A DNA stretch of 64,000 nucleotides, taken from NCBI GenBank assembly GCA_016218685.1, contig JACRDD010000002.1, positions 1 through 64,000 on the forward strand, written 5' to 3'. The DNA is from Desulfobacterales bacterium (lineage in GTDB: Bacteria > Desulfobacterota > Desulfobacteria > Desulfobacterales > Desulfosarcinaceae). The translations under genes and the position numbers were made by a program. The notes beneath the pieces are model-generated. The model searched no databases. It was not told the DNA's origin and worked only from the letters and a program-made list of their open reading frames with translations. Below are positions 1 through 64,000 of the stretch, one piece after another. How positions within the stretch are numbered: the first letter of the stretch is position 1; every line of letters starts with the position of its first letter.

Positions 1-2
1 CC

Positions 3-236
3 TGTAGTATGAGCCGAAAAGGGGACTGTTGGGACAATGCGGTCGCGGAAAGCTTCTTTCACTCCCTAAAAACAGAGTGGATGACGGATACGCTGTACAC
101 CACACGTGAGCAAGCAAGGCGCGACGTGGTAGCGTATATTGAGATGTTTTATAACTGCAAACGAATTCACTCTTTTATCTACTACAGCAATCCAAATGAG
201 ATCGAGAAAATGATCGAGATATCAAAATCGTCTTAA
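3..236 (+). CDS. IS3-family transposase OrfB, C-terminal end (partial)
   Basis: This is the last part of a DDE integrase-type transposase whose 5' end lies outside the window; the frame is open to the left edge. The stretch SMSRKGDCWDNAVAESFF is the conserved IS3-family block, and the Glu in AESFF is the third residue of the DDE catalytic triad. The following KTEW and the RxHSxxxYxNP-like tail are also typical of the family. The tail keeps the usual length and stop codon, so nothing here shows decay. Whether the whole element is intact cannot be judged. It marks the left edge as a transposition site next to the shikimate kinase gene. Confidence 0.93.
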   Translation, partial: CSMSRKGDCWDNAVAESFFHSLKTEWMTDTLYTTREQARRDVVAYIEMFYNCKRIHSFIYYSNPNEIEKMIEISKSS

Positions 237-268
237 AGGGGTGTACCTTTTTACTTGACCACATCAAT
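237..268 (+). mobile_element. Probable right end of the IS3-family element
   Basis: Directly after the transposase stop comes GGTGTACCTTTTTACTTGAC followed by CACATCA. IS3-family elements usually end 20-40 bases after orfB with an inverted repeat finishing in CA. The left repeat is outside the window, so the exact end and the target duplication cannot be fixed. Confidence 0.35.
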
Positions 269-347
269 CCCGGATGGTCCGGAACATAAGCACAAAGGCA
301 GGGTTTTGTCCGAAAAGGCCATGGTTTTCTTCATGGAAAGGGAATAG

Positions 348-947
348 ATGTCGAAAAGCATCAACATTTTGCGCGATCGGACACCCAGGCTTTCGAATCT
401 CGTGTTAATCGGAATGCCTGGTTCGGGCAAAAGCACCGTTGGTGTCTGTCTCGCCAAGCGGACGGCCCGCGACTTCGTGGATACGGACCTGCTCATTCAA
501 ACCTCGGAGAAGCGGAAATTGCAGGCCATTGTCGATACGGACGGGTATATGGCGCTGCGGAAAATCGAGGAAAGCATTCTGCTCGACCTGCGCGTCCAGA
601 ACCACGTGATTGCCACGGGGGGCAGCGCGGTCTACAGTGAACGTGCCATGTCCCATCTCAAGGCGGATGGCCTGGCCGTCTTTCTCGATGTGGACTTGGC
701 GCAGTTGGAAGCGAGGATTCACGATTACGGCACCCGTGGTCTGGCCAAGCGACCGGAGCAGAGCCTTGCCGACCTGTTCCAGGAGCGCCGCGGGCTCTAC
801 CGCCAATACGCGGACATCACCATCACCTGCACGGCCGGGATGACCCAGGAAGATCTCTGCGCACGCATCGCGGAAGCCACGCGACGCTTCGATGGCGGCG
901 CCGACGGCCTGGACGATCATGCGGCGCGAAGCCCGGTTGCAGAATAA
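348..947 (+). CDS. aroK: Shikimate kinase-like protein
   Basis: A 199-residue P-loop kinase predicted to phosphorylate shikimate in the cytoplasm for aromatic amino acid synthesis. The Walker A loop is GMPGSGKST at about residues 22-30, the magnesium/substrate motif DTD follows at about 45-47, and the lid has RGLAKRP. The substrate-binding loop reads GGS where most shikimate kinases have GGG. It has an extra N-terminal segment of about 15 residues and a C-terminal tail, so it is slightly longer than AroK of E. coli (173 residues). GGAAAGGG before the ATG serves as ribosome binding site. A related small-molecule kinase such as gluconate kinase is less likely because of the DTD motif and the lid. 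Confidence 0.8.
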   Translation: MSKSINILRDRTPRLSNLVLIGMPGSGKSTVGVCLAKRTARDFVDTDLLIQTSEKRKLQAIVDTDGYMALRKIEESILLDLRVQNHVIATGGSAVYSERAMSHLKADGLAVFLDVDLAQLEARIHDYGTRGLAKRPEQSLADLFQERRGLYRQYADITITCTAGMTQEDLCARIAEATRRFDGGADGLDDHAARSPVAE

Positions 948-979
948 AGAAGATACAGGGACAATTGGAGGGGAGCGCC

Positions 980-1408
980 ATGAAAGACACATTGAAGCCC
1001 GGCATAGAACACAGCTTTACTTTCCCCATCACGGCCGCCAAGACCGTCCCGGCGCTCTATCCGGAAGCCGAAGAATTTCGCGCCATGCCCGAGGTCTTCG
1101 CCACGGGCTACATGGTCGGCTTCATCGAGTGGACCTGCATCCAGGCGGTAAATCCCCATCTGGACTGGCCGCGGGAGCAGACGGTGGGCACGCGCATCGA
1201 GGTCAGCCACCTGGCGGCGACGCCGCCGGGGCTGTCCGTCACCGCCAAAGTAAGACTAGTGGAGGTGGAGGGGCGGCGGCTGGTCTTCGAGGTGGAGGCC
1301 TGGGATGACATCGATCTTATCGCCCGGGGTCAACACGAACGCTTTGTGATCGACAAGGCGAAGTTCGACGGCAAATTGAAGGGAAAGGCCGAGCTCAAGA
1401 GTAAATAA
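980..1408 (+). CDS. FlK-like hotdog thioesterase
   Basis: A 142-residue protein that resembles the fluoroacetyl-CoA thioesterase (FlK) group of hotdog-fold acyl-CoA thioesterases: an N-terminal TVPALYPE-like stretch, then GYMVGFIEWTC around residues 35-45, then V/L-rich strands with SHLAATPPG and HERFVID near the end. The product would hydrolyse a small acyl-CoA in the cytoplasm; the substrate is not known. The start at 980 was chosen because GGAGGGGAG at 967-975 is an ideal ribosome binding site for it. A TTG at 965 overlaps that site and is unlikely. It lies 32 bases after the shikimate kinase and may be co-transcribed. Confidence 0.75.
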   Translation: MKDTLKPGIEHSFTFPITAAKTVPALYPEAEEFRAMPEVFATGYMVGFIEWTCIQAVNPHLDWPREQTVGTRIEVSHLAATPPGLSVTAKVRLVEVEGRRLVFEVEAWDDIDLIARGQHERFVIDKAKFDGKLKGKAELKSK

Positions 1409-1468
1409 AGCCGCCGCCTGCCTTAGCAGCTTGTTAGGTACTCACTTGAAGAGGCGAAGGATTTGTCC

Positions 1469-2713
1469 ATGGAAAGAGTGCAGAGCCTCCTGGGGCTTCT
1501 ATCCATCGTCGCCCTGGCCTGGGCGATGAGCGAAAACCGTCGCCGCTTCCCCGTCCGATTGGCCCTCTTCGGCATATCCGGTCAGATCGCGCTGGCTTTG
1601 CTGCTGCTCAAGATCTCCATTTTTCAAAACTTTTTCATGCTGCTGAATCGCGTCGTCCTGGCCCTGGAAGCCTCCACGATGGCCGGGACCAGCATGGTGT
1701 TCGGCTATCTGGGGGGCGGCCCCCTGCCCTTCGAAGCCGCGGCGCCGGCCAACCTCTTCATTCTCGCCTTTCGGGCCTTGCCCCTGGTGCTCGTGATCAG
1801 CGCCCTCTCGGCGCTGCTGTTCTACTGGCGAGTACTGCCGTGGGTCGTCCAAGGGTTTGCCTGGTGCCTGACCAAGACGCTCGGCATCGGCGGCGCCGAG
1901 GGCTTGAGCGTATCGGCCAATGTCTTCGTGGGCATGGTGGAGGCGCCGCTGTTCGTCCGGCCCTACCTGCGGACGATGACCCGCAGCGAACTCTTCTCCG
2001 TGATGTCCACCGGCCTGGCCGGGATCGCCGGTACGGTCATGGTGCTCTACGCCTCGATTCTGGGCGACACCATCCCGGGGGTGTTGGGCCATATCCTGGT
2101 GGCCTCCATCATCAGCGTGCCGGCCGCCGTGACCATCTCCAAAATCATGATCCCCGAAACCCGGCCGGTCACCGGCGGAGAGCTCGTTTTCGAAGAGGCG
2201 CATAACAGCATGGATGCCATCACGCGCGGCACCGTCGAGGGGGTGCAACTGCTGATCAACATCGTGGCCATGCTGGTGGTGCTGGTGGCGCTGGTCCACC
2301 TGGTCAATCTGATGCTGGGGCTGCTGCCCCACCTGGGCGCCGAACCCATTACCCTGCAGCGCCTTTTCGGCTACATCAGCGCGCCGCTGGTCTGGTTGAT
2401 CGGGGTGCCCTGGGCCGAGGCGCCCGCCGCCGGCCGCCTGCTGGCCACCAAGACCATCCTCAACGAATTCGTGGCCTACCTGGATATGAGCCGGCTGCCG
2501 CCCGGAACCCTGAGCCCCCGCACGGCGCTGATCATGACCTACGCCTTGTGCGGCTTTGCCAACCCGGGCTCCCTGGGCATCATGATCGGCGGCATGAGCA
2601 CCATGGCCCCCGAACGGCGCGGCGAAATCGTTTCCCTGGGGTTGCGCTCGGTCATCGCCGGCACCCTGGCCACCTGCATGACCGGCGCGGTGATCGGATT
2701 GCTGTGGGCGTAG
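1469..2713 (+). CDS. Concentrative nucleoside transporter (CNT) family protein
   Basis: A 414-residue inner-membrane protein with about ten hydrophobic segments. It has the CNT/NupC family hallmarks: the GxxEGLSVSANVFVGxxEAPLFVRPYL block near residue 145, then ILNEFVAY and CGFANPGSLGIMIGG in the C-terminal half. CNT proteins import nucleosides with protons or sodium. The length matches the family (about 400). A TTG two codons upstream (1463) is in frame, but GAGGCGAAGG at 1450-1460 is better spaced for the ATG at 1469. No nucleoside catabolic genes are adjacent. Confidence 0.88.
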   Translation: MERVQSLLGLLSIVALAWAMSENRRRFPVRLALFGISGQIALALLLLKISIFQNFFMLLNRVVLALEASTMAGTSMVFGYLGGGPLPFEAAAPANLFILAFRALPLVLVISALSALLFYWRVLPWVVQGFAWCLTKTLGIGGAEGLSVSANVFVGMVEAPLFVRPYLRTMTRSELFSVMSTGLAGIAGTVMVLYASILGDTIPGVLGHILVASIISVPAAVTISKIMIPETRPVTGGELVFEEAHNSMDAITRGTVEGVQLLINIVAMLVVLVALVHLVNLMLGLLPHLGAEPITLQRLFGYISAPLVWLIGVPWAEAPAAGRLLATKTILNEFVAYLDMSRLPPGTLSPRTALIMTYALCGFANPGSLGIMIGGMSTMAPERRGEIVSLGLRSVIAGTLATCMTGAVIGLLWA

Positions 2714-2865
2714 GGCGGTGGCCGGTCGATGGTCGCAACCTGTTGGGGGGCCGACTTGGAGCGTGCGCATAAAGATCCGATTCTGAAGCATGCGAAGATC
2801 GAGAAAGGCATCGAGATCCGGAGGGGTTTGGATTCAATCGAGGGAACCTTAAAAGGCTAATCGCC

Positions 2866-3045
2866 ATGAGCTATAGAGAGGAACAGCGGCGACGTAAAGA
2901 AAAGAGAAGTCACGATGCCTGGCAAAAAATACTCAAGACGCCGGAGAAGTACATTGCCTGCGACCCAAACGAAATGCTGAAGGCTGCCCGCGATCTGCCC
3001 GATACGAAAGCATGGCTGGCCTATTTGAAAGCAAGATACTGGTGA
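2866..3045 (+). CDS. Small uncharacterised protein, 59 residues
   Basis: An open frame of 59 residues that starts MSYREEQRRRKEKRSHDAWQ and ends LAYLKARYW. It is strongly basic at the N terminus and Trp/Tyr-rich at the C terminus, with a composition that looks like a real soluble protein rather than a chance frame. It fills an otherwise empty gap and does not overlap any likely gene; only a weak AAAAGG precedes the start. No known family was recognised. It could be a nucleic-acid-binding small protein, but that is a guess. Confidence 0.45.
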   Translation: MSYREEQRRRKEKRSHDAWQKILKTPEKYIACDPNEMLKAARDLPDTKAWLAYLKARYW

Positions 3046-3101
3046 AAGCAGCGCACAACCGGGTATGCGCTCTCACTAAAAACCTACCAAGGAGGAGTGA
3101 A

Positions 3102-3413
3102 ATGTTCAAAAAGCTACTTGTTCTGGCAGTCACGGCATCGCTCGTTTTTATAACCGCGCCGCTCTATGCGGAGACTAAGGGCGACGCCGCCATCCAGCGG
3201 CCTGCCGGTTCGCTGGCAGCGAAAATTACCAATATCAACGGGAATATCATCACGATCGCCGATGATCGCGGGAATACCAAGACGCTGGAGATGTCATCCA
3301 CAAAAGGCTTGGCGGTGGGCGTTATAACAGGTTGGTGCGAACAGGACTGCAGAAGCCTTAAAGTCGGAGATCAAACGATCCGAGTTCAGCGGGTGGTCGA
3401 AAGCAAGCGTTAG
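3102..3413 (+). CDS. Small periplasmic protein, function unknown
   Basis: A 103-residue protein with a clear Sec signal peptide (MFKKLLVLAVTASLVFITAP, cleavage after about LYA at residues 21-23). The mature part has a short beta-rich pattern, AKITNINGNIITIADDRGN, resembling the SH3/OB-like repeats of small periplasmic copper- or ligand-binding proteins, and a Cys pair WCEQDC that could form a disulfide. The start at 3102 is chosen from GGAGGAG at 3091-3097; the frame extends upstream, but the signal peptide begins here. No specific function can be assigned. Confidence 0.72.
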   Translation: MFKKLLVLAVTASLVFITAPLYAETKGDAAIQRPAGSLAAKITNINGNIITIADDRGNTKTLEMSSTKGLAVGVITGWCEQDCRSLKVGDQTIRVQRVVESKR

Positions 3414-3507
3414 GGCGCCAAGACAACCGCGCGGCCACAAGATGTCTTATGCGCAGGCAAACGATCCACATCTAAACATGGATCAAAGACGATAGGGAGT
3501 TTTCATC

Positions 3508-4356
3508 ATGACCGCTTATAAGCACAGCATGGGCGTCTTTTTATCCTCGGACCGCGTGCGAATCTTCTATCAGAGCTGGCAGGTGGCGCATCCCAAGGGA
3601 ATTCTCGTGATCTCCCACGGGCTGGGGGAGCACTCCGGCCGCTATCAGAATCTGCTGGAGACGCTCTCCGGCAAAGGGATTTCGCTTTATGCCGCCGACC
3701 ACCGGGGCAGCGGCATGTCCGGCGGCATCCGCGGCCATGTGGACGACTTCGGCAAATTCCACAGAGACATCAAGCACCTGATCGATGCGGTGGTTAAGCA
3801 GGAAAACCCGGGCGTGCCGATCCTCCTACTGGGGCACAGCCTGGGCGGACTCATCGCGGAACTCTATGCCCTCGCCTATCCCGGGGATTTGGGCGGCCTG
3901 ATTCTCTCCGCGCCGGCCCTGATGCCGAGCGTGGCGGTGCCCATGTGGAAAAAGACGATGAGCAAAGTGGTTTCGAAGTTTTTCCCGCGCATGACGGTCA
4001 GCAACGAAATCGATCCGAACTACATTTCCACTGAAAAGGCCGTGGTTCAAGCCTATCTGGACGACCCCCTGGTACATGACCGGGTCTCGACCAAATTCTA
4101 TCAGGAGTATTTGAAAGCGGCCAGGGTGGCCATCAAGTACGCCAGGGAACTCCGAATGCCGCTGCTGTTGATTCACGGAACGGCCGATAAAATGGTGAGC
4201 GTTCAAAGCAGCCGGCACATTTTTCAGGCAGCGGCCTCCCAAGACAAGACCCTGGAGATATTTGACGGCCTTTTCCATGAGACCATGAATGAAAAAGTGG
4301 AACAACGCGAAAAGGTCCTGGGCATCATGGAACAGTGGATTCTCAAGCATCTTTAG
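3508..4356 (+). CDS. Alpha/beta hydrolase, monoacylglycerol lipase type
   Basis: A 282-residue serine hydrolase of the lysophospholipase/monoacylglycerol lipase group (S33-like, Hydrolase_4). The oxyanion-hole motif HGLGEHSGRY lies at residues 37-46, the nucleophile elbow GHSLGG at 109-114 gives Ser111, an HGTADK loop near residue 225 supplies the Asp, and the His is in LFHE near the end. No signal peptide is present, so it acts in the cytoplasm, probably on mono- or lysolipids. AGGGAG precedes the ATG. It is followed at once by the GNAT gene. Confidence 0.85.
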   Translation: MTAYKHSMGVFLSSDRVRIFYQSWQVAHPKGILVISHGLGEHSGRYQNLLETLSGKGISLYAADHRGSGMSGGIRGHVDDFGKFHRDIKHLIDAVVKQENPGVPILLLGHSLGGLIAELYALAYPGDLGGLILSAPALMPSVAVPMWKKTMSKVVSKFFPRMTVSNEIDPNYISTEKAVVQAYLDDPLVHDRVSTKFYQEYLKAARVAIKYARELRMPLLLIHGTADKMVSVQSSRHIFQAAASQDKTLEIFDGLFHETMNEKVEQREKVLGIMEQWILKHL

Positions 4357-4392
4357 CCGGTGGATGAGTTGCGGATTCCAGAAGGGGGGGAA

Positions 4393-4902
4393 GTGACCGC
4401 TCAAAAAAGCCAAACCCATGTCCGCGTCGCATCGCCCGACGATGCCGAAGCCATTGCGGCCATTTACAATCACTACATCACCCAGACGATTATCACCTTC
4501 GAGGAAGAGGCGGTATCGGCCGCCGACATCCGTCAGCGCATGGAAGAGGTTCAGGCCTCGTCCCTGCCCTGGTGGGTTGCCGAGCACGGTGGCCAGATCG
4601 CGGGCTATGCTTATGCCAGCAAATGGAAGGGGCGCTGCGCCTACCGTTTCTCCACGGAAGTATCGATATATATCAATCCGGTCCACGTGCGGCAGGGCAT
4701 CGGCACGGAAATCTACAGCCGCCTGCTGCCAACCTTAAAGCACATCGGCATCCATGTCGCCATCGGCGGCATCGCCCTTCCCAATGAGGCCAGTATCGCC
4801 CTGCATGAAAAATTCGGATTCGTGAAAGTCGCGCATTTTAAGGAAGTCGGCTTCAAATTCAACCGCTGGATCGACGTCGGCTATTGGCAGCGCAAGCTGT
4901 AG
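4393..4902 (+). CDS. GNAT family N-acetyltransferase, phosphinothricin-acetyltransferase-like
   Basis: A GNAT-fold acetyltransferase of about 169 residues. The N-terminal pattern ASPDDAEAIAAIYNHYI, the central VSIYINPVHVRQGIGTEIYSRLL (acetyl-CoA loop R/QGxGxE) and the C-terminal HEKFGFVKVAHFKEVGFKF match the PAT/MddA group, which acetylates phosphinothricin, methionine sulfoximine or similar amines. The real substrate is unknown. The start is uncertain: GTG at 4393 is preceded by a G-rich stretch, while GTG at 4360 would overlap nearly to the hydrolase stop (4 bases away) and suggests coupling. The two genes form a small operon. Confidence 0.82.
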   Translation: MTAQKSQTHVRVASPDDAEAIAAIYNHYITQTIITFEEEAVSAADIRQRMEEVQASSLPWWVAEHGGQIAGYAYASKWKGRCAYRFSTEVSIYINPVHVRQGIGTEIYSRLLPTLKHIGIHVAIGGIALPNEASIALHEKFGFVKVAHFKEVGFKFNRWIDVGYWQRKL

Positions 4903-4923
4903 GATTGGACGCGCCGGACGGGA

Positions 4924-6984
4924 TCACTGCACCTCGATGGCGCCGATATCGCCATTGCCGTCCACCCCTCTCGAACGTCTCAATTGATCCGTAGGGGTCA
5001 GCGCGGCGGATGCGTTGTCCGTCTCGACCCACATAAGGATGGCTGCGTTTTCGGCCAGCGCGCCGGTGGAAAAGAGCGCCTGCCAGGCATCGTCGCCGAT
5101 CAGCTCCGGCCCCATGCCGGGAATCGCTTCGGCGGCGAGGGCCGTGTCCAACCGGTGCCAGAATTCGATGTAGGGGTAGTTGTAGAGCTCCTTGGGCCAG
5201 GTCACGGCCGGGCCGAACCATTGCGTATCCGCCAGGGTCAAAATGGGATTGCCATTGGGATTGGTATAGGGCTGAACACCCGCGGTTTCGTCGTCGCTAT
5301 CCACGGTTTGCAGGAAAGTTTCGAAGTCCGAAGTAAAAGCGGCCGCGAATCCGGCGAGCCCGTAATGATTTTCTACCCGGTCGAGGAAGATCGCCAGGAA
5401 GTTGTCGCTGGCGCCGTTTGAGATACTGTATTCGGCGTAGGTCTCATGGATCGTGATCCGTGCAGCCGGCACCCGATCGAGGGCGCTGCCGGCCGGTTCG
5501 TAGTAGAGCACGGCCGGTGTACCGGCAGCGACGCCGGCAGACAGAATGGTGTCCGAGTAGGTGACGCCGGTGGTCAGGTCCAGCACCGCACCCGCGGCCT
5601 CGCCGTCCGCATCGCCCTGTTTGGGATAGTGCTTGCGGCAGAGCGACAGCCAGCCGGTTTCGCCCACCGGGACCAGGATCTGGGAGAAGTCCAGCACGCC
5701 GAAGCGGTTGTGCCCCCTGCTCTTGAAGTAAAAGAGCGAGCCGGTGAAGATATCGTGGTCGTAGACAGCGGCCACCGTGCCGTCCGCCGGATCGAGTTCG
5801 AAGAGCGTGTTGCCGCTGACGATGGATTGGCCGATGACCAGGTCTTCGACGCCATGGGCGTTGCCGATGGTGGCGGCGATGGCGCCGGCCAGGTTGCGCT
5901 TGCCCAGATCGTCGGTGCGGGGATAGCCGTACACCTCGTTTTGGGTGATGGTGCAACTGGTCACAACCAGGTAACCGTTGGACATGTAGACGGCACCGCC
6001 GCGCCAGTAGCCCATGGCCAGCAGAAAGGGCGGCAGGCCGGGGGAGGGTTCGGCCAGGTTCTGGGCGATGGTGCAATTGGTCAGCGTCAGGCTTTTGCGC
6101 TGGCCGATGCCGCCGCCGTCGGAATAGATGCCGGCACCATAGACAAAAAGGCCGCCGATGCGGTTGCCGGTGACGGCGCAGCGCTCGATGGTCGATCCCT
6201 GGGCGCTGCTGTCGTTTGCGCCGCCCACCGAGTAGACGCCGCCGCCCGCCGCGCCGCCGCCCGTGACCGTGTTGCCGCTGATGGTGCAGCCGACCAGTTG
6301 CACCCGGTTGGCGTACACGCCGCCGCCGAAGGCCCCCCGGTCCCGGGACGAGTCGAAATCCCCCAGGCAATGGTTGTCATAAAGGGTGCAGTTCACCAGA
6401 CGCGCCGTTCCCCAGACAGCAACGGCGCCGCCCCGGGCCAGGGTCCAGGGCTGATCATCGGGATCGCCGGTGGAGATATCTTCGGCCACGCTGTTGCCGC
6501 CGGTGATGGTGACATGGGTCAGGGTCAAATTGCCGTAGACCGCCAGCACCCGGGCATCCGTGGCCCCGGTCCAGGCCAGCGTGATGCCCGCGGGGAGCGC
6601 CGAGGCGTCGATGACCACATTCTTGCGGGCGTAGAGCGCGGATTTGCCGTAATCCCGGTCGAAATAGCCCACCAGGTAAGTTACGGGCCCGCTGGGCTCT
6701 TGGCGCATGCCCATGACTTCGCCTTTGAGGATCGTGTGGGCCGCTCCGACGATGGACAGTTCGATGGTGCCGCCGTCAAGGTCCTCCTCGAAGGCGATGG
6801 TTTGTCCCGATTGGGCGGAGGCCAGGGCGCTGCGCAGGGTGACGGTGCCCTGGGGCGGGCTTTGAATGTCCGCCAGGCTGTTCACGATGATCGGCGGGTA
6901 ATCGGTGTCATCGGAGCCGCCGCCGCAGCCCGCGCACAGCAAGCCGCACGAAAGAAGAATGACTATAGAAAGTATTTTATTCAT
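4924..6984 (-). CDS. Large lipoprotein with right-handed parallel beta-helix
   Basis: A 686-residue secreted lipoprotein. A signal peptide ends in the lipobox LLCAGC with Cys20, followed by a Gly/Ser/Asp linker. From about residue 130 to 400 there are repeating turns such as LTLTHVTITGGN, ARLVNCTLYDNH, VQLVGCTISGNTV and LTLTNCTIAQN, the pattern of right-handed parallel beta-helix/CSLREA-type surface proteins. The opening VNSLADIQSPPQGTVTLRSAL matches the start of that group. The last third is less repetitive. Such proteins are displayed on the outer membrane and may bind or cut polysaccharide; no catalytic residues are obvious. It faces the GNAT gene tail to tail. Confidence 0.82.
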   Translation of the reverse strand: MNKILSIVILLSCGLLCAGCGGGSDDTDYPPIIVNSLADIQSPPQGTVTLRSALASAQSGQTIAFEEDLDGGTIELSIVGAAHTILKGEVMGMRQEPSGPVTYLVGYFDRDYGKSALYARKNVVIDASALPAGITLAWTGATDARVLAVYGNLTLTHVTITGGNSVAEDISTGDPDDQPWTLARGGAVAVWGTARLVNCTLYDNHCLGDFDSSRDRGAFGGGVYANRVQLVGCTISGNTVTGGGAAGGGVYSVGGANDSSAQGSTIERCAVTGNRIGGLFVYGAGIYSDGGGIGQRKSLTLTNCTIAQNLAEPSPGLPPFLLAMGYWRGGAVYMSNGYLVVTSCTITQNEVYGYPRTDDLGKRNLAGAIAATIGNAHGVEDLVIGQSIVSGNTLFELDPADGTVAAVYDHDIFTGSLFYFKSRGHNRFGVLDFSQILVPVGETGWLSLCRKHYPKQGDADGEAAGAVLDLTTGVTYSDTILSAGVAAGTPAVLYYEPAGSALDRVPAARITIHETYAEYSISNGASDNFLAIFLDRVENHYGLAGFAAAFTSDFETFLQTVDSDDETAGVQPYTNPNGNPILTLADTQWFGPAVTWPKELYNYPYIEFWHRLDTALAAEAIPGMGPELIGDDAWQALFSTGALAENAAILMWVETDNASAALTPTDQLRRSRGVDGNGDIGAIEVQ

Positions 6985-7132
6985 AGCGAAACGCCCCTTA
7001 TAGTTTTGCTTTGATCCACGGCTTTAATGAAGCTTGTGAGATATTAACATGTTTCAAAGCCTAAATGGGAGGAAGCTTGAATAGCGCTGCGTGTTGTATT
7101 ATGGCATCGAAATCATACGAGGAGGTGCGGAC

Positions 7133-8140
7133 ATGGTGGTGTCCGGCAAGAGTAAAGCCGAGGGCCAGACATGGCCCGCGTGGCATGTCACGCTGAGAAA
7201 TTACCGCAATTCGAGTGCCTGGACGGCCGCTTGGCAGTTGGCCAATACGCTGCTTCCGTATGTCGGCCTGTGGGGGCTGATGATCGCGTCGATGCGCGCA
7301 GGCTATTCTTATGGGGTGACCCTGGCGCTCGCGTTCGTGGCCGCCTTGTTTCTCGTTCGGATATTCATCCTTTTCCATGACTGCGTGCACGGCTCGCTGT
7401 TTCCGAGGCTGGGCGTCAACACCTTCTTAGGCCATGCCTTGGGGGTGCTGGTGTTCACGCCCTTTGACGACTGGCGCTACAGTCATCTGCGGCACCATGC
7501 CAGCTACGCCGACCTGGACGCCCGCGGGTTCGGCGATATCTGGACCATGACCCGCTCGGAATACGAAGAGGCGTCCCAGGCCAAACGCTGGTCTTACCGC
7601 CTCTACCGCCATCCGCTGATCCTGTTCGGGCTGGGAGCGGTTTTCAGTTTTCTGCTGCGCTTTCGCTTGCCGGTACGCCTGTCGGAGCGCAAAGCCCGGG
7701 CCAGCGTGCTGTTCACCAATCTGCTCATCGCCGTGATCGTTCTGATAGCGGCCAAGACCATCGGCTTGCGCACCTACCTCTCCATTCAATTACCGGTCAT
7801 CTGGTTTGCGGGCGTGATGGGGATCTGGCTTTTCTATGTGCAACACCAGTTCGAGGGCGTCTATTGGGCCCGACGGCAAGAGTGGGATGCGATGCGGGCG
7901 GCCATGGAAGGCAGCTCTTTTTACGATTTACCGGCGGTGCTGCGCTGGTTCTCGGCCAACATCGGATACCATTATATCCATCATCTGAGCCCGCGCATTC
8001 CCAACTATCGGCTCAAGTCGTGCTACGATGGGGTGCCGGCGCTGCGGAGCAAGCCGGCCCTCACGATCCGGAAGAGTCTATCCGGCATTCGTCTGAAGCT
8101 GTGGGATGAAAAAAAGAAACAACTGGTCGGCTTCCCTTGA
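7133..8140 (+). CDS. Membrane fatty acid desaturase
   Basis: A 335-residue di-iron membrane enzyme that inserts a double bond into acyl chains using oxygen and electrons from a ferredoxin or cytochrome. All three histidine boxes are intact: HDCVH at residues 82-86, HLRHH at 118-122 and HYIHH at 280-284, and there is the QHQFEG stretch at 237-242 typical of omega-6/delta-12 desaturases. Hydrophobic segments lie around 35-80 and 165-235. The ATG at 7133 follows GAGGAGGTG; an upstream in-frame GTG at 7091 has no such site. An oxygen-requiring desaturase is unexpected if the host is a strict anaerobe. Confidence 0.9.
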   Translation: MVVSGKSKAEGQTWPAWHVTLRNYRNSSAWTAAWQLANTLLPYVGLWGLMIASMRAGYSYGVTLALAFVAALFLVRIFILFHDCVHGSLFPRLGVNTFLGHALGVLVFTPFDDWRYSHLRHHASYADLDARGFGDIWTMTRSEYEEASQAKRWSYRLYRHPLILFGLGAVFSFLLRFRLPVRLSERKARASVLFTNLLIAVIVLIAAKTIGLRTYLSIQLPVIWFAGVMGIWLFYVQHQFEGVYWARRQEWDAMRAAMEGSSFYDLPAVLRWFSANIGYHYIHHLSPRIPNYRLKSCYDGVPALRSKPALTIRKSLSGIRLKLWDEKKKQLVGFP

Positions 8141-8204
8141 ACCATGGAAAGTGTACGCCACCTCAAATCCGGGCAGCCTCTATCTACGAAGATAAGGAGT
8201 AAAT

Positions 8205-9224
8205 ATGAACAACTGCCATACCCTGGCGGGCCTTCAGAGTGACTATTTCTTTTGGAAAAGTATGGAACTGATCGGCATTCAAGCCGCGGCAGCCAATGCG
8301 CGGCTTGTGTCGAACCGATTCAAAAAGCATTTCGTGAGCCTAATCGTTGGCTTGACGGTGGTTCTGTGCGCGTCTATTGGCGTCCGACCGGCCGAGGCGC
8401 AATGGCCCCGGGTCGTCCTGTCCAATGACGGTACCCCTATTTCCTACGAAGTCATGGGTGCCGGAGAACCGACCCTGATCTTCGTGCATGGGTGGAGCTG
8501 CGATTCCCGTTACTGGCGCCAACAGACGCCCCATTTCTCCAAAAAGCATCGCGTGGTGCTTCTGGACCTTGCGGGCCACGGCCATTCGGGGCTGTCGCGT
8601 GCGACCTATACCATGGGCGCTTTCGGAGAAGACGTTCGGGCCGTCACCGAAGCGACGGGCAGTCACCGCATCATTCTCATTGGTCACTCCATGGGCGGGT
8701 CGGTGATTGCGGAAGCGGCGCGACGCATGCCGGAACGTGTCATCGGCTTGATTGGCGTCGATACTCTGGAAAACATAGAGTATCCGGTAACGGAGGAAGC
8801 ATTTAAAAAGATGATCGCGCCCCTGGAAGAAAACTTCCCAACCGGCAGTCGGCAGTTTGTCGGCGAGATGATTTCGCCCAACACCGATCCAAAGCTGCGC
8901 GACTGGATACTCGCGGATGTTTCGGCCGCGCCGCCAACAGTGGCCTTGAGCGCCATGAACGAAATGATGTCGCAGTACATCACCGGCGAAGCCGCGAAGA
9001 TATTCGAACAGATCCGCGTTCCCGTCATGAGCGTCAATGGCGACCTGTGGCCCGTCAACTATGAAGCCAACCGGCGGCACATGTTCTCTTACGATGCCAT
9101 TATCCTGAAGCAAGCGGACCATTTCTTGATGATGAATCGTGCGGAAGAGTTCAACCGTGCCTTGGAAAAAGCGATCCGCCAGCTTCTAAAGCCGCCCCTC
9201 AAGCCCCAACGCCCGGCCAACTGA
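8205..9224 (+). CDS. Exported or membrane-anchored alpha/beta hydrolase
   Basis: A 339-residue hydrolase with a hydrophobic segment at residues 43-60 ending in RPAEAQ, which looks like a signal peptide preceded by an unusually long 40-residue leader. The catalytic domain has FVHGWSCDSRYW (oxyanion hole, about 93-104), GHSMGG at 160-165 with Ser162, and a C-terminal KQADHFLMM with the likely catalytic His. It is probably periplasmic. The AAGGAG ahead of 8205 supports the long form; the internal Met20 (8262) would give a more normal signal peptide. Substrate unknown. Confidence 0.8.
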   Translation: MNNCHTLAGLQSDYFFWKSMELIGIQAAAANARLVSNRFKKHFVSLIVGLTVVLCASIGVRPAEAQWPRVVLSNDGTPISYEVMGAGEPTLIFVHGWSCDSRYWRQQTPHFSKKHRVVLLDLAGHGHSGLSRATYTMGAFGEDVRAVTEATGSHRIILIGHSMGGSVIAEAARRMPERVIGLIGVDTLENIEYPVTEEAFKKMIAPLEENFPTGSRQFVGEMISPNTDPKLRDWILADVSAAPPTVALSAMNEMMSQYITGEAAKIFEQIRVPVMSVNGDLWPVNYEANRRHMFSYDAIILKQADHFLMMNRAEEFNRALEKAIRQLLKPPLKPQRPAN

Positions 9225-9240
9225 ATCGGCGGACGGAGAA

Positions 9241-10116
9241 ATGCCAAACGATATGCACACTCCCCCAAAAACCTCCGTACTGATCTGCCCCCATTGCGGC
9301 GCCGAAAACCGTCGACCGGCGGAGAGTTGGCTGGACTGCATGGACGCCCAGACCCCGGTGACCTGTGCTCAGTGCAGCCAGGCGCTCGATCCATCCCTTG
9401 GCGCGGATACGGCCGGCGCCGCCGGCGCCAAGACCAAGTGGGCCTATTGGCGTCGCTTTCTGGTTATCGCGTTACTGCTGGCGGGCCTGATGTTCTTCTT
9501 GAACAAGCATTTCGGCGTTTTTACTTCCGGGGAGAATAGCGGCCAGGCCATTTATACGCTCTTATTGGTGGGTGTCATCAGCGCATCGCTGGCCGCCGGC
9601 AAGATGCGGCAACAGTTGCGCTACCTTTCCATCTGGGGCGGGATCATGCTCTTGGCGATGGTCGGGTACAGCTATCGCCATGAAATCGCGGCGGTTAAGG
9701 AACGCGTGGGTGCCGAGTTCGTCCCCTCGACCGGCTTTCAGGAAGCGGCGAACACCGTCAGTTTCCCGGTTTCAGCGGATGGCCATTTCTATATTCGCGC
9801 CCAGGTCAACGGCGTTCCCATCACTTTCCTGGCCGATACCGGGGCCAGCCATATTGTTTTGTCCCCCAGTGATGCCGATAAGCTGGGCCTGAGACCGGAG
9901 CGCCTGCATTTCGACCGGATCTACGAAACCGCCAACGGCACGGTACGCGGCAGTTCCATTACTATCGACGATCTGGAGATCGGCGCCTTTCACCTAAACG
10001 ACCTCATGGCCTCGGTCAACGAAGCGCCCATGCGCCATTCGCTGTTGGGCATGAATTTCTTCAAGCGGTTGGCACGCTATGAAGTCAAAGCGGATGTGCT
10101 GACCCTGCATTGGTGA
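9241..10116 (+). CDS. Membrane retropepsin-like aspartic protease with zinc ribbon
   Basis: A 291-residue protein. The N terminus carries two CxxC pairs (Cys16/Cys19 and Cys42/Cys45), a likely zinc ribbon. Three hydrophobic segments follow (about 72-88, 104-120, 131-145). The C-terminal domain is a single retropepsin-type fold with the active-site triplet DTG at 199-201 in LADTGASHIVLS and a distal LLGMNFFKRL, as in the TIGR02281 clan AA protease family. One such domain must dimerise to be active. It starts 16 bases after the hydrolase gene with GGACGGAG as ribosome site, so the two are likely co-transcribed. Target protein unknown. Confidence 0.85.
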   Translation: MPNDMHTPPKTSVLICPHCGAENRRPAESWLDCMDAQTPVTCAQCSQALDPSLGADTAGAAGAKTKWAYWRRFLVIALLLAGLMFFLNKHFGVFTSGENSGQAIYTLLLVGVISASLAAGKMRQQLRYLSIWGGIMLLAMVGYSYRHEIAAVKERVGAEFVPSTGFQEAANTVSFPVSADGHFYIRAQVNGVPITFLADTGASHIVLSPSDADKLGLRPERLHFDRIYETANGTVRGSSITIDDLEIGAFHLNDLMASVNEAPMRHSLLGMNFFKRLARYEVKADVLTLHW

Positions 10117-10117
10117 A

Positions 10118-11056
10118 TCACCCCCCTGCCTTGGCGGGCCGCAGCCGCACGACGGCCCGCACCCCCCACACGACGATAATGGCCAGCGCGATACGCGGGA
10201 AGGTGATCCAGACCGCCGGCACGCCGATGGCCACGAACAGCAGCGTGTCTTCCAGCAGCGAATGGTTGATGGCGATGTGGTAGTTGAGCCGGTTGGCGTC
10301 GGCGGCCGAGATCTCATTGCGTTCCACGGCATCGATCATGATGGCCGAGCCGTAGGCCAGCCCCAGGATCTGGGCCACCAGCCACAGAAACGAGCTCTCC
10401 CGGGAGAGTCCCAGGAGGCGCATCAGGGGGGCGAAGAGACGCGACAGCATCTTGATGATGTTGAACTCCTTGAGCAGGTTCTGCAAGATCATCAGGCCGG
10501 TGACGATCAGGGTGATCTTCAGCACCAGCCACGCGGCGCCGGCCAGCCAGTCGAGGAGCATCTGGCCGAGGTTGGCGAACCCCATGCCATGCTTGGCCGC
10601 CAGCCCGGCGCCGAGTTGGGCGGGCAACAGCGCATCGAGGGCCACGGCGGCCACGAAAGAGGTGGTCAGCCGCAACGCCAGCATGCCCAGGGCCGAGGAG
10701 CGGGTCTTTTTCTGGATGAGCGTCTCCACCGGCAGGTTGTGCGAGATGAGGCACATGAGCGCCAGGATGGTGACCTCGCGCAGGTCCAGCGGCAGGGTGG
10801 CGATGACGGCGATGGCTGCGTAAATGTTGACCAGGATGCTGGTGATGAAGACCACGGCCGCTTCGCCGGGCAGTCCGATCAGCGCAAAGGCCGGGGTGAG
10901 CACCCCGGCCACGCTGGCGATCACGCCCCAGTGGTGCAGCAGGCTCACGGCCAGGCTGATGGGCAGCATGATTTTCAAGAGCCAGAGCACCAGTTTCAAA
11001 GCTTTGGGCAGGGCGGCCCGGATGCACCCGGCGATGCGTTGGGAGAGGGTCTGCAT
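10118..11056 (-). CDS. Nucleoside-recognition (gate) domain membrane protein
   Basis: A 312-residue integral membrane protein with eight or so hydrophobic segments. Two halves each carry a gate-domain pattern as in SpoIIIA/SpmA- and FeoB-like nucleoside recognition proteins (PF07670): LWLLKIMLPISLAVSLLHHWG with GLPGEAAVVFITS and then LKITLIVTGLMILQNLLKEF with LAYGSAIMID. The substrate is not known; the family name is historical. The start codon lies 4 bases past the stop of the acyl-CoA synthetase gene, so the two genes form an operon on this strand. Its end is one base from the end of the convergent protease gene. Confidence 0.75.
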   Translation of the reverse strand: MQTLSQRIAGCIRAALPKALKLVLWLLKIMLPISLAVSLLHHWGVIASVAGVLTPAFALIGLPGEAAVVFITSILVNIYAAIAVIATLPLDLREVTILALMCLISHNLPVETLIQKKTRSSALGMLALRLTTSFVAAVALDALLPAQLGAGLAAKHGMGFANLGQMLLDWLAGAAWLVLKITLIVTGLMILQNLLKEFNIIKMLSRLFAPLMRLLGLSRESSFLWLVAQILGLAYGSAIMIDAVERNEISAADANRLNYHIAINHSLLEDTLLFVAIGVPAVWITFPRIALAIIVVWGVRAVVRLRPAKAGG

Positions 11057-11060
11057 TGAT

Positions 11061-12725
11061 TTACTTTTTCGCTTTTGCCTCTTCTTCCTCCCGCAGGATC
11101 TTGCGCAGAATCTTGCCGATCACCGATTTGGGCAGCGCGTCGCGGAATTCGATGAGCTTGGGAACCTTGTAAGGCGCCAGGCGCTCCTTGCAGAAGGCGA
11201 TGAGCTCTTCGGCCGTGACCGTCTCGCCGGGCCGCTGAACGATATAGGCCTTGACCGTCTCGCCGCGGTAGGGGTCCTTGATGCCGATGGAGACCGCCTC
11301 GGCCACCTTGGGATGCTTGAAAAGGACTTCATCGATCTCCCGGGGGTAGATATTGAAGCCGCCGGCGATGATCATGTCCTTCTTGCGGTCCACGATGTAG
11401 AGGTAGCCCTCCTCGTCCCGGGTGGCGACATCGCCGGTGTAGAGCCAGCCGTCCCGCAATTGGCCGGCGGTCTCTTCCGGGTTGTTCCAGTAACCGCGCA
11501 TGATGAGCGGCCCCTTCATGATGATTTCGCCCGGCTCGCCCGGGGCCACATCCCGCTCCCCGCCGTCGATATCCACCAGGCGCACGTCGTTGTCGGGAAA
11601 CGGAACGCCGATGCTGCCCACCTTCTTGAGCCCCAGCACGGGGTTGGCGATGCCCAGCGACGTGGATTCGGACATGCCGTAGCCTTCGCTGAAGGGGATG
11701 CCCATCTCCTTGACCCGTTCGATGAGCTCCACGGCCATGGGCGCCGCACCCGAGTTGAGCAGGCCGATCTTGCGATCCAGACCCAACGCTTCGGCCTTGG
11801 GATGGTTGATCAGGGCCGTGATCAGGGTCGGCACCGTGGGGAAGAAGCTGATCTCCTCGACCTTGGCGAGCAGATCCATCAGTTCGTCGATGTTGAAGCG
11901 CGGCACCTGGATCTGGGTGGCGCAGTTGAACATGGACCAGTTGAGCACCACGATGTTGCCGTAGGCATGGAAGTAGGGCAGCAGGGCCAGCACCGTGCGC
12001 CGCTCGGTGGGAATCAGGCTGATGGTGGGATTGCCCCAGTTGGAGCAGGCCAGCACGCCGGCCACCAGGTTGCTGTGGGTGATGACCGCCCCCTTGGGAA
12101 TGCCGGTGGTGCCGCCGGTGAAGAGGATGACCGCCGGGTCGTCGGGCGAGAAAGCGACCTTGGGTATTTTCGTGCTGGTGGATTTTTCCAGCAGTTCGCC
12201 GAAGTGCAGCCAGCCCTTTTCCAGATCGAGGCTCTTGGCGCTGCTCGGGGGGAAACCCTGGATGTAATCGGTGACCGCCGTGGCGATCACCCGCGGAATC
12301 TGAATCGCCTGGCATAGCGTACGGATGGCCGGCAGGGCCATGTCGAAGGTGACGAGGGTGGTCAGCCCCGAGGTGGTGGCCATCATCTGCAGTTCGCTGG
12401 GGGTGTAGAGCGGGTTGAGGTTGACCACGATGCCCCCCAGGGAGAGCACCGCATAGTAGGCGATGGGGTACTGAGGGCAGTTGGGCAGGTGCAGGCCGAC
12501 GCGGTCGCCCTTTTTGATCCCCAGGGCGCCCAGGGCGTTGGCAAAGCGCATCACCAGACAGCGCAACTCCCAGAAAGTGATCTCCGAACCGAAGAAGGAG
12601 AGGGCCGTTTTCTTTGGAAAAGATTTGGCGGCCAACCCCAGAAACTCCTGAACCGGGATGCGCGGGTAGCGGATGGTGGTGGGGACATTGTAGTCGTAGT
12701 GACGGTGCCAGGGTCTGGATTCCAT
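11061..12725 (-). CDS. Long-chain acyl-CoA synthetase (AMP-binding enzyme)
   Basis: A 554-residue adenylate-forming ligase that activates a fatty acid with ATP and joins it to CoA for beta-oxidation or lipid synthesis. The P-loop FTGGTTGIPKGA lies near residue 180, GYGMSES near 340, and the hinge YTGDVATRDEEGYLYIVDR near 435, with the C-terminal domain ending in the catalytic Lys region KSVIGKILRK. The start at 12725 follows AAAAGGAGGCACAA; the longer frame upstream is not needed. It is the first gene of a two-gene operon with the gate-domain protein. Substrate chain length cannot be read from sequence. Confidence 0.92.
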   Translation of the reverse strand: MESRPWHRHYDYNVPTTIRYPRIPVQEFLGLAAKSFPKKTALSFFGSEITFWELRCLVMRFANALGALGIKKGDRVGLHLPNCPQYPIAYYAVLSLGGIVVNLNPLYTPSELQMMATTSGLTTLVTFDMALPAIRTLCQAIQIPRVIATAVTDYIQGFPPSSAKSLDLEKGWLHFGELLEKSTSTKIPKVAFSPDDPAVILFTGGTTGIPKGAVITHSNLVAGVLACSNWGNPTISLIPTERRTVLALLPYFHAYGNIVVLNWSMFNCATQIQVPRFNIDELMDLLAKVEEISFFPTVPTLITALINHPKAEALGLDRKIGLLNSGAAPMAVELIERVKEMGIPFSEGYGMSESTSLGIANPVLGLKKVGSIGVPFPDNDVRLVDIDGGERDVAPGEPGEIIMKGPLIMRGYWNNPEETAGQLRDGWLYTGDVATRDEEGYLYIVDRKKDMIIAGGFNIYPREIDEVLFKHPKVAEAVSIGIKDPYRGETVKAYIVQRPGETVTAEELIAFCKERLAPYKVPKLIEFRDALPKSVIGKILRKILREEEEAKAKK

Positions 12726-12969
12726 TTGTGCCTCCTTTTGGGGTGAAGGAAAAACGGCCAGGGAAAGGCCGCGCCATGGAACAAGCAACGGGCCGGCGAA
12801 TCGGCCCGCGGAACGGATGGACAATTGGATCGCGCGGAAAAAGTTCAGAGCGTTTCCACGATATCCAAAAAGCGCCGGGCGGTAAAGGAGCTATTGGACA
12901 AAGATTGCCTGGGAAGCGCCGCGGCGTTATGGTTAAAGAAACAGATCGTCGCCCGCGAAAGGAAACCCC

Positions 12970-14247
12970 ATGCGAATCCTGCTCATTTCGGCCAATACGG
13001 AAAAAATCAACATGCCCACCCTGCCCATCGGGCTGGGCTGCGTGGCCGCGGCCGTGGCGGCCGCGGGGCATGCGGTGGATTTTCTCGACCTGATGGGAGT
13101 AGACGATTGGCAGGCCCGGCTGCGCGCGGCCCTGGCCAAAAGCCCGCCCGACCTCATCGGCATCTCCATCCGCAACATCGACGACCAGTTCAGCCAGACG
13201 CCTCGCTTCCTGCTGGAAACGGCCCGGGAGGTGGTGGCCTTCTGCCAGACCCACAGCCGGGCGCCCATCGTGCTGGGCGGCGCCGGCTACAGCATCTTTC
13301 CCGAAAGCGCGCTCGATTACACCGGCGCTGCCATGGGCATCCAGGGAGAAGGCGAGCTGCCCATGGTCCTGCTCCTGGAGCGCATGGCCGCCGCGGCCCC
13401 CCTGGACGACGTACCCGGCCTGTGGATCAAAGGCAAAGGGTTGCAGGCGCCCCGCGCCTATGGCCGCGACCTGGACCGCTTCCCCCTGCCCGGGCCGGAG
13501 CTGTTCGACGCCCGCTGCGCCGACGACCCCAATTACTTCCTGCCCATCCAGACCCGGCGCGGCTGCCCGCTCGATTGCAGCTACTGCTCCACGGCCACCA
13601 TCGAAGGCAGCGTCATCCGCAAGCGCTCGACGGCGGCGGTGATCGCGGCCCTGAAGCGTTGGCGCGCCGCGGGCTTTTTCCGGGTCTTCTTCGTGGACAA
13701 CATCTTCAACCTGCCCGAGAGTTACGCCGTCGAGCTGTGCGACGGTTTGGCCGACGCCGGTTTGAACCTGCACTGGCGCGCCATCCTCTACCCCGGCATG
13801 CTCAGCGAACGACTGGTGCACGCCATGGCGGCCGCCGGCTGCCGGGAAGTCTCGTTGGGCTTCGAAAGCGGCGCGCAGCCCATGCTGGATATCCTGCACA
13901 AACGCTTCTCGCCGCAAGATGTCGCGCAGGCCAGCCGTCTGCTGGCCGACCACGGCATCGGCCGCCTGGGATTTTTGCTGCTGGGCGCACCGGGTGAAAC
14001 CCGCGAGACCGTGCTGCAGAGCCTGGCCTTCGCCGATCGCCTGCACCTGGAGGCGGTCAAAGTCAGCGTGGGCCTGCGCATCTACCCCTACACCGAACTC
14101 TCCCGCACTGCCGTGCGCGAAGGCCTGATTGCCTCGGAAGCCGAACTGCTCATGCCCCGCTTTTACATAACACCCGGACTGGACGAAGCCTGGCTGCGCC
14201 AAACAGTCAAGGATTGGCTGGCCGAGCGGCCCAATTGGATGATGTGA
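12970..14247 (+). CDS. B12-binding-domain radical SAM protein
   Basis: A 425-residue enzyme with the BchE-like architecture: an N-terminal cobalamin-binding-type Rossmann domain (about 1-160, with the GLGCVAAAVAAAGHAV start and VLGGAGYS at 101-108) and a radical SAM domain with CPLDCSYC at 199-206 giving the CxxxCxxC cluster ligands. SAM-binding features follow (GFESGAQPMLDIL near 300). The usual DxHxxG B12 ligand loop is not evident, so cobalamin binding is uncertain. The reaction is unknown. AAAGGAAACCCC precedes the ATG. It is transcribed away from the acyl-CoA synthetase. Confidence 0.85.
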   Translation: MRILLISANTEKINMPTLPIGLGCVAAAVAAAGHAVDFLDLMGVDDWQARLRAALAKSPPDLIGISIRNIDDQFSQTPRFLLETAREVVAFCQTHSRAPIVLGGAGYSIFPESALDYTGAAMGIQGEGELPMVLLLERMAAAAPLDDVPGLWIKGKGLQAPRAYGRDLDRFPLPGPELFDARCADDPNYFLPIQTRRGCPLDCSYCSTATIEGSVIRKRSTAAVIAALKRWRAAGFFRVFFVDNIFNLPESYAVELCDGLADAGLNLHWRAILYPGMLSERLVHAMAAAGCREVSLGFESGAQPMLDILHKRFSPQDVAQASRLLADHGIGRLGFLLLGAPGETRETVLQSLAFADRLHLEAVKVSVGLRIYPYTELSRTAVREGLIASEAELLMPRFYITPGLDEAWLRQTVKDWLAERPNWMM

Positions 14248-14270
14248 GTAGTGGAAATTTAGAGCGTGCT

Positions 14271-15122
14271 TTATAGATCGTTCGTCTCGAACGTGTTGCA
14301 GGCGCCATAACTTCCGCTCGAAAATCCCAGCTTAAACCACTTCACCCGCTGGGCCGAGGAGCCGTGGGTAAACGCGTCGGGCACCACGTAGCCCCGGCTC
14401 TGCATCTGCAAGCGGTCGTCGCCGATGGCGCTGGCGGCGTTGAGCGCCTCCTCGATATCGCCGTCCTCGATGATCTGGCGCGTGCGGTCGGCATGGTAAG
14501 CCCACAGACCCGCGACGCAGTCGGCCTGGAGCTCTTGGCGCACCAGCAGCGCATTGGCCTTGGCTTCCGGCAGTTTTTGTCGCGCCTCGTGGATCTTGGC
14601 GGAAAGGCCGGTCAGGGTCTGCACATGGTGGCCCACCTCGTGGGCGATGACGTACGCCTCGGCAAAATCGCCGGGCGCCTTGAAGCGCTGTTTCAGATCC
14701 TCGAAGAACTCCAGATCGAGATAGACCTTCTGGTCGGCCGGGCAGTAAAACGGCCCCGTGGCCGATTGGGCGTAGCCGCAGGCCGATTGCACGGCCCCCG
14801 AGAAAAGCACCAGCTTGGGTTCGACATACTGGCGCCCGCTTTTGGTAAAGATGGCGTGCCAGGTATCTTCGGTATCGGCCAGGACCACCGAGACGAATTC
14901 GGCCTGGGCCTGCTCCTCGGCCGTTTGCTCATAGGGCGCGTTCTGGGAGGTGGAGCTGAGCGTGCCGGTCTGCTGTAACAGCTCGCTCGGGTCGATGCCC
15001 AGGTAAAGCCCCACCAGCACCAGGATGATGGTCCCGATGCCGCCGCCCGCCAGCTTGCCGGAAACGCGCATGCCGCGACGATCCTCTATATTCTCGCTTC
15101 TACGTCCGCTTGACCATCGCAT
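14271..15122 (-). CDS. Neutral zinc metallopeptidase, YpfJ family
   Basis: A 283-residue protein of the YpfJ/KPN_02809 zinc metallopeptidase family. An N-terminal RGMRVSGKLAGGG leads into a hydrophobic anchor (about 29-42), followed by the protease domain with the zinc motif HEVGHH at residues 161-166 and the downstream ELQADCVAGLWA containing the third ligand region. The N-terminal anchor suggests an inner-membrane protein facing the periplasm. The start at 15122 sits after GGAG; the frame extends upstream but family members begin MRW. A 9-bp inverted repeat lies just upstream of the ribosome site. Confidence 0.88.
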   Translation of the reverse strand: MRWSSGRRSENIEDRRGMRVSGKLAGGGIGTIILVLVGLYLGIDPSELLQQTGTLSSTSQNAPYEQTAEEQAQAEFVSVVLADTEDTWHAIFTKSGRQYVEPKLVLFSGAVQSACGYAQSATGPFYCPADQKVYLDLEFFEDLKQRFKAPGDFAEAYVIAHEVGHHVQTLTGLSAKIHEARQKLPEAKANALLVRQELQADCVAGLWAYHADRTRQIIEDGDIEEALNAASAIGDDRLQMQSRGYVVPDAFTHGSSAQRVKWFKLGFSSGSYGACNTFETNDL

Positions 15123-15449
15123 CTTCTTTCTCCTTATGGGATTCTTGGAATCAGTGAATCCCATAACAAATAGAACCTGGCCTGGCAACGGTGGCCTTCC
15201 CACCGCCAACTTGACATCAACCCATCCGGTTTTAAGCTAACACGCATGCAATCGCGAACCGAATGGAATTGACCTTCGACCATAGGAATAAATCGTTTAT
15301 TCGAGGAGTACACCGACCCAAGGCGCAACCGCAACACCGCCAATCCAGGGAACACCTCTCTTCCACACCGGACGGATGCCCATCGTCGCAGGATGCGGCT
15401 TCAGGCCATCCATGCGAAAGGGTCGGTTATTTTCTGAAGGAGGAACGTC
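15123..15449. other. Divergent intergenic region, 327 bases
   Basis: This stretch separates the zinc peptidase from the RND operon and should hold promoters for both. It contains a TTGACA at about 15210, a CGGTGG/CCACCG hairpin near 15190, the 9-bp inverted repeat at 15136-15164, and a segment at 15284-15325 that resembles half of the palindromic elements described elsewhere in the window. No protein-coding frame is convincing. Confidence 0.5.
15136..15164. promoter_or_regulatory. 9-bp inverted repeat in the peptidase leader
   Basis: ATGGGATTC and GAATCCCAT form a perfect inverted repeat with an 11-base spacer immediately upstream of the ribosome binding site of the YpfJ-like gene. It could be an operator or an mRNA hairpin that affects translation; the sequence alone does not decide. 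Confidence 0.4.
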
Positions 15450-16601
15450 ATGAAATGTGACTGCACCAAGAGCAACATCAGCGTTGTCCTGCTGTTTCTG
15501 GCCATCGCCGCCATCGCCGGCGGCCTGGCCGCCTGGAAGCACGCCGCGGCCCGGGAGGCCAATGCTGCCTCGGCCCAGCAGCCCGAACCCATGGAAGCGG
15601 TGACCGTGGCCACGGCCCGGCCTTTCGAGCATCGCGAGGAGACCACCTCCATCGGCACCGTCATGGCCTTGCGTTCGATTACCCTGAGCAACGAACTGGC
15701 CGGCACGGTGCGGGAGGTGATGCTCACCCCCGGGCAGATCGTGGAGGCCGGCGCAGTGCTGGTCCGCCTGGATGTCGCCGTGGAACAGGCTGAATTGAAA
15801 GCCCAGGCCGCCCAGGCCAAACTGGCGCAAACCACCCTGGATCGCATTCAGCGCGCCCGCGTGGCCATATCGGCCCTGGAAGTGGATCGTGCGGCCGCCG
15901 AACGGGACGTGGCCCTGGCGCGCAGCGCGGCCATCAACGCCAGGATCGAGAAGAAAACCATCCGCGCGCCCTTCCGGGCCCGGGTGGGCCTGGCCGACGT
16001 GCATCCGGGCCAGTACCTGGATAGCGGCACGCAGTTGACCACCCTGCAGGGCGTGGACGAGGCGGTGCATGTGGACTTTACCGTGGCCCAACCGGTGGCC
16101 CAGAGCCTGGCCGTGGGCCAGGTGGTCCAGGTATTCTCTTCGGGCGCGGCAGGGCCGACCCCGGCCAGAATCGAAGCCCTCGATGCGCGCATCGACCCGA
16201 CCACGCGCAACGCCATGGTGCGCGCCCGCATCGACGATGCGTCCCAGGTGCCCGCGCCGGGCGCCTCGGTACGCGTCCAGGTGCCGGTGGGCGCGCCGCG
16301 CAAGGCCATTGCCGTGCCGGTGAGCGCCCTGCGCAAGGGGCCTGAAGGCGACCATGTCTTCGTCATCGGGCCGGACAAAGAGGGCAAGTCCCGGGCGCAC
16401 CTGCGCAAGGTGGAAAGCGGTGCCCTGCTCGGCGACGAGGTGGCCATCTACGCGGGGATTTCCGCCGGCGAAACCGTTGCGGCGGGCGGATCGTTCAAGC
16501 TGCGCGAGAATGCGCTGGTCGCGGTGTCCAAGAACGCCGCCCAAGAGCAAAGGAAGGTGCCCGATGACGCGTCCATCCGAACCTCGGCCAATCGTCTGTA
16601 A
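15450..16601 (+). CDS. RND efflux periplasmic adaptor (HlyD/MFP family)
   Basis: A 383-residue membrane fusion protein that links an inner-membrane RND pump to an outer-membrane channel. An N-terminal membrane anchor (about residues 9-30) is preceded by a short Cys-containing cytoplasmic tail, MKCDC. The lipoyl half-motifs are at LSNELAGTVREVMLTPGQIVEAGAVL (about 82-107) and IRAPFRARVGLADVHPGQYL (about 171-190), flanking a short alpha-hairpin. AAGGAGG precedes the start. The downstream pump gene overlaps the end of this gene by 38 bases, so they are translated together. No outer-membrane factor gene is adjacent. Confidence 0.92.
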   Translation: MKCDCTKSNISVVLLFLAIAAIAGGLAAWKHAAAREANAASAQQPEPMEAVTVATARPFEHREETTSIGTVMALRSITLSNELAGTVREVMLTPGQIVEAGAVLVRLDVAVEQAELKAQAAQAKLAQTTLDRIQRARVAISALEVDRAAAERDVALARSAAINARIEKKTIRAPFRARVGLADVHPGQYLDSGTQLTTLQGVDEAVHVDFTVAQPVAQSLAVGQVVQVFSSGAAGPTPARIEALDARIDPTTRNAMVRARIDDASQVPAPGASVRVQVPVGAPRKAIAVPVSALRKGPEGDHVFVIGPDKEGKSRAHLRKVESGALLGDEVAIYAGISAGETVAAGGSFKLRENALVAVSKNAAQEQRKVPDDASIRTSANRL

Positions 16602-19600
16602 ACCGCCTGAAAAGGCCTTCACGGACATCTTCATCAAACATCCGGTCCTGGCGGTGGTGGTCAACCTGGCCCTGATCCTGGCGGGCTGGCGCGCCCTGGC
16701 CTCCCTGCCGGTGCAGCAGTTTCCCAGCCTTAAAAGCGCCTCGGTGATCATCACCACCGTTTATACCGGCGCCAGCGCGGAGACCGTGCGCGGCTTTCTC
16801 ACCACACCCATCGAGCGCGTGGTGTCGGCCATCAGCGGGGTGGACCACATCGAATCCACCAGCCGCGCGGGCCTGAGCACGGTGACCGTGCGCCTGAAGT
16901 TGAACCACGACAGCACGGCGGCCCTGGCCGAAGTCACGGCCCGCTTGCAGCAGGTGCGCAGCGAACTGCCCGAGGAAGCCGAGCCGCCGGCGGTGGAGGT
17001 GCAGCGCGCCGACCGGCCCTACGGCACCTTTTACATCAGCTTTACTTCCGACGCGCGCCCGGTGCCCGCGATCACCGACTGGCTGATGCGCTCGCTGCAG
17101 CCGCAGTTCGCCACCATAGAAGGGGTCCAGCGGGTCACCATCGAAGGCGGCCGGCCCATCGCCATGCGGGTCTGGATCGACCCCGAGCGCCTGGCCAGCC
17201 TCAACCTTTCGCCCGGCGACGTACACGCGGCCTTGCAGCGCAACAACTTTTTGGCGGCCGTGGGCCGCACCAAGGGCAACCTGGTGCAGGTCAACCTGCT
17301 GGCCAACACCGACCTGCGCTCGGCCGATGAGTTCAAGCGTCTGATCGTGGCCGACCGCAACGGCGCCATCGTGCGCCTGAGCGATGTGGCCCGGGTGGAA
17401 CTGGGCGCCGAGGAAGCCGACATGGTGGCCAAGTACAACCAGGCCCAGGCAGTCTACCTGGGGATCTGGCCCCTGGTCGGTTCCAACGAGATCGATGTGG
17501 CCAAAAACCTGCGCGCCGAGATGGCGCGCATCCAGCCGACCCTGCCCCGGGACATCCACATGCGCCTGGTGTGGGACGGCACCATGTTCATGCGCAACGC
17601 CTTGGAGGAGATCACCAAGACCCTGGGCGAGACCATCCTGATCGTGGGCCTGGCGGTTTTCCTGTTCATGGGCTCCGTGCGCACGGCCCTGGTGCCGCTG
17701 TTGGCCATGCCGGTATCGCTGGTGGGCGCCGCCCTGGTGATGCTGGCTTTCGGCTTCAGCCTCAACCTTCTGACCATCCTGGCCATCGTGCTCTCGGTGG
17801 GGCTGGTGGTCGACGACGCCATCGTGGTGGTGGAAAACGTCGAGCGCCACGTGCAGTTGGGTAAGTCACGCCGCGAGGCGGCCATCATCGCCGCACGGGA
17901 ATTGCGCGGGCCGATCATCGCCATGACCATCACCCTGGCCGTGGTCTACGCGCCCATTGGCTTGCAGGGCGGCCTGACCGGATCGCTCTTTCTGGAATTC
18001 GCCATCACCCTGGCCGCGGCCGTGGTGGTGTCGGGCTTTGTCGCCTTGACCCTTTCGCCGGTACTTAGTTCGCGCTTCGTCCACCCCCAGGGCCGGGAGG
18101 GGTGGCTGACCACCCGGGTCAACGGCCTCTTCCTGCGGGTACGCCACGGGTATGCCTGGCTGCTCGAACACGTCCTTTCGATGCGCTGGGCCATCGCGAC
18201 GGCCGCGCTGATCATCATGCTGGCGGCCTGGCCGCTCTACCAGCAATCCAAACGCGAACTGGCGCCCGTCGAGGACCAAAGCCACATCAGCTTTTTCATG
18301 CAGTCGCCGCCCGATGCGACCCTGGATGCCTCCGACCGCGAGTCGCTCCAGGTGGTGCAAGCCGTGAAGGCGTTTCCCGAAGCCGATTTCATGTGGTCGC
18401 TGACCGCCTCCTGGGGCGGCTTCGGCGGCATGGTCACCAAGGATTGGAAGACGCGTGAGCGCTCCACGGCACAGATGTTCGGCGAAGTGTACGGTGCTGT
18501 CTCCCAGGTACCGGGATTGCAGGTCTTCCCGCGCCTGGATCCGCCCTTGCCCACCTCGGGCCAATATGACGTGGAATATGTAGTGCAAAGCGATGCGCCG
18601 CCCGAGCAGCAGTTGCAACTGGTGCATGCCATCGTAATGGCCGGCATGCAGAGCGGCAAATTCCTCTACGTGGACACGGACCTGAAGATCGATCTGCCCG
18701 AGGCCCACGTGGTGATCGATCGCGAACGGCTCGCCGACCTGGGCCTCGATCTGGCCACCCTGGGCCGCGAGCTGGGCACCCTGCTCGGCGGGGCCTATGT
18801 CAACCGCTTCAACTACTACGACCGCAGCTACAAAGTGATTCCGCAGATCGGCGACGAGGACCGGACGACCCTGGCGCCGCTGCTCGACCTCAAGATCAAG
18901 ACGCCCGACGGCAGCCTGGTGCCGGTCTCGGCCTTTGTGCACATCGAAACCGGCACCGCGCCGCGCACCCTGAACCGTTTCCAGCAGCGCAACGCCGTGC
19001 GCATCTTCGGCGGGGTCCAGCCCAATGTCACCAAGGAAGAGGGGTTGCGGGTGCTGGAAACGGCCGCGGCGTCCGTCGGCGGCGACAATTTGAACCATGA
19101 TTATGCCGGCGAATCGCGCCAGATCCGCCAGGAGGGCGAGTCGCTCACGGCCACCTTCGGCTTTGCCCTGGTGCTGATCTACCTGGTGCTCAGCGCCCAG
19201 TTCCGCAGTTTCCGCGATCCGCTGATCATCCTGGCAGGCTCGGTGCCCCTGGCCATCTCCGGTGCCCTGATCTTCACCTATCTCGATCTGACCACCATCA
19301 ACATCTACTCCCAGGTGGGCCTGATCACCCTGGTGGGCCTGGTGGCCAAGAACGGCATTCTGATCGTGGAGTTCGCCAACCGCCTGCGGGAAAACGGCCT
19401 GGACAAAGACGCGGCCGTGCGCGAGGCGGCCCTGACCCGCTTGCGGCCGGTGCTGATGACCTCGGCCGCCACGGTGCTGGGCCACTTTCCCCTGGTGCTG
19501 GTCGCAGGGCCGGGCGCCGAGGCGCGCAACAGCATCGGCACGGTGCTGGTCACGGGCATGTTCCTGGGCACCGTCTTCACCCTGGTGGTCGTGCCGGTAT

Positions 19601-19713
19601 TCTACTCGCTGATCGCCGGCGCCCGCCAGGCCGTCCCGGCGGAAGCCCAAGGCCAACAATCGATCGCGACGCCGGCCGGCGCGATTTGCCAAATCGGGAT
19701 GCAGGACGCATAG
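16564..19713 (+). CDS. RND multidrug efflux permease (HAE1-like)
   Basis: A 1049-residue proton-driven inner-membrane exporter of the AcrB/MexF class. It has the duplicated topology: TM1 near residue 30, a large periplasmic loop, TM2-6 with GLVVDDAIVVVENVERH (the TM4 Asp-Asp proton relay) around residue 417, then TM7 at about 545, a second large loop, and TM8-12 with LVGLVAKNGILIVEFANRL. Length is typical. The start at 16564 follows AAGGAAGG; the frame open to 16354 overlaps the adaptor and is not needed. Substrates are likely hydrophobic drugs, bile-like compounds or solvents, but are not defined. Confidence 0.95.
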   Translation: MTRPSEPRPIVCKPPEKAFTDIFIKHPVLAVVVNLALILAGWRALASLPVQQFPSLKSASVIITTVYTGASAETVRGFLTTPIERVVSAISGVDHIESTSRAGLSTVTVRLKLNHDSTAALAEVTARLQQVRSELPEEAEPPAVEVQRADRPYGTFYISFTSDARPVPAITDWLMRSLQPQFATIEGVQRVTIEGGRPIAMRVWIDPERLASLNLSPGDVHAALQRNNFLAAVGRTKGNLVQVNLLANTDLRSADEFKRLIVADRNGAIVRLSDVARVELGAEEADMVAKYNQAQAVYLGIWPLVGSNEIDVAKNLRAEMARIQPTLPRDIHMRLVWDGTMFMRNALEEITKTLGETILIVGLAVFLFMGSVRTALVPLLAMPVSLVGAALVMLAFGFSLNLLTILAIVLSVGLVVDDAIVVVENVERHVQLGKSRREAAIIAARELRGPIIAMTITLAVVYAPIGLQGGLTGSLFLEFAITLAAAVVVSGFVALTLSPVLSSRFVHPQGREGWLTTRVNGLFLRVRHGYAWLLEHVLSMRWAIATAALIIMLAAWPLYQQSKRELAPVEDQSHISFFMQSPPDATLDASDRESLQVVQAVKAFPEADFMWSLTASWGGFGGMVTKDWKTRERSTAQMFGEVYGAVSQVPGLQVFPRLDPPLPTSGQYDVEYVVQSDAPPEQQLQLVHAIVMAGMQSGKFLYVDTDLKIDLPEAHVVIDRERLADLGLDLATLGRELGTLLGGAYVNRFNYYDRSYKVIPQIGDEDRTTLAPLLDLKIKTPDGSLVPVSAFVHIETGTAPRTLNRFQQRNAVRIFGGVQPNVTKEEGLRVLETAAASVGGDNLNHDYAGESRQIRQEGESLTATFGFALVLIYLVLSAQFRSFRDPLIILAGSVPLAISGALIFTYLDLTTINIYSQVGLITLVGLVAKNGILIVEFANRLRENGLDKDAAVREAALTRLRPVLMTSAATVLGHFPLVLVAGPGAEARNSIGTVLVTGMFLGTVFTLVVVPVFYSLIAGARQAVPAEAQGQQSIATPAGAICQIGMQDA

Positions 19714-19737
19714 TGGCTTGCAAAGGGGGGACACGCC

Positions 19738-20577
19738 ATGCAAAGCTTAAAAGGAAAGACACTCTTCATCACCGGTGCCAGCCGGGGCATCGGCCTGGCC
19801 ATCGCCTTGCGGGCCGCGGCCGACGGCGCCAACATCGCCATCGCGGCCAAGACCACCCAACCCCATCCCAAGCTGCCGGGCACCATCTACACCGCCGCCG
19901 ACGCGATCGAAAAGGCCGGCGGCCGGGCCCTGCCGGTGGAGGCCGACATCCGCTTTGAAGAGCAGATCGTGGCGGCCGTGACCAAAACGGCAGCGGTCTT
20001 CGGCGGCATCGACATCCTGGTCAACAACGCCAGTGCCATCTTCCTGGCCGGCACGGCCGATACGCCTATGAAGCGCTTCGACCTGATGCACCAGGTCAAC
20101 GCCCGGGGCACCTTCGCCTGCTCCCAGGCCTGCCTGCCCTATCTCAAGAAGGCGCCCAACCCCCACATCCTGACCCTCTCGCCACCGCTCAACATGGACC
20201 CCAACTGGTTCGCCCCCCACGTGGCCTACACCATGGCCAAGTACGGCATGAGCATGTGCGTGCTGGGCATGAGCCAGGAGCTGCGACCGCTGGGCATCGC
20301 CGTCAACGCCCTCTGGCCGCGCACGCCCATCGACACCTCGGCCGTGCGCAACCTGCTGGGCGGCGACGAGACCCTGCGCGGCAGCCGCACCCCCCAGATC
20401 ATCGCCGACGCGGCCCACCTGATCCTCACCCGCGACAGCCGCACCTGCACCGGCCACTTCTTCCTGGACGAGCCGCTGCTGCGCGAGGCCGGCGTCACCG
20501 ACTTCGAAAAGTACGCCGTGGTGCCGGGCGCGCCTCTGTTGCCGGATTTTTTCTTGTCGGAAGCCAATTTTCGCTGA
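19738..20577 (+). CDS. SDR family oxidoreductase, HSDL2-like
   Basis: A 279-residue short-chain dehydrogenase/reductase. The cofactor motif TGASRGIG is at residues 13-20, NNAS near 96, and the active-site YTMAKYG near 162-168. The usual catalytic Ser position falls in the stretch LTLSPPLNMDP, which together with NALWPRTPIDT is characteristic of the HSDL2-like (hydroxysteroid dehydrogenase-like 2) branch rather than of FabG. Probably NADP-dependent, cytoplasmic, acting on an acyl or sterol-like substrate. It starts 24 bases after the RND pump with AAGGGGG ahead, so it may belong to that operon. Confidence 0.88.
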   Translation: MQSLKGKTLFITGASRGIGLAIALRAAADGANIAIAAKTTQPHPKLPGTIYTAADAIEKAGGRALPVEADIRFEEQIVAAVTKTAAVFGGIDILVNNASAIFLAGTADTPMKRFDLMHQVNARGTFACSQACLPYLKKAPNPHILTLSPPLNMDPNWFAPHVAYTMAKYGMSMCVLGMSQELRPLGIAVNALWPRTPIDTSAVRNLLGGDETLRGSRTPQIIADAAHLILTRDSRTCTGHFFLDEPLLREAGVTDFEKYAVVPGAPLLPDFFLSEANFR

Positions 20578-20607
20578 GTTCCCTCGCCGGTGAAGGCTCA
20601 CATCCGC

Positions 20608-20661
20608 CGAACCGACTCGGTTCGCCTTGAAAATTCGGATTGACACTCCGAGTTTTCAAGG
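20608..20661. other. Two adjacent hairpins after the SDR gene
   Basis: CGAACCGA and TCGGTTCG (20608-20624) form a perfect 8-bp stem. Directly next to it CCTTGAAAATTCGGA and TCCGAGTTTTCAAGG (20625-20661) form a 15-bp stem with one G-T pair and a 7-base loop. The run that follows on the plus strand is A-rich rather than T-rich, so this is not a classic intrinsic terminator, though it may still stop or protect the upstream mRNA. Confidence 0.55.
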
Positions 20662-20817
20662 CCAAAAAAAGCACTCATGCCTCCCCGGAATCAGGTTTTT
20701 GAAATGATTGGACAAGATGATGCTGTCCGTTTATCGTATGCATCTAACGATATCGATCCCTCCGATCTGGGCCTGGAGTAGGGGGATCGAACATAGCAGA
20801 AGCATAAGGAGGCCGCC

Positions 20818-21942
20818 GTGCCGAGTTCGCCGGTCCATTATCACGAAGGCCAGTTCCCTCCCCGAAAGATCGATTGGGAACGGTTGATTCCCTTGATAGG
20901 CCCCGCAAGTGCTGCCTTGGCACGCTTCGACGGTGCTCTGGCGGCGGTGCCCAACGCGGCCGTGCTGCTCTCGCCGCTGATGACCCAGGAGGCGGTGCTT
21001 TCCTCGCGCATTGAAGGTACCCAAGCCACCATGGGTGACGTATTGGAGTATGAGGCCGGAGTGGCGCCCAAAGACGCTGACCCCCGGCAAACCGCCGATA
21101 TCCAGGAAGTGCTCAACTACCGCAAAGCCATGTGGCGGGCGGTGGAACTATTGGACGAACTGCCCTTATGCCAGCGAGTGCTCAAGGAAGCCCACCGGGT
21201 GCTTATGGAAGGCGTGCGCGGCCGGGGCAAGGCGCCGGGCGAGTATCGTAGAATCCCCAACTGGATAGGCCCCCCGGGCTGTACTATGGAAGATGCCAAA
21301 TATGTGCCCATCTCCAGCGATCGTTTGCCGGCTGCCATGGACCGCTGGGAGCATTACATCCACGCGGATGCGCCGGATCGGCTGGTTCAGCTCGCCATGC
21401 TGCATGCCGAGTTCGAGGCCCTGCACCCTTTTCTGGACGGTAACGGCCGCCTGGGACGGATGTTCGTGCCGCTGTTTCTCTTCAGCATCAATGCCCTGCG
21501 CAGCCCCATGTTTTACATCAGCGCCTATCTCGAGGCACGCCGGGACCAATATTATGAGCGCCTGCTGGCGGTATCGCGGGACGGCGATTGGACCGCCTGG
21601 TGCATCTTCTTCCTGACGGCGATCGGCGCCCAGGCCAACGAAAATCACGATAAAGCGATTGCCATTTTGAATCTTTACGAGGCTGAAAAAAACCGCATCA
21701 TGGCGCTTACCCGCTCTCAATTTGCCATCAAGGCGCTGGATTTCCTTTTCAAACGCCCGATTTTTCCGGTGTCGGCATTTTACAGCGAATCAGGCATTCC
21801 GGACCCTTCAGCTCGCAAGATTCTTAAAACCTTGCGGGAAAACCAATTTTTCAACACCTTGCGTGAAACCAAAGGCCGCCAACCAGCAGTTTTGGTTTTT
21901 CGAGACCTTTTAAACATTGCCGAAGGTCGGCAAGTATTTTGA
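20818..21942 (+). CDS. Fic family AMPylase-type protein (class II)
   Basis: A 374-residue Fic-domain protein, predicted to transfer AMP (or another nucleotide part) from ATP to a hydroxyl side chain of a target protein. The active-site motif HPFLDGNGRLGR starts at His203. An N-terminal inhibitory helix carries the S/TxxxEG/N motif as SSRIEG at 62-67, placing it in class II, where the inhibitory helix is in the same protein. A Fic_N region precedes the core and a winged-helix-like tail (about 290-370) follows, as in the SoFic type. GTG start with AAGGAGG 5 bases upstream. It stands alone; no separate antitoxin gene is seen. Confidence 0.93.
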   Translation: MPSSPVHYHEGQFPPRKIDWERLIPLIGPASAALARFDGALAAVPNAAVLLSPLMTQEAVLSSRIEGTQATMGDVLEYEAGVAPKDADPRQTADIQEVLNYRKAMWRAVELLDELPLCQRVLKEAHRVLMEGVRGRGKAPGEYRRIPNWIGPPGCTMEDAKYVPISSDRLPAAMDRWEHYIHADAPDRLVQLAMLHAEFEALHPFLDGNGRLGRMFVPLFLFSINALRSPMFYISAYLEARRDQYYERLLAVSRDGDWTAWCIFFLTAIGAQANENHDKAIAILNLYEAEKNRIMALTRSQFAIKALDFLFKRPIFPVSAFYSESGIPDPSARKILKTLRENQFFNTLRETKGRQPAVLVFRDLLNIAEGRQVF

Positions 21943-22031
21943 CGATAATGGATTATCGGCAAGTGGCTTTGTCGATAATGAAACCGGTTTTTATTATCGG
22001 CTAATCGGTTTGCCAATAATTCGTTATCGGC
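21919..22031. repeat. Cluster of short ATTATCGGC repeats and inverted copies
   Basis: The 3' end of the Fic gene and the following bases hold three forward copies of (A/G)TTATCGGC at 21952, 21993 and 22023, inverted partial copies GATAAT at 21944 and 21974 (30 bases apart), and a GCCGA/TCGGC palindrome at 21919-21931. Several pairs can form small hairpins, for example GATAATGGATTATC at 21944-21957. Function unknown; it could be a set of protein-binding sites or a degenerate tandem repeat. Confidence 0.5.
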
Positions 22032-22252
22032 TAAGATCGCCTGATCGTCCAGCGCCGGGTTTAATGAAAGGAACTGCCGCTGAAAGCAGCATTGGCCAGG
22101 TGGGCCAAATTTCGATAAATATAGTCCACAACCCAAATGGTGTAATGAAGGCGCTTTGATTACACTCATTCCGAAATTGATTACCCCAATTCACCAAGGA
22201 CTAGGCTGCCAAAGGTTTCGACGCCCCACTCTTCTTCGCCTGCCGCGCCTTT
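22032..22252. other. Intergenic stretch between Fic and the aldo/keto reductase
   Basis: Together with the repeat cluster, this makes 310 bases without a gene between two convergent genes. No promoter, terminator hairpin with T-run, or convincing coding frame is visible in it. Confidence 0.5.
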
Positions 22253-23677
22253 TCATGGTGCCGCGCTCACACTCGGGCTGTCGGCCGTGTGGCCCGCCTT
22301 GTCCACGGCCCGAACGATATACGTGTGCGCGCCGGTCGGCGCGTTGCCTTTGAAGACATCATCGTAATGGAATCGCGCCATGCCGATCTGGGGCCGGTGG
22401 GGCACCCGGGCGATTTCCTGGTTGTCGCGCAGGACCGCATAGTGGTCGATGGCCGCGGCGCCGGCATAGGCGCAGTCCCAGCTCACGCGCACGGCCGCGC
22501 GGCCCAGGGCCGGTGACGAGTCGGCTTCCACGCCCACATGGCGCGGCGGGGTCAGGCCGATGGCCGGGCGCTGGAAGTAAACGTTGGCCCTCTCCTTGCC
22601 CGCCGCCGTGACGCGCGCCTCGACGGCCGCCATCTGGGCCTCGCTCAGCGGCGCGGCGAGCTGGGCGGCCTCGAGATTGGCGCTCAACTGGCATTGGGAC
22701 GGATCGTCGTCCACGTGGCCGATCCCGGTGATCAGGGTGCAGACCCCCGCCATGGAAAGCGCGTGGTGGATCAGCTCCCGGCTGGGCAGGGCCGGCGAGC
22801 CGACCTGGTAGTAGACGTGCTCGACGGCGTTCGAGAAGACCGGCGCCTTGTGGTAGTAGGCGGCATCCGCAAAAACCTTCATGCCCACGATGCCCATGTC
22901 GGCCGCGGCGGCCGCGGCGATGGCATTGTGCCGGTGGGCCAGATGCTTCCCGTCGCTGGCGTTGACCGTCACCAGCAGCGTATCGATCACCCGATGGTAA
23001 TCGCGTTGAATGGCATACATCAGGGCCGGCGAGTTCCAGTGGCCGCTCATGCCGATGTGCCGTACCAGCTTCTCCTTCTTGGGGTTGCAGCCCGTGCGGT
23101 TGGTGCCTTCGCGCAGGTCCAGCATGGCGGCCAGGGCTCCCATCCAGGGCCGCTCGGGGGAGGGATCGTCGAAGCCCTCGAAGAGCATGTCGACCTCATC
23201 CAGGGTATTGAGGTTGTGAAACTGGATGCTGTCCACATAGGCGCCCTCGGGATAGCCCTGGCCGTCGCCGAACATCAGGCGCAGCGAGCGGCGCAGGTCA
23301 TCGACGCAGGTGGCCACGCCCGAGCCGTCGGTCATGCCGTCGCTCCAGTTGGTGCGAAAGCGCTTGCCTTCCGGGCAGCGCGCGGTGCGCACATGGGTTT
23401 TGGTGGCCATGAAGAGCTCGGCCCGCGCCCGGGGATCGTAGTTGGCCGCGGCCGGTGACAAGCCCAGGCGCCGGAAGGCCTGGCCGAAGTTTTGCTGGCT
23501 TGGCCCATACACATTCGAGCTATCCATGTAATTGATGCCCAGGCGATGGGCTTTTTCGATGATGGCGATGGCGTCGATGCCCTCGCCGGTCCACTGCAGG
23601 GAGGCCTGGCCGCCCAGACCGAGGGTGGTGACCATGCGTTCGGTGCGCCCCAGCCGGCGCCGGATTGGAAATGCCAT
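22253..23677 (-). CDS. Aldo/keto reductase with C-terminal fibronectin-III-like domain
   Basis: A 474-residue protein. Residues 1 to about 370 form an aldo/keto reductase barrel with the catalytic tetrad visible as Asp52 and Tyr57 in DSSNVYG, Lys92 in ATKTH and His153 in QFHNL. The C-terminal 100 residues, from PPRHVGVEAD through RVSWDCAYAGAAAIDHYAVLRD to HTYIVRAVDKAGHTADS, have the strand pattern of a fibronectin type III domain. AKR enzymes are usually 300-350 residues, so this tail is extra. No signal peptide is present. AAAGGAG precedes the ATG. It lies downstream of the UxaA-type genes on the same strand, separated by a palindromic element. Confidence 0.85.
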   Translation of the reverse strand: MAFPIRRRLGRTERMVTTLGLGGQASLQWTGEGIDAIAIIEKAHRLGINYMDSSNVYGPSQQNFGQAFRRLGLSPAAANYDPRARAELFMATKTHVRTARCPEGKRFRTNWSDGMTDGSGVATCVDDLRRSLRLMFGDGQGYPEGAYVDSIQFHNLNTLDEVDMLFEGFDDPSPERPWMGALAAMLDLREGTNRTGCNPKKEKLVRHIGMSGHWNSPALMYAIQRDYHRVIDTLLVTVNASDGKHLAHRHNAIAAAAAADMGIVGMKVFADAAYYHKAPVFSNAVEHVYYQVGSPALPSRELIHHALSMAGVCTLITGIGHVDDDPSQCQLSANLEAAQLAAPLSEAQMAAVEARVTAAGKERANVYFQRPAIGLTPPRHVGVEADSSPALGRAAVRVSWDCAYAGAAAIDHYAVLRDNQEIARVPHRPQIGMARFHYDDVFKGNAPTGAHTYIVRAVDKAGHTADSPSVSAAP

Positions 23678-23710
23678 CTCGATGCTCCTTTCTTGGGTGA
23701 CAATGCTACG

Positions 23711-23858
23711 CTCGTGTCCGTTCAGGGATGAGATATTTTCGTCGCGTTCAAGGCGGACGAAAATTTTAACCGCAGGAATATATGGACATATTTCGAGGAT
23801 TAAAATTTTCGCCCAACGCCGAAATCGGCGAAAATAGCCATTCCTGTGCGGACACGGG
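23711..23858. repeat. Palindromic structured element, copy A (about 148 bp)
   Basis: The whole segment folds back on itself. Outer arms start CTCGTGTCCG and end CGGACACGGG. The inner stem CGAAAATTTTAA (23758-23769) is perfectly complementary to TTAAAATTTTCG (23800-23811). The tip is AATAT/ATATT with a 6-base loop. Between the stems lie the unpaired motifs CAAGGC (23749), ACCGCAGG (23769), TCGAGGA (23793) and CAACGCC (23814). The same motifs in the same order and spacing occur in copy B at 52336-52480 with unrelated stem sequences. The right arm abuts the stop codon of the UxaA-type gene. Confidence 0.85.
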
Positions 23859-25016
23859 CTAAAACGCCGGATGCAAAGTGTACATGCAGACGATGCCCTC
23901 CTGGCGGTTCACTTCGGCCTTGGTCGGTTCTCCGTCCAGAACGCGCGCGAGCAGTTGCGCGATCGTGCGTCCCACCGCATCCAGCGACGTTCCCTCCAGA
24001 ATCACGCCGGCATCGATGTCCATGTCGTCTTCCATGCGGCGATAGAGGGTGCTGGTGCTGGCCACCTTGACGACCGGCACGATGGGATACCCGACGGGAG
24101 TGCCGCGCCCGGTAGTAAAGAGGATTGCCTGGCAGCCGGCCGCGGCCAGCCCGGTCATGGATTCAGTGTCGTAGCCCGGGCCGTCCATCAGCACGACCCC
24201 CTTGGCGTCGGGCAGTTGGCCATAGGCCACCACCTGGGTGATCGGGCGGCTGCCCGATTTGACGATGCACCCCAGTGACTTCTCCTGAATCGAACTCATG
24301 CCGCCGTCCATGTTGCCGGGAGCGATCACGTAGGCGGCCAGGGGGCCCAGCAGGTCGTGGGTCAACTGCTCCGCCTCGGCCACCATGCTGCCGATCCGGC
24401 CGGCCACCTCCGGGTTGCAGGCGCGGCGCTGCAAGATGTGGCTGGTGCCGATCATTTCGGTATCTTCGGTAAGGATCACGGTGCCGCCGCGATCCACCAG
24501 CCAGTCCGAGACCCGGCCCACGGCGGGGTTGGCCGTGAGGCCCGAAAAGGCGTCCGAGCCGCCGCACTCCAGGCCCAGGCAGATGCGGTCCAGCGGCAGG
24601 GGCCGGCGCTCCTGACGGGCCGCGTCGGCCAGCAGGCCGTTGACGATCTCGATGCCCCGGGCCGTGGCGCGGCGGGTGCCGCCCAGCTTCTGGATCTCGA
24701 GATGGGCCACCGGTTTTCCCGCAAGGGCGATCTGCGCGGCCAGGCCTTCGGCCTTGATCATCTCGCACCCCAGGCCGACCACCAGCGCGGCGGCCACATT
24801 GGGATTTCGGCCCAGATTGGCCAGGACGCGGGTGTGCATCTCGATCTCCACGGCCCGGCCGCAGCCATGGCCGTGGTACAGGGGCACGACCTGGGGCACG
24901 GCCCGGGCGATGGCCGCCACCACGCCGTTGGCGCAGGCCACCGAAGGGATCACGGCCACGTGGTTGCGGATTCCGGCCGATCCGTCCGACCGCGCGAAGC
25001 CCAGAAAAGTCTCCAT
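23859..25016 (-). CDS. UxaA-type hydrolase, large subunit (altronate dehydratase C-terminal domain)
   Basis: A 385-residue protein matching the large domain of altronate/galactarate dehydratases, which dehydrate sugar acids. Landmarks are GFARSDGSAGIRNHVAVIPSV at the N terminus, HGHGCGRAVE near residue 48, GLECGGSDAFSG near 150, MDGGMSSIQEKSLGCIVKSG near 240 and FTTGRGTPVGYPIVPVVKV near 305. Cys residues in GHGCG and LECGGSD fit the iron-binding site of the family. In E. coli UxaA this domain is fused to a SAF domain; here the SAF part is a separate gene one base upstream. The true substrate (altronate, galactarate, sulfolactate-like) is not determined. Confidence 0.88.
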   Translation of the reverse strand: METFLGFARSDGSAGIRNHVAVIPSVACANGVVAAIARAVPQVVPLYHGHGCGRAVEIEMHTRVLANLGRNPNVAAALVVGLGCEMIKAEGLAAQIALAGKPVAHLEIQKLGGTRRATARGIEIVNGLLADAARQERRPLPLDRICLGLECGGSDAFSGLTANPAVGRVSDWLVDRGGTVILTEDTEMIGTSHILQRRACNPEVAGRIGSMVAEAEQLTHDLLGPLAAYVIAPGNMDGGMSSIQEKSLGCIVKSGSRPITQVVAYGQLPDAKGVVLMDGPGYDTESMTGLAAAGCQAILFTTGRGTPVGYPIVPVVKVASTSTLYRRMEDDMDIDAGVILEGTSLDAVGRTIAQLLARVLDGEPTKAEVNRQEGIVCMYTLHPAF

Positions 25017-25017
25017 A

Positions 25018-25287
25018 TTATTCCTTCTCCACCGGCATCAGATTGTGGGTGTGCACCCATTGGCCGGGCCGGATGGCCTCCTTGGCCCGGCCGATGACTT
25101 CGCCGTACTTGACAATAGGCGCCTGGGCCGCCAGGTCCTTTATGGCCACCTTGTGGCCGCACGGAATATCGGTGAACGCCACCAGGGCCGGGCCGCCCGG
25201 CCATTGCAAGGCTTCTCCCTTTTTGAAATCCCGTAGGGCCACGGCCACGTTGTCCTTGTCATCAACGAAGATCAGTTGGGATGCCAT
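25018..25287 (-). CDS. UxaA-type hydrolase, small SAF-domain subunit
   Basis: An 89-residue protein equal to the N-terminal SAF domain of altronate dehydratase. It shows DNVAVALRDFKKGE, DIPCGHKVAIKDLAAQAPIVKYGEVIG (the conserved core) and WVHTHNLMP at the C terminus. It pairs with the large subunit encoded right after it, and the two stop/start codons are one base apart. The start at 25287 has AAAGGAG in front; an in-frame extension to 25530 would overlap the small membrane protein and is rejected. Confidence in the pairing is high because the two-gene arrangement is common. Confidence 0.88.
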   Translation of the reverse strand: MASQLIFVDDKDNVAVALRDFKKGEALQWPGGPALVAFTDIPCGHKVAIKDLAAQAPIVKYGEVIGRAKEAIRPGQWVHTHNLMPVEKE

Positions 25288-25316
25288 GGAACACTCCTTT
25301 CGCGCGTCGCGGCCGG

Positions 25317-25520
25317 CTATATTCTGAAAAAATAAGGGATTGCCAGGAGTACGGTGCCAATAGAGACCGCCAGGATAGCGTTGGATACAAAATAGGGGAA
25401 GATCATGAGCGCTATCCCGCAAATGAGCGGAACCACCGCCCCCTGCTTTTTCCCGTAGATGAAGAAGCCCAGGCCGATCGAACCGAATAGCACGCTCCAG
25501 ATAAGGGACCAGCTGTCCAT
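25317..25520 (-). CDS. Small two-helix membrane protein, 67 residues
   Basis: A short hydrophobic protein, MDSWSLIWSVLFGSIGLGFF then a YGKKQGA turn, then two hydrophobic stretches ending IPYFFRI. It has two or three membrane helices with the basic loop YGKKQ. It resembles small membrane proteins of bacterial genomes often annotated as amino acid transport proteins, but with no known function. GGTGAGG precedes the ATG. It lies 29 bases ahead of the SAF subunit on the same strand and may share its transcript. Confidence 0.7.
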   Translation of the reverse strand: MDSWSLIWSVLFGSIGLGFFIYGKKQGAVVPLICGIALMIFPYFVSNAILAVSIGTVLLAIPYFFRI

Positions 25521-25670
25521 GCAGCCTCACCAGCGCGACGCCATAAAGTTAAAAACTAGACGGAATCTTCCTTGCTCATTGGATCATCCGTTCCAGTAAA
25601 TATTTATGGTGTAATTTCGTATGTAAGACAAGAGCGTGTTTGTGATCGCGGCACGAAACCGGCTGCTGGG

Positions 25671-25702
25671 CGGACGGTGCGGGCACACACCCGCACCGTC
25701 CG
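25671..25702 (-). terminator. Perfect 13-bp GC-rich hairpin after the cNMP-binding gene
   Basis: CGGACGGTGCGGG (25671-25683) and CCCGCACCGTCCG (25690-25702) are fully complementary with a 6-base loop. It lies downstream of the gene ending at 25762. There is no T-run, so it may act as a transcript end point or stabiliser rather than a classic intrinsic terminator. Confidence 0.5.
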
Positions 25703-25761
25703 GCGGCCGGTCAAAGCGCTGCCGGTGGATGAAATGCCGCTGTTGCACGTATTCACGCCGC

Positions 25762-26244
25762 TCAGACGACTTCCGTCGCCTCCTGAACCTGTCCGGTTCC
25801 ATAGGAGATGTTGTCCTCCACGGAGAGATATTCCGACAGGTGGGAAACAACGCTCACGAGGCGGTTGCCGAGCGTCAGGCTCAGGTTCTTGTAAAACAGC
25901 GCGGCACTGACGGGCTCCTCCATCATGAGCGTTTCGAGCTCATCGCGATCGAAGGCGATCAGCGCGGATGGTTCGGTACAGGTGGCCGAGGCGGTATAGA
26001 TGTAACGGCCGGTCAGGGCCGACCAGCCCAACGCCTCTCCGCCATGACGCGCCGTGTAGATGGAGCTGTCTCCGACGCTCAGCCGGACGCTGCCTTTGAT
26101 CAGGATGTAGAAGTGTTGCGCCGGCTTGCCTTCCTTGAACAGCACCTCGCCTGCTTCATGGGACGACTTGACGCCGATCGCCATGATCCGGGCGATGAAG
26201 TTCTTGTCCAAACCCCCAAGGATTTCCGCTTGTTTGAATTGCAT
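25762..26244 (-). CDS. Cyclic-nucleotide-binding domain protein
   Basis: A 160-residue single-domain protein with the cNMP-binding fold of the CRP family: GLDKNFIARIMAIGVKSSHEAGEVLFKEGKPAQHFYILIKGSVRL-type strands (about 10-55, with the GxxLFxEGxPA turn), GGEALGWSALTGR in the phosphate-binding cassette region, and a C-terminal helix. No helix-turn-helix follows, so it is not a DNA-binding CRP. The cassette lacks the canonical RTA Arg, reading YIYTASATC, so nucleotide binding is doubtful. The start at 26244 has GGGGAGGTGACC; the longer frame to 26397 is not needed. Confidence 0.78.
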   Translation of the reverse strand: MQFKQAEILGGLDKNFIARIMAIGVKSSHEAGEVLFKEGKPAQHFYILIKGSVRLSVGDSSIYTARHGGEALGWSALTGRYIYTASATCTEPSALIAFDRDELETLMMEEPVSAALFYKNLSLTLGNRLVSVVSHLSEYLSVEDNISYGTGQVQEATEVV

Positions 26245-26471
26245 GGTCACCTCCCCGGGCAAATGCCCTGTCAAAAAAGTTGGCTTTTGCATCCAAGGCG
26301 ATTCCGGGCGGCTGGCAGAGGGGGGCGTAACGACAAAAGAGCTGCGGGCCAATCCTTGAGGAAGATCATGGGCATCCATTCGGCGCAGCCGCTTCACCTG
26401 GTGCCGGCAACGCTTGAATGCAAACCGGAAAGCAGAAGATTAAGGCTTCCCCATGGATAAAGCAAGCGCGA

Positions 26472-27557
26472 CTAAGCACTTCTTCGCGGAACCCCCCGGG
26501 CGTAGAGCGTCTCTTCGATGGCTTTTTGGGCCCAGGCCGGGTCCTGCCTTTGCAGCCCCTGGGCATAGAGGGCCATCACCTCCCGGGCATAGGCCGTGGC
26601 TTTGTCGTAAACTTCCAAAACGGCGCGATCCATCGCCTCCCAGGCGCCTTGCTGCGCAAAGGCATTAAAACCGGCCTTGAGCTCGTCGAAAAGCAGGGGC
26701 ACCAAGCCGCCGCTGAAGGCCATGTAGAAACCCAAGGCGGCCGCGTCGCGGTCCGCGGCAAAGCGGCGCAACGGCCCGTGGGGCCCGCTGTCGGCCAACA
26801 TGTCTTTGAGGGTGCGGATCAGCAACTCCACCAGGGTGTGCGGAAAGTCGTTGAGCATGCGGCGCCAGGTGGCGCGCGCGAAGACCTGGTCCTCGAGTTC
26901 GCTCAGCTCATGCTGGATATAGGTGGCTTGCTGCACTTGCAGGATACGCGCAAGATGGCGCCGGATGCCGTCCGCCTGGGTGTCGGTCAGGTTGCAGCAA
27001 GCCTCCAGGGCAAAGGCCAGGGCCGCCCGGCCGCTATTGGGGATATAGGCGATCTCGTCCCACACGAACATGCGCGCCGCCTCGGTGCGCAGCACCACCT
27101 GGTCGTCTTGGACAAAGGCCGGTAGCGTCAGCAGGTCCCGAGCCAGTTCCTCCCCCAGGCGCCAGACGGTGCGGCCGCGCAGGGTACGGCGCTCCTCGAT
27201 GCGCGCCAGGAAAAAGGTGGGCTTCAGGCTGTGGGCGTAGCCCGCGCCGTAAAAGAGGCCCTGGGGCGCCAGCCGCGCATTGATCGCCAGGCTGTCGAAG
27301 GGATCGAAGGCGTTGTCACCGATGGTCAGCGGCTGGAACTCGGCTTCGGCCAGCGATTCCCAGAGTTCTTCGCGCCGGCCGATCCACTCCAGCACCGCGG
27401 CCGCCTCGTTTTCTTCCCAAGGCTGCAGACGCAGCTCCCATTTATAAAGGTCGCGCAGGCGCAATGCCAGACCGCAGATTGAGTAGAGACCCGCGTGGCG
27501 GGCGTCGGAAAGATCACAATTATGCCGCACTTGGCGGACGAGGCGTTCGACATCCAT
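26472..27557 (-). CDS. Uncharacterised protein of a Desulfobacterota-type family (Sfum_1244-like)
   Basis: A 361-residue soluble protein, mostly alpha-helical, with no signal peptide and no catalytic motif I can name. The start MDVERLVRQVRHNCDLSDARHAG and LYSICGLALRLRDLYKWE resemble what I recall of the Sfum_1244 family, seen mainly in Desulfobacterota; that match is from memory. A Trp/Glu-rich segment follows near residue 45. Two start codons lie six bases apart; the second (27557) is better spaced from GGAG. It follows rarD on the same strand after 78 bases. Confidence 0.6.
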   Translation of the reverse strand: MDVERLVRQVRHNCDLSDARHAGLYSICGLALRLRDLYKWELRLQPWEENEAAAVLEWIGRREELWESLAEAEFQPLTIGDNAFDPFDSLAINARLAPQGLFYGAGYAHSLKPTFFLARIEERRTLRGRTVWRLGEELARDLLTLPAFVQDDQVVLRTEAARMFVWDEIAYIPNSGRAALAFALEACCNLTDTQADGIRRHLARILQVQQATYIQHELSELEDQVFARATWRRMLNDFPHTLVELLIRTLKDMLADSGPHGPLRRFAADRDAAALGFYMAFSGGLVPLLFDELKAGFNAFAQQGAWEAMDRAVLEVYDKATAYAREVMALYAQGLQRQDPAWAQKAIEETLYARGVPRRSA

Positions 27558-27635
27558 TTCCATCTCCAGTCAGCAAACCACAAGTTGGATGTAATATGCC
27601 GACGCCCGGCCGGGCGTCAATGGCCGGCCCGGCCG

Positions 27636-28592
27636 TTATTTGAGCTCGAGCTGCCGACGGTGCGCCCACCACATGTCGGCCGTGTAAATGGCCAGACCGG
27701 CCCAGATGCAGCCGAAGGTGATGCCGTCGGCAGTGGTGAACGGCTCGCCGTAGAGTAGGACGCCGATCAGAAAATGGCCGGTGGGAGCGATGTACTGGGC
27801 AAAACCCAGGGTGGTCAACCGCAGCCGCCGGGCGGCCACGGCGAAGAGCATCAGCGGCAGCAGCGTGATGAGGCCGGCCCCCACCAGCAGCAAATCCGTG
27901 CGCGCATCGAAAAGGAGAAAAACCGCTTCGCCATTCAGATAAAGGGCTGTCAGCCACCCGGCGGCCACGGGCAGCAGCAGCATGGTCTCGACCATCAGGC
28001 CGGTGATGCTGTCGGTCTCCACCTGCTTGCGGATCAGGCCGTACAGGCCGAAACTGACGGCCAGGATCAGGGCCAGCCAGGGCACTTGACCGTACCCGAT
28101 TACCGAGAACAGCACGCCGGCGCTGGCGACGGCGATGGCCAGACGTTGCAGGGGCTGCGGCCGCTCGCCCAGAAAGCAATACCCCAGCAGCACATTGAAA
28201 AGCGGATTGATGTAATAGCCCAGGCTGCTCTGCAGGATCTCGCCATGGGTCACGGCCCAGATGAAGATGCCCCAGTTGGTGCTGATGGCCAGGGCGCTGC
28301 CGGCCAGGGCCAGCAGGGCCTTGGGGCGCCGGAAGAGGGCGGCCACGCGGCCCCAGCGCCCGGACAGCAGCACGAAGGCCAGCAGGAAGAGCCAGGCCCA
28401 GATCAAGCGTTGCAAGAGAATTTCCCAGGCCGACGCCCGCGAACCGAACTGGTTGAAGTAGATCGGGAAAAGGGCCCAGATGCCGAAGGCGCCGATGGCC
28501 GCGGCGGCACCGAGAGGAGCGTTGTCCTGAGGGTTTGCTCCGAAAGCGGAAATGCTTTTTTCGTTTGCAGCCATTTTCGGCGATGATTTCAT
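27636..28592 (-). CDS. rarD: RarD-type EamA/DMT family transporter
   Basis: A 318-residue inner-membrane protein with ten hydrophobic segments in two EamA repeats. The start of the membrane part, GAFGIWALFPIYFNQF, and NWGIFIWAVTHGEILQSSLGYYINPLFNVLLGYCFLGER-type segment are diagnostic of RarD; further on are FGLYGLIRKQ, and LTTLGFAQYIAPTGHFLIGVLLYGEPF. RarD was linked to chloramphenicol sensitivity, but its substrate is not established. There is an extra N-terminal tail of about 25 residues. AGGAAGAG precedes the ATG, and it begins 30 bases after hrpB ends. Confidence 0.93.
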   Translation of the reverse strand: MKSSPKMAANEKSISAFGANPQDNAPLGAAAAIGAFGIWALFPIYFNQFGSRASAWEILLQRLIWAWLFLLAFVLLSGRWGRVAALFRRPKALLALAGSALAISTNWGIFIWAVTHGEILQSSLGYYINPLFNVLLGYCFLGERPQPLQRLAIAVASAGVLFSVIGYGQVPWLALILAVSFGLYGLIRKQVETDSITGLMVETMLLLPVAAGWLTALYLNGEAVFLLFDARTDLLLVGAGLITLLPLMLFAVAARRLRLTTLGFAQYIAPTGHFLIGVLLYGEPFTTADGITFGCIWAGLAIYTADMWWAHRRQLELK

Positions 28593-28622
28593 CTATTTCT
28601 CTTCCTGCCGATCTTCGATTAT

Positions 28623-31184
28623 TCAGTGGCGCGGCTTGGCCCGGGCCGTGGGGGCGGCGCTCAGGGGGTCGTCGGGCCAGTGGTGTTTGGGATAGCGGCC
28701 CTTGAGCTCTTTTTTCACGGCCGGGTAGCTGTTGCGCCAGAAGCCGGCCAGGTCCCGGGTAATCTGGGCCGGCCGCCCGGCGGGCGAGAGCAGGTGCAGT
28801 TGCAGGGCCAGCCGGCCGTCGGCGATGGTGGGCGTCTCGGTGCAGCCGAACAACTCCTGGAGGCGCACGGCCAGCACCGGCGGATCGCTGCCGTAGTCGA
28901 TGGGCCGGCGGCTGCCACTGGGCACCACGATGTGCGTCGGGGCCAGGCGCTCCACCAACTGCTGCTGGCGCCAGGTGAGCCGGTTGCGTAGCGCGCCGGA
29001 AAGATCGAGGCGCGCCAGGGCTTTGCGGCTGGTGACGCCTTGCAGATAAGGGGCCAGCCAGAGGTCCAAATCGGCGGCCAGGGCTGCATCGGAGAGATCG
29101 GGCCAATCTTCTACTCCCGCTTCGAGGCGGCGCAGCAGCAACACCCGGGCCTGCCAGTTGCGCAGGGCCGGGGTCCAGGGCAGGGCATCGAGGCCCATTT
29201 TGCGGATGGCCGCGATCATGGCGGCCGTTACGACCTGGGGGTCGGGGCGCGCCAGCGCTTCGCTGCGCAGCACCAATTCGCCCAGCATCCAACGCCGTTC
29301 GGCGCTCAAGGCCTGGCGCGAGTCATCCCAATAGGTATCTTCGCGGACTTGAATGCGCCCTTCGAATTGGGCCGTCAGGGTGTTGCGGTCATAGGCCGCG
29401 GCCAGGAAGATGCGCGCCTCGCGGCGCTCGCCGTCCATTTCGGCGACGACCAGGCCCTCGTGGACCCCCAGAGGGTCGGGCGGATCGAAGTAGGCGCCCC
29501 GGCCGTTGCTCAAGCGGTAGCGGCCCAGGCTGCCGGGCCGCTGCAGGGCGATGCGGTCCGGATAGGCCCAGGCCAGCATGCGGCCCACATGCGCAGCGGC
29601 TTGCGAACCGCCTTTGAGTCCCAGGCGCTGGTGCAACTGGGCCGCGACTTGGACGATACGCCGCAGGGCGCCCGGGTCCGCCTCACCGTTGGCAACGGCT
29701 GTCGGCCGATGTTGCCTGAAGGCACCCAGCACCTCCAGCCGCAGGCGCAGGTCGGCATCCCGGCTGCCGGAAGCAAAATGGAGCGGATCGCGCTCGCTCA
29801 AAATGGCTGCCAGGTCACTGGCTGCGGCGCCCAAACCCTCGGCCTGGGCGGCCAGGAGCATATGCGCCAGGCGGGGATGCAGCGGCAGTTGGGCCATGCG
29901 GCGGCCGTGGGCGGTGATTTGGCCCTGGGCGTCCACGGCCCCCAGCTCGGTCAGCAGGGCCTTGGCCTGCTCGACCGCACCAACCGGGGGCGGGTCCAGC
30001 CAGGCGAGTTCGCCGGGCGCGGCCGCGCCCCACAAGATCAGCTCCAGGACCAGGCCGGATAGATCGCTATCGAGGATCTCGGGCCGCTGGCGGGCCGCCA
30101 GCGTGGCGTGGTGGGCCTCGCTCCACAGGCGGTAGCAGATGCCGGCTTCCAGGCGGCCGGCCCGGCCGCGGCGCTGATCGGCCGCGGCCTGGGAGACCGG
30201 CAGCGTGACCAAGCGGGTCATGGCCGCCCGGGGATCGAAACGCGGCGCGCGCGCAAGGCCGCTGTCCACCACCACGCGGATGCCTTCGATGGTCAGGCTG
30301 GTCTCGGCGATGGATGTGGCCAGGACGATCTTCTGCCGGCCGGACGGGGGCGGGGCGATGGCGGCATCCTGTTCGGCCCGGGAGAGATTGCCGTAAAGGG
30401 GGGCCACCTGCCAGCGCTCCGGCAGGCCGGCCGCTGCCAGCAGGCGGGCCACCCGGCGGATCTCGGGGGCGCCGGGCAGGAACACGAGGATATTGCCTTC
30501 GCCGGCCGCCACGGACCGCACGATGATGTCGGTTACCGCGCGCTCGATGGGTTTGATCGGCGGCGCCGGCACATAGCGGGTCTCCACGGGAAAGGCGCGG
30601 CCCTCGCAGCGGATCAGCGGGGCGTCATTGAGCAGGGCCGCCACCGGCACGGGATCGAGGGTGGCCGACATCACCAGCAATCGCAATTCTTCATTGAACG
30701 CCGCCTGCACCTCCCGGCACAACGCCAGCCCCAAATCGGCGTCCAGATTGCGTTCGTGAAACTCGTCGAATATCACCAGGCCGACCCCGCTCAGGCCCGG
30801 ATCGGATTGCAGCCGGCGGGTAAGCACCCCTTCGGTGACCACCTCGATGCGCGTGGCCGAACTCACCTTGCTCTCCAGTCGGATGCGGTAGCCCACGGTC
30901 TGGCCTACTGCCTCGCCCAGCAGGTCGGCCATGCGCCGGGCCGCGGCCCGGGCCGCCAGGCGCCGCGGCGCCAGCAGCAGCAGCTTGCGGCCAGCCAGCC
31001 AGGCGGCATCCAGCAGTGCCAGCGGCACCGTGGTGGTCTTGCCGGCCCCGGGCGGCGCCACCAGCACGGCGGCCTTGTGGCGCTCCAGGGCTGCCCGGAG
31101 CTCGTCCACCACCGCGGCCACCGGCAGGTGCATTTTGATTCGCTCGGTTTCTCGATCGGTCATAATAGTTGCGGCATAGCACAT
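28623..31184 (-). CDS. hrpB: ATP-dependent helicase HrpB
   Basis: An 853-residue DExH-box RNA helicase. Motif I is APPGAGKTTTVPLALL, motif II is FDEFHERNLDADL, motif III SATLDP, motif V ATSIAETSLTI and motif VI QRRGRAGR, followed by the HrpB-specific C-terminal domain (ending with LAGFWRNSYPAVKKELKGRY and PRH). Length fits E. coli HrpB (about 809) plus a longer N terminus. The start is uncertain: Met codons at 31184, 31163 and 31133 are all possible and none has a strong ribosome site; the family usually begins near LPVAAVVDEL, which favours the last. It leads an operon with rarD. Confidence 0.94.
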   Translation of the reverse strand: MCYAATIMTDRETERIKMHLPVAAVVDELRAALERHKAAVLVAPPGAGKTTTVPLALLDAAWLAGRKLLLLAPRRLAARAAARRMADLLGEAVGQTVGYRIRLESKVSSATRIEVVTEGVLTRRLQSDPGLSGVGLVIFDEFHERNLDADLGLALCREVQAAFNEELRLLVMSATLDPVPVAALLNDAPLIRCEGRAFPVETRYVPAPPIKPIERAVTDIIVRSVAAGEGNILVFLPGAPEIRRVARLLAAAGLPERWQVAPLYGNLSRAEQDAAIAPPPSGRQKIVLATSIAETSLTIEGIRVVVDSGLARAPRFDPRAAMTRLVTLPVSQAAADQRRGRAGRLEAGICYRLWSEAHHATLAARQRPEILDSDLSGLVLELILWGAAAPGELAWLDPPPVGAVEQAKALLTELGAVDAQGQITAHGRRMAQLPLHPRLAHMLLAAQAEGLGAAASDLAAILSERDPLHFASGSRDADLRLRLEVLGAFRQHRPTAVANGEADPGALRRIVQVAAQLHQRLGLKGGSQAAAHVGRMLAWAYPDRIALQRPGSLGRYRLSNGRGAYFDPPDPLGVHEGLVVAEMDGERREARIFLAAAYDRNTLTAQFEGRIQVREDTYWDDSRQALSAERRWMLGELVLRSEALARPDPQVVTAAMIAAIRKMGLDALPWTPALRNWQARVLLLRRLEAGVEDWPDLSDAALAADLDLWLAPYLQGVTSRKALARLDLSGALRNRLTWRQQQLVERLAPTHIVVPSGSRRPIDYGSDPPVLAVRLQELFGCTETPTIADGRLALQLHLLSPAGRPAQITRDLAGFWRNSYPAVKKELKGRYPKHHWPDDPLSAAPTARAKPRH

Positions 31185-31350
31185 CCGGCGGCGGGCTGCC
31201 TACCGCCAATGTGTGCCTGCCGCGACTGCGGCCCGGCAATCGTATCGGAATCGGTATCGGCATCGGAATCGAATTTGACATCCGCGCGGCGGGACGCCTA
31301 AACTGCCCGTAGCAAGGCCCTTCCAATGCCTCACCCGGCGGAAAGTATTT

Positions 31351-32889
31351 ATGCAAGCCGATTTGAATCAAAAGGCGTGGTTGATGATCCGGCGCATCCA
31401 GGCGACGCCCGTGCGCATATTCCTGCCGGTATTGGCAGCCGTGACGCTGCTGGCGGTCACCTTTTTCTGGCTGGTGCCGCCGCGCCTGGAAGCGCACTTG
31501 ATGGAGCGCAAGCGCGAGATGGTGCGGGCCCTGACCGAAGTGGCCTGGAACACGGTCCGGCACTATGCCGGGCAGGCCGAGGCCGGCGCGCTCAGCCTGC
31601 CCGATGCCCAACAGCAGGCCATCGCCTTGCTGCGCGGACTGCGTTACGGCCCCCAGGCCCTGGATTACTTCTGGATCAACGACATGCATCCGCGCATGGT
31701 GATGCATCCCTACCGGCCGGATCTGGAAGGCCGGGACATCACCGATTTCACCGATCCCACGGGCAAGCATCTGTTCCAGGATTTTGTCCGGACGGCACGG
31801 GCCGCGGGGGCCGGCTTCGTGGATTATCAGTGGCAGTGGCAGGACAACCCGGACAAAATCGTGACCAAGATCTCCTACGTCAAGGCGTTCGCCCCCTGGG
31901 GCTGGATCATCGGTACCGGCGTATACGTGGAGGATGTGCGCGCCCAGATCGACGCCTTCATCCAACACCTGTCGCTCATTTTCGGTGCCATCCTGCTGGT
32001 GGTGATCCTGCTGGTGGGCTATGGGGTCTGGGAGGGCGCCGGGGTCGAAAGCCGCCGCAAAAAGGCCCAGGAGCTGGCCCAGCAGCAGCAGGAGCAGTTG
32101 TTCCAGGCGGCCAAGATGGCCTCGCTGGGCACGCTGGTCTCCGGCGTGGCCCATGAGATCAACAACCCCATCGCCTCCGTGCTGCTCAACATCCAGGTGT
32201 TCGAAAAGTACTTTCAGGAGAGCCGGCCCATCTTGGATGCCCACTGCGCCCAGGGCGGCGCGCTGCGCATCGGCGGCATGGATTACGAGGGGCTGCGCGA
32301 GCGCATGCCGCAATTGCTGCTGCATGCCCGGGAAGGCATCGGCCGCGTCAAACAGATTGTGGGCGACCTGAAGGATTTCGCCGGCCAGCGGCCCTCGGAT
32401 CTCCGGGAATCGGTGGATTTGAATCGCGTAGCCCAAAAGGCCGTGACGCTGGTAGGCCATCTGATCAAGAAAAGCACCGATCGTTTCACAGTCATGCTGG
32501 CGCCCGATTTGCCGAGGATCCTGGGCAACAGCCAGCGCCTGGAGCAGGTGGTCATGAACCTGCTGGTCAATGCCTGCCAGGCCTTGAGCGACCGGCAGCA
32601 GCAAATTGGCCTGCGCACCGGAGTCGATCCCGACGGGATGAGGGTCTGGCTGGCGGTGCGCGACGCGGGCGCGGGCATGCCGCCCGAGGTGCTGGATCGC
32701 ATTACCGACCCCTTCTTCACCACCCGGCGCGACAGCGGCGGCATCGGCCTGGGCCTTTCGATTTCGGACACCATCGCGCGCGACCACGGCGGGCGCCTGG
32801 CGTTCGAGTCCCGGCCGGGCCAGGGCACCACAGCCACATTGAGCTTTGCGAGCGCTTCGGTCGACGGCCCGAAAGGAGACGCCCCATGA
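31351..32889 (+). CDS. Cache-domain sensor histidine kinase
   Basis: A 512-residue membrane kinase. TM1 is at about 23-42, followed by a periplasmic single-Cache domain (about 45-205, with DYFWINDMHPRMVMHPYRPDLEG and WGWIIGTGVYVEDV, the sCache_2 pattern), TM2 at about 206-228, a short Gln-rich coiled coil, the HisKA box SGVAHEINNP with His268, and an HATPase domain with the N, G1 and G2 boxes (NLLVNACQA, VRDAGAGMP, GGIGLGLSIS). It would sense a small extracellular ligand and phosphorylate the regulator encoded next. The stop overlaps the start of that gene by 4 bases. Confidence 0.93.
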   Translation: MQADLNQKAWLMIRRIQATPVRIFLPVLAAVTLLAVTFFWLVPPRLEAHLMERKREMVRALTEVAWNTVRHYAGQAEAGALSLPDAQQQAIALLRGLRYGPQALDYFWINDMHPRMVMHPYRPDLEGRDITDFTDPTGKHLFQDFVRTARAAGAGFVDYQWQWQDNPDKIVTKISYVKAFAPWGWIIGTGVYVEDVRAQIDAFIQHLSLIFGAILLVVILLVGYGVWEGAGVESRRKKAQELAQQQQEQLFQAAKMASLGTLVSGVAHEINNPIASVLLNIQVFEKYFQESRPILDAHCAQGGALRIGGMDYEGLRERMPQLLLHAREGIGRVKQIVGDLKDFAGQRPSDLRESVDLNRVAQKAVTLVGHLIKKSTDRFTVMLAPDLPRILGNSQRLEQVVMNLLVNACQALSDRQQQIGLRTGVDPDGMRVWLAVRDAGAGMPPEVLDRITDPFFTTRRDSGGIGLGLSISDTIARDHGGRLAFESRPGQGTTATLSFASASVDGPKGDAP

Positions 32890-34295
32890 CCCGCATGCTC
32901 CACCCGCCCGAACCGATCCTGGTGATCGACGACGAGGAGGCCATCCTGCTGGCCATCGACACGACTCTGCAATTGGCCGGTTTCAACCACGTGGTGGTCT
33001 GCCGGGAGAGCCGGGATGCCATGGCGCTGCTGCACGGCCGCGCCCCCGGCTGCGTGCTGCTGGACCTGAACATGCCCCACCTGGACGGCCAGGCCCTGCT
33101 GCCCCTGATCCTGGCCAGCCGGCCGGAGCTGCCGGTGATCGTGATCACCGGCACGATCGACGTGGAGACCGCCGTGCAGTGCATGAAGGCCGGGGCACTG
33201 GACTACCTGGTCAAGCCCGTGGACGAAAGCCGCCTGATCGCGGCCATCCACCAGGCTCTACGCTTCCGGGAGCTGCACCAGGAGAACCGCGCCCTGCGCT
33301 TGCAGTTGGATGAAGAGCCGCTCGGCCATCCCGAAGCCTTTGCCGAGATCGTGACCGCCAGCCCCAAGATGATCGCCCTGTTCCGCTACATCGAATCCAT
33401 CGCCCCCTCGCCCCAGCCGGTGCTGGTCCGGGGTGAGACCGGCGTGGGCAAGGAGCTGGTGGCCCGCGCCATCCACCGCCTCAGCGGCCGCCCGGGACCT
33501 TTCGTGGCCGTCAACGTGGCCGGCCTGGACGACAACGTCTTTTCCGACACGCTCTTCGGCCATGTCAAAGGGGCCTTCACCGGCGCCGAAAGCCCCCGTG
33601 CCGGGCTGGTCGAAAAGGCCGCCGACGGCACCCTTTTTCTGGATGAGATCGGCGACCTGAGCCAGGGCTCCCAGGTCAAGCTGCTGCGCCTGCTGCAAGA
33701 GCGCGAATACATGCCCCTGGGCCAGGACAGCTTGCGCCTGAGCAACGCCCGGGTGATCGCCTCGACCCATGCCGACCTGTGGGCCTTGCAGCAGCAGGGC
33801 GCCTTTCGCAAGGACCTGCACTATCGGCTGCGCACCCACCTGTTAAGAATTCCGCCCTTGCGCGATCGCAAGGAAGACTTGGCCGTGCTGGCCGACTTCT
33901 TTGCCGGCCAGGCGGCCCTCTCCCTGGGAAAAGAAAAGCCGCCGGTGCCGGCCGAGCTGTTGAGCCTGCTGGCCACCCATCCCTTTCCAGGCAATGTGCG
34001 TGAGCTGCAGGCCATGATCTTCGATGCCGTGGCCCAGCAAAAAACCAAGCTACTGCCCCTAGCGGTGCTCCGCGATCACATGGCCCGGGCCATGCAGGAC
34101 CGTAGCACCGGGCCGGCGCCGTTCGTGCCGGCCTTGCATTTCCCCGAGCCCCTGCCGACCCTCAAGGAGACGGCGCGCCTGCTGGTGGCCGAAGCCATGC
34201 GCCGCGCCGGCCACAATCAATCCGCGGCCGCGGCCATGCTGGGCATTTCCCAGCAGGCCTTGAGCAAGCGGCTCAAGGGCCAAAGTGGTGAATGA
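32886..34295 (+). CDS. NtrC-family sigma-54-dependent response regulator
   Basis: A 469-residue activator. The receiver domain has Asp15/Asp16, phosphoacceptor Asp60 in LLDLNMP and Lys110. The AAA+ domain has Walker A GETGVGKE (183-190), the sigma-54 contact loop GAFTGA (229-234) and Walker B LFLDEIGD. The C-terminal Fis-type helix-turn-helix lies at RAGHNQSAAAAMLGISQQALSKRL. It is the partner of the Cache kinase and would switch on sigma-54 promoters of unknown genes. The 4-base ATGA overlap shows translational coupling. Confidence 0.95.
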   Translation: MTRMLHPPEPILVIDDEEAILLAIDTTLQLAGFNHVVVCRESRDAMALLHGRAPGCVLLDLNMPHLDGQALLPLILASRPELPVIVITGTIDVETAVQCMKAGALDYLVKPVDESRLIAAIHQALRFRELHQENRALRLQLDEEPLGHPEAFAEIVTASPKMIALFRYIESIAPSPQPVLVRGETGVGKELVARAIHRLSGRPGPFVAVNVAGLDDNVFSDTLFGHVKGAFTGAESPRAGLVEKAADGTLFLDEIGDLSQGSQVKLLRLLQEREYMPLGQDSLRLSNARVIASTHADLWALQQQGAFRKDLHYRLRTHLLRIPPLRDRKEDLAVLADFFAGQAALSLGKEKPPVPAELLSLLATHPFPGNVRELQAMIFDAVAQQKTKLLPLAVLRDHMARAMQDRSTGPAPFVPALHFPEPLPTLKETARLLVAEAMRRAGHNQSAAAAMLGISQQALSKRLKGQSGE

Positions 34296-34483
34296 GCGCC
34301 CAGTCTTCGAAAAGGCGGCCGTTTATTTTTCACCGCCAAAAAGTAGGGCGGCCTGGCTTGCAATCATCGGCGACGCGCTTATGGTTGTGCCATAACCCCG
34401 CGGCGCTCGGCGCCAGCAGTCTACCGGAAACCACAAAACCCAACGCAGCATTCAATCCTATTGTTTCAAGGAGTGCATTCTTG

Positions 34484-34666
34484 ATGAAACCAGCCGCGGA
34501 CAAAACCATACCAAAAAAAGACGATGCCTTGCGCCGCCGAATCAGACAGGGACGGCGCATTTTCCAGATCCCCGAGAACACCGATTACTACTCCGCCGAG
34601 GGCTACAAAGCCGCGGAGAAAAAATTCGTCAAGCTCTGCGTTCTGGAGGGGCGCTGCTGGAATTAG
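34484..34666 (+). CDS. Small basic protein, 60 residues
   Basis: A 60-residue hydrophilic protein, MKPAADKTIPKKDDALRRRI at the start and CVLEGRCWN at the end. AAGGAG at 34469-34474 is well placed for the ATG at 34484, although the frame is open upstream to the regulator gene. The middle shows QIPENTDYYSAEGYKAAEKKF, a plausible short helical domain, and two Cys near the end. No known family was recognised. Confidence 0.55.
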   Translation: MKPAADKTIPKKDDALRRRIRQGRRIFQIPENTDYYSAEGYKAAEKKFVKLCVLEGRCWN

Positions 34667-34698
34667 GGACACCGCGCCCCGTATCGAATGCGCCGGGT

Positions 34699-35661
34699 TC
34701 ACCGGCGCGGGCAAATCGGCGCCAGGCCTGGCAGAGCAACCTCGATGGGCGCCGTGTTCACCCCGCTTTCCACCCAGAAGAATTCATCCTTGTGAACGAA
34801 ATTCTTGAGGTAGCCGTCGACCCCGCCCTGGGAGCGATGGGCCGCGATGGCCATGTACTTTGGGTTGCGCGACAGATCGGTGGACTGCATGGGCAGGGGC
34901 ACTTCCAGGCGCTCCCTGCTTTTCCAGGTCAGGCCGAACTGGAGCAGATTGGGAATCTCCGGAAAAGGGGCGGTGGCATCCATGGGATGCGGCCAGAAAC
35001 CATGGCTCCAGTGAACGATGGTCTTATGGATCACGGGGGCGTACTCCGGCGTGGCGGCATAGGCGGCCATGACCGCGAGCTTGAGCAGTTGGTAGGTGGC
35101 GAAATGATCCGGATGGGTATCCAATTCCGAGGTCACATAAATATGCTCGGGCCGCAGCATGCCCACGATGTCTTCCAGATCGGTAACGATATGGTGCCGG
35201 TTATAGTGGGCCGGCGTTCCGAAACGATAGGTGTGATAGTCACTGCGCCCCAGCCCGCGCTGGCCATAGGTCCTGGACCGGTTGAAGGTCGTGATCACCG
35301 TCTCTCCGGGATGGATGTACCGGGTCAGGATCTTGTGAAGATAGCCGTCCGGGTAGCCGAGAAAGATCAAATCGTCTTCCTGAACGCCCAGCCGCTGCTG
35401 GCCCTCCACCGCCTCCGCCTGCCGGGCAAGCCCGTACAGCGTTTCCCGGTTGCTGTCGCCATTGGTCATGTAAACTACGGTCACCGGCGCGCCGGCCTGC
35501 GCCGCACGGTAGATGACGCCGGCCGCAGTGAGCAGATCGTCGTCGGGATGGGGTGCGACCACGAGAATGCGGGCCTGGGCCGGACCGGCCCATATTGAAA
35601 GGCATAGAAACGCCCATGCGACGTTGTGGGCGATTCGGCGTGGGATTCGATTGAGGTGCAT
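34699..35661 (-). CDS. PIG-L family deacetylase, exported
   Basis: A 320-residue zinc-dependent N-acetyl hydrolase of the LmbE/PIG-L group. A signal peptide (residues 1 to about 30, ending AQA) precedes the catalytic core, which opens with the zinc/active-site motif APHPDDD at 36-42. The second zinc His is in SELDTHPDHFATY near residue 175. Members deacetylate GlcNAc-type sugars or related amides; this one would act in the periplasm. It is the third gene of a fdhD-dus-pigL run, with a 17-base gap from the dus gene. Confidence 0.87.
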   Translation of the reverse strand: MHLNRIPRRIAHNVAWAFLCLSIWAGPAQARILVVAPHPDDDLLTAAGVIYRAAQAGAPVTVVYMTNGDSNRETLYGLARQAEAVEGQQRLGVQEDDLIFLGYPDGYLHKILTRYIHPGETVITTFNRSRTYGQRGLGRSDYHTYRFGTPAHYNRHHIVTDLEDIVGMLRPEHIYVTSELDTHPDHFATYQLLKLAVMAAYAATPEYAPVIHKTIVHWSHGFWPHPMDATAPFPEIPNLLQFGLTWKSRERLEVPLPMQSTDLSRNPKYMAIAAHRSQGGVDGYLKNFVHKDEFFWVESGVNTAPIEVALPGLAPICPRR

Positions 35662-35678
35662 GGGTATCGGCGCTTTCC

Positions 35679-36713
35679 CTATCGCAGCAGGTTCAGATTG
35701 GGCCGCTGCCGCTCGGGCGGTTCGTTGAGGAAGAAATTCGTCACCGCCTGCCGGGCAGCCGCCATTTCCGGCGCGTTGCGGATGTGGTTATACAGGGTGT
35801 TGCCGAAGGCGAAGTTGGCCGCCAGGTAGGCGGCGTAGCGCTTGAACCGGCGCAGGGCCTTGGTCGGCTCGAAATGTTGCTCCAGTAGAACGGTCAGGCG
35901 CAACGCGCTATCCTTATATATAGAGGCTCCTGGGGGCGCGCCGCCGGCCCAGTGGGCGAAACTCCAGGGCCGGGCGATCCCCAACCGGCCCAAGGCCACG
36001 CCGTCACAGCCGGTGGTGGTGAGCATCTTGAGACAATCCGCCGCATCGAAGACATCGCCGTTGCCGAAGACCGGAATGGAAACAGCCTCCTTGACCCGGG
36101 CGATATACTCCCAGCGCGCCGGACGGGTGCGCACGTCGGGCGCCACGCGCGGGTGAAAGGTCAGGGCGTCGGCGCCGGCATCTTCCAGGCGGCGGGCCAG
36201 GTCCACGGGAATCCGGGGATCATCCTGCCAGCCGGTGCGGAACTTGACCGTTACGGGACATTGGACGGCCTGGCGCACCTGGGCCACCAGCGCGGCGGCC
36301 TCAGCGGGCGCCTTGAGCAGGGCCGCGCCCTGGTTGAATTTGCAGATCTCCTTGACCGCGCATCCTAAATTGATGTCCACGCCGAAAAACCCCTCGGCCT
36401 CGATGCGCCGGGCCGCGGCGGCCATGCGGGTCCCCTCCGAGCCCAGGATCTGGATGGAAAGGCGCCCGGCCTCCTGGTCCCGCCAGCGGAAATAGTAGGA
36501 GGTGTGACGGTTTTCGGTGGGAATGCGCGCCGCGCTGCACATTTCGGAGAACATCAGGGCGCAGCCGCCCAGTTCGTCGAGAAGCTGCCGGAAGGCGACG
36601 TGTCCCAACAGGGTCATGGGCGCCAGCACCAGGCGGCCGGGGATGGTGCGGCAACCGATGGCCAGGGGGCGCTGGAGCATCGGCGAAAGGCCCTGCGGTA
36701 CAGGATCGGTCAT
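35679..36713 (-). CDS. tRNA-dihydrouridine synthase family protein
   Basis: A 344-residue FMN-dependent TIM-barrel enzyme that reduces uridine in the D-loop of tRNA. It shows LVLAPMTLLGHVAFRQL (FMN site), QILGSEGTRM, GVDINLGCAVKEICKFNQGAALLKAP (with the catalytic Cys position in the LGC segment), VTVKFRTGW, FHPRV, and GNGDVFDAADC. The family normally has NxGCP at the Cys; here LGCAVKE lacks the Pro, an atypical subtype. Its ATG overlaps the fdhD stop by 4 bases. The frame runs much further upstream inside fdhD, but the start at 36713 (MTDPVP) is the credible one. Confidence 0.85.
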   Translation of the reverse strand: MTDPVPQGLSPMLQRPLAIGCRTIPGRLVLAPMTLLGHVAFRQLLDELGGCALMFSEMCSAARIPTENRHTSYYFRWRDQEAGRLSIQILGSEGTRMAAAARRIEAEGFFGVDINLGCAVKEICKFNQGAALLKAPAEAAALVAQVRQAVQCPVTVKFRTGWQDDPRIPVDLARRLEDAGADALTFHPRVAPDVRTRPARWEYIARVKEAVSIPVFGNGDVFDAADCLKMLTTTGCDGVALGRLGIARPWSFAHWAGGAPPGASIYKDSALRLTVLLEQHFEPTKALRRFKRYAAYLAANFAFGNTLYNHIRNAPEMAAARQAVTNFFLNEPPERQRPNLNLLR

Positions 36714-37516
36714 GGGCGGGGCTCCCCAAAACGCTGGGAATGGCAGTACAGATAAAGACCGGTTGGCTTGGCGATGCCGGCCAGGGAGATGCCCAGCCGG
36801 TCGGCCAGATCCAGGGCCAGGCGCGTGGGCCGGGAGAGGGCCAGGATGATGGGGATGCGCGCCCGGGCGGCTTTTTGAACCAGCTCGTAGCTGATGCGCG
36901 AAGACATCATTAAGACCTTGGCCAGGTGCAGGCGGCGGTCCAGGAAGAGCCGCCCGATGGCCTTGTCCAGGGCGTTGTGGCGCCCCACATCTTCCATGAC
37001 GGTGAGGGGCTTGAGGTCGGCGTCGAAGATGGCCGCCGCATGGCTGGCCGCGCTGCTGCGGCGCATGGGTTGCAGTTGGTCCAGGTGGCGCAAGGCTTTT
37101 TCCGCTGCGGCCAACGGTATGACCGCATCCCAGGACACCGGCGGCAGTTGCTGGATCACCTCTTCGATCACGGTTTTGCCGCACAACCCGCAACCGGTCT
37201 GGCTGATGAATCCGCGACGCGCCAGGTGGCCGCCGATGGCGGCCCGGCGCTCGGGCGTCAGGGTGACGGTGACCACATTGGTATCCTCGGTGTCGCATGC
37301 GGCCAGTTGGCGGATCTCTTCGGGCTGGTCGACGATCCCTTCGGTGAAACAGAAGCCGGCGGCGTGGGCCAGCTCCTCGCCCGGTGTGCGCATCACCACG
37401 GCATAGGGCTGGCCCTGGACGCGGATGGATAGCGGCTCTTCGTCCAGGATCGCCATCTCCAAGGATCGGAGCCGGTCATCTTGCCAGAGGGTGATGGTGC
37501 GCCGGGAGGTACTCAC
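36710..37516 (-). CDS. fdhD: Formate dehydrogenase accessory sulfurtransferase FdhD
   Basis: A 268-residue protein that transfers sulfur from cysteine desulfurase to the molybdenum/tungsten bis-MGD cofactor of formate dehydrogenase. The key CGLCG motif is at Cys109/Cys112. TPGEELAHAAGFCFTEGI, MEDVGRHNALDKAIG and SRISYELVQKAARARIPI are all diagnostic. GTG start preceded by AAAGGAACCCC. It implies that the organism makes a molybdo- or tungsto-formate dehydrogenase, encoded elsewhere. Confidence 0.96.
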   Translation of the reverse strand: MSTSRRTITLWQDDRLRSLEMAILDEEPLSIRVQGQPYAVVMRTPGEELAHAAGFCFTEGIVDQPEEIRQLAACDTEDTNVVTVTLTPERRAAIGGHLARRGFISQTGCGLCGKTVIEEVIQQLPPVSWDAVIPLAAAEKALRHLDQLQPMRRSSAASHAAAIFDADLKPLTVMEDVGRHNALDKAIGRLFLDRRLHLAKVLMMSSRISYELVQKAARARIPIILALSRPTRLALDLADRLGISLAGIAKPTGLYLYCHSQRFGEPRP

Positions 37517-37629
37517 GCGGGGTTCCTTTTCTTGGGATTAGCTATATACATTACGGCCCTTTTAGAGCATAAATTCCCCTCGCTTGTCCATGGCTGAAAC
37601 CGATGGGGTGCGTAGCCCCGATATTTTGC

Positions 37630-37658
37630 TTGACAAAAATTTTCAAAAGCTTAATAGT
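37630..37658 (+). promoter_or_regulatory. Probable sigma-70 promoter of the rplU operon
   Basis: A perfect -35 box TTGACA at 37630-37635 is followed after 16-17 bases by TAATAG/AATAGT at 37652-37658, a weaker -10. It lies 44 bases upstream of the rplU start. The placement fits a strong constitutive promoter for ribosomal protein and GTPase genes. Confidence 0.55.
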
Positions 37659-37701
37659 CCGCATTTTTCAAGAGAGGCCATTGATTTTAGGGAGGTTTAC
37701 A

Positions 37702-38013
37702 ATGTACGCGGTGGTTGCGACAGGGGGCAAACAGTATAAAGTCGAAGCGGGCGAAGTCCTGCGCGTGGAGAAGCTGCAAGGCGATGTCGGCGCCCAGGTG
37801 GCCTTCGACCAGGTGTTGCTGCTGGCCGATGGCGAGAACGTCCGGGTGGGGCAACCCACGGTAGCCGGCGCCACCGTGAAAGGCCACATCGTGGAGCAGG
37901 GCAAAAGCAAAAAGATTATCGTTTTCAAATATAAACGCCGCAAACGCTATCGCCGCAAGCAGGGCCATCGTCAGCTCTTCACGGCGATCAAGATCGACGC
38001 CATCGAAGCATAA
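37702..38013 (+). CDS. rplU: 50S ribosomal protein L21
   Basis: A 103-residue ribosomal protein. It begins MYAVVATGGKQYKVEAGEVL and ends FKYKRRKRYRRKQGHRQ then LFTAIKIDAIEA, matching L21 over its full length. L21 binds 23S rRNA in the large subunit. GGAGG precedes the start. It is the first gene of the conserved rplU-rpmA-obg cluster. Confidence 0.98.
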   Translation: MYAVVATGGKQYKVEAGEVLRVEKLQGDVGAQVAFDQVLLLADGENVRVGQPTVAGATVKGHIVEQGKSKKIIVFKYKRRKRYRRKQGHRQLFTAIKIDAIEA

Positions 38014-38047
38014 TCGCTGTTTGCGCGTATCGTAAGGAGAAATCACC

Positions 38048-38302
38048 ATGGCACATAAGAAGGCGGGCGGAAGTTCACGCAACGGTCGCGACAGCGCAGG
38101 ACAGCGTAGAGGCACCAAACGTTTCGGCGGCGAAACCGTCAAGGCCGGCAACATCCTCGTGCGTCAGGTCGGCTCCAATATCCATCCCGGCGAAAACGTC
38201 GGCATGGGCAGGGATTTTACCCTTTTTGCCAAGATCGACGGCGTTGTCACCTTTGAGCGCAAAGGCCGCACCGGCAAAAGGGTCAGTGTTTATGCCGCGT
38301 GA
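38048..38302 (+). CDS. rpmA: 50S ribosomal protein L27
   Basis: An 84-residue ribosomal protein with the start [20 protein letters not shown], then FGGE and the conserved [17 protein letters not shown] segment. There is no extra N-terminal peptide of the Firmicutes kind. AAGGAG precedes the start. Its stop overlaps the GTG of obgE, so the two are translationally coupled. Confidence 0.98.
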
Positions 38303-39306
38303 AATTCATCGATGAAGCCACCATCATAGTACAATCCGGCGACGGGGGGCGCGGATGCGTCAGTTTCAGGCGCGAACGCTATATCCCCCGGGGCGGCCCG
38401 GACGGCGGTGACGGTGGCTTGGGCGCGGATGTAATCCTCAAAGCCGTCGCCAACAAGCGCACCCTCTATCATCTTCAGTTCAAGAGCGAGTACAAAGCCC
38501 CCAACGGAAAATCGGGAGAAGGCAGCCAGCGGGCCGGTCGCGGTGGCGAGGATCTCGTCATCCCGGTGCCCGTGGGCACGCTGGTCTTCGATGCCGAAAG
38601 CGGTGAGCGCCTCTACGATCTGACCGTCGCCGATCAGCAGGTGGTGGTGGCCAAGGGCGGCCGGGGCGGCAAAGGCAACCTGCACTTCAAATCCTCCACC
38701 AACCGCGCGCCCCATTATGCCCAACCGGGCGAGCCCGGCCAGCGCCTGAGGTTGCGTCTCGAGCTCAAGTCAATGGCCGACGTGGGCATCATCGGCCTGC
38801 CCAACGCGGGCAAATCGACCCTGATCAGCGTCATCTCCTCGGCCCGGCCCAAAATCGCCGACTACCCGTTTACTACCCTGGTACCCAACCTGGGCGTCGT
38901 CTCATCCCATGGCGCCGAACCTTTTGTGGTGGCCGACATTCCCGGATTGATCGCGGGCGCCCATACCGGCGCGGGCCTGGGCATCCGCTTCTTGCGTCAT
39001 GTGGAGCGCACCCGCTTGCTGGTGCACCTGATCGACGCCAGCGCCTTGGAAGCAGAGGACCCCCTGGCGCCCTTGCGCATCGTCAACCAGGAGCTGGCCA
39101 TGCACAGCGCCACGCTTGCGGAAAAACCCCAGTTGGTGGTACTGAATAAACTCGATGTGACCGGCGCCGATCAACTGGCCGACCGCTTCTGCGCGGCGCT
39201 GCCCGGCCAGACCGTGCTGCGCGTCAGCGCCGCGGCCCACAAGGGACTCGACGATTTCATTTTCCACATGCGAAGGCATTTAGACAGGCTGGATGAAAAG
39301 CTGTGA
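38299..39306 (+). CDS. obgE: GTPase ObgE/CgtA
   Basis: A 335-residue GTPase involved in 50S assembly and stress control. The Gly-rich Obg fold occupies about residues 1-159 ([20 protein letters not shown]). The G domain has G1 [10 protein letters not shown]2 YPFTTL, G3 DIPGLI and G4 NKLD. It lacks the optional C-terminal TGS-like extension. GTG start overlapping the rpmA stop (GTGA). Confidence 0.97.
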
Positions 39307-39988
39307 GTTCGGTCAAGATCCGGCCCGACGGATCGCCCTTTTCGGCGGCACCTTCAATCCCATCCATCGCGGCCACCTGCAAGCGGCCGTGGACGTGCTG
39401 GCGCAATTCCGCCTGGACCTGATCTACTTCATTCCCAGCGCCGTGCCGCCCCACAAAAGCCGGGGACAACTGGCCGCGGCGCAAGAAAGGCTGGAAATGG
39501 TGGCCCTGGCCCTGGCCGGGCACGCGCAGTTGATGGCCTGTGACGTTGAAATTCAGCGCCAGGGGCCGTCGTACAGCATCGACACGGTTCGTCGCTTCAA
39601 GCAGACGGCCGATCCCGACTGCCGGCTCTATTTCATGATCGGTCTGGACGCCTTCATGGAGATCCACACCTGGCGCGCCTTTGACCTGCTCTTCGCCGAG
39701 ACCGCCTTCATCGTCATGTCCCGGCCTGGAAGCGGTCAGTGGTCGCGCCAGATGCGCCGGCAGGTGGCGTTGTATGTTCAAGAACACATTTCTTCCGAGT
39801 ATCGTTTGGATGCCGAAGAAAAAGCCTTGGCGCACCCGAGCCTGCGCAAGGTCCACCTGACCTCGGTGACACCCGTGGACGCGGCCTCTTCGCACATCCG
39901 GGATTTGATCCGCCAGGGCCGCTCCATAGTGCCGTGGGTGGCACCGGCGGTTGCCGACTATATCGCTCAACGAGGACTATACCAATGA
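39293..39988 (+). CDS. nadD: Nicotinate-nucleotide adenylyltransferase
   Basis: A 231-residue nucleotidyltransferase that makes nicotinate adenine dinucleotide for NAD synthesis. The N-terminal motif GGTFNPIHRGHL holds the catalytic HxGH-type site, and the C-terminal half contains the ISSSxIR-like VTPVDAASSHIRDLIRQGRS. The start overlaps the end of obgE by 14 bases. The gene order obg-nadD-rsfS is widely conserved. Confidence 0.96.
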   Translation: MKSCEFGQDPARRIALFGGTFNPIHRGHLQAAVDVLAQFRLDLIYFIPSAVPPHKSRGQLAAAQERLEMVALALAGHAQLMACDVEIQRQGPSYSIDTVRRFKQTADPDCRLYFMIGLDAFMEIHTWRAFDLLFAETAFIVMSRPGSGQWSRQMRRQVALYVQEHISSEYRLDAEEKALAHPSLRKVHLTSVTPVDAASSHIRDLIRQGRSIVPWVAPAVADYIAQRGLYQ

Positions 39989-40398
39989 AAGAAACATGGG
40001 AAAACGAGCTGGATATCTTTGTCCAGGCGGCCCTGGAAAAGAAAGCCGAAGGGGTGGTGGTGCTGGACCTGCGCGGCTTGACCTCCATCGCCGACGCCTT
40101 CATTATCTGCAGCGGACGCTCCAACCGTCAGGTGAGCGCCATTGCCGACAACATCCAGCGCTTTTTACGCAACCAAGCCATCAAGCCATTGAGCGTGGAG
40201 GGTCAGAAGGAGGGCCATTGGGTTCTGCTGGACTACGGCCACGTGATTCTGCACGTCTTTTACGAAAGCACCCGCCACTTCTACGATCTGGAAGGGCTGT
40301 GGGTCGATGCCCGGCGCGTCACGACGCCCAGCCTGAAACAGCAGCGCGAAGCCCCTGCCCCGCACTTCGACGACGAAGAAGAGATCGTGGTGGAGTGA
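39985..40398 (+). CDS. rsfS: Ribosomal silencing factor RsfS
   Basis: A 137-residue protein that binds L14 and blocks subunit joining when nutrients are low. It has the family block VVVLDLRGLTSIADAFIICSGRSNRQ and VEGQKEGHWVLLDYGHVILHVF. The ATG overlaps the nadD stop. A C-terminal extension of about 20 acidic residues (HFDDEEEIVVE) follows the usual end. Confidence 0.96.
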   Translation: MKETWENELDIFVQAALEKKAEGVVVLDLRGLTSIADAFIICSGRSNRQVSAIADNIQRFLRNQAIKPLSVEGQKEGHWVLLDYGHVILHVFYESTRHFYDLEGLWVDARRVTTPSLKQQREAPAPHFDDEEEIVVE

Positions 40399-40498
40399 TC
40401 CGCACCGGGGTCGCGTTTGACTGCCGGGCCGGGGTGCTTAATATGCCACCACCTTCGGGCGCGGATTATTAACTCGTGTGCTTCAGGGAGAAACGACC

Positions 40499-42043
40499 AT
40501 GCAAAGACCCAAACCGGTAATGCTGATGATTTTGGACGGGTGGGGCATTGATCCGCCGGGACCCGGCAATGCCGTGGCCCTGGCGCAAACACCCAACCTG
40601 GACCGGCTCTTGTCCGAATACAGCCACACGCGCCTGAAGACCTCGGGCAGGAATGTGGGCCTGCCCGACGGCGTTATGGGCAACTCCGAGGTCGGACATC
40701 TGAACATCGGCGCCGGACGCATCGTCTACCAGGATCTGACGCGCATCGATCTGGCCATCGAGGACGGCTCCTTTTTCGACAACCCCACCCTCAACCAGGC
40801 CATCAACCGGGTGCAGGCGAAGAACAGCGCCCTGCACCTGCTGGGACTGGTCTCCGACGGCGGCGTGCACAGCCAGCTCACCCATATCCTGGCCTTGCTG
40901 GACCTGGCCAAGCGACGGGGCCTTACGCGGGTCTTTTTGCACGCCATTCTGGACGGACGCGACACCTCACCCGACAGCGGGCAGAAGTACGTGGCCCAGG
41001 TGCAGCAGCACATGACCCGCATCGGCACGGGCGCCATCGCCACCATTTGCGGCCGTTATTACGCCATGGACCGCGATACGCGCTGGGACCGCACCGAAAA
41101 GGCCTATCGGCTGCTGACCCAGGGCGAGGGCACGCCGGCCCAGGAGCCGGTGGCCGCCATCCGCGCAGCCTATGGCCGCGGCGAGACCGACGAATTCGTC
41201 CAACCGGTGGTGATGACCGGCGCCGACCAACGGCCCCTGGCACTGATTCGAGACGACGATGCCGTGATCTTCTTCAACTTCCGCGCCGACCGCACGCGCC
41301 AGTTGACCCGTGCCTTCACCGAGACCGATTTCAAGGGCTTTGTCCGCAGTTCGCTTCCCAAGCTCAGCGATTTCGTAAGCATGACGCTCTATGACGCCTC
41401 CTTCACGTTGCCCATCGCCTTTCCTCCCGTACATCTCACGGATATCCTGGGCCAGGTGGTGAGCGAGCAGGGGTTGCACCAGTTGCGCATCGCCGAGACC
41501 GAAAAGTACGCCCACGTGACCTACTTCTTCAACGGCGGGGAAGAGACGCCTTTCGCCAACGAAGACCGCTGCCTGATTCCCTCGCCCCGGGAGGTGCCCA
41601 CCTACGATCACAAGCCGGAGATGAGCGCCGAGGCGGTGTGCGCAGAGGTGTTGCAACGCATCGCTTCGGAGCGCTACGATCTGATTGTGCTCAACTTCGC
41701 CAACATGGATATGGTGGGCCATACCGGCATCATCCCGGCGGCCGTCAAAGCCTGCGAGACCGTGGACCGCTGTGTGGGCCGCATCGTGGAAGCGGTCCGG
41801 TCCAAGGGCGGCGCCCTGTTGATCACCGCCGATCATGGCAATGCCGAAACCATGATCGCGCCCAACGGCAAGGTGCATACGGCGCATACCACCAACCCGG
41901 TGCACCTGATCCTTATGGACGACCGGCGCAAGCAGGCACGCCTGCGCGAAGGGGTCCTGGGCGACATCGCCCCCACGATTCTGGCGCTCATGGGCCTCGC
42001 TCAGCCAGCCAGGATGACCGGACGTTCGCTGATCGAGGGATAG
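40499..42043 (+). CDS. gpmI: 2,3-bisphosphoglycerate-independent phosphoglycerate mutase
   Basis: A 514-residue glycolytic enzyme of the alkaline-phosphatase superfamily that interconverts 3- and 2-phosphoglycerate using two Mn2+ ions. It begins with MLMILDGWG and carries the phosphoserine Ser63 in VMGNSEVGHLNIG. ILDGRDTSPDSG, NFRADRTRQL, MVGHTG and ITADHGNAE are further metal and substrate motifs. The start at 40499 follows a GGGAG; an upstream GTG at 40478 is ignored. Length matches the family. Confidence 0.97.
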   Translation: MQRPKPVMLMILDGWGIDPPGPGNAVALAQTPNLDRLLSEYSHTRLKTSGRNVGLPDGVMGNSEVGHLNIGAGRIVYQDLTRIDLAIEDGSFFDNPTLNQAINRVQAKNSALHLLGLVSDGGVHSQLTHILALLDLAKRRGLTRVFLHAILDGRDTSPDSGQKYVAQVQQHMTRIGTGAIATICGRYYAMDRDTRWDRTEKAYRLLTQGEGTPAQEPVAAIRAAYGRGETDEFVQPVVMTGADQRPLALIRDDDAVIFFNFRADRTRQLTRAFTETDFKGFVRSSLPKLSDFVSMTLYDASFTLPIAFPPVHLTDILGQVVSEQGLHQLRIAETEKYAHVTYFFNGGEETPFANEDRCLIPSPREVPTYDHKPEMSAEAVCAEVLQRIASERYDLIVLNFANMDMVGHTGIIPAAVKACETVDRCVGRIVEAVRSKGGALLITADHGNAETMIAPNGKVHTAHTTNPVHLILMDDRRKQARLREGVLGDIAPTILALMGLAQPARMTGRSLIEG

Positions 42044-42084
42044 CGCCCGAAGCGAAGATAGAATTTTAATAAAGGAGAATAAGG

Positions 42085-42621
42085 GTGCCGATCGCCAGCG
42101 ACCCGGATGACGGCTGCATCGATTTTATCACCGGACGGAGCGTGCCCGACACGGGCGCCGAAGCCAACCGCCAACGTATCGAACGCTGTTTAGTGGAAGA
42201 AAAAGGCTACGCCAAGAGCGATATCGAGGTGGATGCACCCATTGCGCTCAACATGGGCACTGAAACCTATCGGTCCACCGTGGACCTGGTGGTGGGGGCG
42301 GCAGGACGGCGCTGCATCGTGATCAAGTGCGCGGCCGGCTCTCTGGCCTCGCGGGAAAGAGAAGTGGTGGCGGCCGCCCGTCTCCTGGATACCTACCAGA
42401 TCCCTCTGGCAGTGGCTTGCGACGGTCAAACCGCCATCGTGTGGGATACTGTCAGCGGAAAGCAGCTCGGCCAAACGCTATCCGCCATTCCAACCCGGAG
42501 CCAGGCCGAAACGCTTTTCGGCAGCCTGGCTCCCCAGCCCCTGGATGAGGCGCGCCGCGCGCGCCAGCAATTGATCTTTCGCTCTTACGACAGCATGAAC
42601 ATCAATCGAAAGAGATCGTAA
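42085..42621 (+). CDS. Orphan HsdR-N-type domain protein
   Basis: A 178-residue protein matching the type I restriction HsdR N-terminal domain family (a PD-(D/E)xK fold): EANRQRIERCLVEEKGYAKSDIEVDAPIAL then STVDLVVGA. Where a nuclease would have ExK, the sequence is IVIKCAAGS, so the catalytic motif is not intact. There is no helicase domain and no hsdM or hsdS nearby, so it is not a restriction system. It has GGAGAATAAGG before a GTG start and follows gpmI by 41 bases. I infer a non-enzymatic, family-specific role; it is unknown. Confidence 0.72.
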   Translation: MPIASDPDDGCIDFITGRSVPDTGAEANRQRIERCLVEEKGYAKSDIEVDAPIALNMGTETYRSTVDLVVGAAGRRCIVIKCAAGSLASREREVVAAARLLDTYQIPLAVACDGQTAIVWDTVSGKQLGQTLSAIPTRSQAETLFGSLAPQPLDEARRARQQLIFRSYDSMNINRKRS

Positions 42622-42648
42622 GCGCCAGCGGCCTGTTCGAACATCGTC

Positions 42649-43326
42649 TTATTCGCCGGCCACTTCCTTGCCGCAGCTCTTGCAGATCTTGGCCCGGCGC
42701 TTGATAATCTCCGCGCAGAAGGGGCATTCGCGGGTAAAATAGCGCTCGTGGATCTTGTTCACGGCCCCATCGATGGCTTCCTGCAATTTCTGGTTGGCGG
42801 CTTTCATGCAGCGCAACGGCTCGACGGCCTCCAGTTCGCCGATATCGCCGATCATCTCGGCCGCCTTGAGCCGGACACGCACCGGCTCGCAGGCATCGCT
42901 CAGCAGGCGCATCACGGTGACCCCGTCCTTGTTGACGTAACAGTCGGCCAGGATCGAAAAGCCCTTTTTGGTCTGCTGCTTGAGCATCTCTTCCTGGGCC
43001 ATGACCTCGTCGTCGATGATCTGCCCGGTGCCGCCCATGGAGCTGAAAACCGGCATGCACTCGAACTGTTCGGTGCCCGGATAATTGAAACAGCGCATGG
43101 AGGCGCGCTGGGCATAATTTTCTTCCAGATCTTTCCAACCTTGGACGTAAAGGGGGCACTCATCGTTGAAACACATGAACAGGATCGGCTCGCCCCACCC
43201 CAACCCGTCCGAAAAGCTGATCGGCGGCACCTCCCACATCTTCATCTCTTGTCCGCAGTGGGGGCAACTGGGCTTTTTCAGCGCCAGCACGCGTTCCATG
43301 TACTCTGATTTGCTCTCGATGGCCAT
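42649..43326 (-). CDS. Zinc-ribbon and HEAT-like protein, function unknown
   Basis: A 225-residue cytoplasmic protein. It opens with a CPHCG motif and a CFNDEC pair (together a possible zinc site), then has a helical middle resembling HEAT repeats (VRLKAAEMIGDIGELEAVEPL), and closes with a second zinc ribbon, CPFCAEIIKRRAKICKSCGKE. AAGGAGAG precedes the ATG. No enzymatic motif is visible. It may be an adaptor, but no partner is evident. It faces the HsdR-N-like gene tail to tail. Confidence 0.7.
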   Translation of the reverse strand: MAIESKSEYMERVLALKKPSCPHCGQEMKMWEVPPISFSDGLGWGEPILFMCFNDECPLYVQGWKDLEENYAQRASMRCFNYPGTEQFECMPVFSSMGGTGQIIDDEVMAQEEMLKQQTKKGFSILADCYVNKDGVTVMRLLSDACEPVRVRLKAAEMIGDIGELEAVEPLRCMKAANQKLQEAIDGAVNKIHERYFTRECPFCAEIIKRRAKICKSCGKEVAGE

Positions 43327-43629
43327 TGAATCGTCTCTCCTTCATGATAAGCATCTGCATGCGACTCCCTGGCCACGCGTTGCTCTCAGTTCGCCGCCGC
43401 GGTATCGCAGGCGGCGATATGGCTTAAGGCCGTTGGTCGGGCGTCAAAAGTGCAAGGCCAAAGTAAGCCCGGATGGCACGATGTCAATGCAAACGGGGTC
43501 CTTTGCGCTGCCTGCGGCGGCCATGCCGCGCTCGGATTTGTTTGGCCCGCGGCCCTTGAGTTTTACCAAAGCGTTGCTAACCTGGGTTCCTGATTTGGTG
43601 ACGAACGAACATGCACATAGGAGGTTTCC
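43327..43629. other. Divergent intergenic region, 303 bases
   Basis: It separates the zinc-ribbon gene from the DUF2892 gene and should carry both promoters. It contains a GC-rich hairpin (CGCCGCC with GGCGGCG around 43393-43415) and the AGGAGG ribosome site at its right end. No coding frame is convincing. Confidence 0.45.
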
Positions 43630-43845
43630 ATGAGTATCGATCGCATTGTAATGGCATTTGCCGGCTCGATGGTGTTGGTATCTCTTCTGTTGGCGCAGGT
43701 GCACAGCGCCTATTGGCTTTGGCTGACGGCTTTTGTGGGGGCCAATTTGCTACAATCCGCCTTCACCGGCTTTTGTCCGCTGGCCATCATTTTGAAAAAG
43801 ATGGGCGTCAAAACGGGCGCGGCCTTTTTTTATTCCGGCAATTAA
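43630..43845 (+). CDS. DUF2892 small membrane protein (YgaP-like TM domain)
   Basis: A 71-residue protein with two membrane helices, [24 protein letters not shown] and a second around [20 protein letters not shown]. The FTGFCPL motif is the hallmark of DUF2892, the membrane part of YgaP-like rhodanese proteins, here without the rhodanese domain. AGGAGG precedes the ATG. The Cys in the motif is thought to be exposed on one membrane face. Confidence 0.88.
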
Positions 43846-43888
43846 GTCCCATCGTCTTTTTTGAAACCGGCAGGCTTTGTCCGGGCAC

Positions 43889-43923
43889 AAAAAAAGGCGG
43901 CTTTACCCTGGGGTAACGCCGCC
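43889..43923 (-). terminator. Intrinsic terminator of the HU gene
   Basis: Read on the minus strand: GGCGGCGTTACC, loop, GGTAAAGCCGCC, then seven T. The stem is 12 bp with one mismatch. It ends 22 bases after the HU stop codon and is a textbook intrinsic terminator. Confidence 0.92.
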
Positions 43924-43945
43924 CTTCGAAATACTCTTCTAAACG

Positions 43946-44218
43946 TTAGATGGAGTCTTTGAGCTTTTTGCCGGCCTTGAATTTGACAACGTTGGAAGCT
44001 TTGATTTTGATTGCTTCGCCGGTCTGCGGATTTCTGCCTTTGCGGGCTTTGCGGCGGCCTTTCAAGAACGTGCCGAAGCCCACCAAGGTGACTTTGCCTT
44101 CTTTCTTCTTGAGGGCTTTGGTGACGCCGTCAATGAAAGACTCCAGAGCCGTCTGTGCCGCGGCTTTGGTAATCCCGGCCTCGGTGGCCATTTTCTCGAC
44201 AATCTCCGCTTTAGTCAT
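43946..44218 (-). CDS. hup: HU family DNA-binding protein
   Basis: A 90-residue nucleoid protein. It has MTKAEIVEKMATEAGITKAA at the start, and the DNA-binding arm contains GFGTFLKGRRKARKGRNPQTGE, ending with FKAGKKLKD. HU bends DNA and forms dimers. GGAGGAG precedes the ATG. It has its own promoter and terminator, so it is a single-gene unit. Confidence 0.97.
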   Translation of the reverse strand: MTKAEIVEKMATEAGITKAAAQTALESFIDGVTKALKKKEGKVTLVGFGTFLKGRRKARKGRNPQTGEAIKIKASNVVKFKAGKKLKDSI

Positions 44219-44272
44219 CTGAACTCCTCCTTTGAAAGTTTGTAAAGACCCGCCAGTGGTGCTTCTTTAAGG

Positions 44273-44301
44273 CATTTACAGTCTGGTCTATCCTTTGTCA
44301 A
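44273..44301 (-). promoter_or_regulatory. Sigma-70 promoter of the HU gene
   Basis: On the minus strand: perfect -35 TTGACA (44301-44296), a 17-base spacer, and -10 TAAATG (44278-44273) about 55 bases upstream of the HU start. A good match for a strong constitutive promoter. Confidence 0.65.
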
Positions 44302-44444
44302 CAGGGAAATGTTGATATTACGTGGCTTTTTTCAGGTCCGGGCGTTCGGGCCGGCCCGGGATAGCCACTTGCGCCGGAAGATCGCCGCCAAACCGCCCCC
44401 TGGCAGAGACCGCGGATGTCCGAAGAAACGGATTCCCGGCAGGG

Positions 44445-45983
44445 TCAATTCACCAACGCCGCCGGGCGATCCAACCCGCGATATTGAATCGCTTCGGCCA
44501 CATGCAAGCCGGCAATCTCTTCTGCTTGCGCAAGATCGGCAATGGTGCGGGATATTTTCAGAAGGCGGTTCAGGGCACGGGCGGAAAGCCCCAGCCGGTC
44601 GATGGCCGCCTCCAATAAGCGGCTGGTGGCGGCATCGATGGCGCAATGCTTCTTGATGTGACGGTTGCCCATATGGGCGTTGCAGAACATTTTCGTGCGC
44701 CGGAAGCGTTGCACCTGGATTTTACGGGCCGCCACCACGCGATCGCGGATGGTTTGCGAGGACTCCGCCGGACGCTCGCCCACCAAATCGGTATAAGATA
44801 CGGCCGGGGCCTCGATATGAATGTCGATGCGATCCAGCAACGGACCGGAGATCTTGGCGCGGTAACTTTCGATCTGCTTGGCGGAGCATCGGCAGGCGTG
44901 ACGCGGATCGCCGTAATAGCCGCAGGGGCAGGGATTCATGGCCGCCACCAGCATCACCCGGGCCGGATAGGTGATGCTCGAACTGGCCCGGGAGATCGTC
45001 ACCTGGCCGTCCTCCAGGGGTTGGCGCAATACTTCGAGCACATGCTTCTTGTACTCCGGCAGCTCGTCGAGGAACAGGACCCCGTTGTGGGCCAGGCTGA
45101 CCTCTCCCGGCCGCGGAAGCGCGCCGCCGCCGATCAAGCCGGCATCGGAGATGGTGTGGTGGGGCGAGCGGAAGGTGCGCTCGGTGATCAAGGCTTGCTC
45201 CCGGGCCAGCATGCCTGCCACACTGTATACCTTGGTGGTCTCGATGGCCTCCTCGAACGTCAGCGGCGGCAGGATGGACGGCAAGCGCCGGGCCAGCATG
45301 GTTTTACCGGCACCGGGCGGCCCGATCATCAGAAGATTGTGGCCGCCGGCCGCGGCGATCTCCAACGCGCGTTTGACATGCTCCTGGCCTTTGACTTCGG
45401 CGAAATCTTCATGGCCGCATTGAAGGGGAGTAAAAAGCCGATCGATATCGACTTGTTCAGCCGGCAGCGGTTCGCGACCGCGCAGAAATTCCACGGCCTG
45501 GGAAAGGTTTTGGGCGCCGTGCACACAGATCCCATCCACCACCGCCGCCTCCTTGCGGTTGGCATGCGGCACCACAATGCCTTGAAAACCGGCTTGCTTG
45601 GCGGCCAGGGCCATGGGCAGCGATCCGGCGACGGCCTTGATGCGTCCATCCAGGCTCAGCTCCCCCAGGAAGAGAAACCGTTCGAGCACCGCGTGGGGCA
45701 GGATGGCCCCGGCAGCCAGGATTCCCAAGGCCATGGGCAAATCGAAACCCGTGCCTTCCTTTTTAATATGCGCCGGTGCCAGGTTCACGGTGATCCGATC
45801 GTCGGGGAAAGCATATCCCGAATTCTTGATGGCCGCCTTGACCCGCTCTTTGCTCTCCTTGACTGCCGTCTCGGGCAATCCCACGGTGACAAAGGCGGGC
45901 AGGCCCTGGGCGATATCCACCTCCACTTCCACCAGATAGGCATCCACGCCAATGACTGCACTGCTCAATACCTTGGCCAGCAC
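44445..45983 (-). CDS. comM: YifB/ComM family Mg-chelatase-like AAA ATPase
   Basis: A 512-residue AAA+ ATPase. An N-terminal Lon-protease-like domain (about 1-170, with the block [24 protein letters not shown]-like) precedes the chelatase-type ATPase with Walker [16 protein letters not shown] and Walker [10 protein letters not shown], then a C-terminal zinc-finger-like [19 protein letters not shown]. ComM is a branch-migration helicase for natural transformation; other homologues have no known role. GTG start 8 bases after AAAGGAGG. Confidence 0.94.
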
Positions 45984-46072
45984 CTTGGGCCTCCTTTACT
46001 TTGGGTCCATCATAAAGAAATGGAGCTATCCACGATCGGCAGACGACGAAAAAGGCCCCCCTGGCCAACACA

Positions 46073-46084
46073 AACAAATTTGTT
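46073..46084. promoter_or_regulatory. 12-bp perfect palindrome, operator candidate
   Basis: AACAAATTTGTT is a perfect palindrome overlapping the first bases of the -35 element of the promoter that points towards lpxC. This is the place for a repressor or activator site; the binding protein is unknown. Confidence 0.4.
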
Positions 46085-46112
46085 GTCAAAAGGACGCATC
46101 ATGGGATATTAA
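46083..46112 (+). promoter_or_regulatory. Candidate promoter for the lpxC leader
   Basis: TTGTCA at 46083-46088, 18-base spacer, TATTAA at 46107-46112. Five and four of six bases match consensus. A transcript from here would have a leader of about 390 bases before lpxC. Confidence 0.4.
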
Positions 46113-46510
46113 CTGTGTCGATTTTAACACATCCCCATGGGAGGATGTGGGGGGCGGCATGCATTGTACCCCGGCACCAATGGTCGTATTTTCTTTCATG
46201 TTAGGCTGTTACGCGGCAGACGACATCTGCGGCACGTCCTTTGCGTATAGAAATCGCCCGGGAGGCCGGCATCCAAGATCGCAAGTGGCGGCTGCACAAA
46301 CCTTCGCTGGGGTTGTGAGCGCGCCAAGCAGCACCGGAAGCCGAATCGGAATAAGGCGTGTGAGGAAGACAGCAGGTGCTGGGAAAGCGTCGGAGAAGCT
46401 CCCGGTCCGACGCGTGAAGGCCCACCCGAGAAGGGCGTCCGCGAAGAGAACGCAGCCGCCGCGAATTTAAATAACAGGCTTGGAATGAGGCCGCAAGGAA
46501 ATATGCCGCT

Positions 46511-47428
46511 ATGAATCAGAATCATTTGCAGCGAACCATCGATAAAGAAGCGCGCTGTTCGGGTGTCGGTGTGCATTCGGGCAAACAGGTCAACCTGACG
46601 GTCAAACCGGCGCCCATTAACCACGGCATCAAATTCATGCGCGTCGATCTGCCCAACCATCCTTACGTTTCAGCGCGCTTCAATAAGGTTGTGGACACCA
46701 GCCTGGCCACGGTCATCGGCGAAGACGGCTTCATTATCTCCACCATCGAACACCTGATGTCCGCCCTCGCCGGCCTGGGCATCGACAATGCCATGGTGGA
46801 GGTGGATAACTACGAACTGCCCATCATGGACGGCAGCGCCCTACCCTACGTAACCATGCTCAAATCGGCGGGGATGCAGACCCAATCCGCTCCACGCCAT
46901 TTTTTCGTGGTCCAGGAACCGGTGGAGCTGGAAGAAAAGGGCAAATTCGTCGGAGTTTATCCGGCCCCCAATTTCCGCATCACCTGCACCATCGAATATA
47001 GCCATTGCCCGCTGATCCGAACTCAAACCCAGGACCAGATCATTACCCCCGGGGTTTTCGAGAAGCAGATCGCGCCGGCACGCACCTTCGGGTTTCTGCA
47101 TGAAGTGGAAACCATGAAGAAGTTCGGCCTGGGGCAAGGTGGATCGCTGGACAATGCGGTGGTCGTCGACCAGGACAAGGTGCTCAACCCCGACGGCCTG
47201 CGCTTTAAAGACGAATTTGTCCGTCACAAGATGCTGGACTGCATTGGCGATTTCTCATTGATTGGCCTGCCGATCATGGGCCATGTGGTGGCCCGCTGTT
47301 CCGGCCACGCCTTCAATCACGCCTTCCTCGAACGTTTTTTCCTCCGAAAAGGCGCCTGGCAAACCCGCACCCTCGAGCAGGGCGACCCATGGCCGGCAAC
47401 GGCCTTGAAACAGCTTGCTAACCGATAA
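46511..47428 (+). CDS. lpxC: UDP-3-O-acyl-N-acetylglucosamine deacetylase
   Basis: A 305-residue zinc enzyme that commits UDP-acyl-GlcNAc to lipid A synthesis. It has STIEHLMSAL with zinc ligand His81, KMLDCIGDFSLIG with the second ligand pair, and SGHAFNHAFL with the catalytic His. It proves a lipopolysaccharide-type outer membrane. AAGGAA lies about ten bases before the ATG. It heads a run with DUF4390, NtrY and NtrX genes. Confidence 0.98.
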   Translation: MNQNHLQRTIDKEARCSGVGVHSGKQVNLTVKPAPINHGIKFMRVDLPNHPYVSARFNKVVDTSLATVIGEDGFIISTIEHLMSALAGLGIDNAMVEVDNYELPIMDGSALPYVTMLKSAGMQTQSAPRHFFVVQEPVELEEKGKFVGVYPAPNFRITCTIEYSHCPLIRTQTQDQIITPGVFEKQIAPARTFGFLHEVETMKKFGLGQGGSLDNAVVVDQDKVLNPDGLRFKDEFVRHKMLDCIGDFSLIGLPIMGHVVARCSGHAFNHAFLERFFLRKGAWQTRTLEQGDPWPATALKQLANR

Positions 47429-47503
47429 CCGCTCCTCTATGATGTCCAAGGCATGTGCCTGTTGCCGATGGATGATTGACAGCCCGCACCCCCTGATATC
47501 ACG

Positions 47504-48076
47504 ATGAAATGCAACGCCCTAAGATTCCTGATCCTGATTTTGGCTGCCTGTGTTTTGCTGCCGGCAGCCTCGGCTACGGGCGCCCAGGATGCGATGCTGG
47601 CCAACATCATCGTAACCAATACCCGCGACGATCTGCTCCTCTACCTGACGGTCAAGAATGCCTTTTCACCCGAAATCGAAGACACGATCAACCGCGGAGT
47701 GCCCGCCACTTTCTCCTTTTACCTGAATCTCTACCGCGTCCGTCCATTCTGGCCGGACAAAGCCATCACCACCGCCAAAGTCACCCATACGCTCAAATTC
47801 GATATCCTGCGCAAAGAGTACACGGTGACCCGCTCGTGGGACGGCAACACGCCCCTGACATTCAAAACCTTGGAAGAGGCCGAAAAGCGCATGACGGAAA
47901 TAGACAGTCTCTCCATCGTGGCGCTGCAGCGGCTGGAACCGGGCAAACGGTACCAGATCCGCGCCAAAGCCAAGCTGGACAAACTGACCCTGCCCTTTTA
48001 TTTGCACTATGTCCTTTTCTTCGTTTCCCTTTGGGATTTCGAGACCGATTGGTACACCATCGATTTTATCTATTAA
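47504..48076 (+). CDS. DUF4390 family exported protein
   Basis: A 190-residue protein with a signal peptide (about residues 1-27, ending ATG-A) and a beta-rich domain seen in DUF4390 proteins: LYLTVKNAFSPEIEDTINRGVPATFSF-type segment, then LRKEYTVTRSWDGN, and a conserved end FFVSLWDFETDWYTIDFIY. Role unknown; the gene usually precedes an NtrY-like kinase, suggesting that it helps sensing in the periplasm. That is inference from neighbourhood. Confidence 0.82.
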   Translation: MKCNALRFLILILAACVLLPAASATGAQDAMLANIIVTNTRDDLLLYLTVKNAFSPEIEDTINRGVPATFSFYLNLYRVRPFWPDKAITTAKVTHTLKFDILRKEYTVTRSWDGNTPLTFKTLEEAEKRMTEIDSLSIVALQRLEPGKRYQIRAKAKLDKLTLPFYLHYVLFFVSLWDFETDWYTIDFIY

Positions 48077-48121
48077 ATAATAAGCGCCGACGGTCCGCCC
48101 ATCCGCGCAGCCTTCAATGCC

Positions 48122-50353
48122 ATGAGCCCTCGCGACAAAAATACCAAAAGCATGCTGACGGTCGAAGAGAAACGTCGGCGCAAGCGCGAGCTGATTCTGA
48201 TCGGCCTGATCATACCGGTGGTGGCCCTGCTGGCCCTGGGGCTCAACCGCCACCTTTACTTCCGGGCCGATTTTCCCGTTTCCAACCAGATCTTGATGTT
48301 CATCCTGATCAACATCAATTTGCTGTTGCTGTTGCTGTTGATATTCCTGGTGTTCCGCAATTTGGTCAAATTGCTCTACGACCGCAAGCGCAAGGTGTTG
48401 GGCGCCAAACTGCGCACCCGCCTGGTCATGGCTTTCGTGCTGTTGACGCTGCTGCCCACCACGGTGCTCTTTCTGTTCTCCATCAGCTTCATCACCAGCA
48501 GCATCGAGTTCTGGTTCAACGTGCCGGTGGAGCAGGCCTTGGAAAACTCCTTGCGGGTCGGGCACTCCATGTACCAGCGCGCCGAAAACGAGAGCCGCTA
48601 TCTTTTGGAGCGCATCGCCTACCAGGTGGAAAAACGGGCCATGATCGATGGGGGCAAGACAACTTCGCTGGCCAACTACATCCAGGTGGTCCAGCGGGAG
48701 TTCAACATCGATGCCATCGAGTTCTACGACACCGGCGGCGATCGGAAAACCTACGCCCTGAGGCCCCAACTGGAAGACAAACCCTTCGAGCGCATCACGG
48801 CCGGTGATCTGCTCAAGCCGCCCAACGACACCGGGGTGCACACCGTCTCCACGACGGTCAACGACGGTGAACTGTTTCGGACGATCGGGGCGGTACCGTT
48901 CGGCGCCGCGGCCCGCGAGGCCAAAGGCTTTATCGTTATCGCCACCTATATTCCGGCGGAGCTTTCCGAAAGCATGAGCTCCATCGTACGCGGTTTCGAG
49001 GAGTACCAGCAGATCAGCCTGCTCAAGCGGCCCATTCAAACTTTTTACTACATCACCTTGTCGGTGGTAGCCCTGCTGGTGGTGTTCTGCGCGGTGTGGC
49101 TTGGCTTTTACCTGGCGCGCACCATCACCATTCCCATCATGCGCCTGGCCGATGGCACGCGCCGCGTGGCCGAAGGCGATCTGAGCTTTGCCTTGGATGT
49201 ACAAGCCGACGACGAGATCGGCAGCCTGGTGGATGCTTTCAACAAAATGACCCGCGACCTGCGCATCGGCCGCGAACAGTTGGAACTCTCGGCCCAGATG
49301 TTGCGCGGCCAGAATATCGAGATCGAAGCCCGGCGGCGCTACATGGAGATCGTGCTGCAAAACGTGTCGGCCGGCGTCATCACCCTGGACGCCAAGGGCA
49401 TCGTCACCACCTTCAACACCTCGGCTGAAAAGATGCTCAACCTGAAAGCCGCCGATATTCTCCAGAAGAGCTACAAGGTGTTGCTCTCCGGTCCGCGCCT
49501 CAATCTGGCCGAAGAGATCATGACCTCCTTGAGCGGCACCAAGCAATCCACCATGGAGATCCCGTTGCGCACTTCCATCGACGGCCGTCAGCGCAGTTTT
49601 CTGATCTACATCAACGTGCTCAAGGATGAATCCGGCCAGCACATGGGCCTGGTGGCGCTCGTGGACGATCTCACCGAGCTGGAAAAGGCCCAGCGCATGG
49701 CCGCCTGGCGCGAAGTGGCCCGGCGCATCGCCCATGAAGTCAAAAACCCGCTCACGCCCATCAGCCTCTCGGCCCAGCGGCTCAAACGCAAGTATGCCAA
49801 GCAGATCAACGAACCGGTCTTCGACGAATGCACCCAGACGATCATCACCCATTGCGAACTGATCCGCAACCTGGTCAACGAATTCTCCACCTTCGCGCGC
49901 TTCCCCACGGCCGATCCCAAGCCGTGCCTCCTGGCGCCGATCATCGAGGAGACCGTGGCGCTCTACAAAGAGGGCCATCCCAATGTCCAGTTCCAGATGC
50001 GCATGCAAGATGCATTGCCCCCGATGAACCTGGACCGCCAGCAGATCAAGCAGTCGATGATCAATCTGGTGGACAATGCCCTGTCGGCCATCCGCCGCCA
50101 CGGCACGATTACCATCGCGGTCTCCCATGACCCGATCCTCAAACTGGTGCGCATCGAGGTGGCCGACGACGGCGTCGGCATCTCCAACGAAGACAAGATC
50201 CGCCTGTTCGAACCCAATTTCTCCACCAAGAAGACCGGCATGGGGCTCGGCTTGACCATCGTCAACAGCATCATCAGCGACCATGGCGGCATGATCAGCG
50301 TCCAGGACAATCATCCCCAGGGCGCCAAGTTTGTCATCGAACTGCCGGCTTGA
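48122..50353 (+). CDS. ntrY: NtrY-like membrane histidine kinase
   Basis: A 743-residue kinase with NtrY topology: three N-terminal TM helices (about 24-42, 60-80, 97-120), a periplasmic loop to about 300, a fourth TM (TFYYITLSVVALLVVFCAVWL-like), HAMP, a PAS domain (about 400-500), HisKA with EVARRIAHEVKNPLTPISLS, and an HATPase domain (MINLVDNALSA, VADDGVGIS, GMGLGLTIV). It would phosphorylate the NtrX regulator that follows at once. In alphaproteobacteria NtrYX controls nitrogen and redox genes; in this phylum the signal is not known. Confidence 0.92.
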   Translation: MSPRDKNTKSMLTVEEKRRRKRELILIGLIIPVVALLALGLNRHLYFRADFPVSNQILMFILININLLLLLLLIFLVFRNLVKLLYDRKRKVLGAKLRTRLVMAFVLLTLLPTTVLFLFSISFITSSIEFWFNVPVEQALENSLRVGHSMYQRAENESRYLLERIAYQVEKRAMIDGGKTTSLANYIQVVQREFNIDAIEFYDTGGDRKTYALRPQLEDKPFERITAGDLLKPPNDTGVHTVSTTVNDGELFRTIGAVPFGAAAREAKGFIVIATYIPAELSESMSSIVRGFEEYQQISLLKRPIQTFYYITLSVVALLVVFCAVWLGFYLARTITIPIMRLADGTRRVAEGDLSFALDVQADDEIGSLVDAFNKMTRDLRIGREQLELSAQMLRGQNIEIEARRRYMEIVLQNVSAGVITLDAKGIVTTFNTSAEKMLNLKAADILQKSYKVLLSGPRLNLAEEIMTSLSGTKQSTMEIPLRTSIDGRQRSFLIYINVLKDESGQHMGLVALVDDLTELEKAQRMAAWREVARRIAHEVKNPLTPISLSAQRLKRKYAKQINEPVFDECTQTIITHCELIRNLVNEFSTFARFPTADPKPCLLAPIIEETVALYKEGHPNVQFQMRMQDALPPMNLDRQQIKQSMINLVDNALSAIRRHGTITIAVSHDPILKLVRIEVADDGVGISNEDKIRLFEPNFSTKKTGMGLGLTIVNSIISDHGGMISVQDNHPQGAKFVIELPA

Positions 50354-50385
50354 AGCAAAAGGCGGGCGACGAAAGGATCGGTTGC

Positions 50386-51753
50386 ATGTTTCCAACCATT
50401 TTGATCGTGGACGACGAAGCCTCTATTTTAAAATCCCTGCAGGGCCTGCTCACCGACGAGGGGTTCGAGGTCAACACGGCCGCCAACGGCTATGAAGCAT
50501 TGCAACTCATCGAAGCCGAAGCGCCCGACCTGGTGTTGATGGACATCTGGATGCCGGGCATCGACGGCCTGGAGACGCTCAAGGAGATCAAGAAGACCAA
50601 CCCCCACATCCAGGTGATCATGATCACGGGCCACGGCACCATCGAAACCGCGGTGCAGGCCACCAAATTGGGGGCCTTCGATTTCATCGAAAAACCGCTC
50701 TCCATCGACCGGGTCATCGTGGCCATCAACAACGCCCTCAACTTTCGCCGCCTGGAAGAAGAGAACCGCTACCTGCGCAAGAAGACCATCGACAAGCACG
50801 CTATCACCGGCATCAGCCCGCTGATCCAGAACCTGCGCGAAACCATCGCCAAGGTGGGGCCCAGCGAGAGCTGGGTGCTGATCAAGGGCGAAAACGGCAC
50901 GGGCAAAGAATTGGTGGCACGCAACATTCACAACCTGAGCCAGCGGTCCTCCAAACCGCTCATCGACGTCAACTGCGCCGCCATCCCCGAGGAGCTGATC
51001 GAAAGCGAGCTGTTCGGACATGAGAAGGGCGCCTTCACCGGCGCCAACAGCAAGAAGATCGGCAAGTTCCAATTGGCCGATCAGGGTACGCTCTTCCTGG
51101 ACGAGATCGGCGACATGAGCCTGAAGACCCAGGCCAAGATTTTGCGTGTATTACAGGAAAAGCAGTTTCAGCGCGTGGGCGGCAGCCGCACCCTGCAGGT
51201 GGATGTGCGCGTCATCGCGGCCACCAACAAGAAGCTGGAAGAAGAGATCGCCAAAGGCCAGTTTCGGGAAGATCTTTACTACCGGCTCAACGTGGTGCCC
51301 ATCGAGGTGCCCAGTCTTAAGGACCGCTTGCAGGACATCCCCATGCTGATGGATGCTTTCCTGGAAGAGGCGGCCCACAAGAGCCGGGCACCCAAGAAGG
51401 ACGTGACGCCCGAAGCCGTGGGCCTGCTCCAGCAGTACGGTTGGCCCGGCAATGTGCGCGAGCTGAAGAACTTGGTCGAGCGTCTGGTGATCATGACCGC
51501 CGACAAGATCATCACCGCCGAACACCTGCCCAAACCGTACAATCCCCAGGTGGCGCCGGCCGAATCCCAACCCCTGGAAGACTTGTTCACCATCAAGGAG
51601 CTCAAGGAGGCCCGGCAGCTCTTCGAACATTATTTCATTCAGCGCAAGCTGCGCGAAAACGAAAACAACGTCACGCACACGGCCAAATCCATCGGCGTGG
51701 AGCGCAGCTACCTGCACCGGCGCATCAAAAAGCTGGATCAGGGCAAAGCGTAA
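50386..51753 (+). CDS. ntrX: NtrX-like sigma-54-dependent response regulator
   Basis: A 455-residue activator. The receiver has phosphoacceptor Asp53 in LMDIWMP, the AAA+ domain has Walker A GENGTGKE and GAFTGA in HEKGAFTGANS, Walker B LFLDEIGD, and the C terminus has a Fis-type helix-turn-helix with THTAKSIGVERSYLHRRI. The start at 50386 is chosen over a TTG at 50350 that overlaps the ntrY stop; AAAGGA precedes it. It would activate sigma-54 promoters for unknown targets. Confidence 0.94.
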   Translation: MFPTILIVDDEASILKSLQGLLTDEGFEVNTAANGYEALQLIEAEAPDLVLMDIWMPGIDGLETLKEIKKTNPHIQVIMITGHGTIETAVQATKLGAFDFIEKPLSIDRVIVAINNALNFRRLEEENRYLRKKTIDKHAITGISPLIQNLRETIAKVGPSESWVLIKGENGTGKELVARNIHNLSQRSSKPLIDVNCAAIPEELIESELFGHEKGAFTGANSKKIGKFQLADQGTLFLDEIGDMSLKTQAKILRVLQEKQFQRVGGSRTLQVDVRVIAATNKKLEEEIAKGQFREDLYYRLNVVPIEVPSLKDRLQDIPMLMDAFLEEAAHKSRAPKKDVTPEAVGLLQQYGWPGNVRELKNLVERLVIMTADKIITAEHLPKPYNPQVAPAESQPLEDLFTIKELKEARQLFEHYFIQRKLRENENNVTHTAKSIGVERSYLHRRIKKLDQGKA

Positions 51754-51769
51754 GGAGAGGATACGGGCC

Positions 51770-52324
51770 GTGCGCATCATCGCCGGAGCCTTCAGGGGCC
51801 GCAAGCTTTCGGCCATCCGCGGCATTGCCATCCGGCCCACGGCCGATCGCGTGCGCGAGGCGCTCTTCAACATCCTGGCCACGCGACCGGTGGAGGCCAC
51901 AGTGCTGGATCTGTTCGCCGGCACCGGCGCCCTGGGATTGGAGGCCCTGAGCCGCGGCGCCCTCCGGGCGGTCTTTGTGGATCAAGCCCCCACCGCCCTC
52001 CAGGCCATCCGCAAGAACATCCAGTTGTGCCGCATGGAAGCCCACACCCAAGTGCTCCAATGGAACATCCTCAACAACCTGAACTGCCTGCGGGACCAGG
52101 CCGGCCGCTTCGACCTGATCTTCATTGACCCGCCCTATAACCGCGGCCTGATCCCGCCCGCCCTGGCCCACCTCGTCGCCCTGGAACTGGCTGCCCCCGA
52201 AGCCCTGATCGTAGCCGAGCACGATCCGGCTGAAGCCATCGCCCCGCCCTCGCCCGGTTGGAAAAACACAGACCAGCGGCGCTACGGCCAGACCCAGCTA
52301 AGCTTTTTCTCCAAAACGTCCTAG
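51770..52324 (+). CDS. rsmD: 16S rRNA (guanine-966-N2) methyltransferase RsmD
   Basis: A 184-residue SAM-dependent methyltransferase. It begins MRIIAGAFRGRKL, a fingerprint of RsmD, and has LDLFAGTGALGLEALSRGA as motif I and FIDPPYNRG as the catalytic motif IV. It modifies G966 in the 30S subunit. GTG start after AAGGAGAG, 16 bases after ntrX. In many bacteria rsmD and coaD are adjacent; here two minus-strand genes lie between them. Confidence 0.94.
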   Translation: MRIIAGAFRGRKLSAIRGIAIRPTADRVREALFNILATRPVEATVLDLFAGTGALGLEALSRGALRAVFVDQAPTALQAIRKNIQLCRMEAHTQVLQWNILNNLNCLRDQAGRFDLIFIDPPYNRGLIPPALAHLVALELAAPEALIVAEHDPAEAIAPPSPGWKNTDQRRYGQTQLSFFSKTS

Positions 52325-52335
52325 CTCACAGATCG

Positions 52336-52480
52336 TTGGCCATCCAGAAATGGTAGCTTGGAGCCCAGATCAAGGCCGGCCCGTTTTTTAGACCGCAGGC
52401 GTAGCGGGCCTACGTCGAGGACCTAAAAAACGGGCCAACGCCGATATGGGCTGCGAGATGCCGTTTCTGGATGGCCATAG
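52336..52480. repeat. Palindromic structured element, copy B (about 145 bp)
   Basis: One long imperfect inverted repeat between two convergent genes. Outer arms TGGCCATCCAGAAA and TTTCTGGATGGCCA pair perfectly. The inner stem GGCCCGTTTTTTAG (52378-52391) is fully complementary to CTAAAAAACGGGCC (52423-52436), and the tip is CGTAG/CTACG with a 5-base loop. The unpaired motifs CAAGGC (52371), ACCGCAGG (52392), TCGAGGA (52415) and CAACGCC (52436) are the same as in copy A at 23711-23858 at almost identical spacing. Structure is conserved while stem sequence is not. Confidence 0.88.
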
Positions 52481-52482
52481 CA

Positions 52483-53832
52483 CTAGTTTTTCTTGTAGGC
52501 TTCTATCACCCATGGCGGGAAAACCAGCGGCTGCATGCCTTTGTACGATACTTCGTACGGCGTTTCATCCGGGTCCACGGCAAAATCCCAGTAGGGGCTA
52601 TGCCAGGTGAAATGGGGCCAGACGGCCACGAACTTGCCGTCCTGCCACTGGGCGCCGATGCCGGTGACGTAACCCGCACCCCATTTCAGGTCGTGACGAT
52701 GGCGCCCCAGCTCGTCTTTTTCCAGGGCGCCGATACCCGGCGGCACCTTGAAGTGATTGGACTCCACATAGGGAATGAGTTTTTCCGGGTCCAGGGAGCC
52801 GGTCGCTTCGATGGCCTGTTTGAGAACATATTTGATGCCGGTGTATGTATCCGCGGTGAAGGCCGGCAGATCGCCGAAGCGTTTGATATATTGATCCACG
52901 AAGGGCTTGGTCAGCTCGTTGTACTCCATGTCCTGGACATAGTTGGTGGCGGTCATCACATAATTGCCCTGTCCCTGGGTGACCTGCATCCATTTGAGCG
53001 TGGCGCACTGGGTGAGGATGCCCGTGACCACCATGGGCAGTTTCATCTCGCCGTACTGCCGTCCCAACGTGACCCCCGCCGGCCCATTGAGGATGGTCAG
53101 CAAGATCTGGCAATCTTTGCGTTGGATATCGGCCAGTTCGGCGGTCAGGTTCTTGGCCGAAGGCGATATGCGCCACACCCCCGCCAGCTCCAACCCCATC
53201 TTGGGCAGCTTGACCTTGGCCTCTTCGACGATGGTGTCGGCCCACATGGCCTTCTCGCCCAGGATACCGATCCGGATCTGCTTGAGCCCCAGTTCCTTGT
53301 TCATCTTGGCCGTGATGGCGCGCACGAAACTGATCAGGTTTTTGATCAGATAGTCGGAATTGAACGGACTGAGCCGGAAATAGTACTTATAGCGCTCATA
53401 GTCCTGGATGACCCGGTCGCACAGCTCAGGATGGGCCGGGCCGGCGGTGATAAACATGACTTTGTTGTCCATGGCCACATCCTGCATGGCCAGACAGGCT
53501 TCGGTGATGATGCCGCCCATCACGAAGTTTACCTTGTCCCGCAGTATCAACCGTTCCATGCTGTCCACCGCCGTGGTGGTGCTGAAGATTTCATCGGAAT
53601 CGGCCTTGTAGAGCTTGATCTTCATGAACTTGTCGCCGACCTTGACGCCGCCGGCCGCATTGATCTCGTCGGCCGCCAGCAGGGCGCCGTTCCAATGGTT
53701 TTTGCCGTAAATGAATTCCATGGGACCGATGATGCCGATTCTGATCTCATTGGCGCCCCAGGCGGGGCCGCCGGAAAGCATCAGGCCCAGGAATAACGAC
53801 AATGCCCAAAAAACTTCGTGATGCCTTTTCAT
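52483..53832 (-). CDS. ABC transporter periplasmic substrate-binding protein (branched-chain amino acid type)
   Basis: A 449-residue periplasmic protein. A signal peptide (about 1-26, ending AWG-A) precedes the type I periplasmic-binding fold: IRIGIIGPMEFIYGKNHWNGALLAADEINAAGG, VNFVMGGIITEACLAMQDVA, and SADTYTGIKYV-type parts. It belongs to the LivJ-like group; ligand may be an amino acid, urea or an aromatic acid. Permease and ATPase genes are absent here, so it is an orphan. GGAGGATATC precedes the ATG. Confidence 0.88.
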   Translation of the reverse strand: MKRHHEVFWALSLFLGLMLSGGPAWGANEIRIGIIGPMEFIYGKNHWNGALLAADEINAAGGVKVGDKFMKIKLYKADSDEIFSTTTAVDSMERLILRDKVNFVMGGIITEACLAMQDVAMDNKVMFITAGPAHPELCDRVIQDYERYKYYFRLSPFNSDYLIKNLISFVRAITAKMNKELGLKQIRIGILGEKAMWADTIVEEAKVKLPKMGLELAGVWRISPSAKNLTAELADIQRKDCQILLTILNGPAGVTLGRQYGEMKLPMVVTGILTQCATLKWMQVTQGQGNYVMTATNYVQDMEYNELTKPFVDQYIKRFGDLPAFTADTYTGIKYVLKQAIEATGSLDPEKLIPYVESNHFKVPPGIGALEKDELGRHRHDLKWGAGYVTGIGAQWQDGKFVAVWPHFTWHSPYWDFAVDPDETPYEVSYKGMQPLVFPPWVIEAYKKN

Positions 53833-53942
53833 GATATCCTCCTCTCCCCTCGGATCTACCCTATGCGAATCTGTTTCCGGCCCAACGTACTTCCTGCGCT
53901 CAACCTACGTTTCCGAAGCAACAAGTAGAACTATCTCACACG

Positions 53943-54569
53943 TCAATGATATCCATATTGCGATTCGAGCGGATCGGCGGTGGTGTAGGGCGCAGCCTTC
54001 GGCACTGGATTGCATTTGACCAGCAGCTCGCCTTTCAACTCCTCACAGCAGGTATTGGGGCCGAAATAGACGTTCCAAAACACGGTGTGATATTCCTTGC
54101 CGGGGATTGTCGGCCCCATGCTTTTGCCATTTTGCCTGAAAATGGTTCCGGTGCCGGGAAGGTAGATGAATTCGAAGACCGTGCCCTTGAGGCAGCGGCC
54201 CTTGAAGTAGGAAAAGGATTGATCCCGCTGTTTCAGCAGGGTCTCGGAAGGGTTTTGCGGCATGCTGGCGCCAAAGGCTTCATTGATCCGTTCGACCACC
54301 TTGGCCGCATCGATATTGCGCAGGATGTCCAGGCGAATATACTTGACCTCTTCGCTGTCCACGACCGCCTTGCTCTCGCAGCCGCCGCTTTGGCTGTAGG
54401 CGCCGAGGGTATAGACATTTAGCCCATAAACTTCGCGCAGACCGGCGCCGATCAGTTTAAGCGCATGGCCTTGGATGGTAACGGACGCTTCGTAGGATTT
54501 GCCCTCGACGGTCAGGGCGAAGGCGGTGGCGGGAAATACAAAACAGACAAGAATGGCGAGCCATTTCAT
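53943..54569 (-). CDS. Chalcone isomerase-like exported protein
   Basis: A 208-residue protein with a signal peptide (MKWLAILVCFVFPATAFA). The mature part has the bacterial chalcone-isomerase-like fold: ASVTIQGHALKLIGAGLREVYGLNVYTLGAY and VERINEAFG, then WNVYFGPNTCCEELK. These proteins share the fold, but flavonoid substrates are unlikely; some bind fatty acids. It stands alone between coaD and the binding protein, transcribed away from coaD. Confidence 0.8.
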   Translation of the reverse strand: MKWLAILVCFVFPATAFALTVEGKSYEASVTIQGHALKLIGAGLREVYGLNVYTLGAYSQSGGCESKAVVDSEEVKYIRLDILRNIDAAKVVERINEAFGASMPQNPSETLLKQRDQSFSYFKGRCLKGTVFEFIYLPGTGTIFRQNGKSMGPTIPGKEYHTVFWNVYFGPNTCCEELKGELLVKCNPVPKAAPYTTADPLESQYGYH

Positions 54570-54838
54570 CGCATCAATCTCCCTCTCAATGTATTTTTGG
54601 AAAGACAGAAGCCTTATACATTTTTAGTGTACGTCATTTATTATTACAATAACAATTTTAGGATGGATCAGCCCAACGCCTCGTGATAGCTTTGACGGTC
54701 GCTTAAACCCGATTGAAGGATTTGAAACCACTTCTGAAACGTTGCATCACATCCCTTTCCGTGCTAGAAGCAATCCCAACGAAGAGACCTTGTGCCAGCC
54801 TTGAACCGAGCAGCGCATTACGATCACGGAAGGAAGTC

Positions 54839-55321
54839 ATGAAACGAATCGCGGTTTATCCCGGCTCTTTCGATCCCGTCACTTACGGACATATCGACAT
54901 CGTGCAAAGGGGACGAAAACTCTTTGACAAGATCATCGTGGCCATTCTCAACAATCCCGCTAAAAAGGCACTTTTCCCGGTGGACGAGCGCCTCGAGATG
55001 CTCCGGGAGAGCATGTCGGAAATTTCCGGCCTGACATTCGACTCTTTCGACGGCCTGCTGGTGGACTATGTTAAAAGCCAGGGCGCCCAGGCCATCTTGC
55101 GCGGCATGCGCGCAGTCTCGGATTTCGAGCATGAATTCCAGCTCGCCCTGATGAATCGCAAGCTGAACCGCGAAGTGGAAACGGTCTTTCTGATGACCGG
55201 CATGCGCTGGTTCTTCACCAGTTCGTCCATTATCAAAGAGGCGGCCTCCTTCGGCGGCGACATCTCCGATATGGTGCCGCCCAATGTCCTCCAACGGGTG
55301 CGGGCCAAACTTAAACGATAG
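54839..55321 (+). CDS. coaD: Phosphopantetheine adenylyltransferase
   Basis: A 160-residue enzyme for the fourth step of CoA synthesis. It begins MKRIAVYPGSFDPVTYGHID (the TxGH site) and has ILRGMRAVSDFEHEFQLALMNRKL and FTSSSIIKEAASFGGDI. Length is exact for CoaD. The start at 54839 follows GGAAGG; the longer frame upstream is not needed. Confidence 0.97.
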   Translation: MKRIAVYPGSFDPVTYGHIDIVQRGRKLFDKIIVAILNNPAKKALFPVDERLEMLRESMSEISGLTFDSFDGLLVDYVKSQGAQAILRGMRAVSDFEHEFQLALMNRKLNREVETVFLMTGMRWFFTSSSIIKEAASFGGDISDMVPPNVLQRVRAKLKR

Positions 55322-55361
55322 ATTCCAAAGGGGTGCACCCCCAACACCGGATTCAGCCGCC

Positions 55362-56285
55362 ATGGATTTGTGGCACCTCAAGGTCTTTTGCAAACTCGTC
55401 GAACTGAAAAGCTTTTCCAAAGCTGGAGAGGCCGTGCGCCTCTCCCAACCCACCGTCAGCAGCCACATCAAAGAGCTGGAGAATTACTTCGGGGTTCAAC
55501 TGGTGGATCGCCTTTCCCGCCAAGCCGTGCCCACCAAGGCCGGGGAACTGCTCTACGGTTATGCCCACCGGCTCACGAAGTTGCGCGATGAAGCCGAGGC
55601 TGCCATGGCCGAATTCATGGGGCAGATCAAAGGTCGCCTGACCATTGGCGGCAGCACCATCCCCGGCGGTTACATCCTGCCGCGCTGGATCGGCCTTTTC
55701 GCCCGTGAGTATTCCCAGGTGCGGGTCGCCCTGATGGTGGGGGACACCGCCGAGATCCTAAACCGCATCGCCGAAGGCGAGCTCGACATCGGCATGGTGG
55801 GGGCCCGAAGCGATGACCGCCGTCTGTTGCAAGTCGCCCTGGTGGAAGATCGCTTGTGCCTGGCGGTGCCGCCGGGACATCCCTGGGCACGCAAGCGCTC
55901 GGTTCCTATTGCAGCCCTTTCCGGCGAACCGTTCATCGTCCGCGAGCAAGGCTCCGGCACCCAGCGCACCGTCGAAGAACACCTGGCAGCCGCCGGCATC
56001 CAGACCGGCGCCTTGCGCATCGCCGCCGAACTGGGCAGCACCCAGGCCGTGCTCCAGGGCATCAAAAACGGCGCGGGCATCGCCATCGTCTCGACGCTGG
56101 CCCTGGCCGACGACCTCAAGGCCGGCTCGCTCAAACGCGTGACCATCGAGGGTCTCGATCTGACACGTCAATTCTTTCTCACCCGCCACCGCCAGCGCAC
56201 GCCGGCGCCCGTGTGCCGCGCCTTCGTGGATTTCCTGCGCCGACAGGACGATCTGGCCGCGGCGTTCGGCCCGGAAATGTTTTGA
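55362..56285 (+). CDS. LysR-family regulator, selenium-metabolism-associated type
   Basis: A 307-residue transcription factor. An N-terminal winged helix-turn-helix (FCKLVELKSFSKAGEAVRLSQPTVSSHIKELE) is followed by a periplasmic-binding-type co-inducer domain beginning IGGSTIPGGYILPRWIG. The block resembles the LysR group that NCBI names selenium metabolism-associated and CysB-like regulators. That link is from memory. The start at 55362 (MDLWHLKVF) is the family start; the longer frame is ignored. It lies upstream of, and may control, the RNR gene. Confidence 0.87.
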   Translation: MDLWHLKVFCKLVELKSFSKAGEAVRLSQPTVSSHIKELENYFGVQLVDRLSRQAVPTKAGELLYGYAHRLTKLRDEAEAAMAEFMGQIKGRLTIGGSTIPGGYILPRWIGLFAREYSQVRVALMVGDTAEILNRIAEGELDIGMVGARSDDRRLLQVALVEDRLCLAVPPGHPWARKRSVPIAALSGEPFIVREQGSGTQRTVEEHLAAAGIQTGALRIAAELGSTQAVLQGIKNGAGIAIVSTLALADDLKAGSLKRVTIEGLDLTRQFFLTRHRQRTPAPVCRAFVDFLRRQDDLAAAFGPEMF

Positions 56286-56364
56286 TTTCCCATGCTATTG
56301 TGCTTATCGTTTCTTTCGGTTGCATTTTAAAACAGCGTTACGCCAGGCAAGGAGCGATAACGAC

Positions 56365-58533
56365 ATGCCCATTCCTGTTTCGACGACCGCCCGGATGATT
56401 TTGGAAAAGCGCTATCTGGTCAAAGATGGCGCCGGCCGGGTGGTGGAGACCCCCGAGCAAATGATGCGCCGGGTGGCCCACCATGTGGCCCAGGCCGATC
56501 TGCACTTCGGCGGCAAGCCCCGGGCGTCCCAAGCCGAGAAAACCTTCTTGCGCCTGCTTTCCAATCTGTGGTTTTTGCCCAATTCGCCCACCCTGATGAA
56601 TGCCGGACGGCATCTGGGGCAATTGGCGGCCTGCTTCGTGCTGCCGGTGAACGACTCCATCGAAAGCATCTTCGACGCCGTCAAGCACACGGCTATGATT
56701 CACAAATCCGGCGGCGGCACGGGCTTTTCGTTCTCCCGCATCCGGCCGGCCGACGATACGGTCTCGACCACCACCGGCGTTTCCAGCGGACCGCTGTCGT
56801 TCATCACGGTTTTCGATGTGGCCACCGACGCCATCAAGCAGGGCGGCACCCGGCGGGGGGCCAACATGGGCATCTTGCGCGTGGATCATCCCGATATCGA
56901 AAGTTTCATCACGGCCAAAACCAACCTGAACCGCTTGACCAATTTCAACCTTTCGGTGGGCCTTACCCAGACCTTCCTGGACGCGCTGGAGGCCGGCACC
57001 GAGATCGACCTGCTCAATCCGCGCACAGGCCAGGCCGTGCGCCAGGTGTCGGCCCGCAAGCTGTTCGATCTGATCGTGCAATCGGCCTGGCGCAGCGGCG
57101 AACCCGGCATCGTTTTCCTGGACCGTGTCAATCAGGACAACCCCACCCCGGGCTTGGGGCCCATCGAGGCCACCAACCCGTGCGGCGAGCAACCGCTGCT
57201 GCCCTGGGAGTCGTGCACCCTGGGAGCCATCAACCTGGCGCGCATGGTGTCGGCCAAGGGGGTGCTGTACAGCCGCTTACGCAGCACCGTGCAGGCGGCG
57301 GTGCATTTCCTGGATAATGTCATCGAGGTGAACCAATACCCGCTGCCGGAAATCGAGGCGGCCAGCAAGCGCACGCGCAAGATCGGGTTAGGGGTCATGG
57401 GGTTTGCCGACATGCTGATCCAGTTGGGCATCGCCTACGACAGCCCCGAAGCCGTGGCGCAAGCCGAGGCGGTCATGGCCTTCATCCAGCACGAAGCCCG
57501 GGAAGCCTCGGCTGCCTTGGGTAAGCAGCGCGGCAACTTTCCGGCCTTCGCGCAGAGCATTTTTGCCGGCACGGCCACGGCCCACATGCGCAATGCCACG
57601 GTCACCACCATCGCGCCCACCGGCACCATCAGCATCCTGGCCGGCGCCTCCAGCGGGATCGAGCCCCTGTTCGCCATTGCCCACGAACGGCATATGCTGG
57701 ACCAGCAGACCGTGTCCGAAATCCACCCGCTCTTTCTTAAAACCGCAAAGAAGGAGGGCTTCTTTTCCGAAGAGCTCATGGCCCAGGTGGTCCACAACGG
57801 CTCGGTGCAGGCCCTCGAGGCGGTGCCGGCTAAGATCCGGGCGCTCTTCCGCACGGCCCACGACATTGCGCCCCCGTGGCACGTCCACATCCAGGCCGCT
57901 TTCCAGAAGCATACCGACAACGCGGTTTCCAAGACGGTCAATTTTCCAGCCGAGGCCACGCCCGAGCAGGTGGCCCAGGTGTTCCTCGAAGCGGCGCGCA
58001 TGGGGTGCAAGGGCGTCACCATCTATCGCTACGGCAGCCGCCACCACCAGGTACTCAACGTGGCCGGTGCCCGGGAAGAACCCGAGGGCATCGCCCCCCG
58101 GCCGCGGCCCCAGCGCACCTATGGTCTTACCGAACGGGTCGGCACCGGCTGCGGCCGGCTCTATGTGACCATCAACTCCGATGAGCTGGGCATGTGCGAG
58201 GTATTTGCCCAGATGGGCAAGACCGGCGGCTGCGCCTCCTCCCAGATCGAAGCGGCCGGTCGCCTGATCTCCCTGGCGTTGCGCTCCGGGGTTCAGCCCG
58301 AGGCGATCATCAAACAGCTCATCGGCATCCGCTGCCCGTCACCCATCTGGCAGAACGGCAAGATGGTGCTCTCCTGCCCGGACGCCATGGCCCAGGTGCT
58401 GCAACGCGTGACCCTCACCGAGGGCGATGCGTCGCCTCAGCCGGCGGGCGTCTGTCCGGACTGCGGCGCCGCCCTGACCCATGGGGAAGGGTGTTTGAAC
58501 TGCTACACCTGCGGCTTTTCCAAGTGCGCCTAA
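56365..58533 (+). CDS. nrdJ: Adenosylcobalamin-dependent (class II) ribonucleotide reductase
   Basis: A 722-residue enzyme that reduces ribonucleotides to deoxyribonucleotides with B12 and no iron cofactor, working with or without oxygen. It shows NSPTLMNAGRHLGQLAACFVLP, HKSGGGTGFSFSRIRP, NPCGEQPLLPWESCTLGAINL (active-site Cys), and a C-terminal TSCPD-type domain (CSSQIEAAGRLISLALRSG) ending in a Cys-rich ribbon CPDCGAALTHGEGCLNCYTC. The start at 56365 is chosen from AAGGAG upstream. No large ATP-cone domain is seen at the N terminus. Confidence 0.95.
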   Translation: MPIPVSTTARMILEKRYLVKDGAGRVVETPEQMMRRVAHHVAQADLHFGGKPRASQAEKTFLRLLSNLWFLPNSPTLMNAGRHLGQLAACFVLPVNDSIESIFDAVKHTAMIHKSGGGTGFSFSRIRPADDTVSTTTGVSSGPLSFITVFDVATDAIKQGGTRRGANMGILRVDHPDIESFITAKTNLNRLTNFNLSVGLTQTFLDALEAGTEIDLLNPRTGQAVRQVSARKLFDLIVQSAWRSGEPGIVFLDRVNQDNPTPGLGPIEATNPCGEQPLLPWESCTLGAINLARMVSAKGVLYSRLRSTVQAAVHFLDNVIEVNQYPLPEIEAASKRTRKIGLGVMGFADMLIQLGIAYDSPEAVAQAEAVMAFIQHEAREASAALGKQRGNFPAFAQSIFAGTATAHMRNATVTTIAPTGTISILAGASSGIEPLFAIAHERHMLDQQTVSEIHPLFLKTAKKEGFFSEELMAQVVHNGSVQALEAVPAKIRALFRTAHDIAPPWHVHIQAAFQKHTDNAVSKTVNFPAEATPEQVAQVFLEAARMGCKGVTIYRYGSRHHQVLNVAGAREEPEGIAPRPRPQRTYGLTERVGTGCGRLYVTINSDELGMCEVFAQMGKTGGCASSQIEAAGRLISLALRSGVQPEAIIKQLIGIRCPSPIWQNGKMVLSCPDAMAQVLQRVTLTEGDASPQPAGVCPDCGAALTHGEGCLNCYTCGFSKCA

Positions 58534-58559
58534 AACCACTTCCCGCAACCAATTGACGT

Positions 58560-58588
58560 TTGACATTTCAATGGTGCAAGGATAGGAA
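58560..58588 (+). promoter_or_regulatory. Candidate promoter for metK
   Basis: Perfect -35 TTGACA at 58560-58565, 17-base spacer and a weak -10 TAGGAA at 58583-58588, 34 bases before the metK start. No SAM riboswitch fits in the 88-base gap. Confidence 0.4.
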
Positions 58589-58621
58589 AGCACAATTAAA
58601 TCCCTCCCCAAGGAGCCTGGA

Positions 58622-59791
58622 ATGAACAAAGAACGCTTCCTTTTTACTTCGGAATCGGTGACCGAAGGTCATCCGGACAAAGTGGCCGATGCCATCTCGG
58701 ATGCTATTCTGGATGCCATCATGGCACAAGACCGCCGATGCCGTGTGGCCTGCGAAACCCTGGTCACCACCGGGTTGGCCTTCATCGCCGGCGAAATCAC
58801 CACTTCCTGCTACGTGGACATGCCGACCATCGTGCGCAACACCATCCGCGAGATCGGCTATAGTTCGTCCCAGATGGGCTTCGACTGGCAGACCTGTTCG
58901 GTGATCACCAGCATCGGACACCAGTCGCCGGATATCGCCCAGGGGGTCAACGAGGGCGAAGGTCTTTACAAAGAGCAAGGCGCCGGCGACCAGGGGTTGA
59001 TGTTCGGTTTTGCCACCGACGAAACCCCCGAGCTGATGCCTATGCCCATCATGTACGCCCACAAACTTACCAGCCGCCTGAGCCAGGTGCGCAAAAACGG
59101 CGCCCTGGATTTCCTGCGGCCCGACGGCAAGTCCCAGGTGACCATCGAGTATGAGAACGGCACCCCCCTGCGGGTGGATACGGTGGTCGTTTCGGCCCAG
59201 CACAAGCCCGACGTCACTTACGACGACCTGCGCGAAGCCATCATCGAAGAAGTCATTAAAAAAGTGCTGCCCAAGAACATGATCGACGGCGACACCCGCT
59301 ACTTCATCAACCCCACCGGCCGGTTCGTGGTGGGTGGCCCCATGGGCGATTGCGGCCTGACCGGCCGCAAGATCATCGTGGACACCTACGGCGGCCAGGG
59401 CAGCCACGGCGGCGGATGCTTCTCGGGCAAAGATCCCTCCAAGGTGGACCGCAGCGCCAGTTACATGGGGCGCCATGTGGCCAAGAACCTGGTGGCCGCC
59501 GGCCTGGCCAAAAAGTGTGAGGTGCAGGTGGCCTATGCCATCGGCGTGGCCCAGCCCGTCTCGGTCATGATCGATTTCATGGGCACCGGCAAGATTCCCG
59601 AAAGCCGCGCCAAGGAGATCGTCACCGAAGTGTTCGATCTGAGGCCCGCGGCCATCATCGAGTATCTGGACCTGTTGCGGCCCATCTTCCGCAAAACATC
59701 GTCCTACGGCCATTTCGGCCGTACAGAACCGGAATTCACCTGGGAACGCACCAACATGGTGGATGCCATCCGCCAAAAGGCCGGGATCTAG
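58622..59791 (+). CDS. metK: S-adenosylmethionine synthetase
   Basis: A 389-residue enzyme that makes SAM from methionine and [25 protein letters not shown] opens the N domain, with later blocks [12 protein letters not shown], and GGAFSGKDP-like [19 protein letters not shown] containing the active-site Lys, which match the family. Five-residue differences from the classic motifs are not unusual. AAGGAG precedes the ATG. It leads a two-gene unit with ahcY. Confidence 0.98.
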
Positions 59792-59873
59792 GCCTTGACC
59801 GTTGGCCCGGACATGCCGATATTGCCCAGCATGCGCGGCAATCGCATGCCCGGGAAAAGGAGGAACACCATCA

Positions 59874-61328
59874 ATGCCTGTAGCACCTAAAATCGAACCC
59901 CCCCAGGGCTTCCTGGAGGTGGACCCCAAGCTTCCCTACAAGGTCGCCGATATGCATCAGGCCGACTTCGGCCTCAAGGAAATGGCCCTGGCCGAGAACG
60001 AAATGCCCGGCCTGATGGCCGTGCGCGAGAAGTACGGCCCCACCCAACCGCTCAAGGGCCTGAAAGTTACCGGCAGCCTGCACATGACCATCCAGACCGC
60101 CATGCTCATCGACACCCTCAAAATTTTGGGGGCCGACATCCGCTGGGCCTCGTGCAATATCTTCAGCACCCAGGACCACGCCGCAGCAGCCATCGCCAAA
60201 AAGGGATCGGCGGCGGTCTTTGCCTGGAAAGGGGAAAACCTGGAGCAGTACTGGTGGTGCACCGAGCAGGCCCTGATCTGGCCCGACGGCAGCGGCCCGG
60301 ACCTGATCGTGGATGACGGCGGTGACGCCACCATCTACATCCACCAGGGCGTGGCGGTGGAGAAAAATCCCGGCCTGCTCGAGCAATCCTACGACAGCGA
60401 AGATATGCGCCTGCTCATGGCGCGTTTGAAGGTGAGCCATGCCCGCGACCCGCGGTTCTGGACGCGCATTGCCACCAAGGTACGCGGGGTTTCTGAAGAG
60501 ACCACCACCGGCGTACACCGCCTCTATCAGTTGCAGAAAAGCGACGAACTGCTCTTCCCGGCTTTCAACGTCAACGATTCTGTGACCAAATCCAAATTCG
60601 ACAACCTCTACGGTTGTCGCGAGTCCCTGGCCGACGGCATCAAGCGCGCCACCGATATCATGGTGGCCGGCAAGGTGGTGGTAGTATGCGGCTATGGCGA
60701 CGTGGGCAAGGGCTGCGCCAACTCCATGCGCGGCTACGGCGCCCGGGTGTTGATCACCGAAATCGATCCCATCTGCGCCTTGCAGGCCGCCATGGAGGGC
60801 TATGAGGTGACCACCATGGAGGCGGCCGCCGCGGTGGGGGACATCTTCGTCTCCGCCACCGGTTGCTGCGACGTTATCCGCGGCGCGCACATGGAAAAGA
60901 TGAAGAACGAGGCCATCGTCTGCAACATCGGCCATTTCGACAGCGAAATCGACATGCGTTACCTGGAAACCACCAAGGGCTGCACCCGGGAAAACATCAA
61001 ACCCCAGGTAGACCGCTGGCGCCTCAAATCCGGACGCTCCATCCTGGTGCTGGCCGAAGGCCGCCTGGTGAACCTTGGATGCGCCACCGGCCATCCCAGC
61101 TTCGTGATGAGCAACAGCTTCACCAACCAGTGCCTGGCCCAGATCGCCCTGGCCACCCAGCCCCACGAGCGCAAAGTCTACACCCTGCCCAAGGCCCTGG
61201 ATGAAGAGGTGGCCCGCCTGCACCTGGGACGTCTCGGCGTGCAACTGACGCAGTTGACTAAAAAACAGGCCGATTATCTGGGGATTTCGGTGCAAGGGCC
61301 GTTCAAGCCGGACCATTACAGATACTAG
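59874..61328 (+). CDS. ahcY: Adenosylhomocysteinase
   Basis: A 484-residue NAD-dependent hydrolase that splits S-adenosylhomocysteine, closing the methyl cycle. It begins with [25 protein letters not shown], has [34 protein letters not shown], the NAD motif [19 protein letters not shown], and ends PFKPDHYRY. The longer insert makes it like the bacterial long form. The start follows AAAAGGAGG. It ends at a clear intrinsic terminator. Confidence 0.98.
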
Positions 61329-61349
61329 CGGCCCATTCTCATAGACGAC

Positions 61350-61390
61350 AAAGGCGGAATCTCGTTCCAGAGATTTCCGCCTTTTTTCTT
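61350..61390 (+). terminator. Intrinsic terminator after ahcY
   Basis: AAGGCGGAATCTC pairs with GAGATTTCCGCCTT (one bulge) around a 6-base loop, followed by six T. It lies 22 bases after the ahcY stop and may also stop the convergent receiver gene, though that strand has only three T. Confidence 0.92.
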
Positions 61391-61399
61391 TCCTGGAGC

Positions 61400-61813
61400 T
61401 CAAGCCACAGAAACATCGTTCAGAACATCGCCGCTTTCCACCACAAAGCGCTGCACGATGGCAAACAGATCTCTGAGGACAAACGGTTTGGCCAGGAAGG
61501 CATCGGCGCCCAGCGACATGGCTGGTATTTCATCCGCGGGGTTGGCCGACATGGTGACAAAACCGATTTGGGGCCAGTGCTGTTTCAAAAAACGCAGCAA
61601 GGCAAAGCCGCTCTTGCCGGGCAGGTGCACCTCGGAAATCACCAGGTGCAGGGTCCTGCCCGCCTTGAGGTGCGCGTTGAGCCCATCGAAATCCTCGAAA
61701 GTGAAGATTTCCCGGTTGACGCTGTACATCATCACATTGGCGATGAATTCCCGCGTCAGCGGTTCATGATCCACCACGGCAATATGGACATTGTTAACGA
61801 TAACCCGCCTCAC
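61400..61813 (-). CDS. Stand-alone receiver protein with Glu at the phosphoacceptor position
   Basis: A 137-residue single receiver domain with no output domain. The Asp that is normally phosphorylated is Glu61 (in LVISEVHLPG), and the acidic pair DD/DE is DH at residues 15-16. Lys109 and the Thr/Ser switch (VTMSA) are kept. Such a Glu can mimic the phosphorylated state, so it may be constitutively in the active form and work by protein contact. The GTG start has no good ribosome site and may be coupled to an upstream frame. Confidence 0.8.
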   Translation of the reverse strand: MRRVIVNNVHIAVVDHEPLTREFIANVMMYSVNREIFTFEDFDGLNAHLKAGRTLHLVISEVHLPGKSGFALLRFLKQHWPQIGFVTMSANPADEIPAMSLGADAFLAKPFVLRDLFAIVQRFVVESGDVLNDVSVA

Positions 61814-62159
61814 ACCACGTTAAGGGTCGGATGGTCCGTCAGAAGCAATGCCCTGGCCTGAAAATCATGAAAGATATATGGCTTCAGCGCCCTTTGAGCC
61901 AATTTACCCGGCGTGCAAAAGCGATTGGCGGACGGGCGGCATGCTTGTAAATGGCGAGAATAAAGAATCCGGACCGAAACGCTGCGCGGCATCATAAGCT
62001 GTCCACGGGCAAGTTGAAGGCTGAAGGAGATCACGTTCCACGTCATTCTAAGTACTTGCGTTAGATTCTACTTATGCCAAGCGACGGCGGCGTGTCAAGG
62101 CAAACCCCGTCCCGGAGCTTTGTAACCCCCGGGGAACACCAACAAATTCTACCGCCGGT
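61814..62159. other. Intergenic region, 346 bases
   Basis: It lies between the cNMP-binding gene and the receiver gene, both on the minus strand. A 78-codon minus-strand frame (62046-61810) overlaps the receiver start by four bases and could couple its translation, but its amino acid composition is not convincing. No hairpin with a T-run was seen. Confidence 0.45.
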
Positions 62160-62666
62160 TCAGGAATTGGGATTGCGCGCTCTCAGGCGTTCGATCTCTT
62201 CCTTGGCGCGCAAATATTTTTCGGTGGTGATCCGCAGGCGTTTGGCCAACACTTCGGCAAAGCCCCGGAAGATGACATAGCGAAATACGAAACGGTTTTC
62301 GTGGGGCAATCCATCCACATTGGAAATGTCGATCTTGAGGCAGGTGGCGTGATCCAGGGCGAAAACGGAGACCGAAAGCTCATTGCCGTTCATGCTGCCC
62401 ACCTCCCCGAAGACATCGCCGGTGCGCTGCAAGACCGCCATCTCGGACCCCTTCTTGAGGATACGCACCCGACCGGAGATCAGGTAATAGATCCATCCGT
62501 CATAGCTGCTTTCGTCGACGATCAACTCCCCCGGCTCATAGCGCACGATCTTGCTGATGCGCAGCAGCTCCTTGAGGTCCTTTTCGTTGAAGGATTCAAG
62601 GGCCGGCAGGGTCTTGATCTTCTCGATGATGTCGCCGCTCTCTTTCAGTTTATCGGTGGTGCGCAT
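62160..62666 (-). CDS. Cyclic-nucleotide-binding domain protein
   Basis: A 168-residue cytoplasmic protein with a Crp-type cNMP-binding fold: KTLPALESFNEKDLKELLRISKIVRYEPGELIV, GWIYYLISGRVRIL, and GDVFGEVGSMNG as the phosphate-binding turn (GEVG instead of GELA, with no RTA). A C-terminal helix with coiled-coil character (EKYLRAKEEIERLRAR) may mediate dimerisation. No HTH follows. AAGGAGCC precedes the ATG at 62666; the longer frame to 62699 is not needed. Confidence 0.82.
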   Translation of the reverse strand: MRTTDKLKESGDIIEKIKTLPALESFNEKDLKELLRISKIVRYEPGELIVDESSYDGWIYYLISGRVRILKKGSEMAVLQRTGDVFGEVGSMNGNELSVSVFALDHATCLKIDISNVDGLPHENRFVFRYVIFRGFAEVLAKRLRITTEKYLRAKEEIERLRARNPNS

Positions 62667-62720
62667 GCGCTGGCTCCTTGTATCCGACAGCCGCCACATA
62701 GATTTAAAAATGATGCCATT

Positions 62721-62749
62721 ACTTTAGCGCCACCCTCGCGCCTGATCAA
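62721..62749 (-). promoter_or_regulatory. Candidate promoter of the cNMP-binding gene
   Basis: On the minus strand TTGATC, 17-base spacer, TAAAGT. Four of six bases match in each box. It lies 55 bases upstream of the start at 62666. Confidence 0.35.
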
Positions 62750-62882
62750 CAGTTTATTCCCGCCATCGTCTTGCGCCCTCAGGCTGTGGCGGCGCCCGTT
62801 CGCCGATTGTGGGGGGGTTCGGGCGCTTGCGATTCGGTAAAAATTTATTCTTGACACCATTTTCTAAATGTGGTTTTTGGGA

Positions 62883-62897
62883 GTTACACTTTGTAAC
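62883..62897. promoter_or_regulatory. Palindrome GTTACA-CTT-TGTAAC, operator candidate
   Basis: Two perfect 6-bp half sites separated by three bases, located between the divergent genes. It has the shape of a binding site for a dimeric regulator such as a GntR- or Crp-type protein. Confidence 0.45.
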
Positions 62898-63027
62898 TTT
62901 GTACAGATCGTTTTCGTATTGCTGTTTGGTATCTACCAAATTTCATCCTCATCGCAGAAAGCAATTGAGTAGGCCTTGAAGCATTTTTCAAGGTCGTAAC
63001 CGTTTGTACTTTGGGGGAGGAAGCCCG

Positions 63028-63633
63028 ATGAAAAGTGCACGCGCGGTGGTGATCTCTTACGCCCTGAAGAGCCTTGCGGCAATCATTGCTTTCTGGGTCC
63101 TGGTGCCGCTCTCGGCTTCAGCCGATCTAGAGGCCTTGTCCGACGCGCAAATGGCCCAAATCGATGCGGCGGGGTTTTCTGCGTTCGTTATCAACGGAAA
63201 CACGGTGCGGGCGGATTTCAACATCCAGGCACAGACCTATACGGAAATCGGGTCGCTCAAAATGGGGTATTGGGACAACGGCGGCGGCACCGCCTGGGAC
63301 CAGGACTGGACCAGCGTCCAGATGGGCTCCGCGTCCAACGACATGACCCTGAGCGGTTTCTTCATCCAGGCGACCTTCGACAACCTGGCCGATACGGTCA
63401 ACCGCAAGCTGACCAGTGTGTATTTCGGGTTCAGCCAGGTGTCGGGAAATCTGAGCGCGAACTTCGAAAGCCTCAGTAAAATCGGCGTCAACGGCGAGCC
63501 GGACGACCGGCGCGCCAACCTGGGCCTACAAACCTTTTCCTTCAACAACTCGGAATTGAGCTTTTCCTTCGGGTTGGAGGGAGATCACAGAGGCATCTGG
63601 GTACGTTTCGGAGAAGGCACGACGCGTCCGTAG
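63028..63633 (+). CDS. Exported protein, DUF6160-like surface family
   Basis: A 201-residue protein with a signal peptide (about 1-33, ending SASA-D). The mature N terminus has LEALSDAQMAQIDAAG, which resembles the start of small secreted proteins with a M/IxxItGQAG motif, as in the next gene. The remainder is beta-rich with Gly, Asn and Ser (GYWDNGGGTAWDQDW, DMTLSGFFIQATFDN). Function unknown; likely secreted or on the outer surface. GGGGGAGG precedes the ATG. Confidence 0.72.
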   Translation: MKSARAVVISYALKSLAAIIAFWVLVPLSASADLEALSDAQMAQIDAAGFSAFVINGNTVRADFNIQAQTYTEIGSLKMGYWDNGGGTAWDQDWTSVQMGSASNDMTLSGFFIQATFDNLADTVNRKLTSVYFGFSQVSGNLSANFESLSKIGVNGEPDDRRANLGLQTFSFNNSELSFSFGLEGDHRGIWVRFGEGTTRP

Positions 63634-63827
63634 GCATCCGCATGCCACGCGCGAAAGGAGGTGAGAAAAGCCCCATCACAAAAAGGCAGCCGAGGGCATC
63701 TGCCGACTTACAGATCCAGTTCAACGGAAGTAGATTTTTTATCCATCATGGATCCCATCGGCCGGTCGAAATGGTTCGGCCGCCGAGGGTCTGAGCACGC
63801 AACTACTATCGGAGGAGGATCGAAAAA

Positions 63828-64000
63828 TGAAGAGATTTGCTATCGTATTGGCCATTTGCATGTTGCTGCCCTTGAACGCCTTCGCCCTGCAGCCAATGAG
63901 CGAAGACAGCATGGACCAGATCACCGGTCAGGCGGGCGTGAGCATCGCCGTCGATGATATCAAGTTGTACCAGAACATCGGATACCTGAGCTACACCGAC
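63828..64000 (+). CDS. Exported protein related to the preceding gene, partial
   Basis: The first 57 codons of a gene cut off by the window edge. A signal peptide (MKRFAIVLAICMLLPLNAFA) is followed by LQPMSEDSMDQITGQAGVSI, the mark of the DUF6160-like family. The strong GGAGGAGG ribosome site is 9 bases upstream of the ATG. It lies in tandem with the previous gene, and both probably serve the same secreted-protein system. Confidence 0.82.

Follow-up and report, generated by a model that had tools for sequence, protein, structure and literature searches.

The window analyzed here, a stretch of 64,000 nucleotides, holds two palindromic segments that share loop motifs, and the question raised by this locus is what kind of element these segments represent and what keeps their fold. 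Copy A occupies positions 23714..23855 of the plus strand (142 bp from terminal repeat to terminal repeat, with class 1 ends GTGTCCGTTC and GCGGACAC), and copy B occupies positions 52336..52478 of the same strand (143 bp, likewise from terminal repeat to terminal repeat, with class 1 ends TTGGCCATCC and GGATGGCCAT). In agreement with the preliminary description, the motifs CAAGGC, ACCGCAGG, TCGAGGA, and CAACGCC begin at 23749, 23769, 23793, and 23814 in copy A (distances of 20, 24, and 21) and at 52371, 52392, 52415, and 52436 in copy B (distances of 21, 23, and 21). On the plus strand, the core motifs CAAGGC, CCGCAGG, TCGAGGA, and CAACGCC lie at 23749..23754, 23770..23776, 23793..23799, and 23814..23820 in copy A and at 52371..52376, 52393..52399, 52415..52421, and 52436..52442 in copy B. 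The pattern CCGCAGGN{8,30}TCGAGGN{8,30}AACGCC has two matches in the window and none in 100 shuffles. Both copies are hairpins end to end, each extending outward as far as the terminal repeats, and the folds have z values, relative to 200 shuffles, of −9.3 (copy A) and −12.2 (copy B) on the plus strand and of −7.4 and −9.7, respectively, on the minus strand. The arms had been described as perfectly complementary within each copy; they are broken by bulges and T-G wobbles. Both copies had also been placed directly after stop codons. This placement is right for copy B, which sits between two converging stops (frames 51770-52324, plus strand, and 52483-53832, minus strand), and for one of the two neighbors of copy A: this copy lies between two minus-strand genes, touching the stop codon of frame 23859-25016, while frame 22253-23677 begins there. 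No clear target duplication is left at either copy, as the flanks are identical at three of six positions in both cases (ACGCTC and GGGCTA for copy A, AGATCG and AGCACT for copy B).

The abundance of the element was assessed with a covariance model, R1, built from 28 elements whose seeds were picked by sequence pattern. Run on the window with E up to 1, the model returns both copies and nothing else, with spans of 23710-23859 for copy A (112.4 bits) and 52332-52482 for copy B (132.3 bits); both are among the 28 seeds and are therefore matched by construction. The source genome, which comprises 3.8 Mb in 45 contigs and is 64.6% complete, contains nine copies of the pattern and no match to the pattern read backwards. 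These copies belong to three types that are near-identical within each: four copy A-like elements (ends TGTCCATCC), copy B alone, and four elements of a C-type (ends TAGAAGCCATTTCAAAA). The expectation of many copies in this genome was borne out, with R1 finding 14 places at E up to 1, 12 of which have E values of 1.2e-20 or below. The proposed covariance-model search of other Desulfobacterota was also positive, yielding at least 150, 145, 128, 125, 38, 22, and 21 copies in seven chosen relatives (R1 at E up to 0.01, where 150 is all that was scored in that genome). The last two of these relatives (G001 and G006) have R1 matches despite having had no earlier match to the pattern.

In a phylum-wide sample screened under stricter filters, with 10 candidates scored in each genome, R1 (E up to 1e-6) finds the element in 71 of the 297 Desulfobacterota genomes and in 57 of the 199 genera, values that are lower bounds. 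Carriers identified by R1 include Desulfobacterales bacterium PL24a_bin.4, Desulfobacteraceae bacterium DS_bin_10, and Desulfobacterales bacterium DeMMO2_31, where the element is cut by a contig end; others are the Olavius algarvensis Delta 4 endosymbiont and a plasmid of Deltaproteobacteria bacterium Smac51. Among plasmid records, one has a match to copy A and none has a match to copy B, and no phage record matches copy A. An earlier count by pattern, 26 of 97 genomes, is not clean because coding sequence was matched by chance, and five of its candidate loci (L011, L012, L019, L026, and L028, in G073, G003, G023, G083, and G043) failed a hairpin check. A wider contig scan for the pattern gave at least 120 stretches. 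R1 was run on 100 of these and found nothing in 96; the four that matched (L045, L085, L087, and L120) are all titled Desulfobacterales or Desulfobacteraceae, and on this sample spread beyond Desulfobacterota was rejected. Of the other 20 stretches, L149 (from the Olavius algarvensis Delta 4 symbiont) and L152 (PL24a_bin.4) contain elements as judged by folding. The Proteobacteria record L070 passed a crude hairpin test and failed R1. Few elements overlap predicted frames (2 of 40, 2 of 36, and 1 of 42). An apparent cassette array in G078 (L340), with three elements 725 bp apart, is a tandem duplication of a small gene.

To describe the fold, an alignment (A4) was made without structure from 50 elements, three from the source genome and 47 from 46 genomes and one plasmid. 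The covariation originally proposed from the two window copies is strong over these 50 elements: in a core structure of 36 pairs, 94.1% of cells are standard pairs, compared with 73.2% after shuffling and no more than 50.3% after sliding, both sides have changed in 26 of the 36 pairs, and the covariation score is 0.556 versus 0.172. The 36-pair structure was taken by RNAalifold from A4 itself, which favors that structure in these comparisons. The columns CAAGG, CCGCAGG, TTCGAGGAT, and ACGC.G are mostly 0.8-1.0 identical in A4, an identity inflated in part by the selection of model seeds by pattern, and the asymmetric loops are near-invariant across the elements of 48 genomes or records. The consensus fold has an energy of −40.3 kcal/mol on the top strand compared with −15.9 kcal/mol on the opposite strand. 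Shared stem sequence had been named as an observation that would count against the family. Stem sequence is in fact common within subfamilies, and the claim of unrelated stems stands between subfamilies and between genomes. A search of the window against Rfam at the gathering threshold gave nothing, and a permissive one (E up to 1) of four related loci gave nothing over an element; the sole match in those loci, to anti-hemB, scores 20.3 bits versus the 49.5 needed and lies outside the element. These results confirm a real, multi-copy, covarying structured family, and its standing as apparently undescribed is upheld by the lack of an Rfam match and of any description in the literature searched, which covered few subscription papers.

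Some of the element ends are shared with insertion sequences. Elements of the copy A and copy B type (class 1) have the ends GTGTCCATCC. In G068, the flanks of 40 elements in 373 kb show a 6-bp identity of 0.78, compared with 0.49 in shuffles (maximum 0.56), and an exact 6-bp duplication in 12 of the 40, compared with a shuffled mean of 0.65, counting elements with both ends within three mismatches; the remaining lengths tried between 2 and 13 showed no agreement. In this genome, Y|TAGCTA|R is the target. In the source genome, one repeated sequence, which starts with GTGTCCATCCAGAAATA after CAGTTA, TAGCTA, and TAAGTA, is cut off at 135-139 bases by the ends of three contigs. G010 contains a related insertion sequence in decayed form, with an ISNCY/DUF772 transposase piece, and a piece of this type was detected in 15 of 97 relatives at E up to 1e-10, with 19 matches in G022, 15 in G028, and 5 in G029. 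Paired GTGTCCATCC-type ends are found 1.60-1.70 kb apart at 18 of the 21 ISNCY loci examined in relatives. The 6-bp duplication at these 18 loci is exact in 10 and 5-of-6 in 2, the pair with the best duplication having been chosen where several end pairs fit. The full transposase scores 443 bits relative to an ISNCY cut-off of 325. The end repeat, the target motif, and the length of the duplication are therefore common to class 1 elements and the ISNCY group; the partner subgroup is presumably ISDol1. The ISNCY piece is absent at E up to 1e-10 from the element-rich genomes G068, G078, G048, G054, and G061, which suggests that the mover there was lost or is a different one, and a scan for unpaired ends in G061, G068, and G078 gave solo ends and no partner.

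The same core is found between other ends. In G061, which has at least 141 copies, the ends GAAGCCATCTCAAAATT or GGGGCTGTTTCTAAATT surround one core. A 2-bp direct repeat flanks 16 of 22 elements of the GAAGCCATCTCAAAATT group (TA in 11 of these), relative to a shuffled mean of 9.1 and maximum of 12, and TA is present on both sides of 10 of 11 elements of the GGGGCTGTTTCTAAATT group, a set in which shuffling cannot test pairing. An element of approximately 0.9 kb in G028, the one locus in one genome examined for this partner, has the end GAAGCCATTTCAAAACC, TA on both sides, and a piece of an IS5-family transposase (NF033580 just above its cut-off; DUF4096). Its end is also that of the C-type of the source genome. 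Class 2 elements thus match an IS5-family insertion sequence in end repeat and TA flanks. A third end type, GAGACCTTTG, is accompanied by a 5-bp duplication (identity of 0.67 compared with 0.30, maximum 0.49; exact in 4 of 15), and no partner insertion sequence was found for it. G078 carries yet another end, and the phylum sample contains more end variants. In all, three or more end types surround a single core hairpin, with target-duplication lengths of 6, 2, and 5 bp. The differences in length favor movement by different transposases; a loose pattern is common to all ends, and some of them may therefore have diverged along with their transposases rather than been exchanged. Beyond sharing their ends with the element, the ISNCY and IS5-family insertion sequences were not seen to contain its core. 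As the outer ends match quite different transposons while the inner hairpin is constant, the fold itself appears to be selected.

The hairpin copies have terminal inverted repeats, and the target is duplicated on insertion. Together with a fixed duplication length, dispersed multiple copies, and insertion sequences with the same ends (ISNCY for class 1 and the IS5 family for class 2, both of which share the duplication type and differ in carrying a transposase; NF033593 and NF033580, respectively), these are features of MITEs. On the strength of these sequence comparisons, the two window copies are very probably a palindromic, gene-less, MITE-like mobile element of Desulfobacterota, and the fuller claim of a mobile element together with a shared core is likely. 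ERIC, Correia/NEMIS, RUP, and QMITE2 of Coxiella are bacterial MITEs with hairpin-forming bodies, and such elements, like those here, are described as short, gene-less, and mostly intergenic, with terminal inverted repeats, a target duplication, a stable transcript fold, and tens to hundreds of copies (PMC10969869). The element differs from these MITEs in having one core across end types with different target duplications, loops conserved over a phylum, and a replication-linked orientation in two genomes. A search with copy A through 20,395 E. coli records (word size 11) gave no match and thus no sign of similarity to enterobacterial ERIC. Rickettsia palindromic elements are also palindromic repeats of approximately 150 bp in many families, some of which are described inside genes (PMC10969869), whereas few elements overlap frames here; this comparison is one of form. 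REPINs, or REPs moved by RAYT, are similarly many-copy hairpins thought to be mobile in trans and predicted to fold as single strands (PMC3116915, PMC6006769), but REPs have a length of 20-40 bp (PMC3733652) and a 5′ tetranucleotide guide (PMC6006769), whereas the elements here are whole units of approximately 142 bp with target duplications.

What keeps the fold was addressed through mismatches. Between genomes, G-T exceeds A-C by 185:24 in A4, or by 50:24 once five fixed wobble columns are removed. At non-recurrent positions of single copies (124 elements in five genomes, leaving out elements cut by contig ends, low scorers, and two with long inserts), there are 175 G-T and 173 A-C mismatches (42:47, 45:36, 52:61, 20:19, and 16:10 per genome). 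This lack of a G-T bias indicates that single copies seem to decay neutrally, and we read it as near-neutral decay after insertion, with selection acting on which copies spread. Divergence from the consensus in three tight subfamilies is 2.2-2.8% of cells for motifs and 3.7-4.4% for inner stems, and two mixed sets diverge by 2.1% and 3.6% in motifs and by 12.9% and 22.5% in inner stems, with detection by motif also lowering the apparent motif divergence.

The alternative that survives best is covariation without selection, in which template switching copies changes from arm to arm and an ordinary MITE comes to mimic a structured RNA. Template switching perfects palindromes, and both arms indeed change jointly over whole stretches, tandem duplicates in G078 included, and differ together between the two end types that surround one core in G061; the absence of a wobble bias in sporadic mismatches points the same way. 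However, this process should erase unpaired loops, and the asymmetric loops persist across 48 genomes or records; a deep excess of G-T over A-C outside the fixed wobble columns also speaks against it. Joint arm change would fit template switching in palindromes, which would not account for the persistence of these loops. As a sole explanation it is doubtful, though with an appreciable chance of being correct, and template switching may well act alongside selection on the loops.

A second alternative is a functional RNA family (a regulator, 3′ end signal, or terminator) that works in situ and is merely spread by transposons. The strong covariation and near-invariant loops would be expected of it, fixed T-G wobbles settle one strand in five genomes, and in G078 a run of T follows the hairpin in three tandem copies and, for 34 of the 37 elements that were placed, the 3′ side is no more than approximately 20 bases from the start or end of a gene. 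Against this stand the parity of sporadic G-T and A-C mismatches, an inconsistent gene orientation (with:opposite of 12:4 in G068, 7:7 in G061, 9:16 in G078, and 5:27 in G029), and the lack of an Rfam match; a stationary RNA gene was set aside on the same three grounds, and an RNA family spread by transposons is improbable. The preliminary reading of covariation as the signature of a functional hairpin, RNA or DNA, at each location is likewise not sustained: the copies are transposed elements that bear terminal inverted repeats, duplicate their target, and have partner insertion sequences, and the sporadic mismatches of single copies bear no sign of selection for pairing on one strand.

The orientation of the elements follows replication in two genomes. 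In G029, a single 7.3-Mb contig, 91 of 115 elements obey one rule by GC-skew half (p 2e-10, after removal of one duplicate match on the second strand), as do 33 of the 39 best-scoring elements. The same rule is obeyed in G022 by 42 of 60 elements (p 0.003; the 60 listed of 71 matches on contig 1). By local skew of the contig piece, 31 of 41 elements follow in G078 (p 0.001), and no orientation effect is seen in the fragmented genomes G068 (16 of 37) and G061 (17 of 32). Orientations are clustered in G028, where the best split accommodates 60 of 79 elements (the 79 listed of 97 matches) and was reached in none of 200 shuffles, with skew from 4-kb samples that gives no drawable replichores; the best split in G022 accommodates 44 of 60 and was reached in 3 of 200 shuffles. 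Relative to flanking genes in G029 (n = 46), 27 elements are opposite, 5 with, 8 between convergent genes, 4 between divergent genes, and 2 at edges. Orientation thus tracks flanking genes too, and replication and transcription are not fully separated; 11 of 12 elements between converging or diverging genes obey the replication rule, and 55% of gene bases are co-directional with the fork, all by rough gene calls. ISNCY copies obey the rule in 9 of 17 cases in G022 and 2 of 4 in G029, no bias in these small samples, and, the end repeats being nearly symmetric, the bias in orientation implicates the core. The leading strand is the one rich in G; if so here, the strand that folds better corresponds in sense to the nascent lagging strand. 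An interaction with the sliding clamp can reportedly set the orientation of bacterial transposable elements, according to the title of one paper. A REP/RAYT- or IS200-like element, moved single-stranded by a Y1 (HUH) transposase, would accommodate a many-copy hairpin with strand-specific mismatches and orientation by replication in two genomes but is highly improbable, given that the ends are common to DDE-type insertion sequences and that target duplications of 6, 2, and 5 bp were found, whereas REPs are not known to produce one on insertion.

For the favored reading, a mobile element with a shared core, a mechanism can be proposed. Putative transposases from several families would bind the ends of the element and so mobilize it in trans. 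Both arms may acquire a new end when one arm is copied from the other as the palindrome folds during replication, and spread would most likely proceed via a replication-tied step in which one strand is exposed. If only copies whose strand folds correctly keep spreading, the asymmetric core loops would last. The proposed role of the fold in the spread of the element is tentative, with a probability somewhat short of even. More speculative, and rather unlikely as a whole, is the full scheme in which a hairpin, conserved across Desulfobacterota by its single-strand fold, is a parasite of several unrelated transposases: it would retain its core, repeatedly adopt the end repeats of any insertion sequence that is active, copy them from arm to arm, and spread while single-stranded in a step coupled to replication, by which its orientation relative to the fork would be set. 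A host function of each copy is not needed to explain the data.

The ordinary parts of this system are the MITEs, their end repeats, and their partner insertion sequences. What is unusual is a phylum-wide core fold that is common to end types with different duplications and is oriented by replication in two genomes. As a caution, covariation in palindromic DNA repeats need not imply a functional RNA at every site. MITEs are usually viewed as deletion derivatives that are bound to one insertion sequence by their ends and whose interiors are irrelevant; here, the reverse is observed, in that the interior is conserved and the ends change. If confirmed, this finding would mean that a structured interior can decide which MITEs spread, that one passenger can use several transposases, and that replication can orient a nearly symmetric element.

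In locus L340 (11700–14500), a small gene is present in tandem copies, each adjoined by one element. The inner stems of the middle element differ from those of both neighbors, and the outer arms match; these recent duplicates differ by a concerted change in both arms of the element. In a related genome, G037, the search pattern of ordered core motifs is matched three times at a spacing of 141 bp (contig C108, 60612–60944), and these matches correspond to predicted elements in tandem, arranged head to tail.

Within the window, copy A is flanked by an aldo/keto reductase and a galactarate/altronate dehydratase (22253–25016), and copy B by a Cons_hypoth95 methyltransferase, presumably RsmD-like, and a periplasmic binding protein (51770–53832). 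Based on rough gene calls in the 2.1-Mb related genome G078 (loci L323–L342), 34 of the 37 placed elements have their 3′ side no more than about 20 bases from the start or end of a gene, whereas 2 of the 37 have their 5′ side this near. This asymmetry is observed although the element ends are symmetric. At L342 (5914–6063) and L361 (11956–12105), the element lies inside a long predicted frame, as though the gene reads through it in frame.

The class 1 ends, terminal repeats shared with ISNCY-family insertion sequences, also bound minimal palindromes of 58–61 bp without the core, one in the genome of the window (contig C9, 63961–64021) and one in the related genome G010 (contig C246, 21181–21238). 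In the former genome, the assembly is broken at the end of C4, the start of C10 and the end of C25, inside a multicopy, unassembled insertion sequence with class 1 ends.
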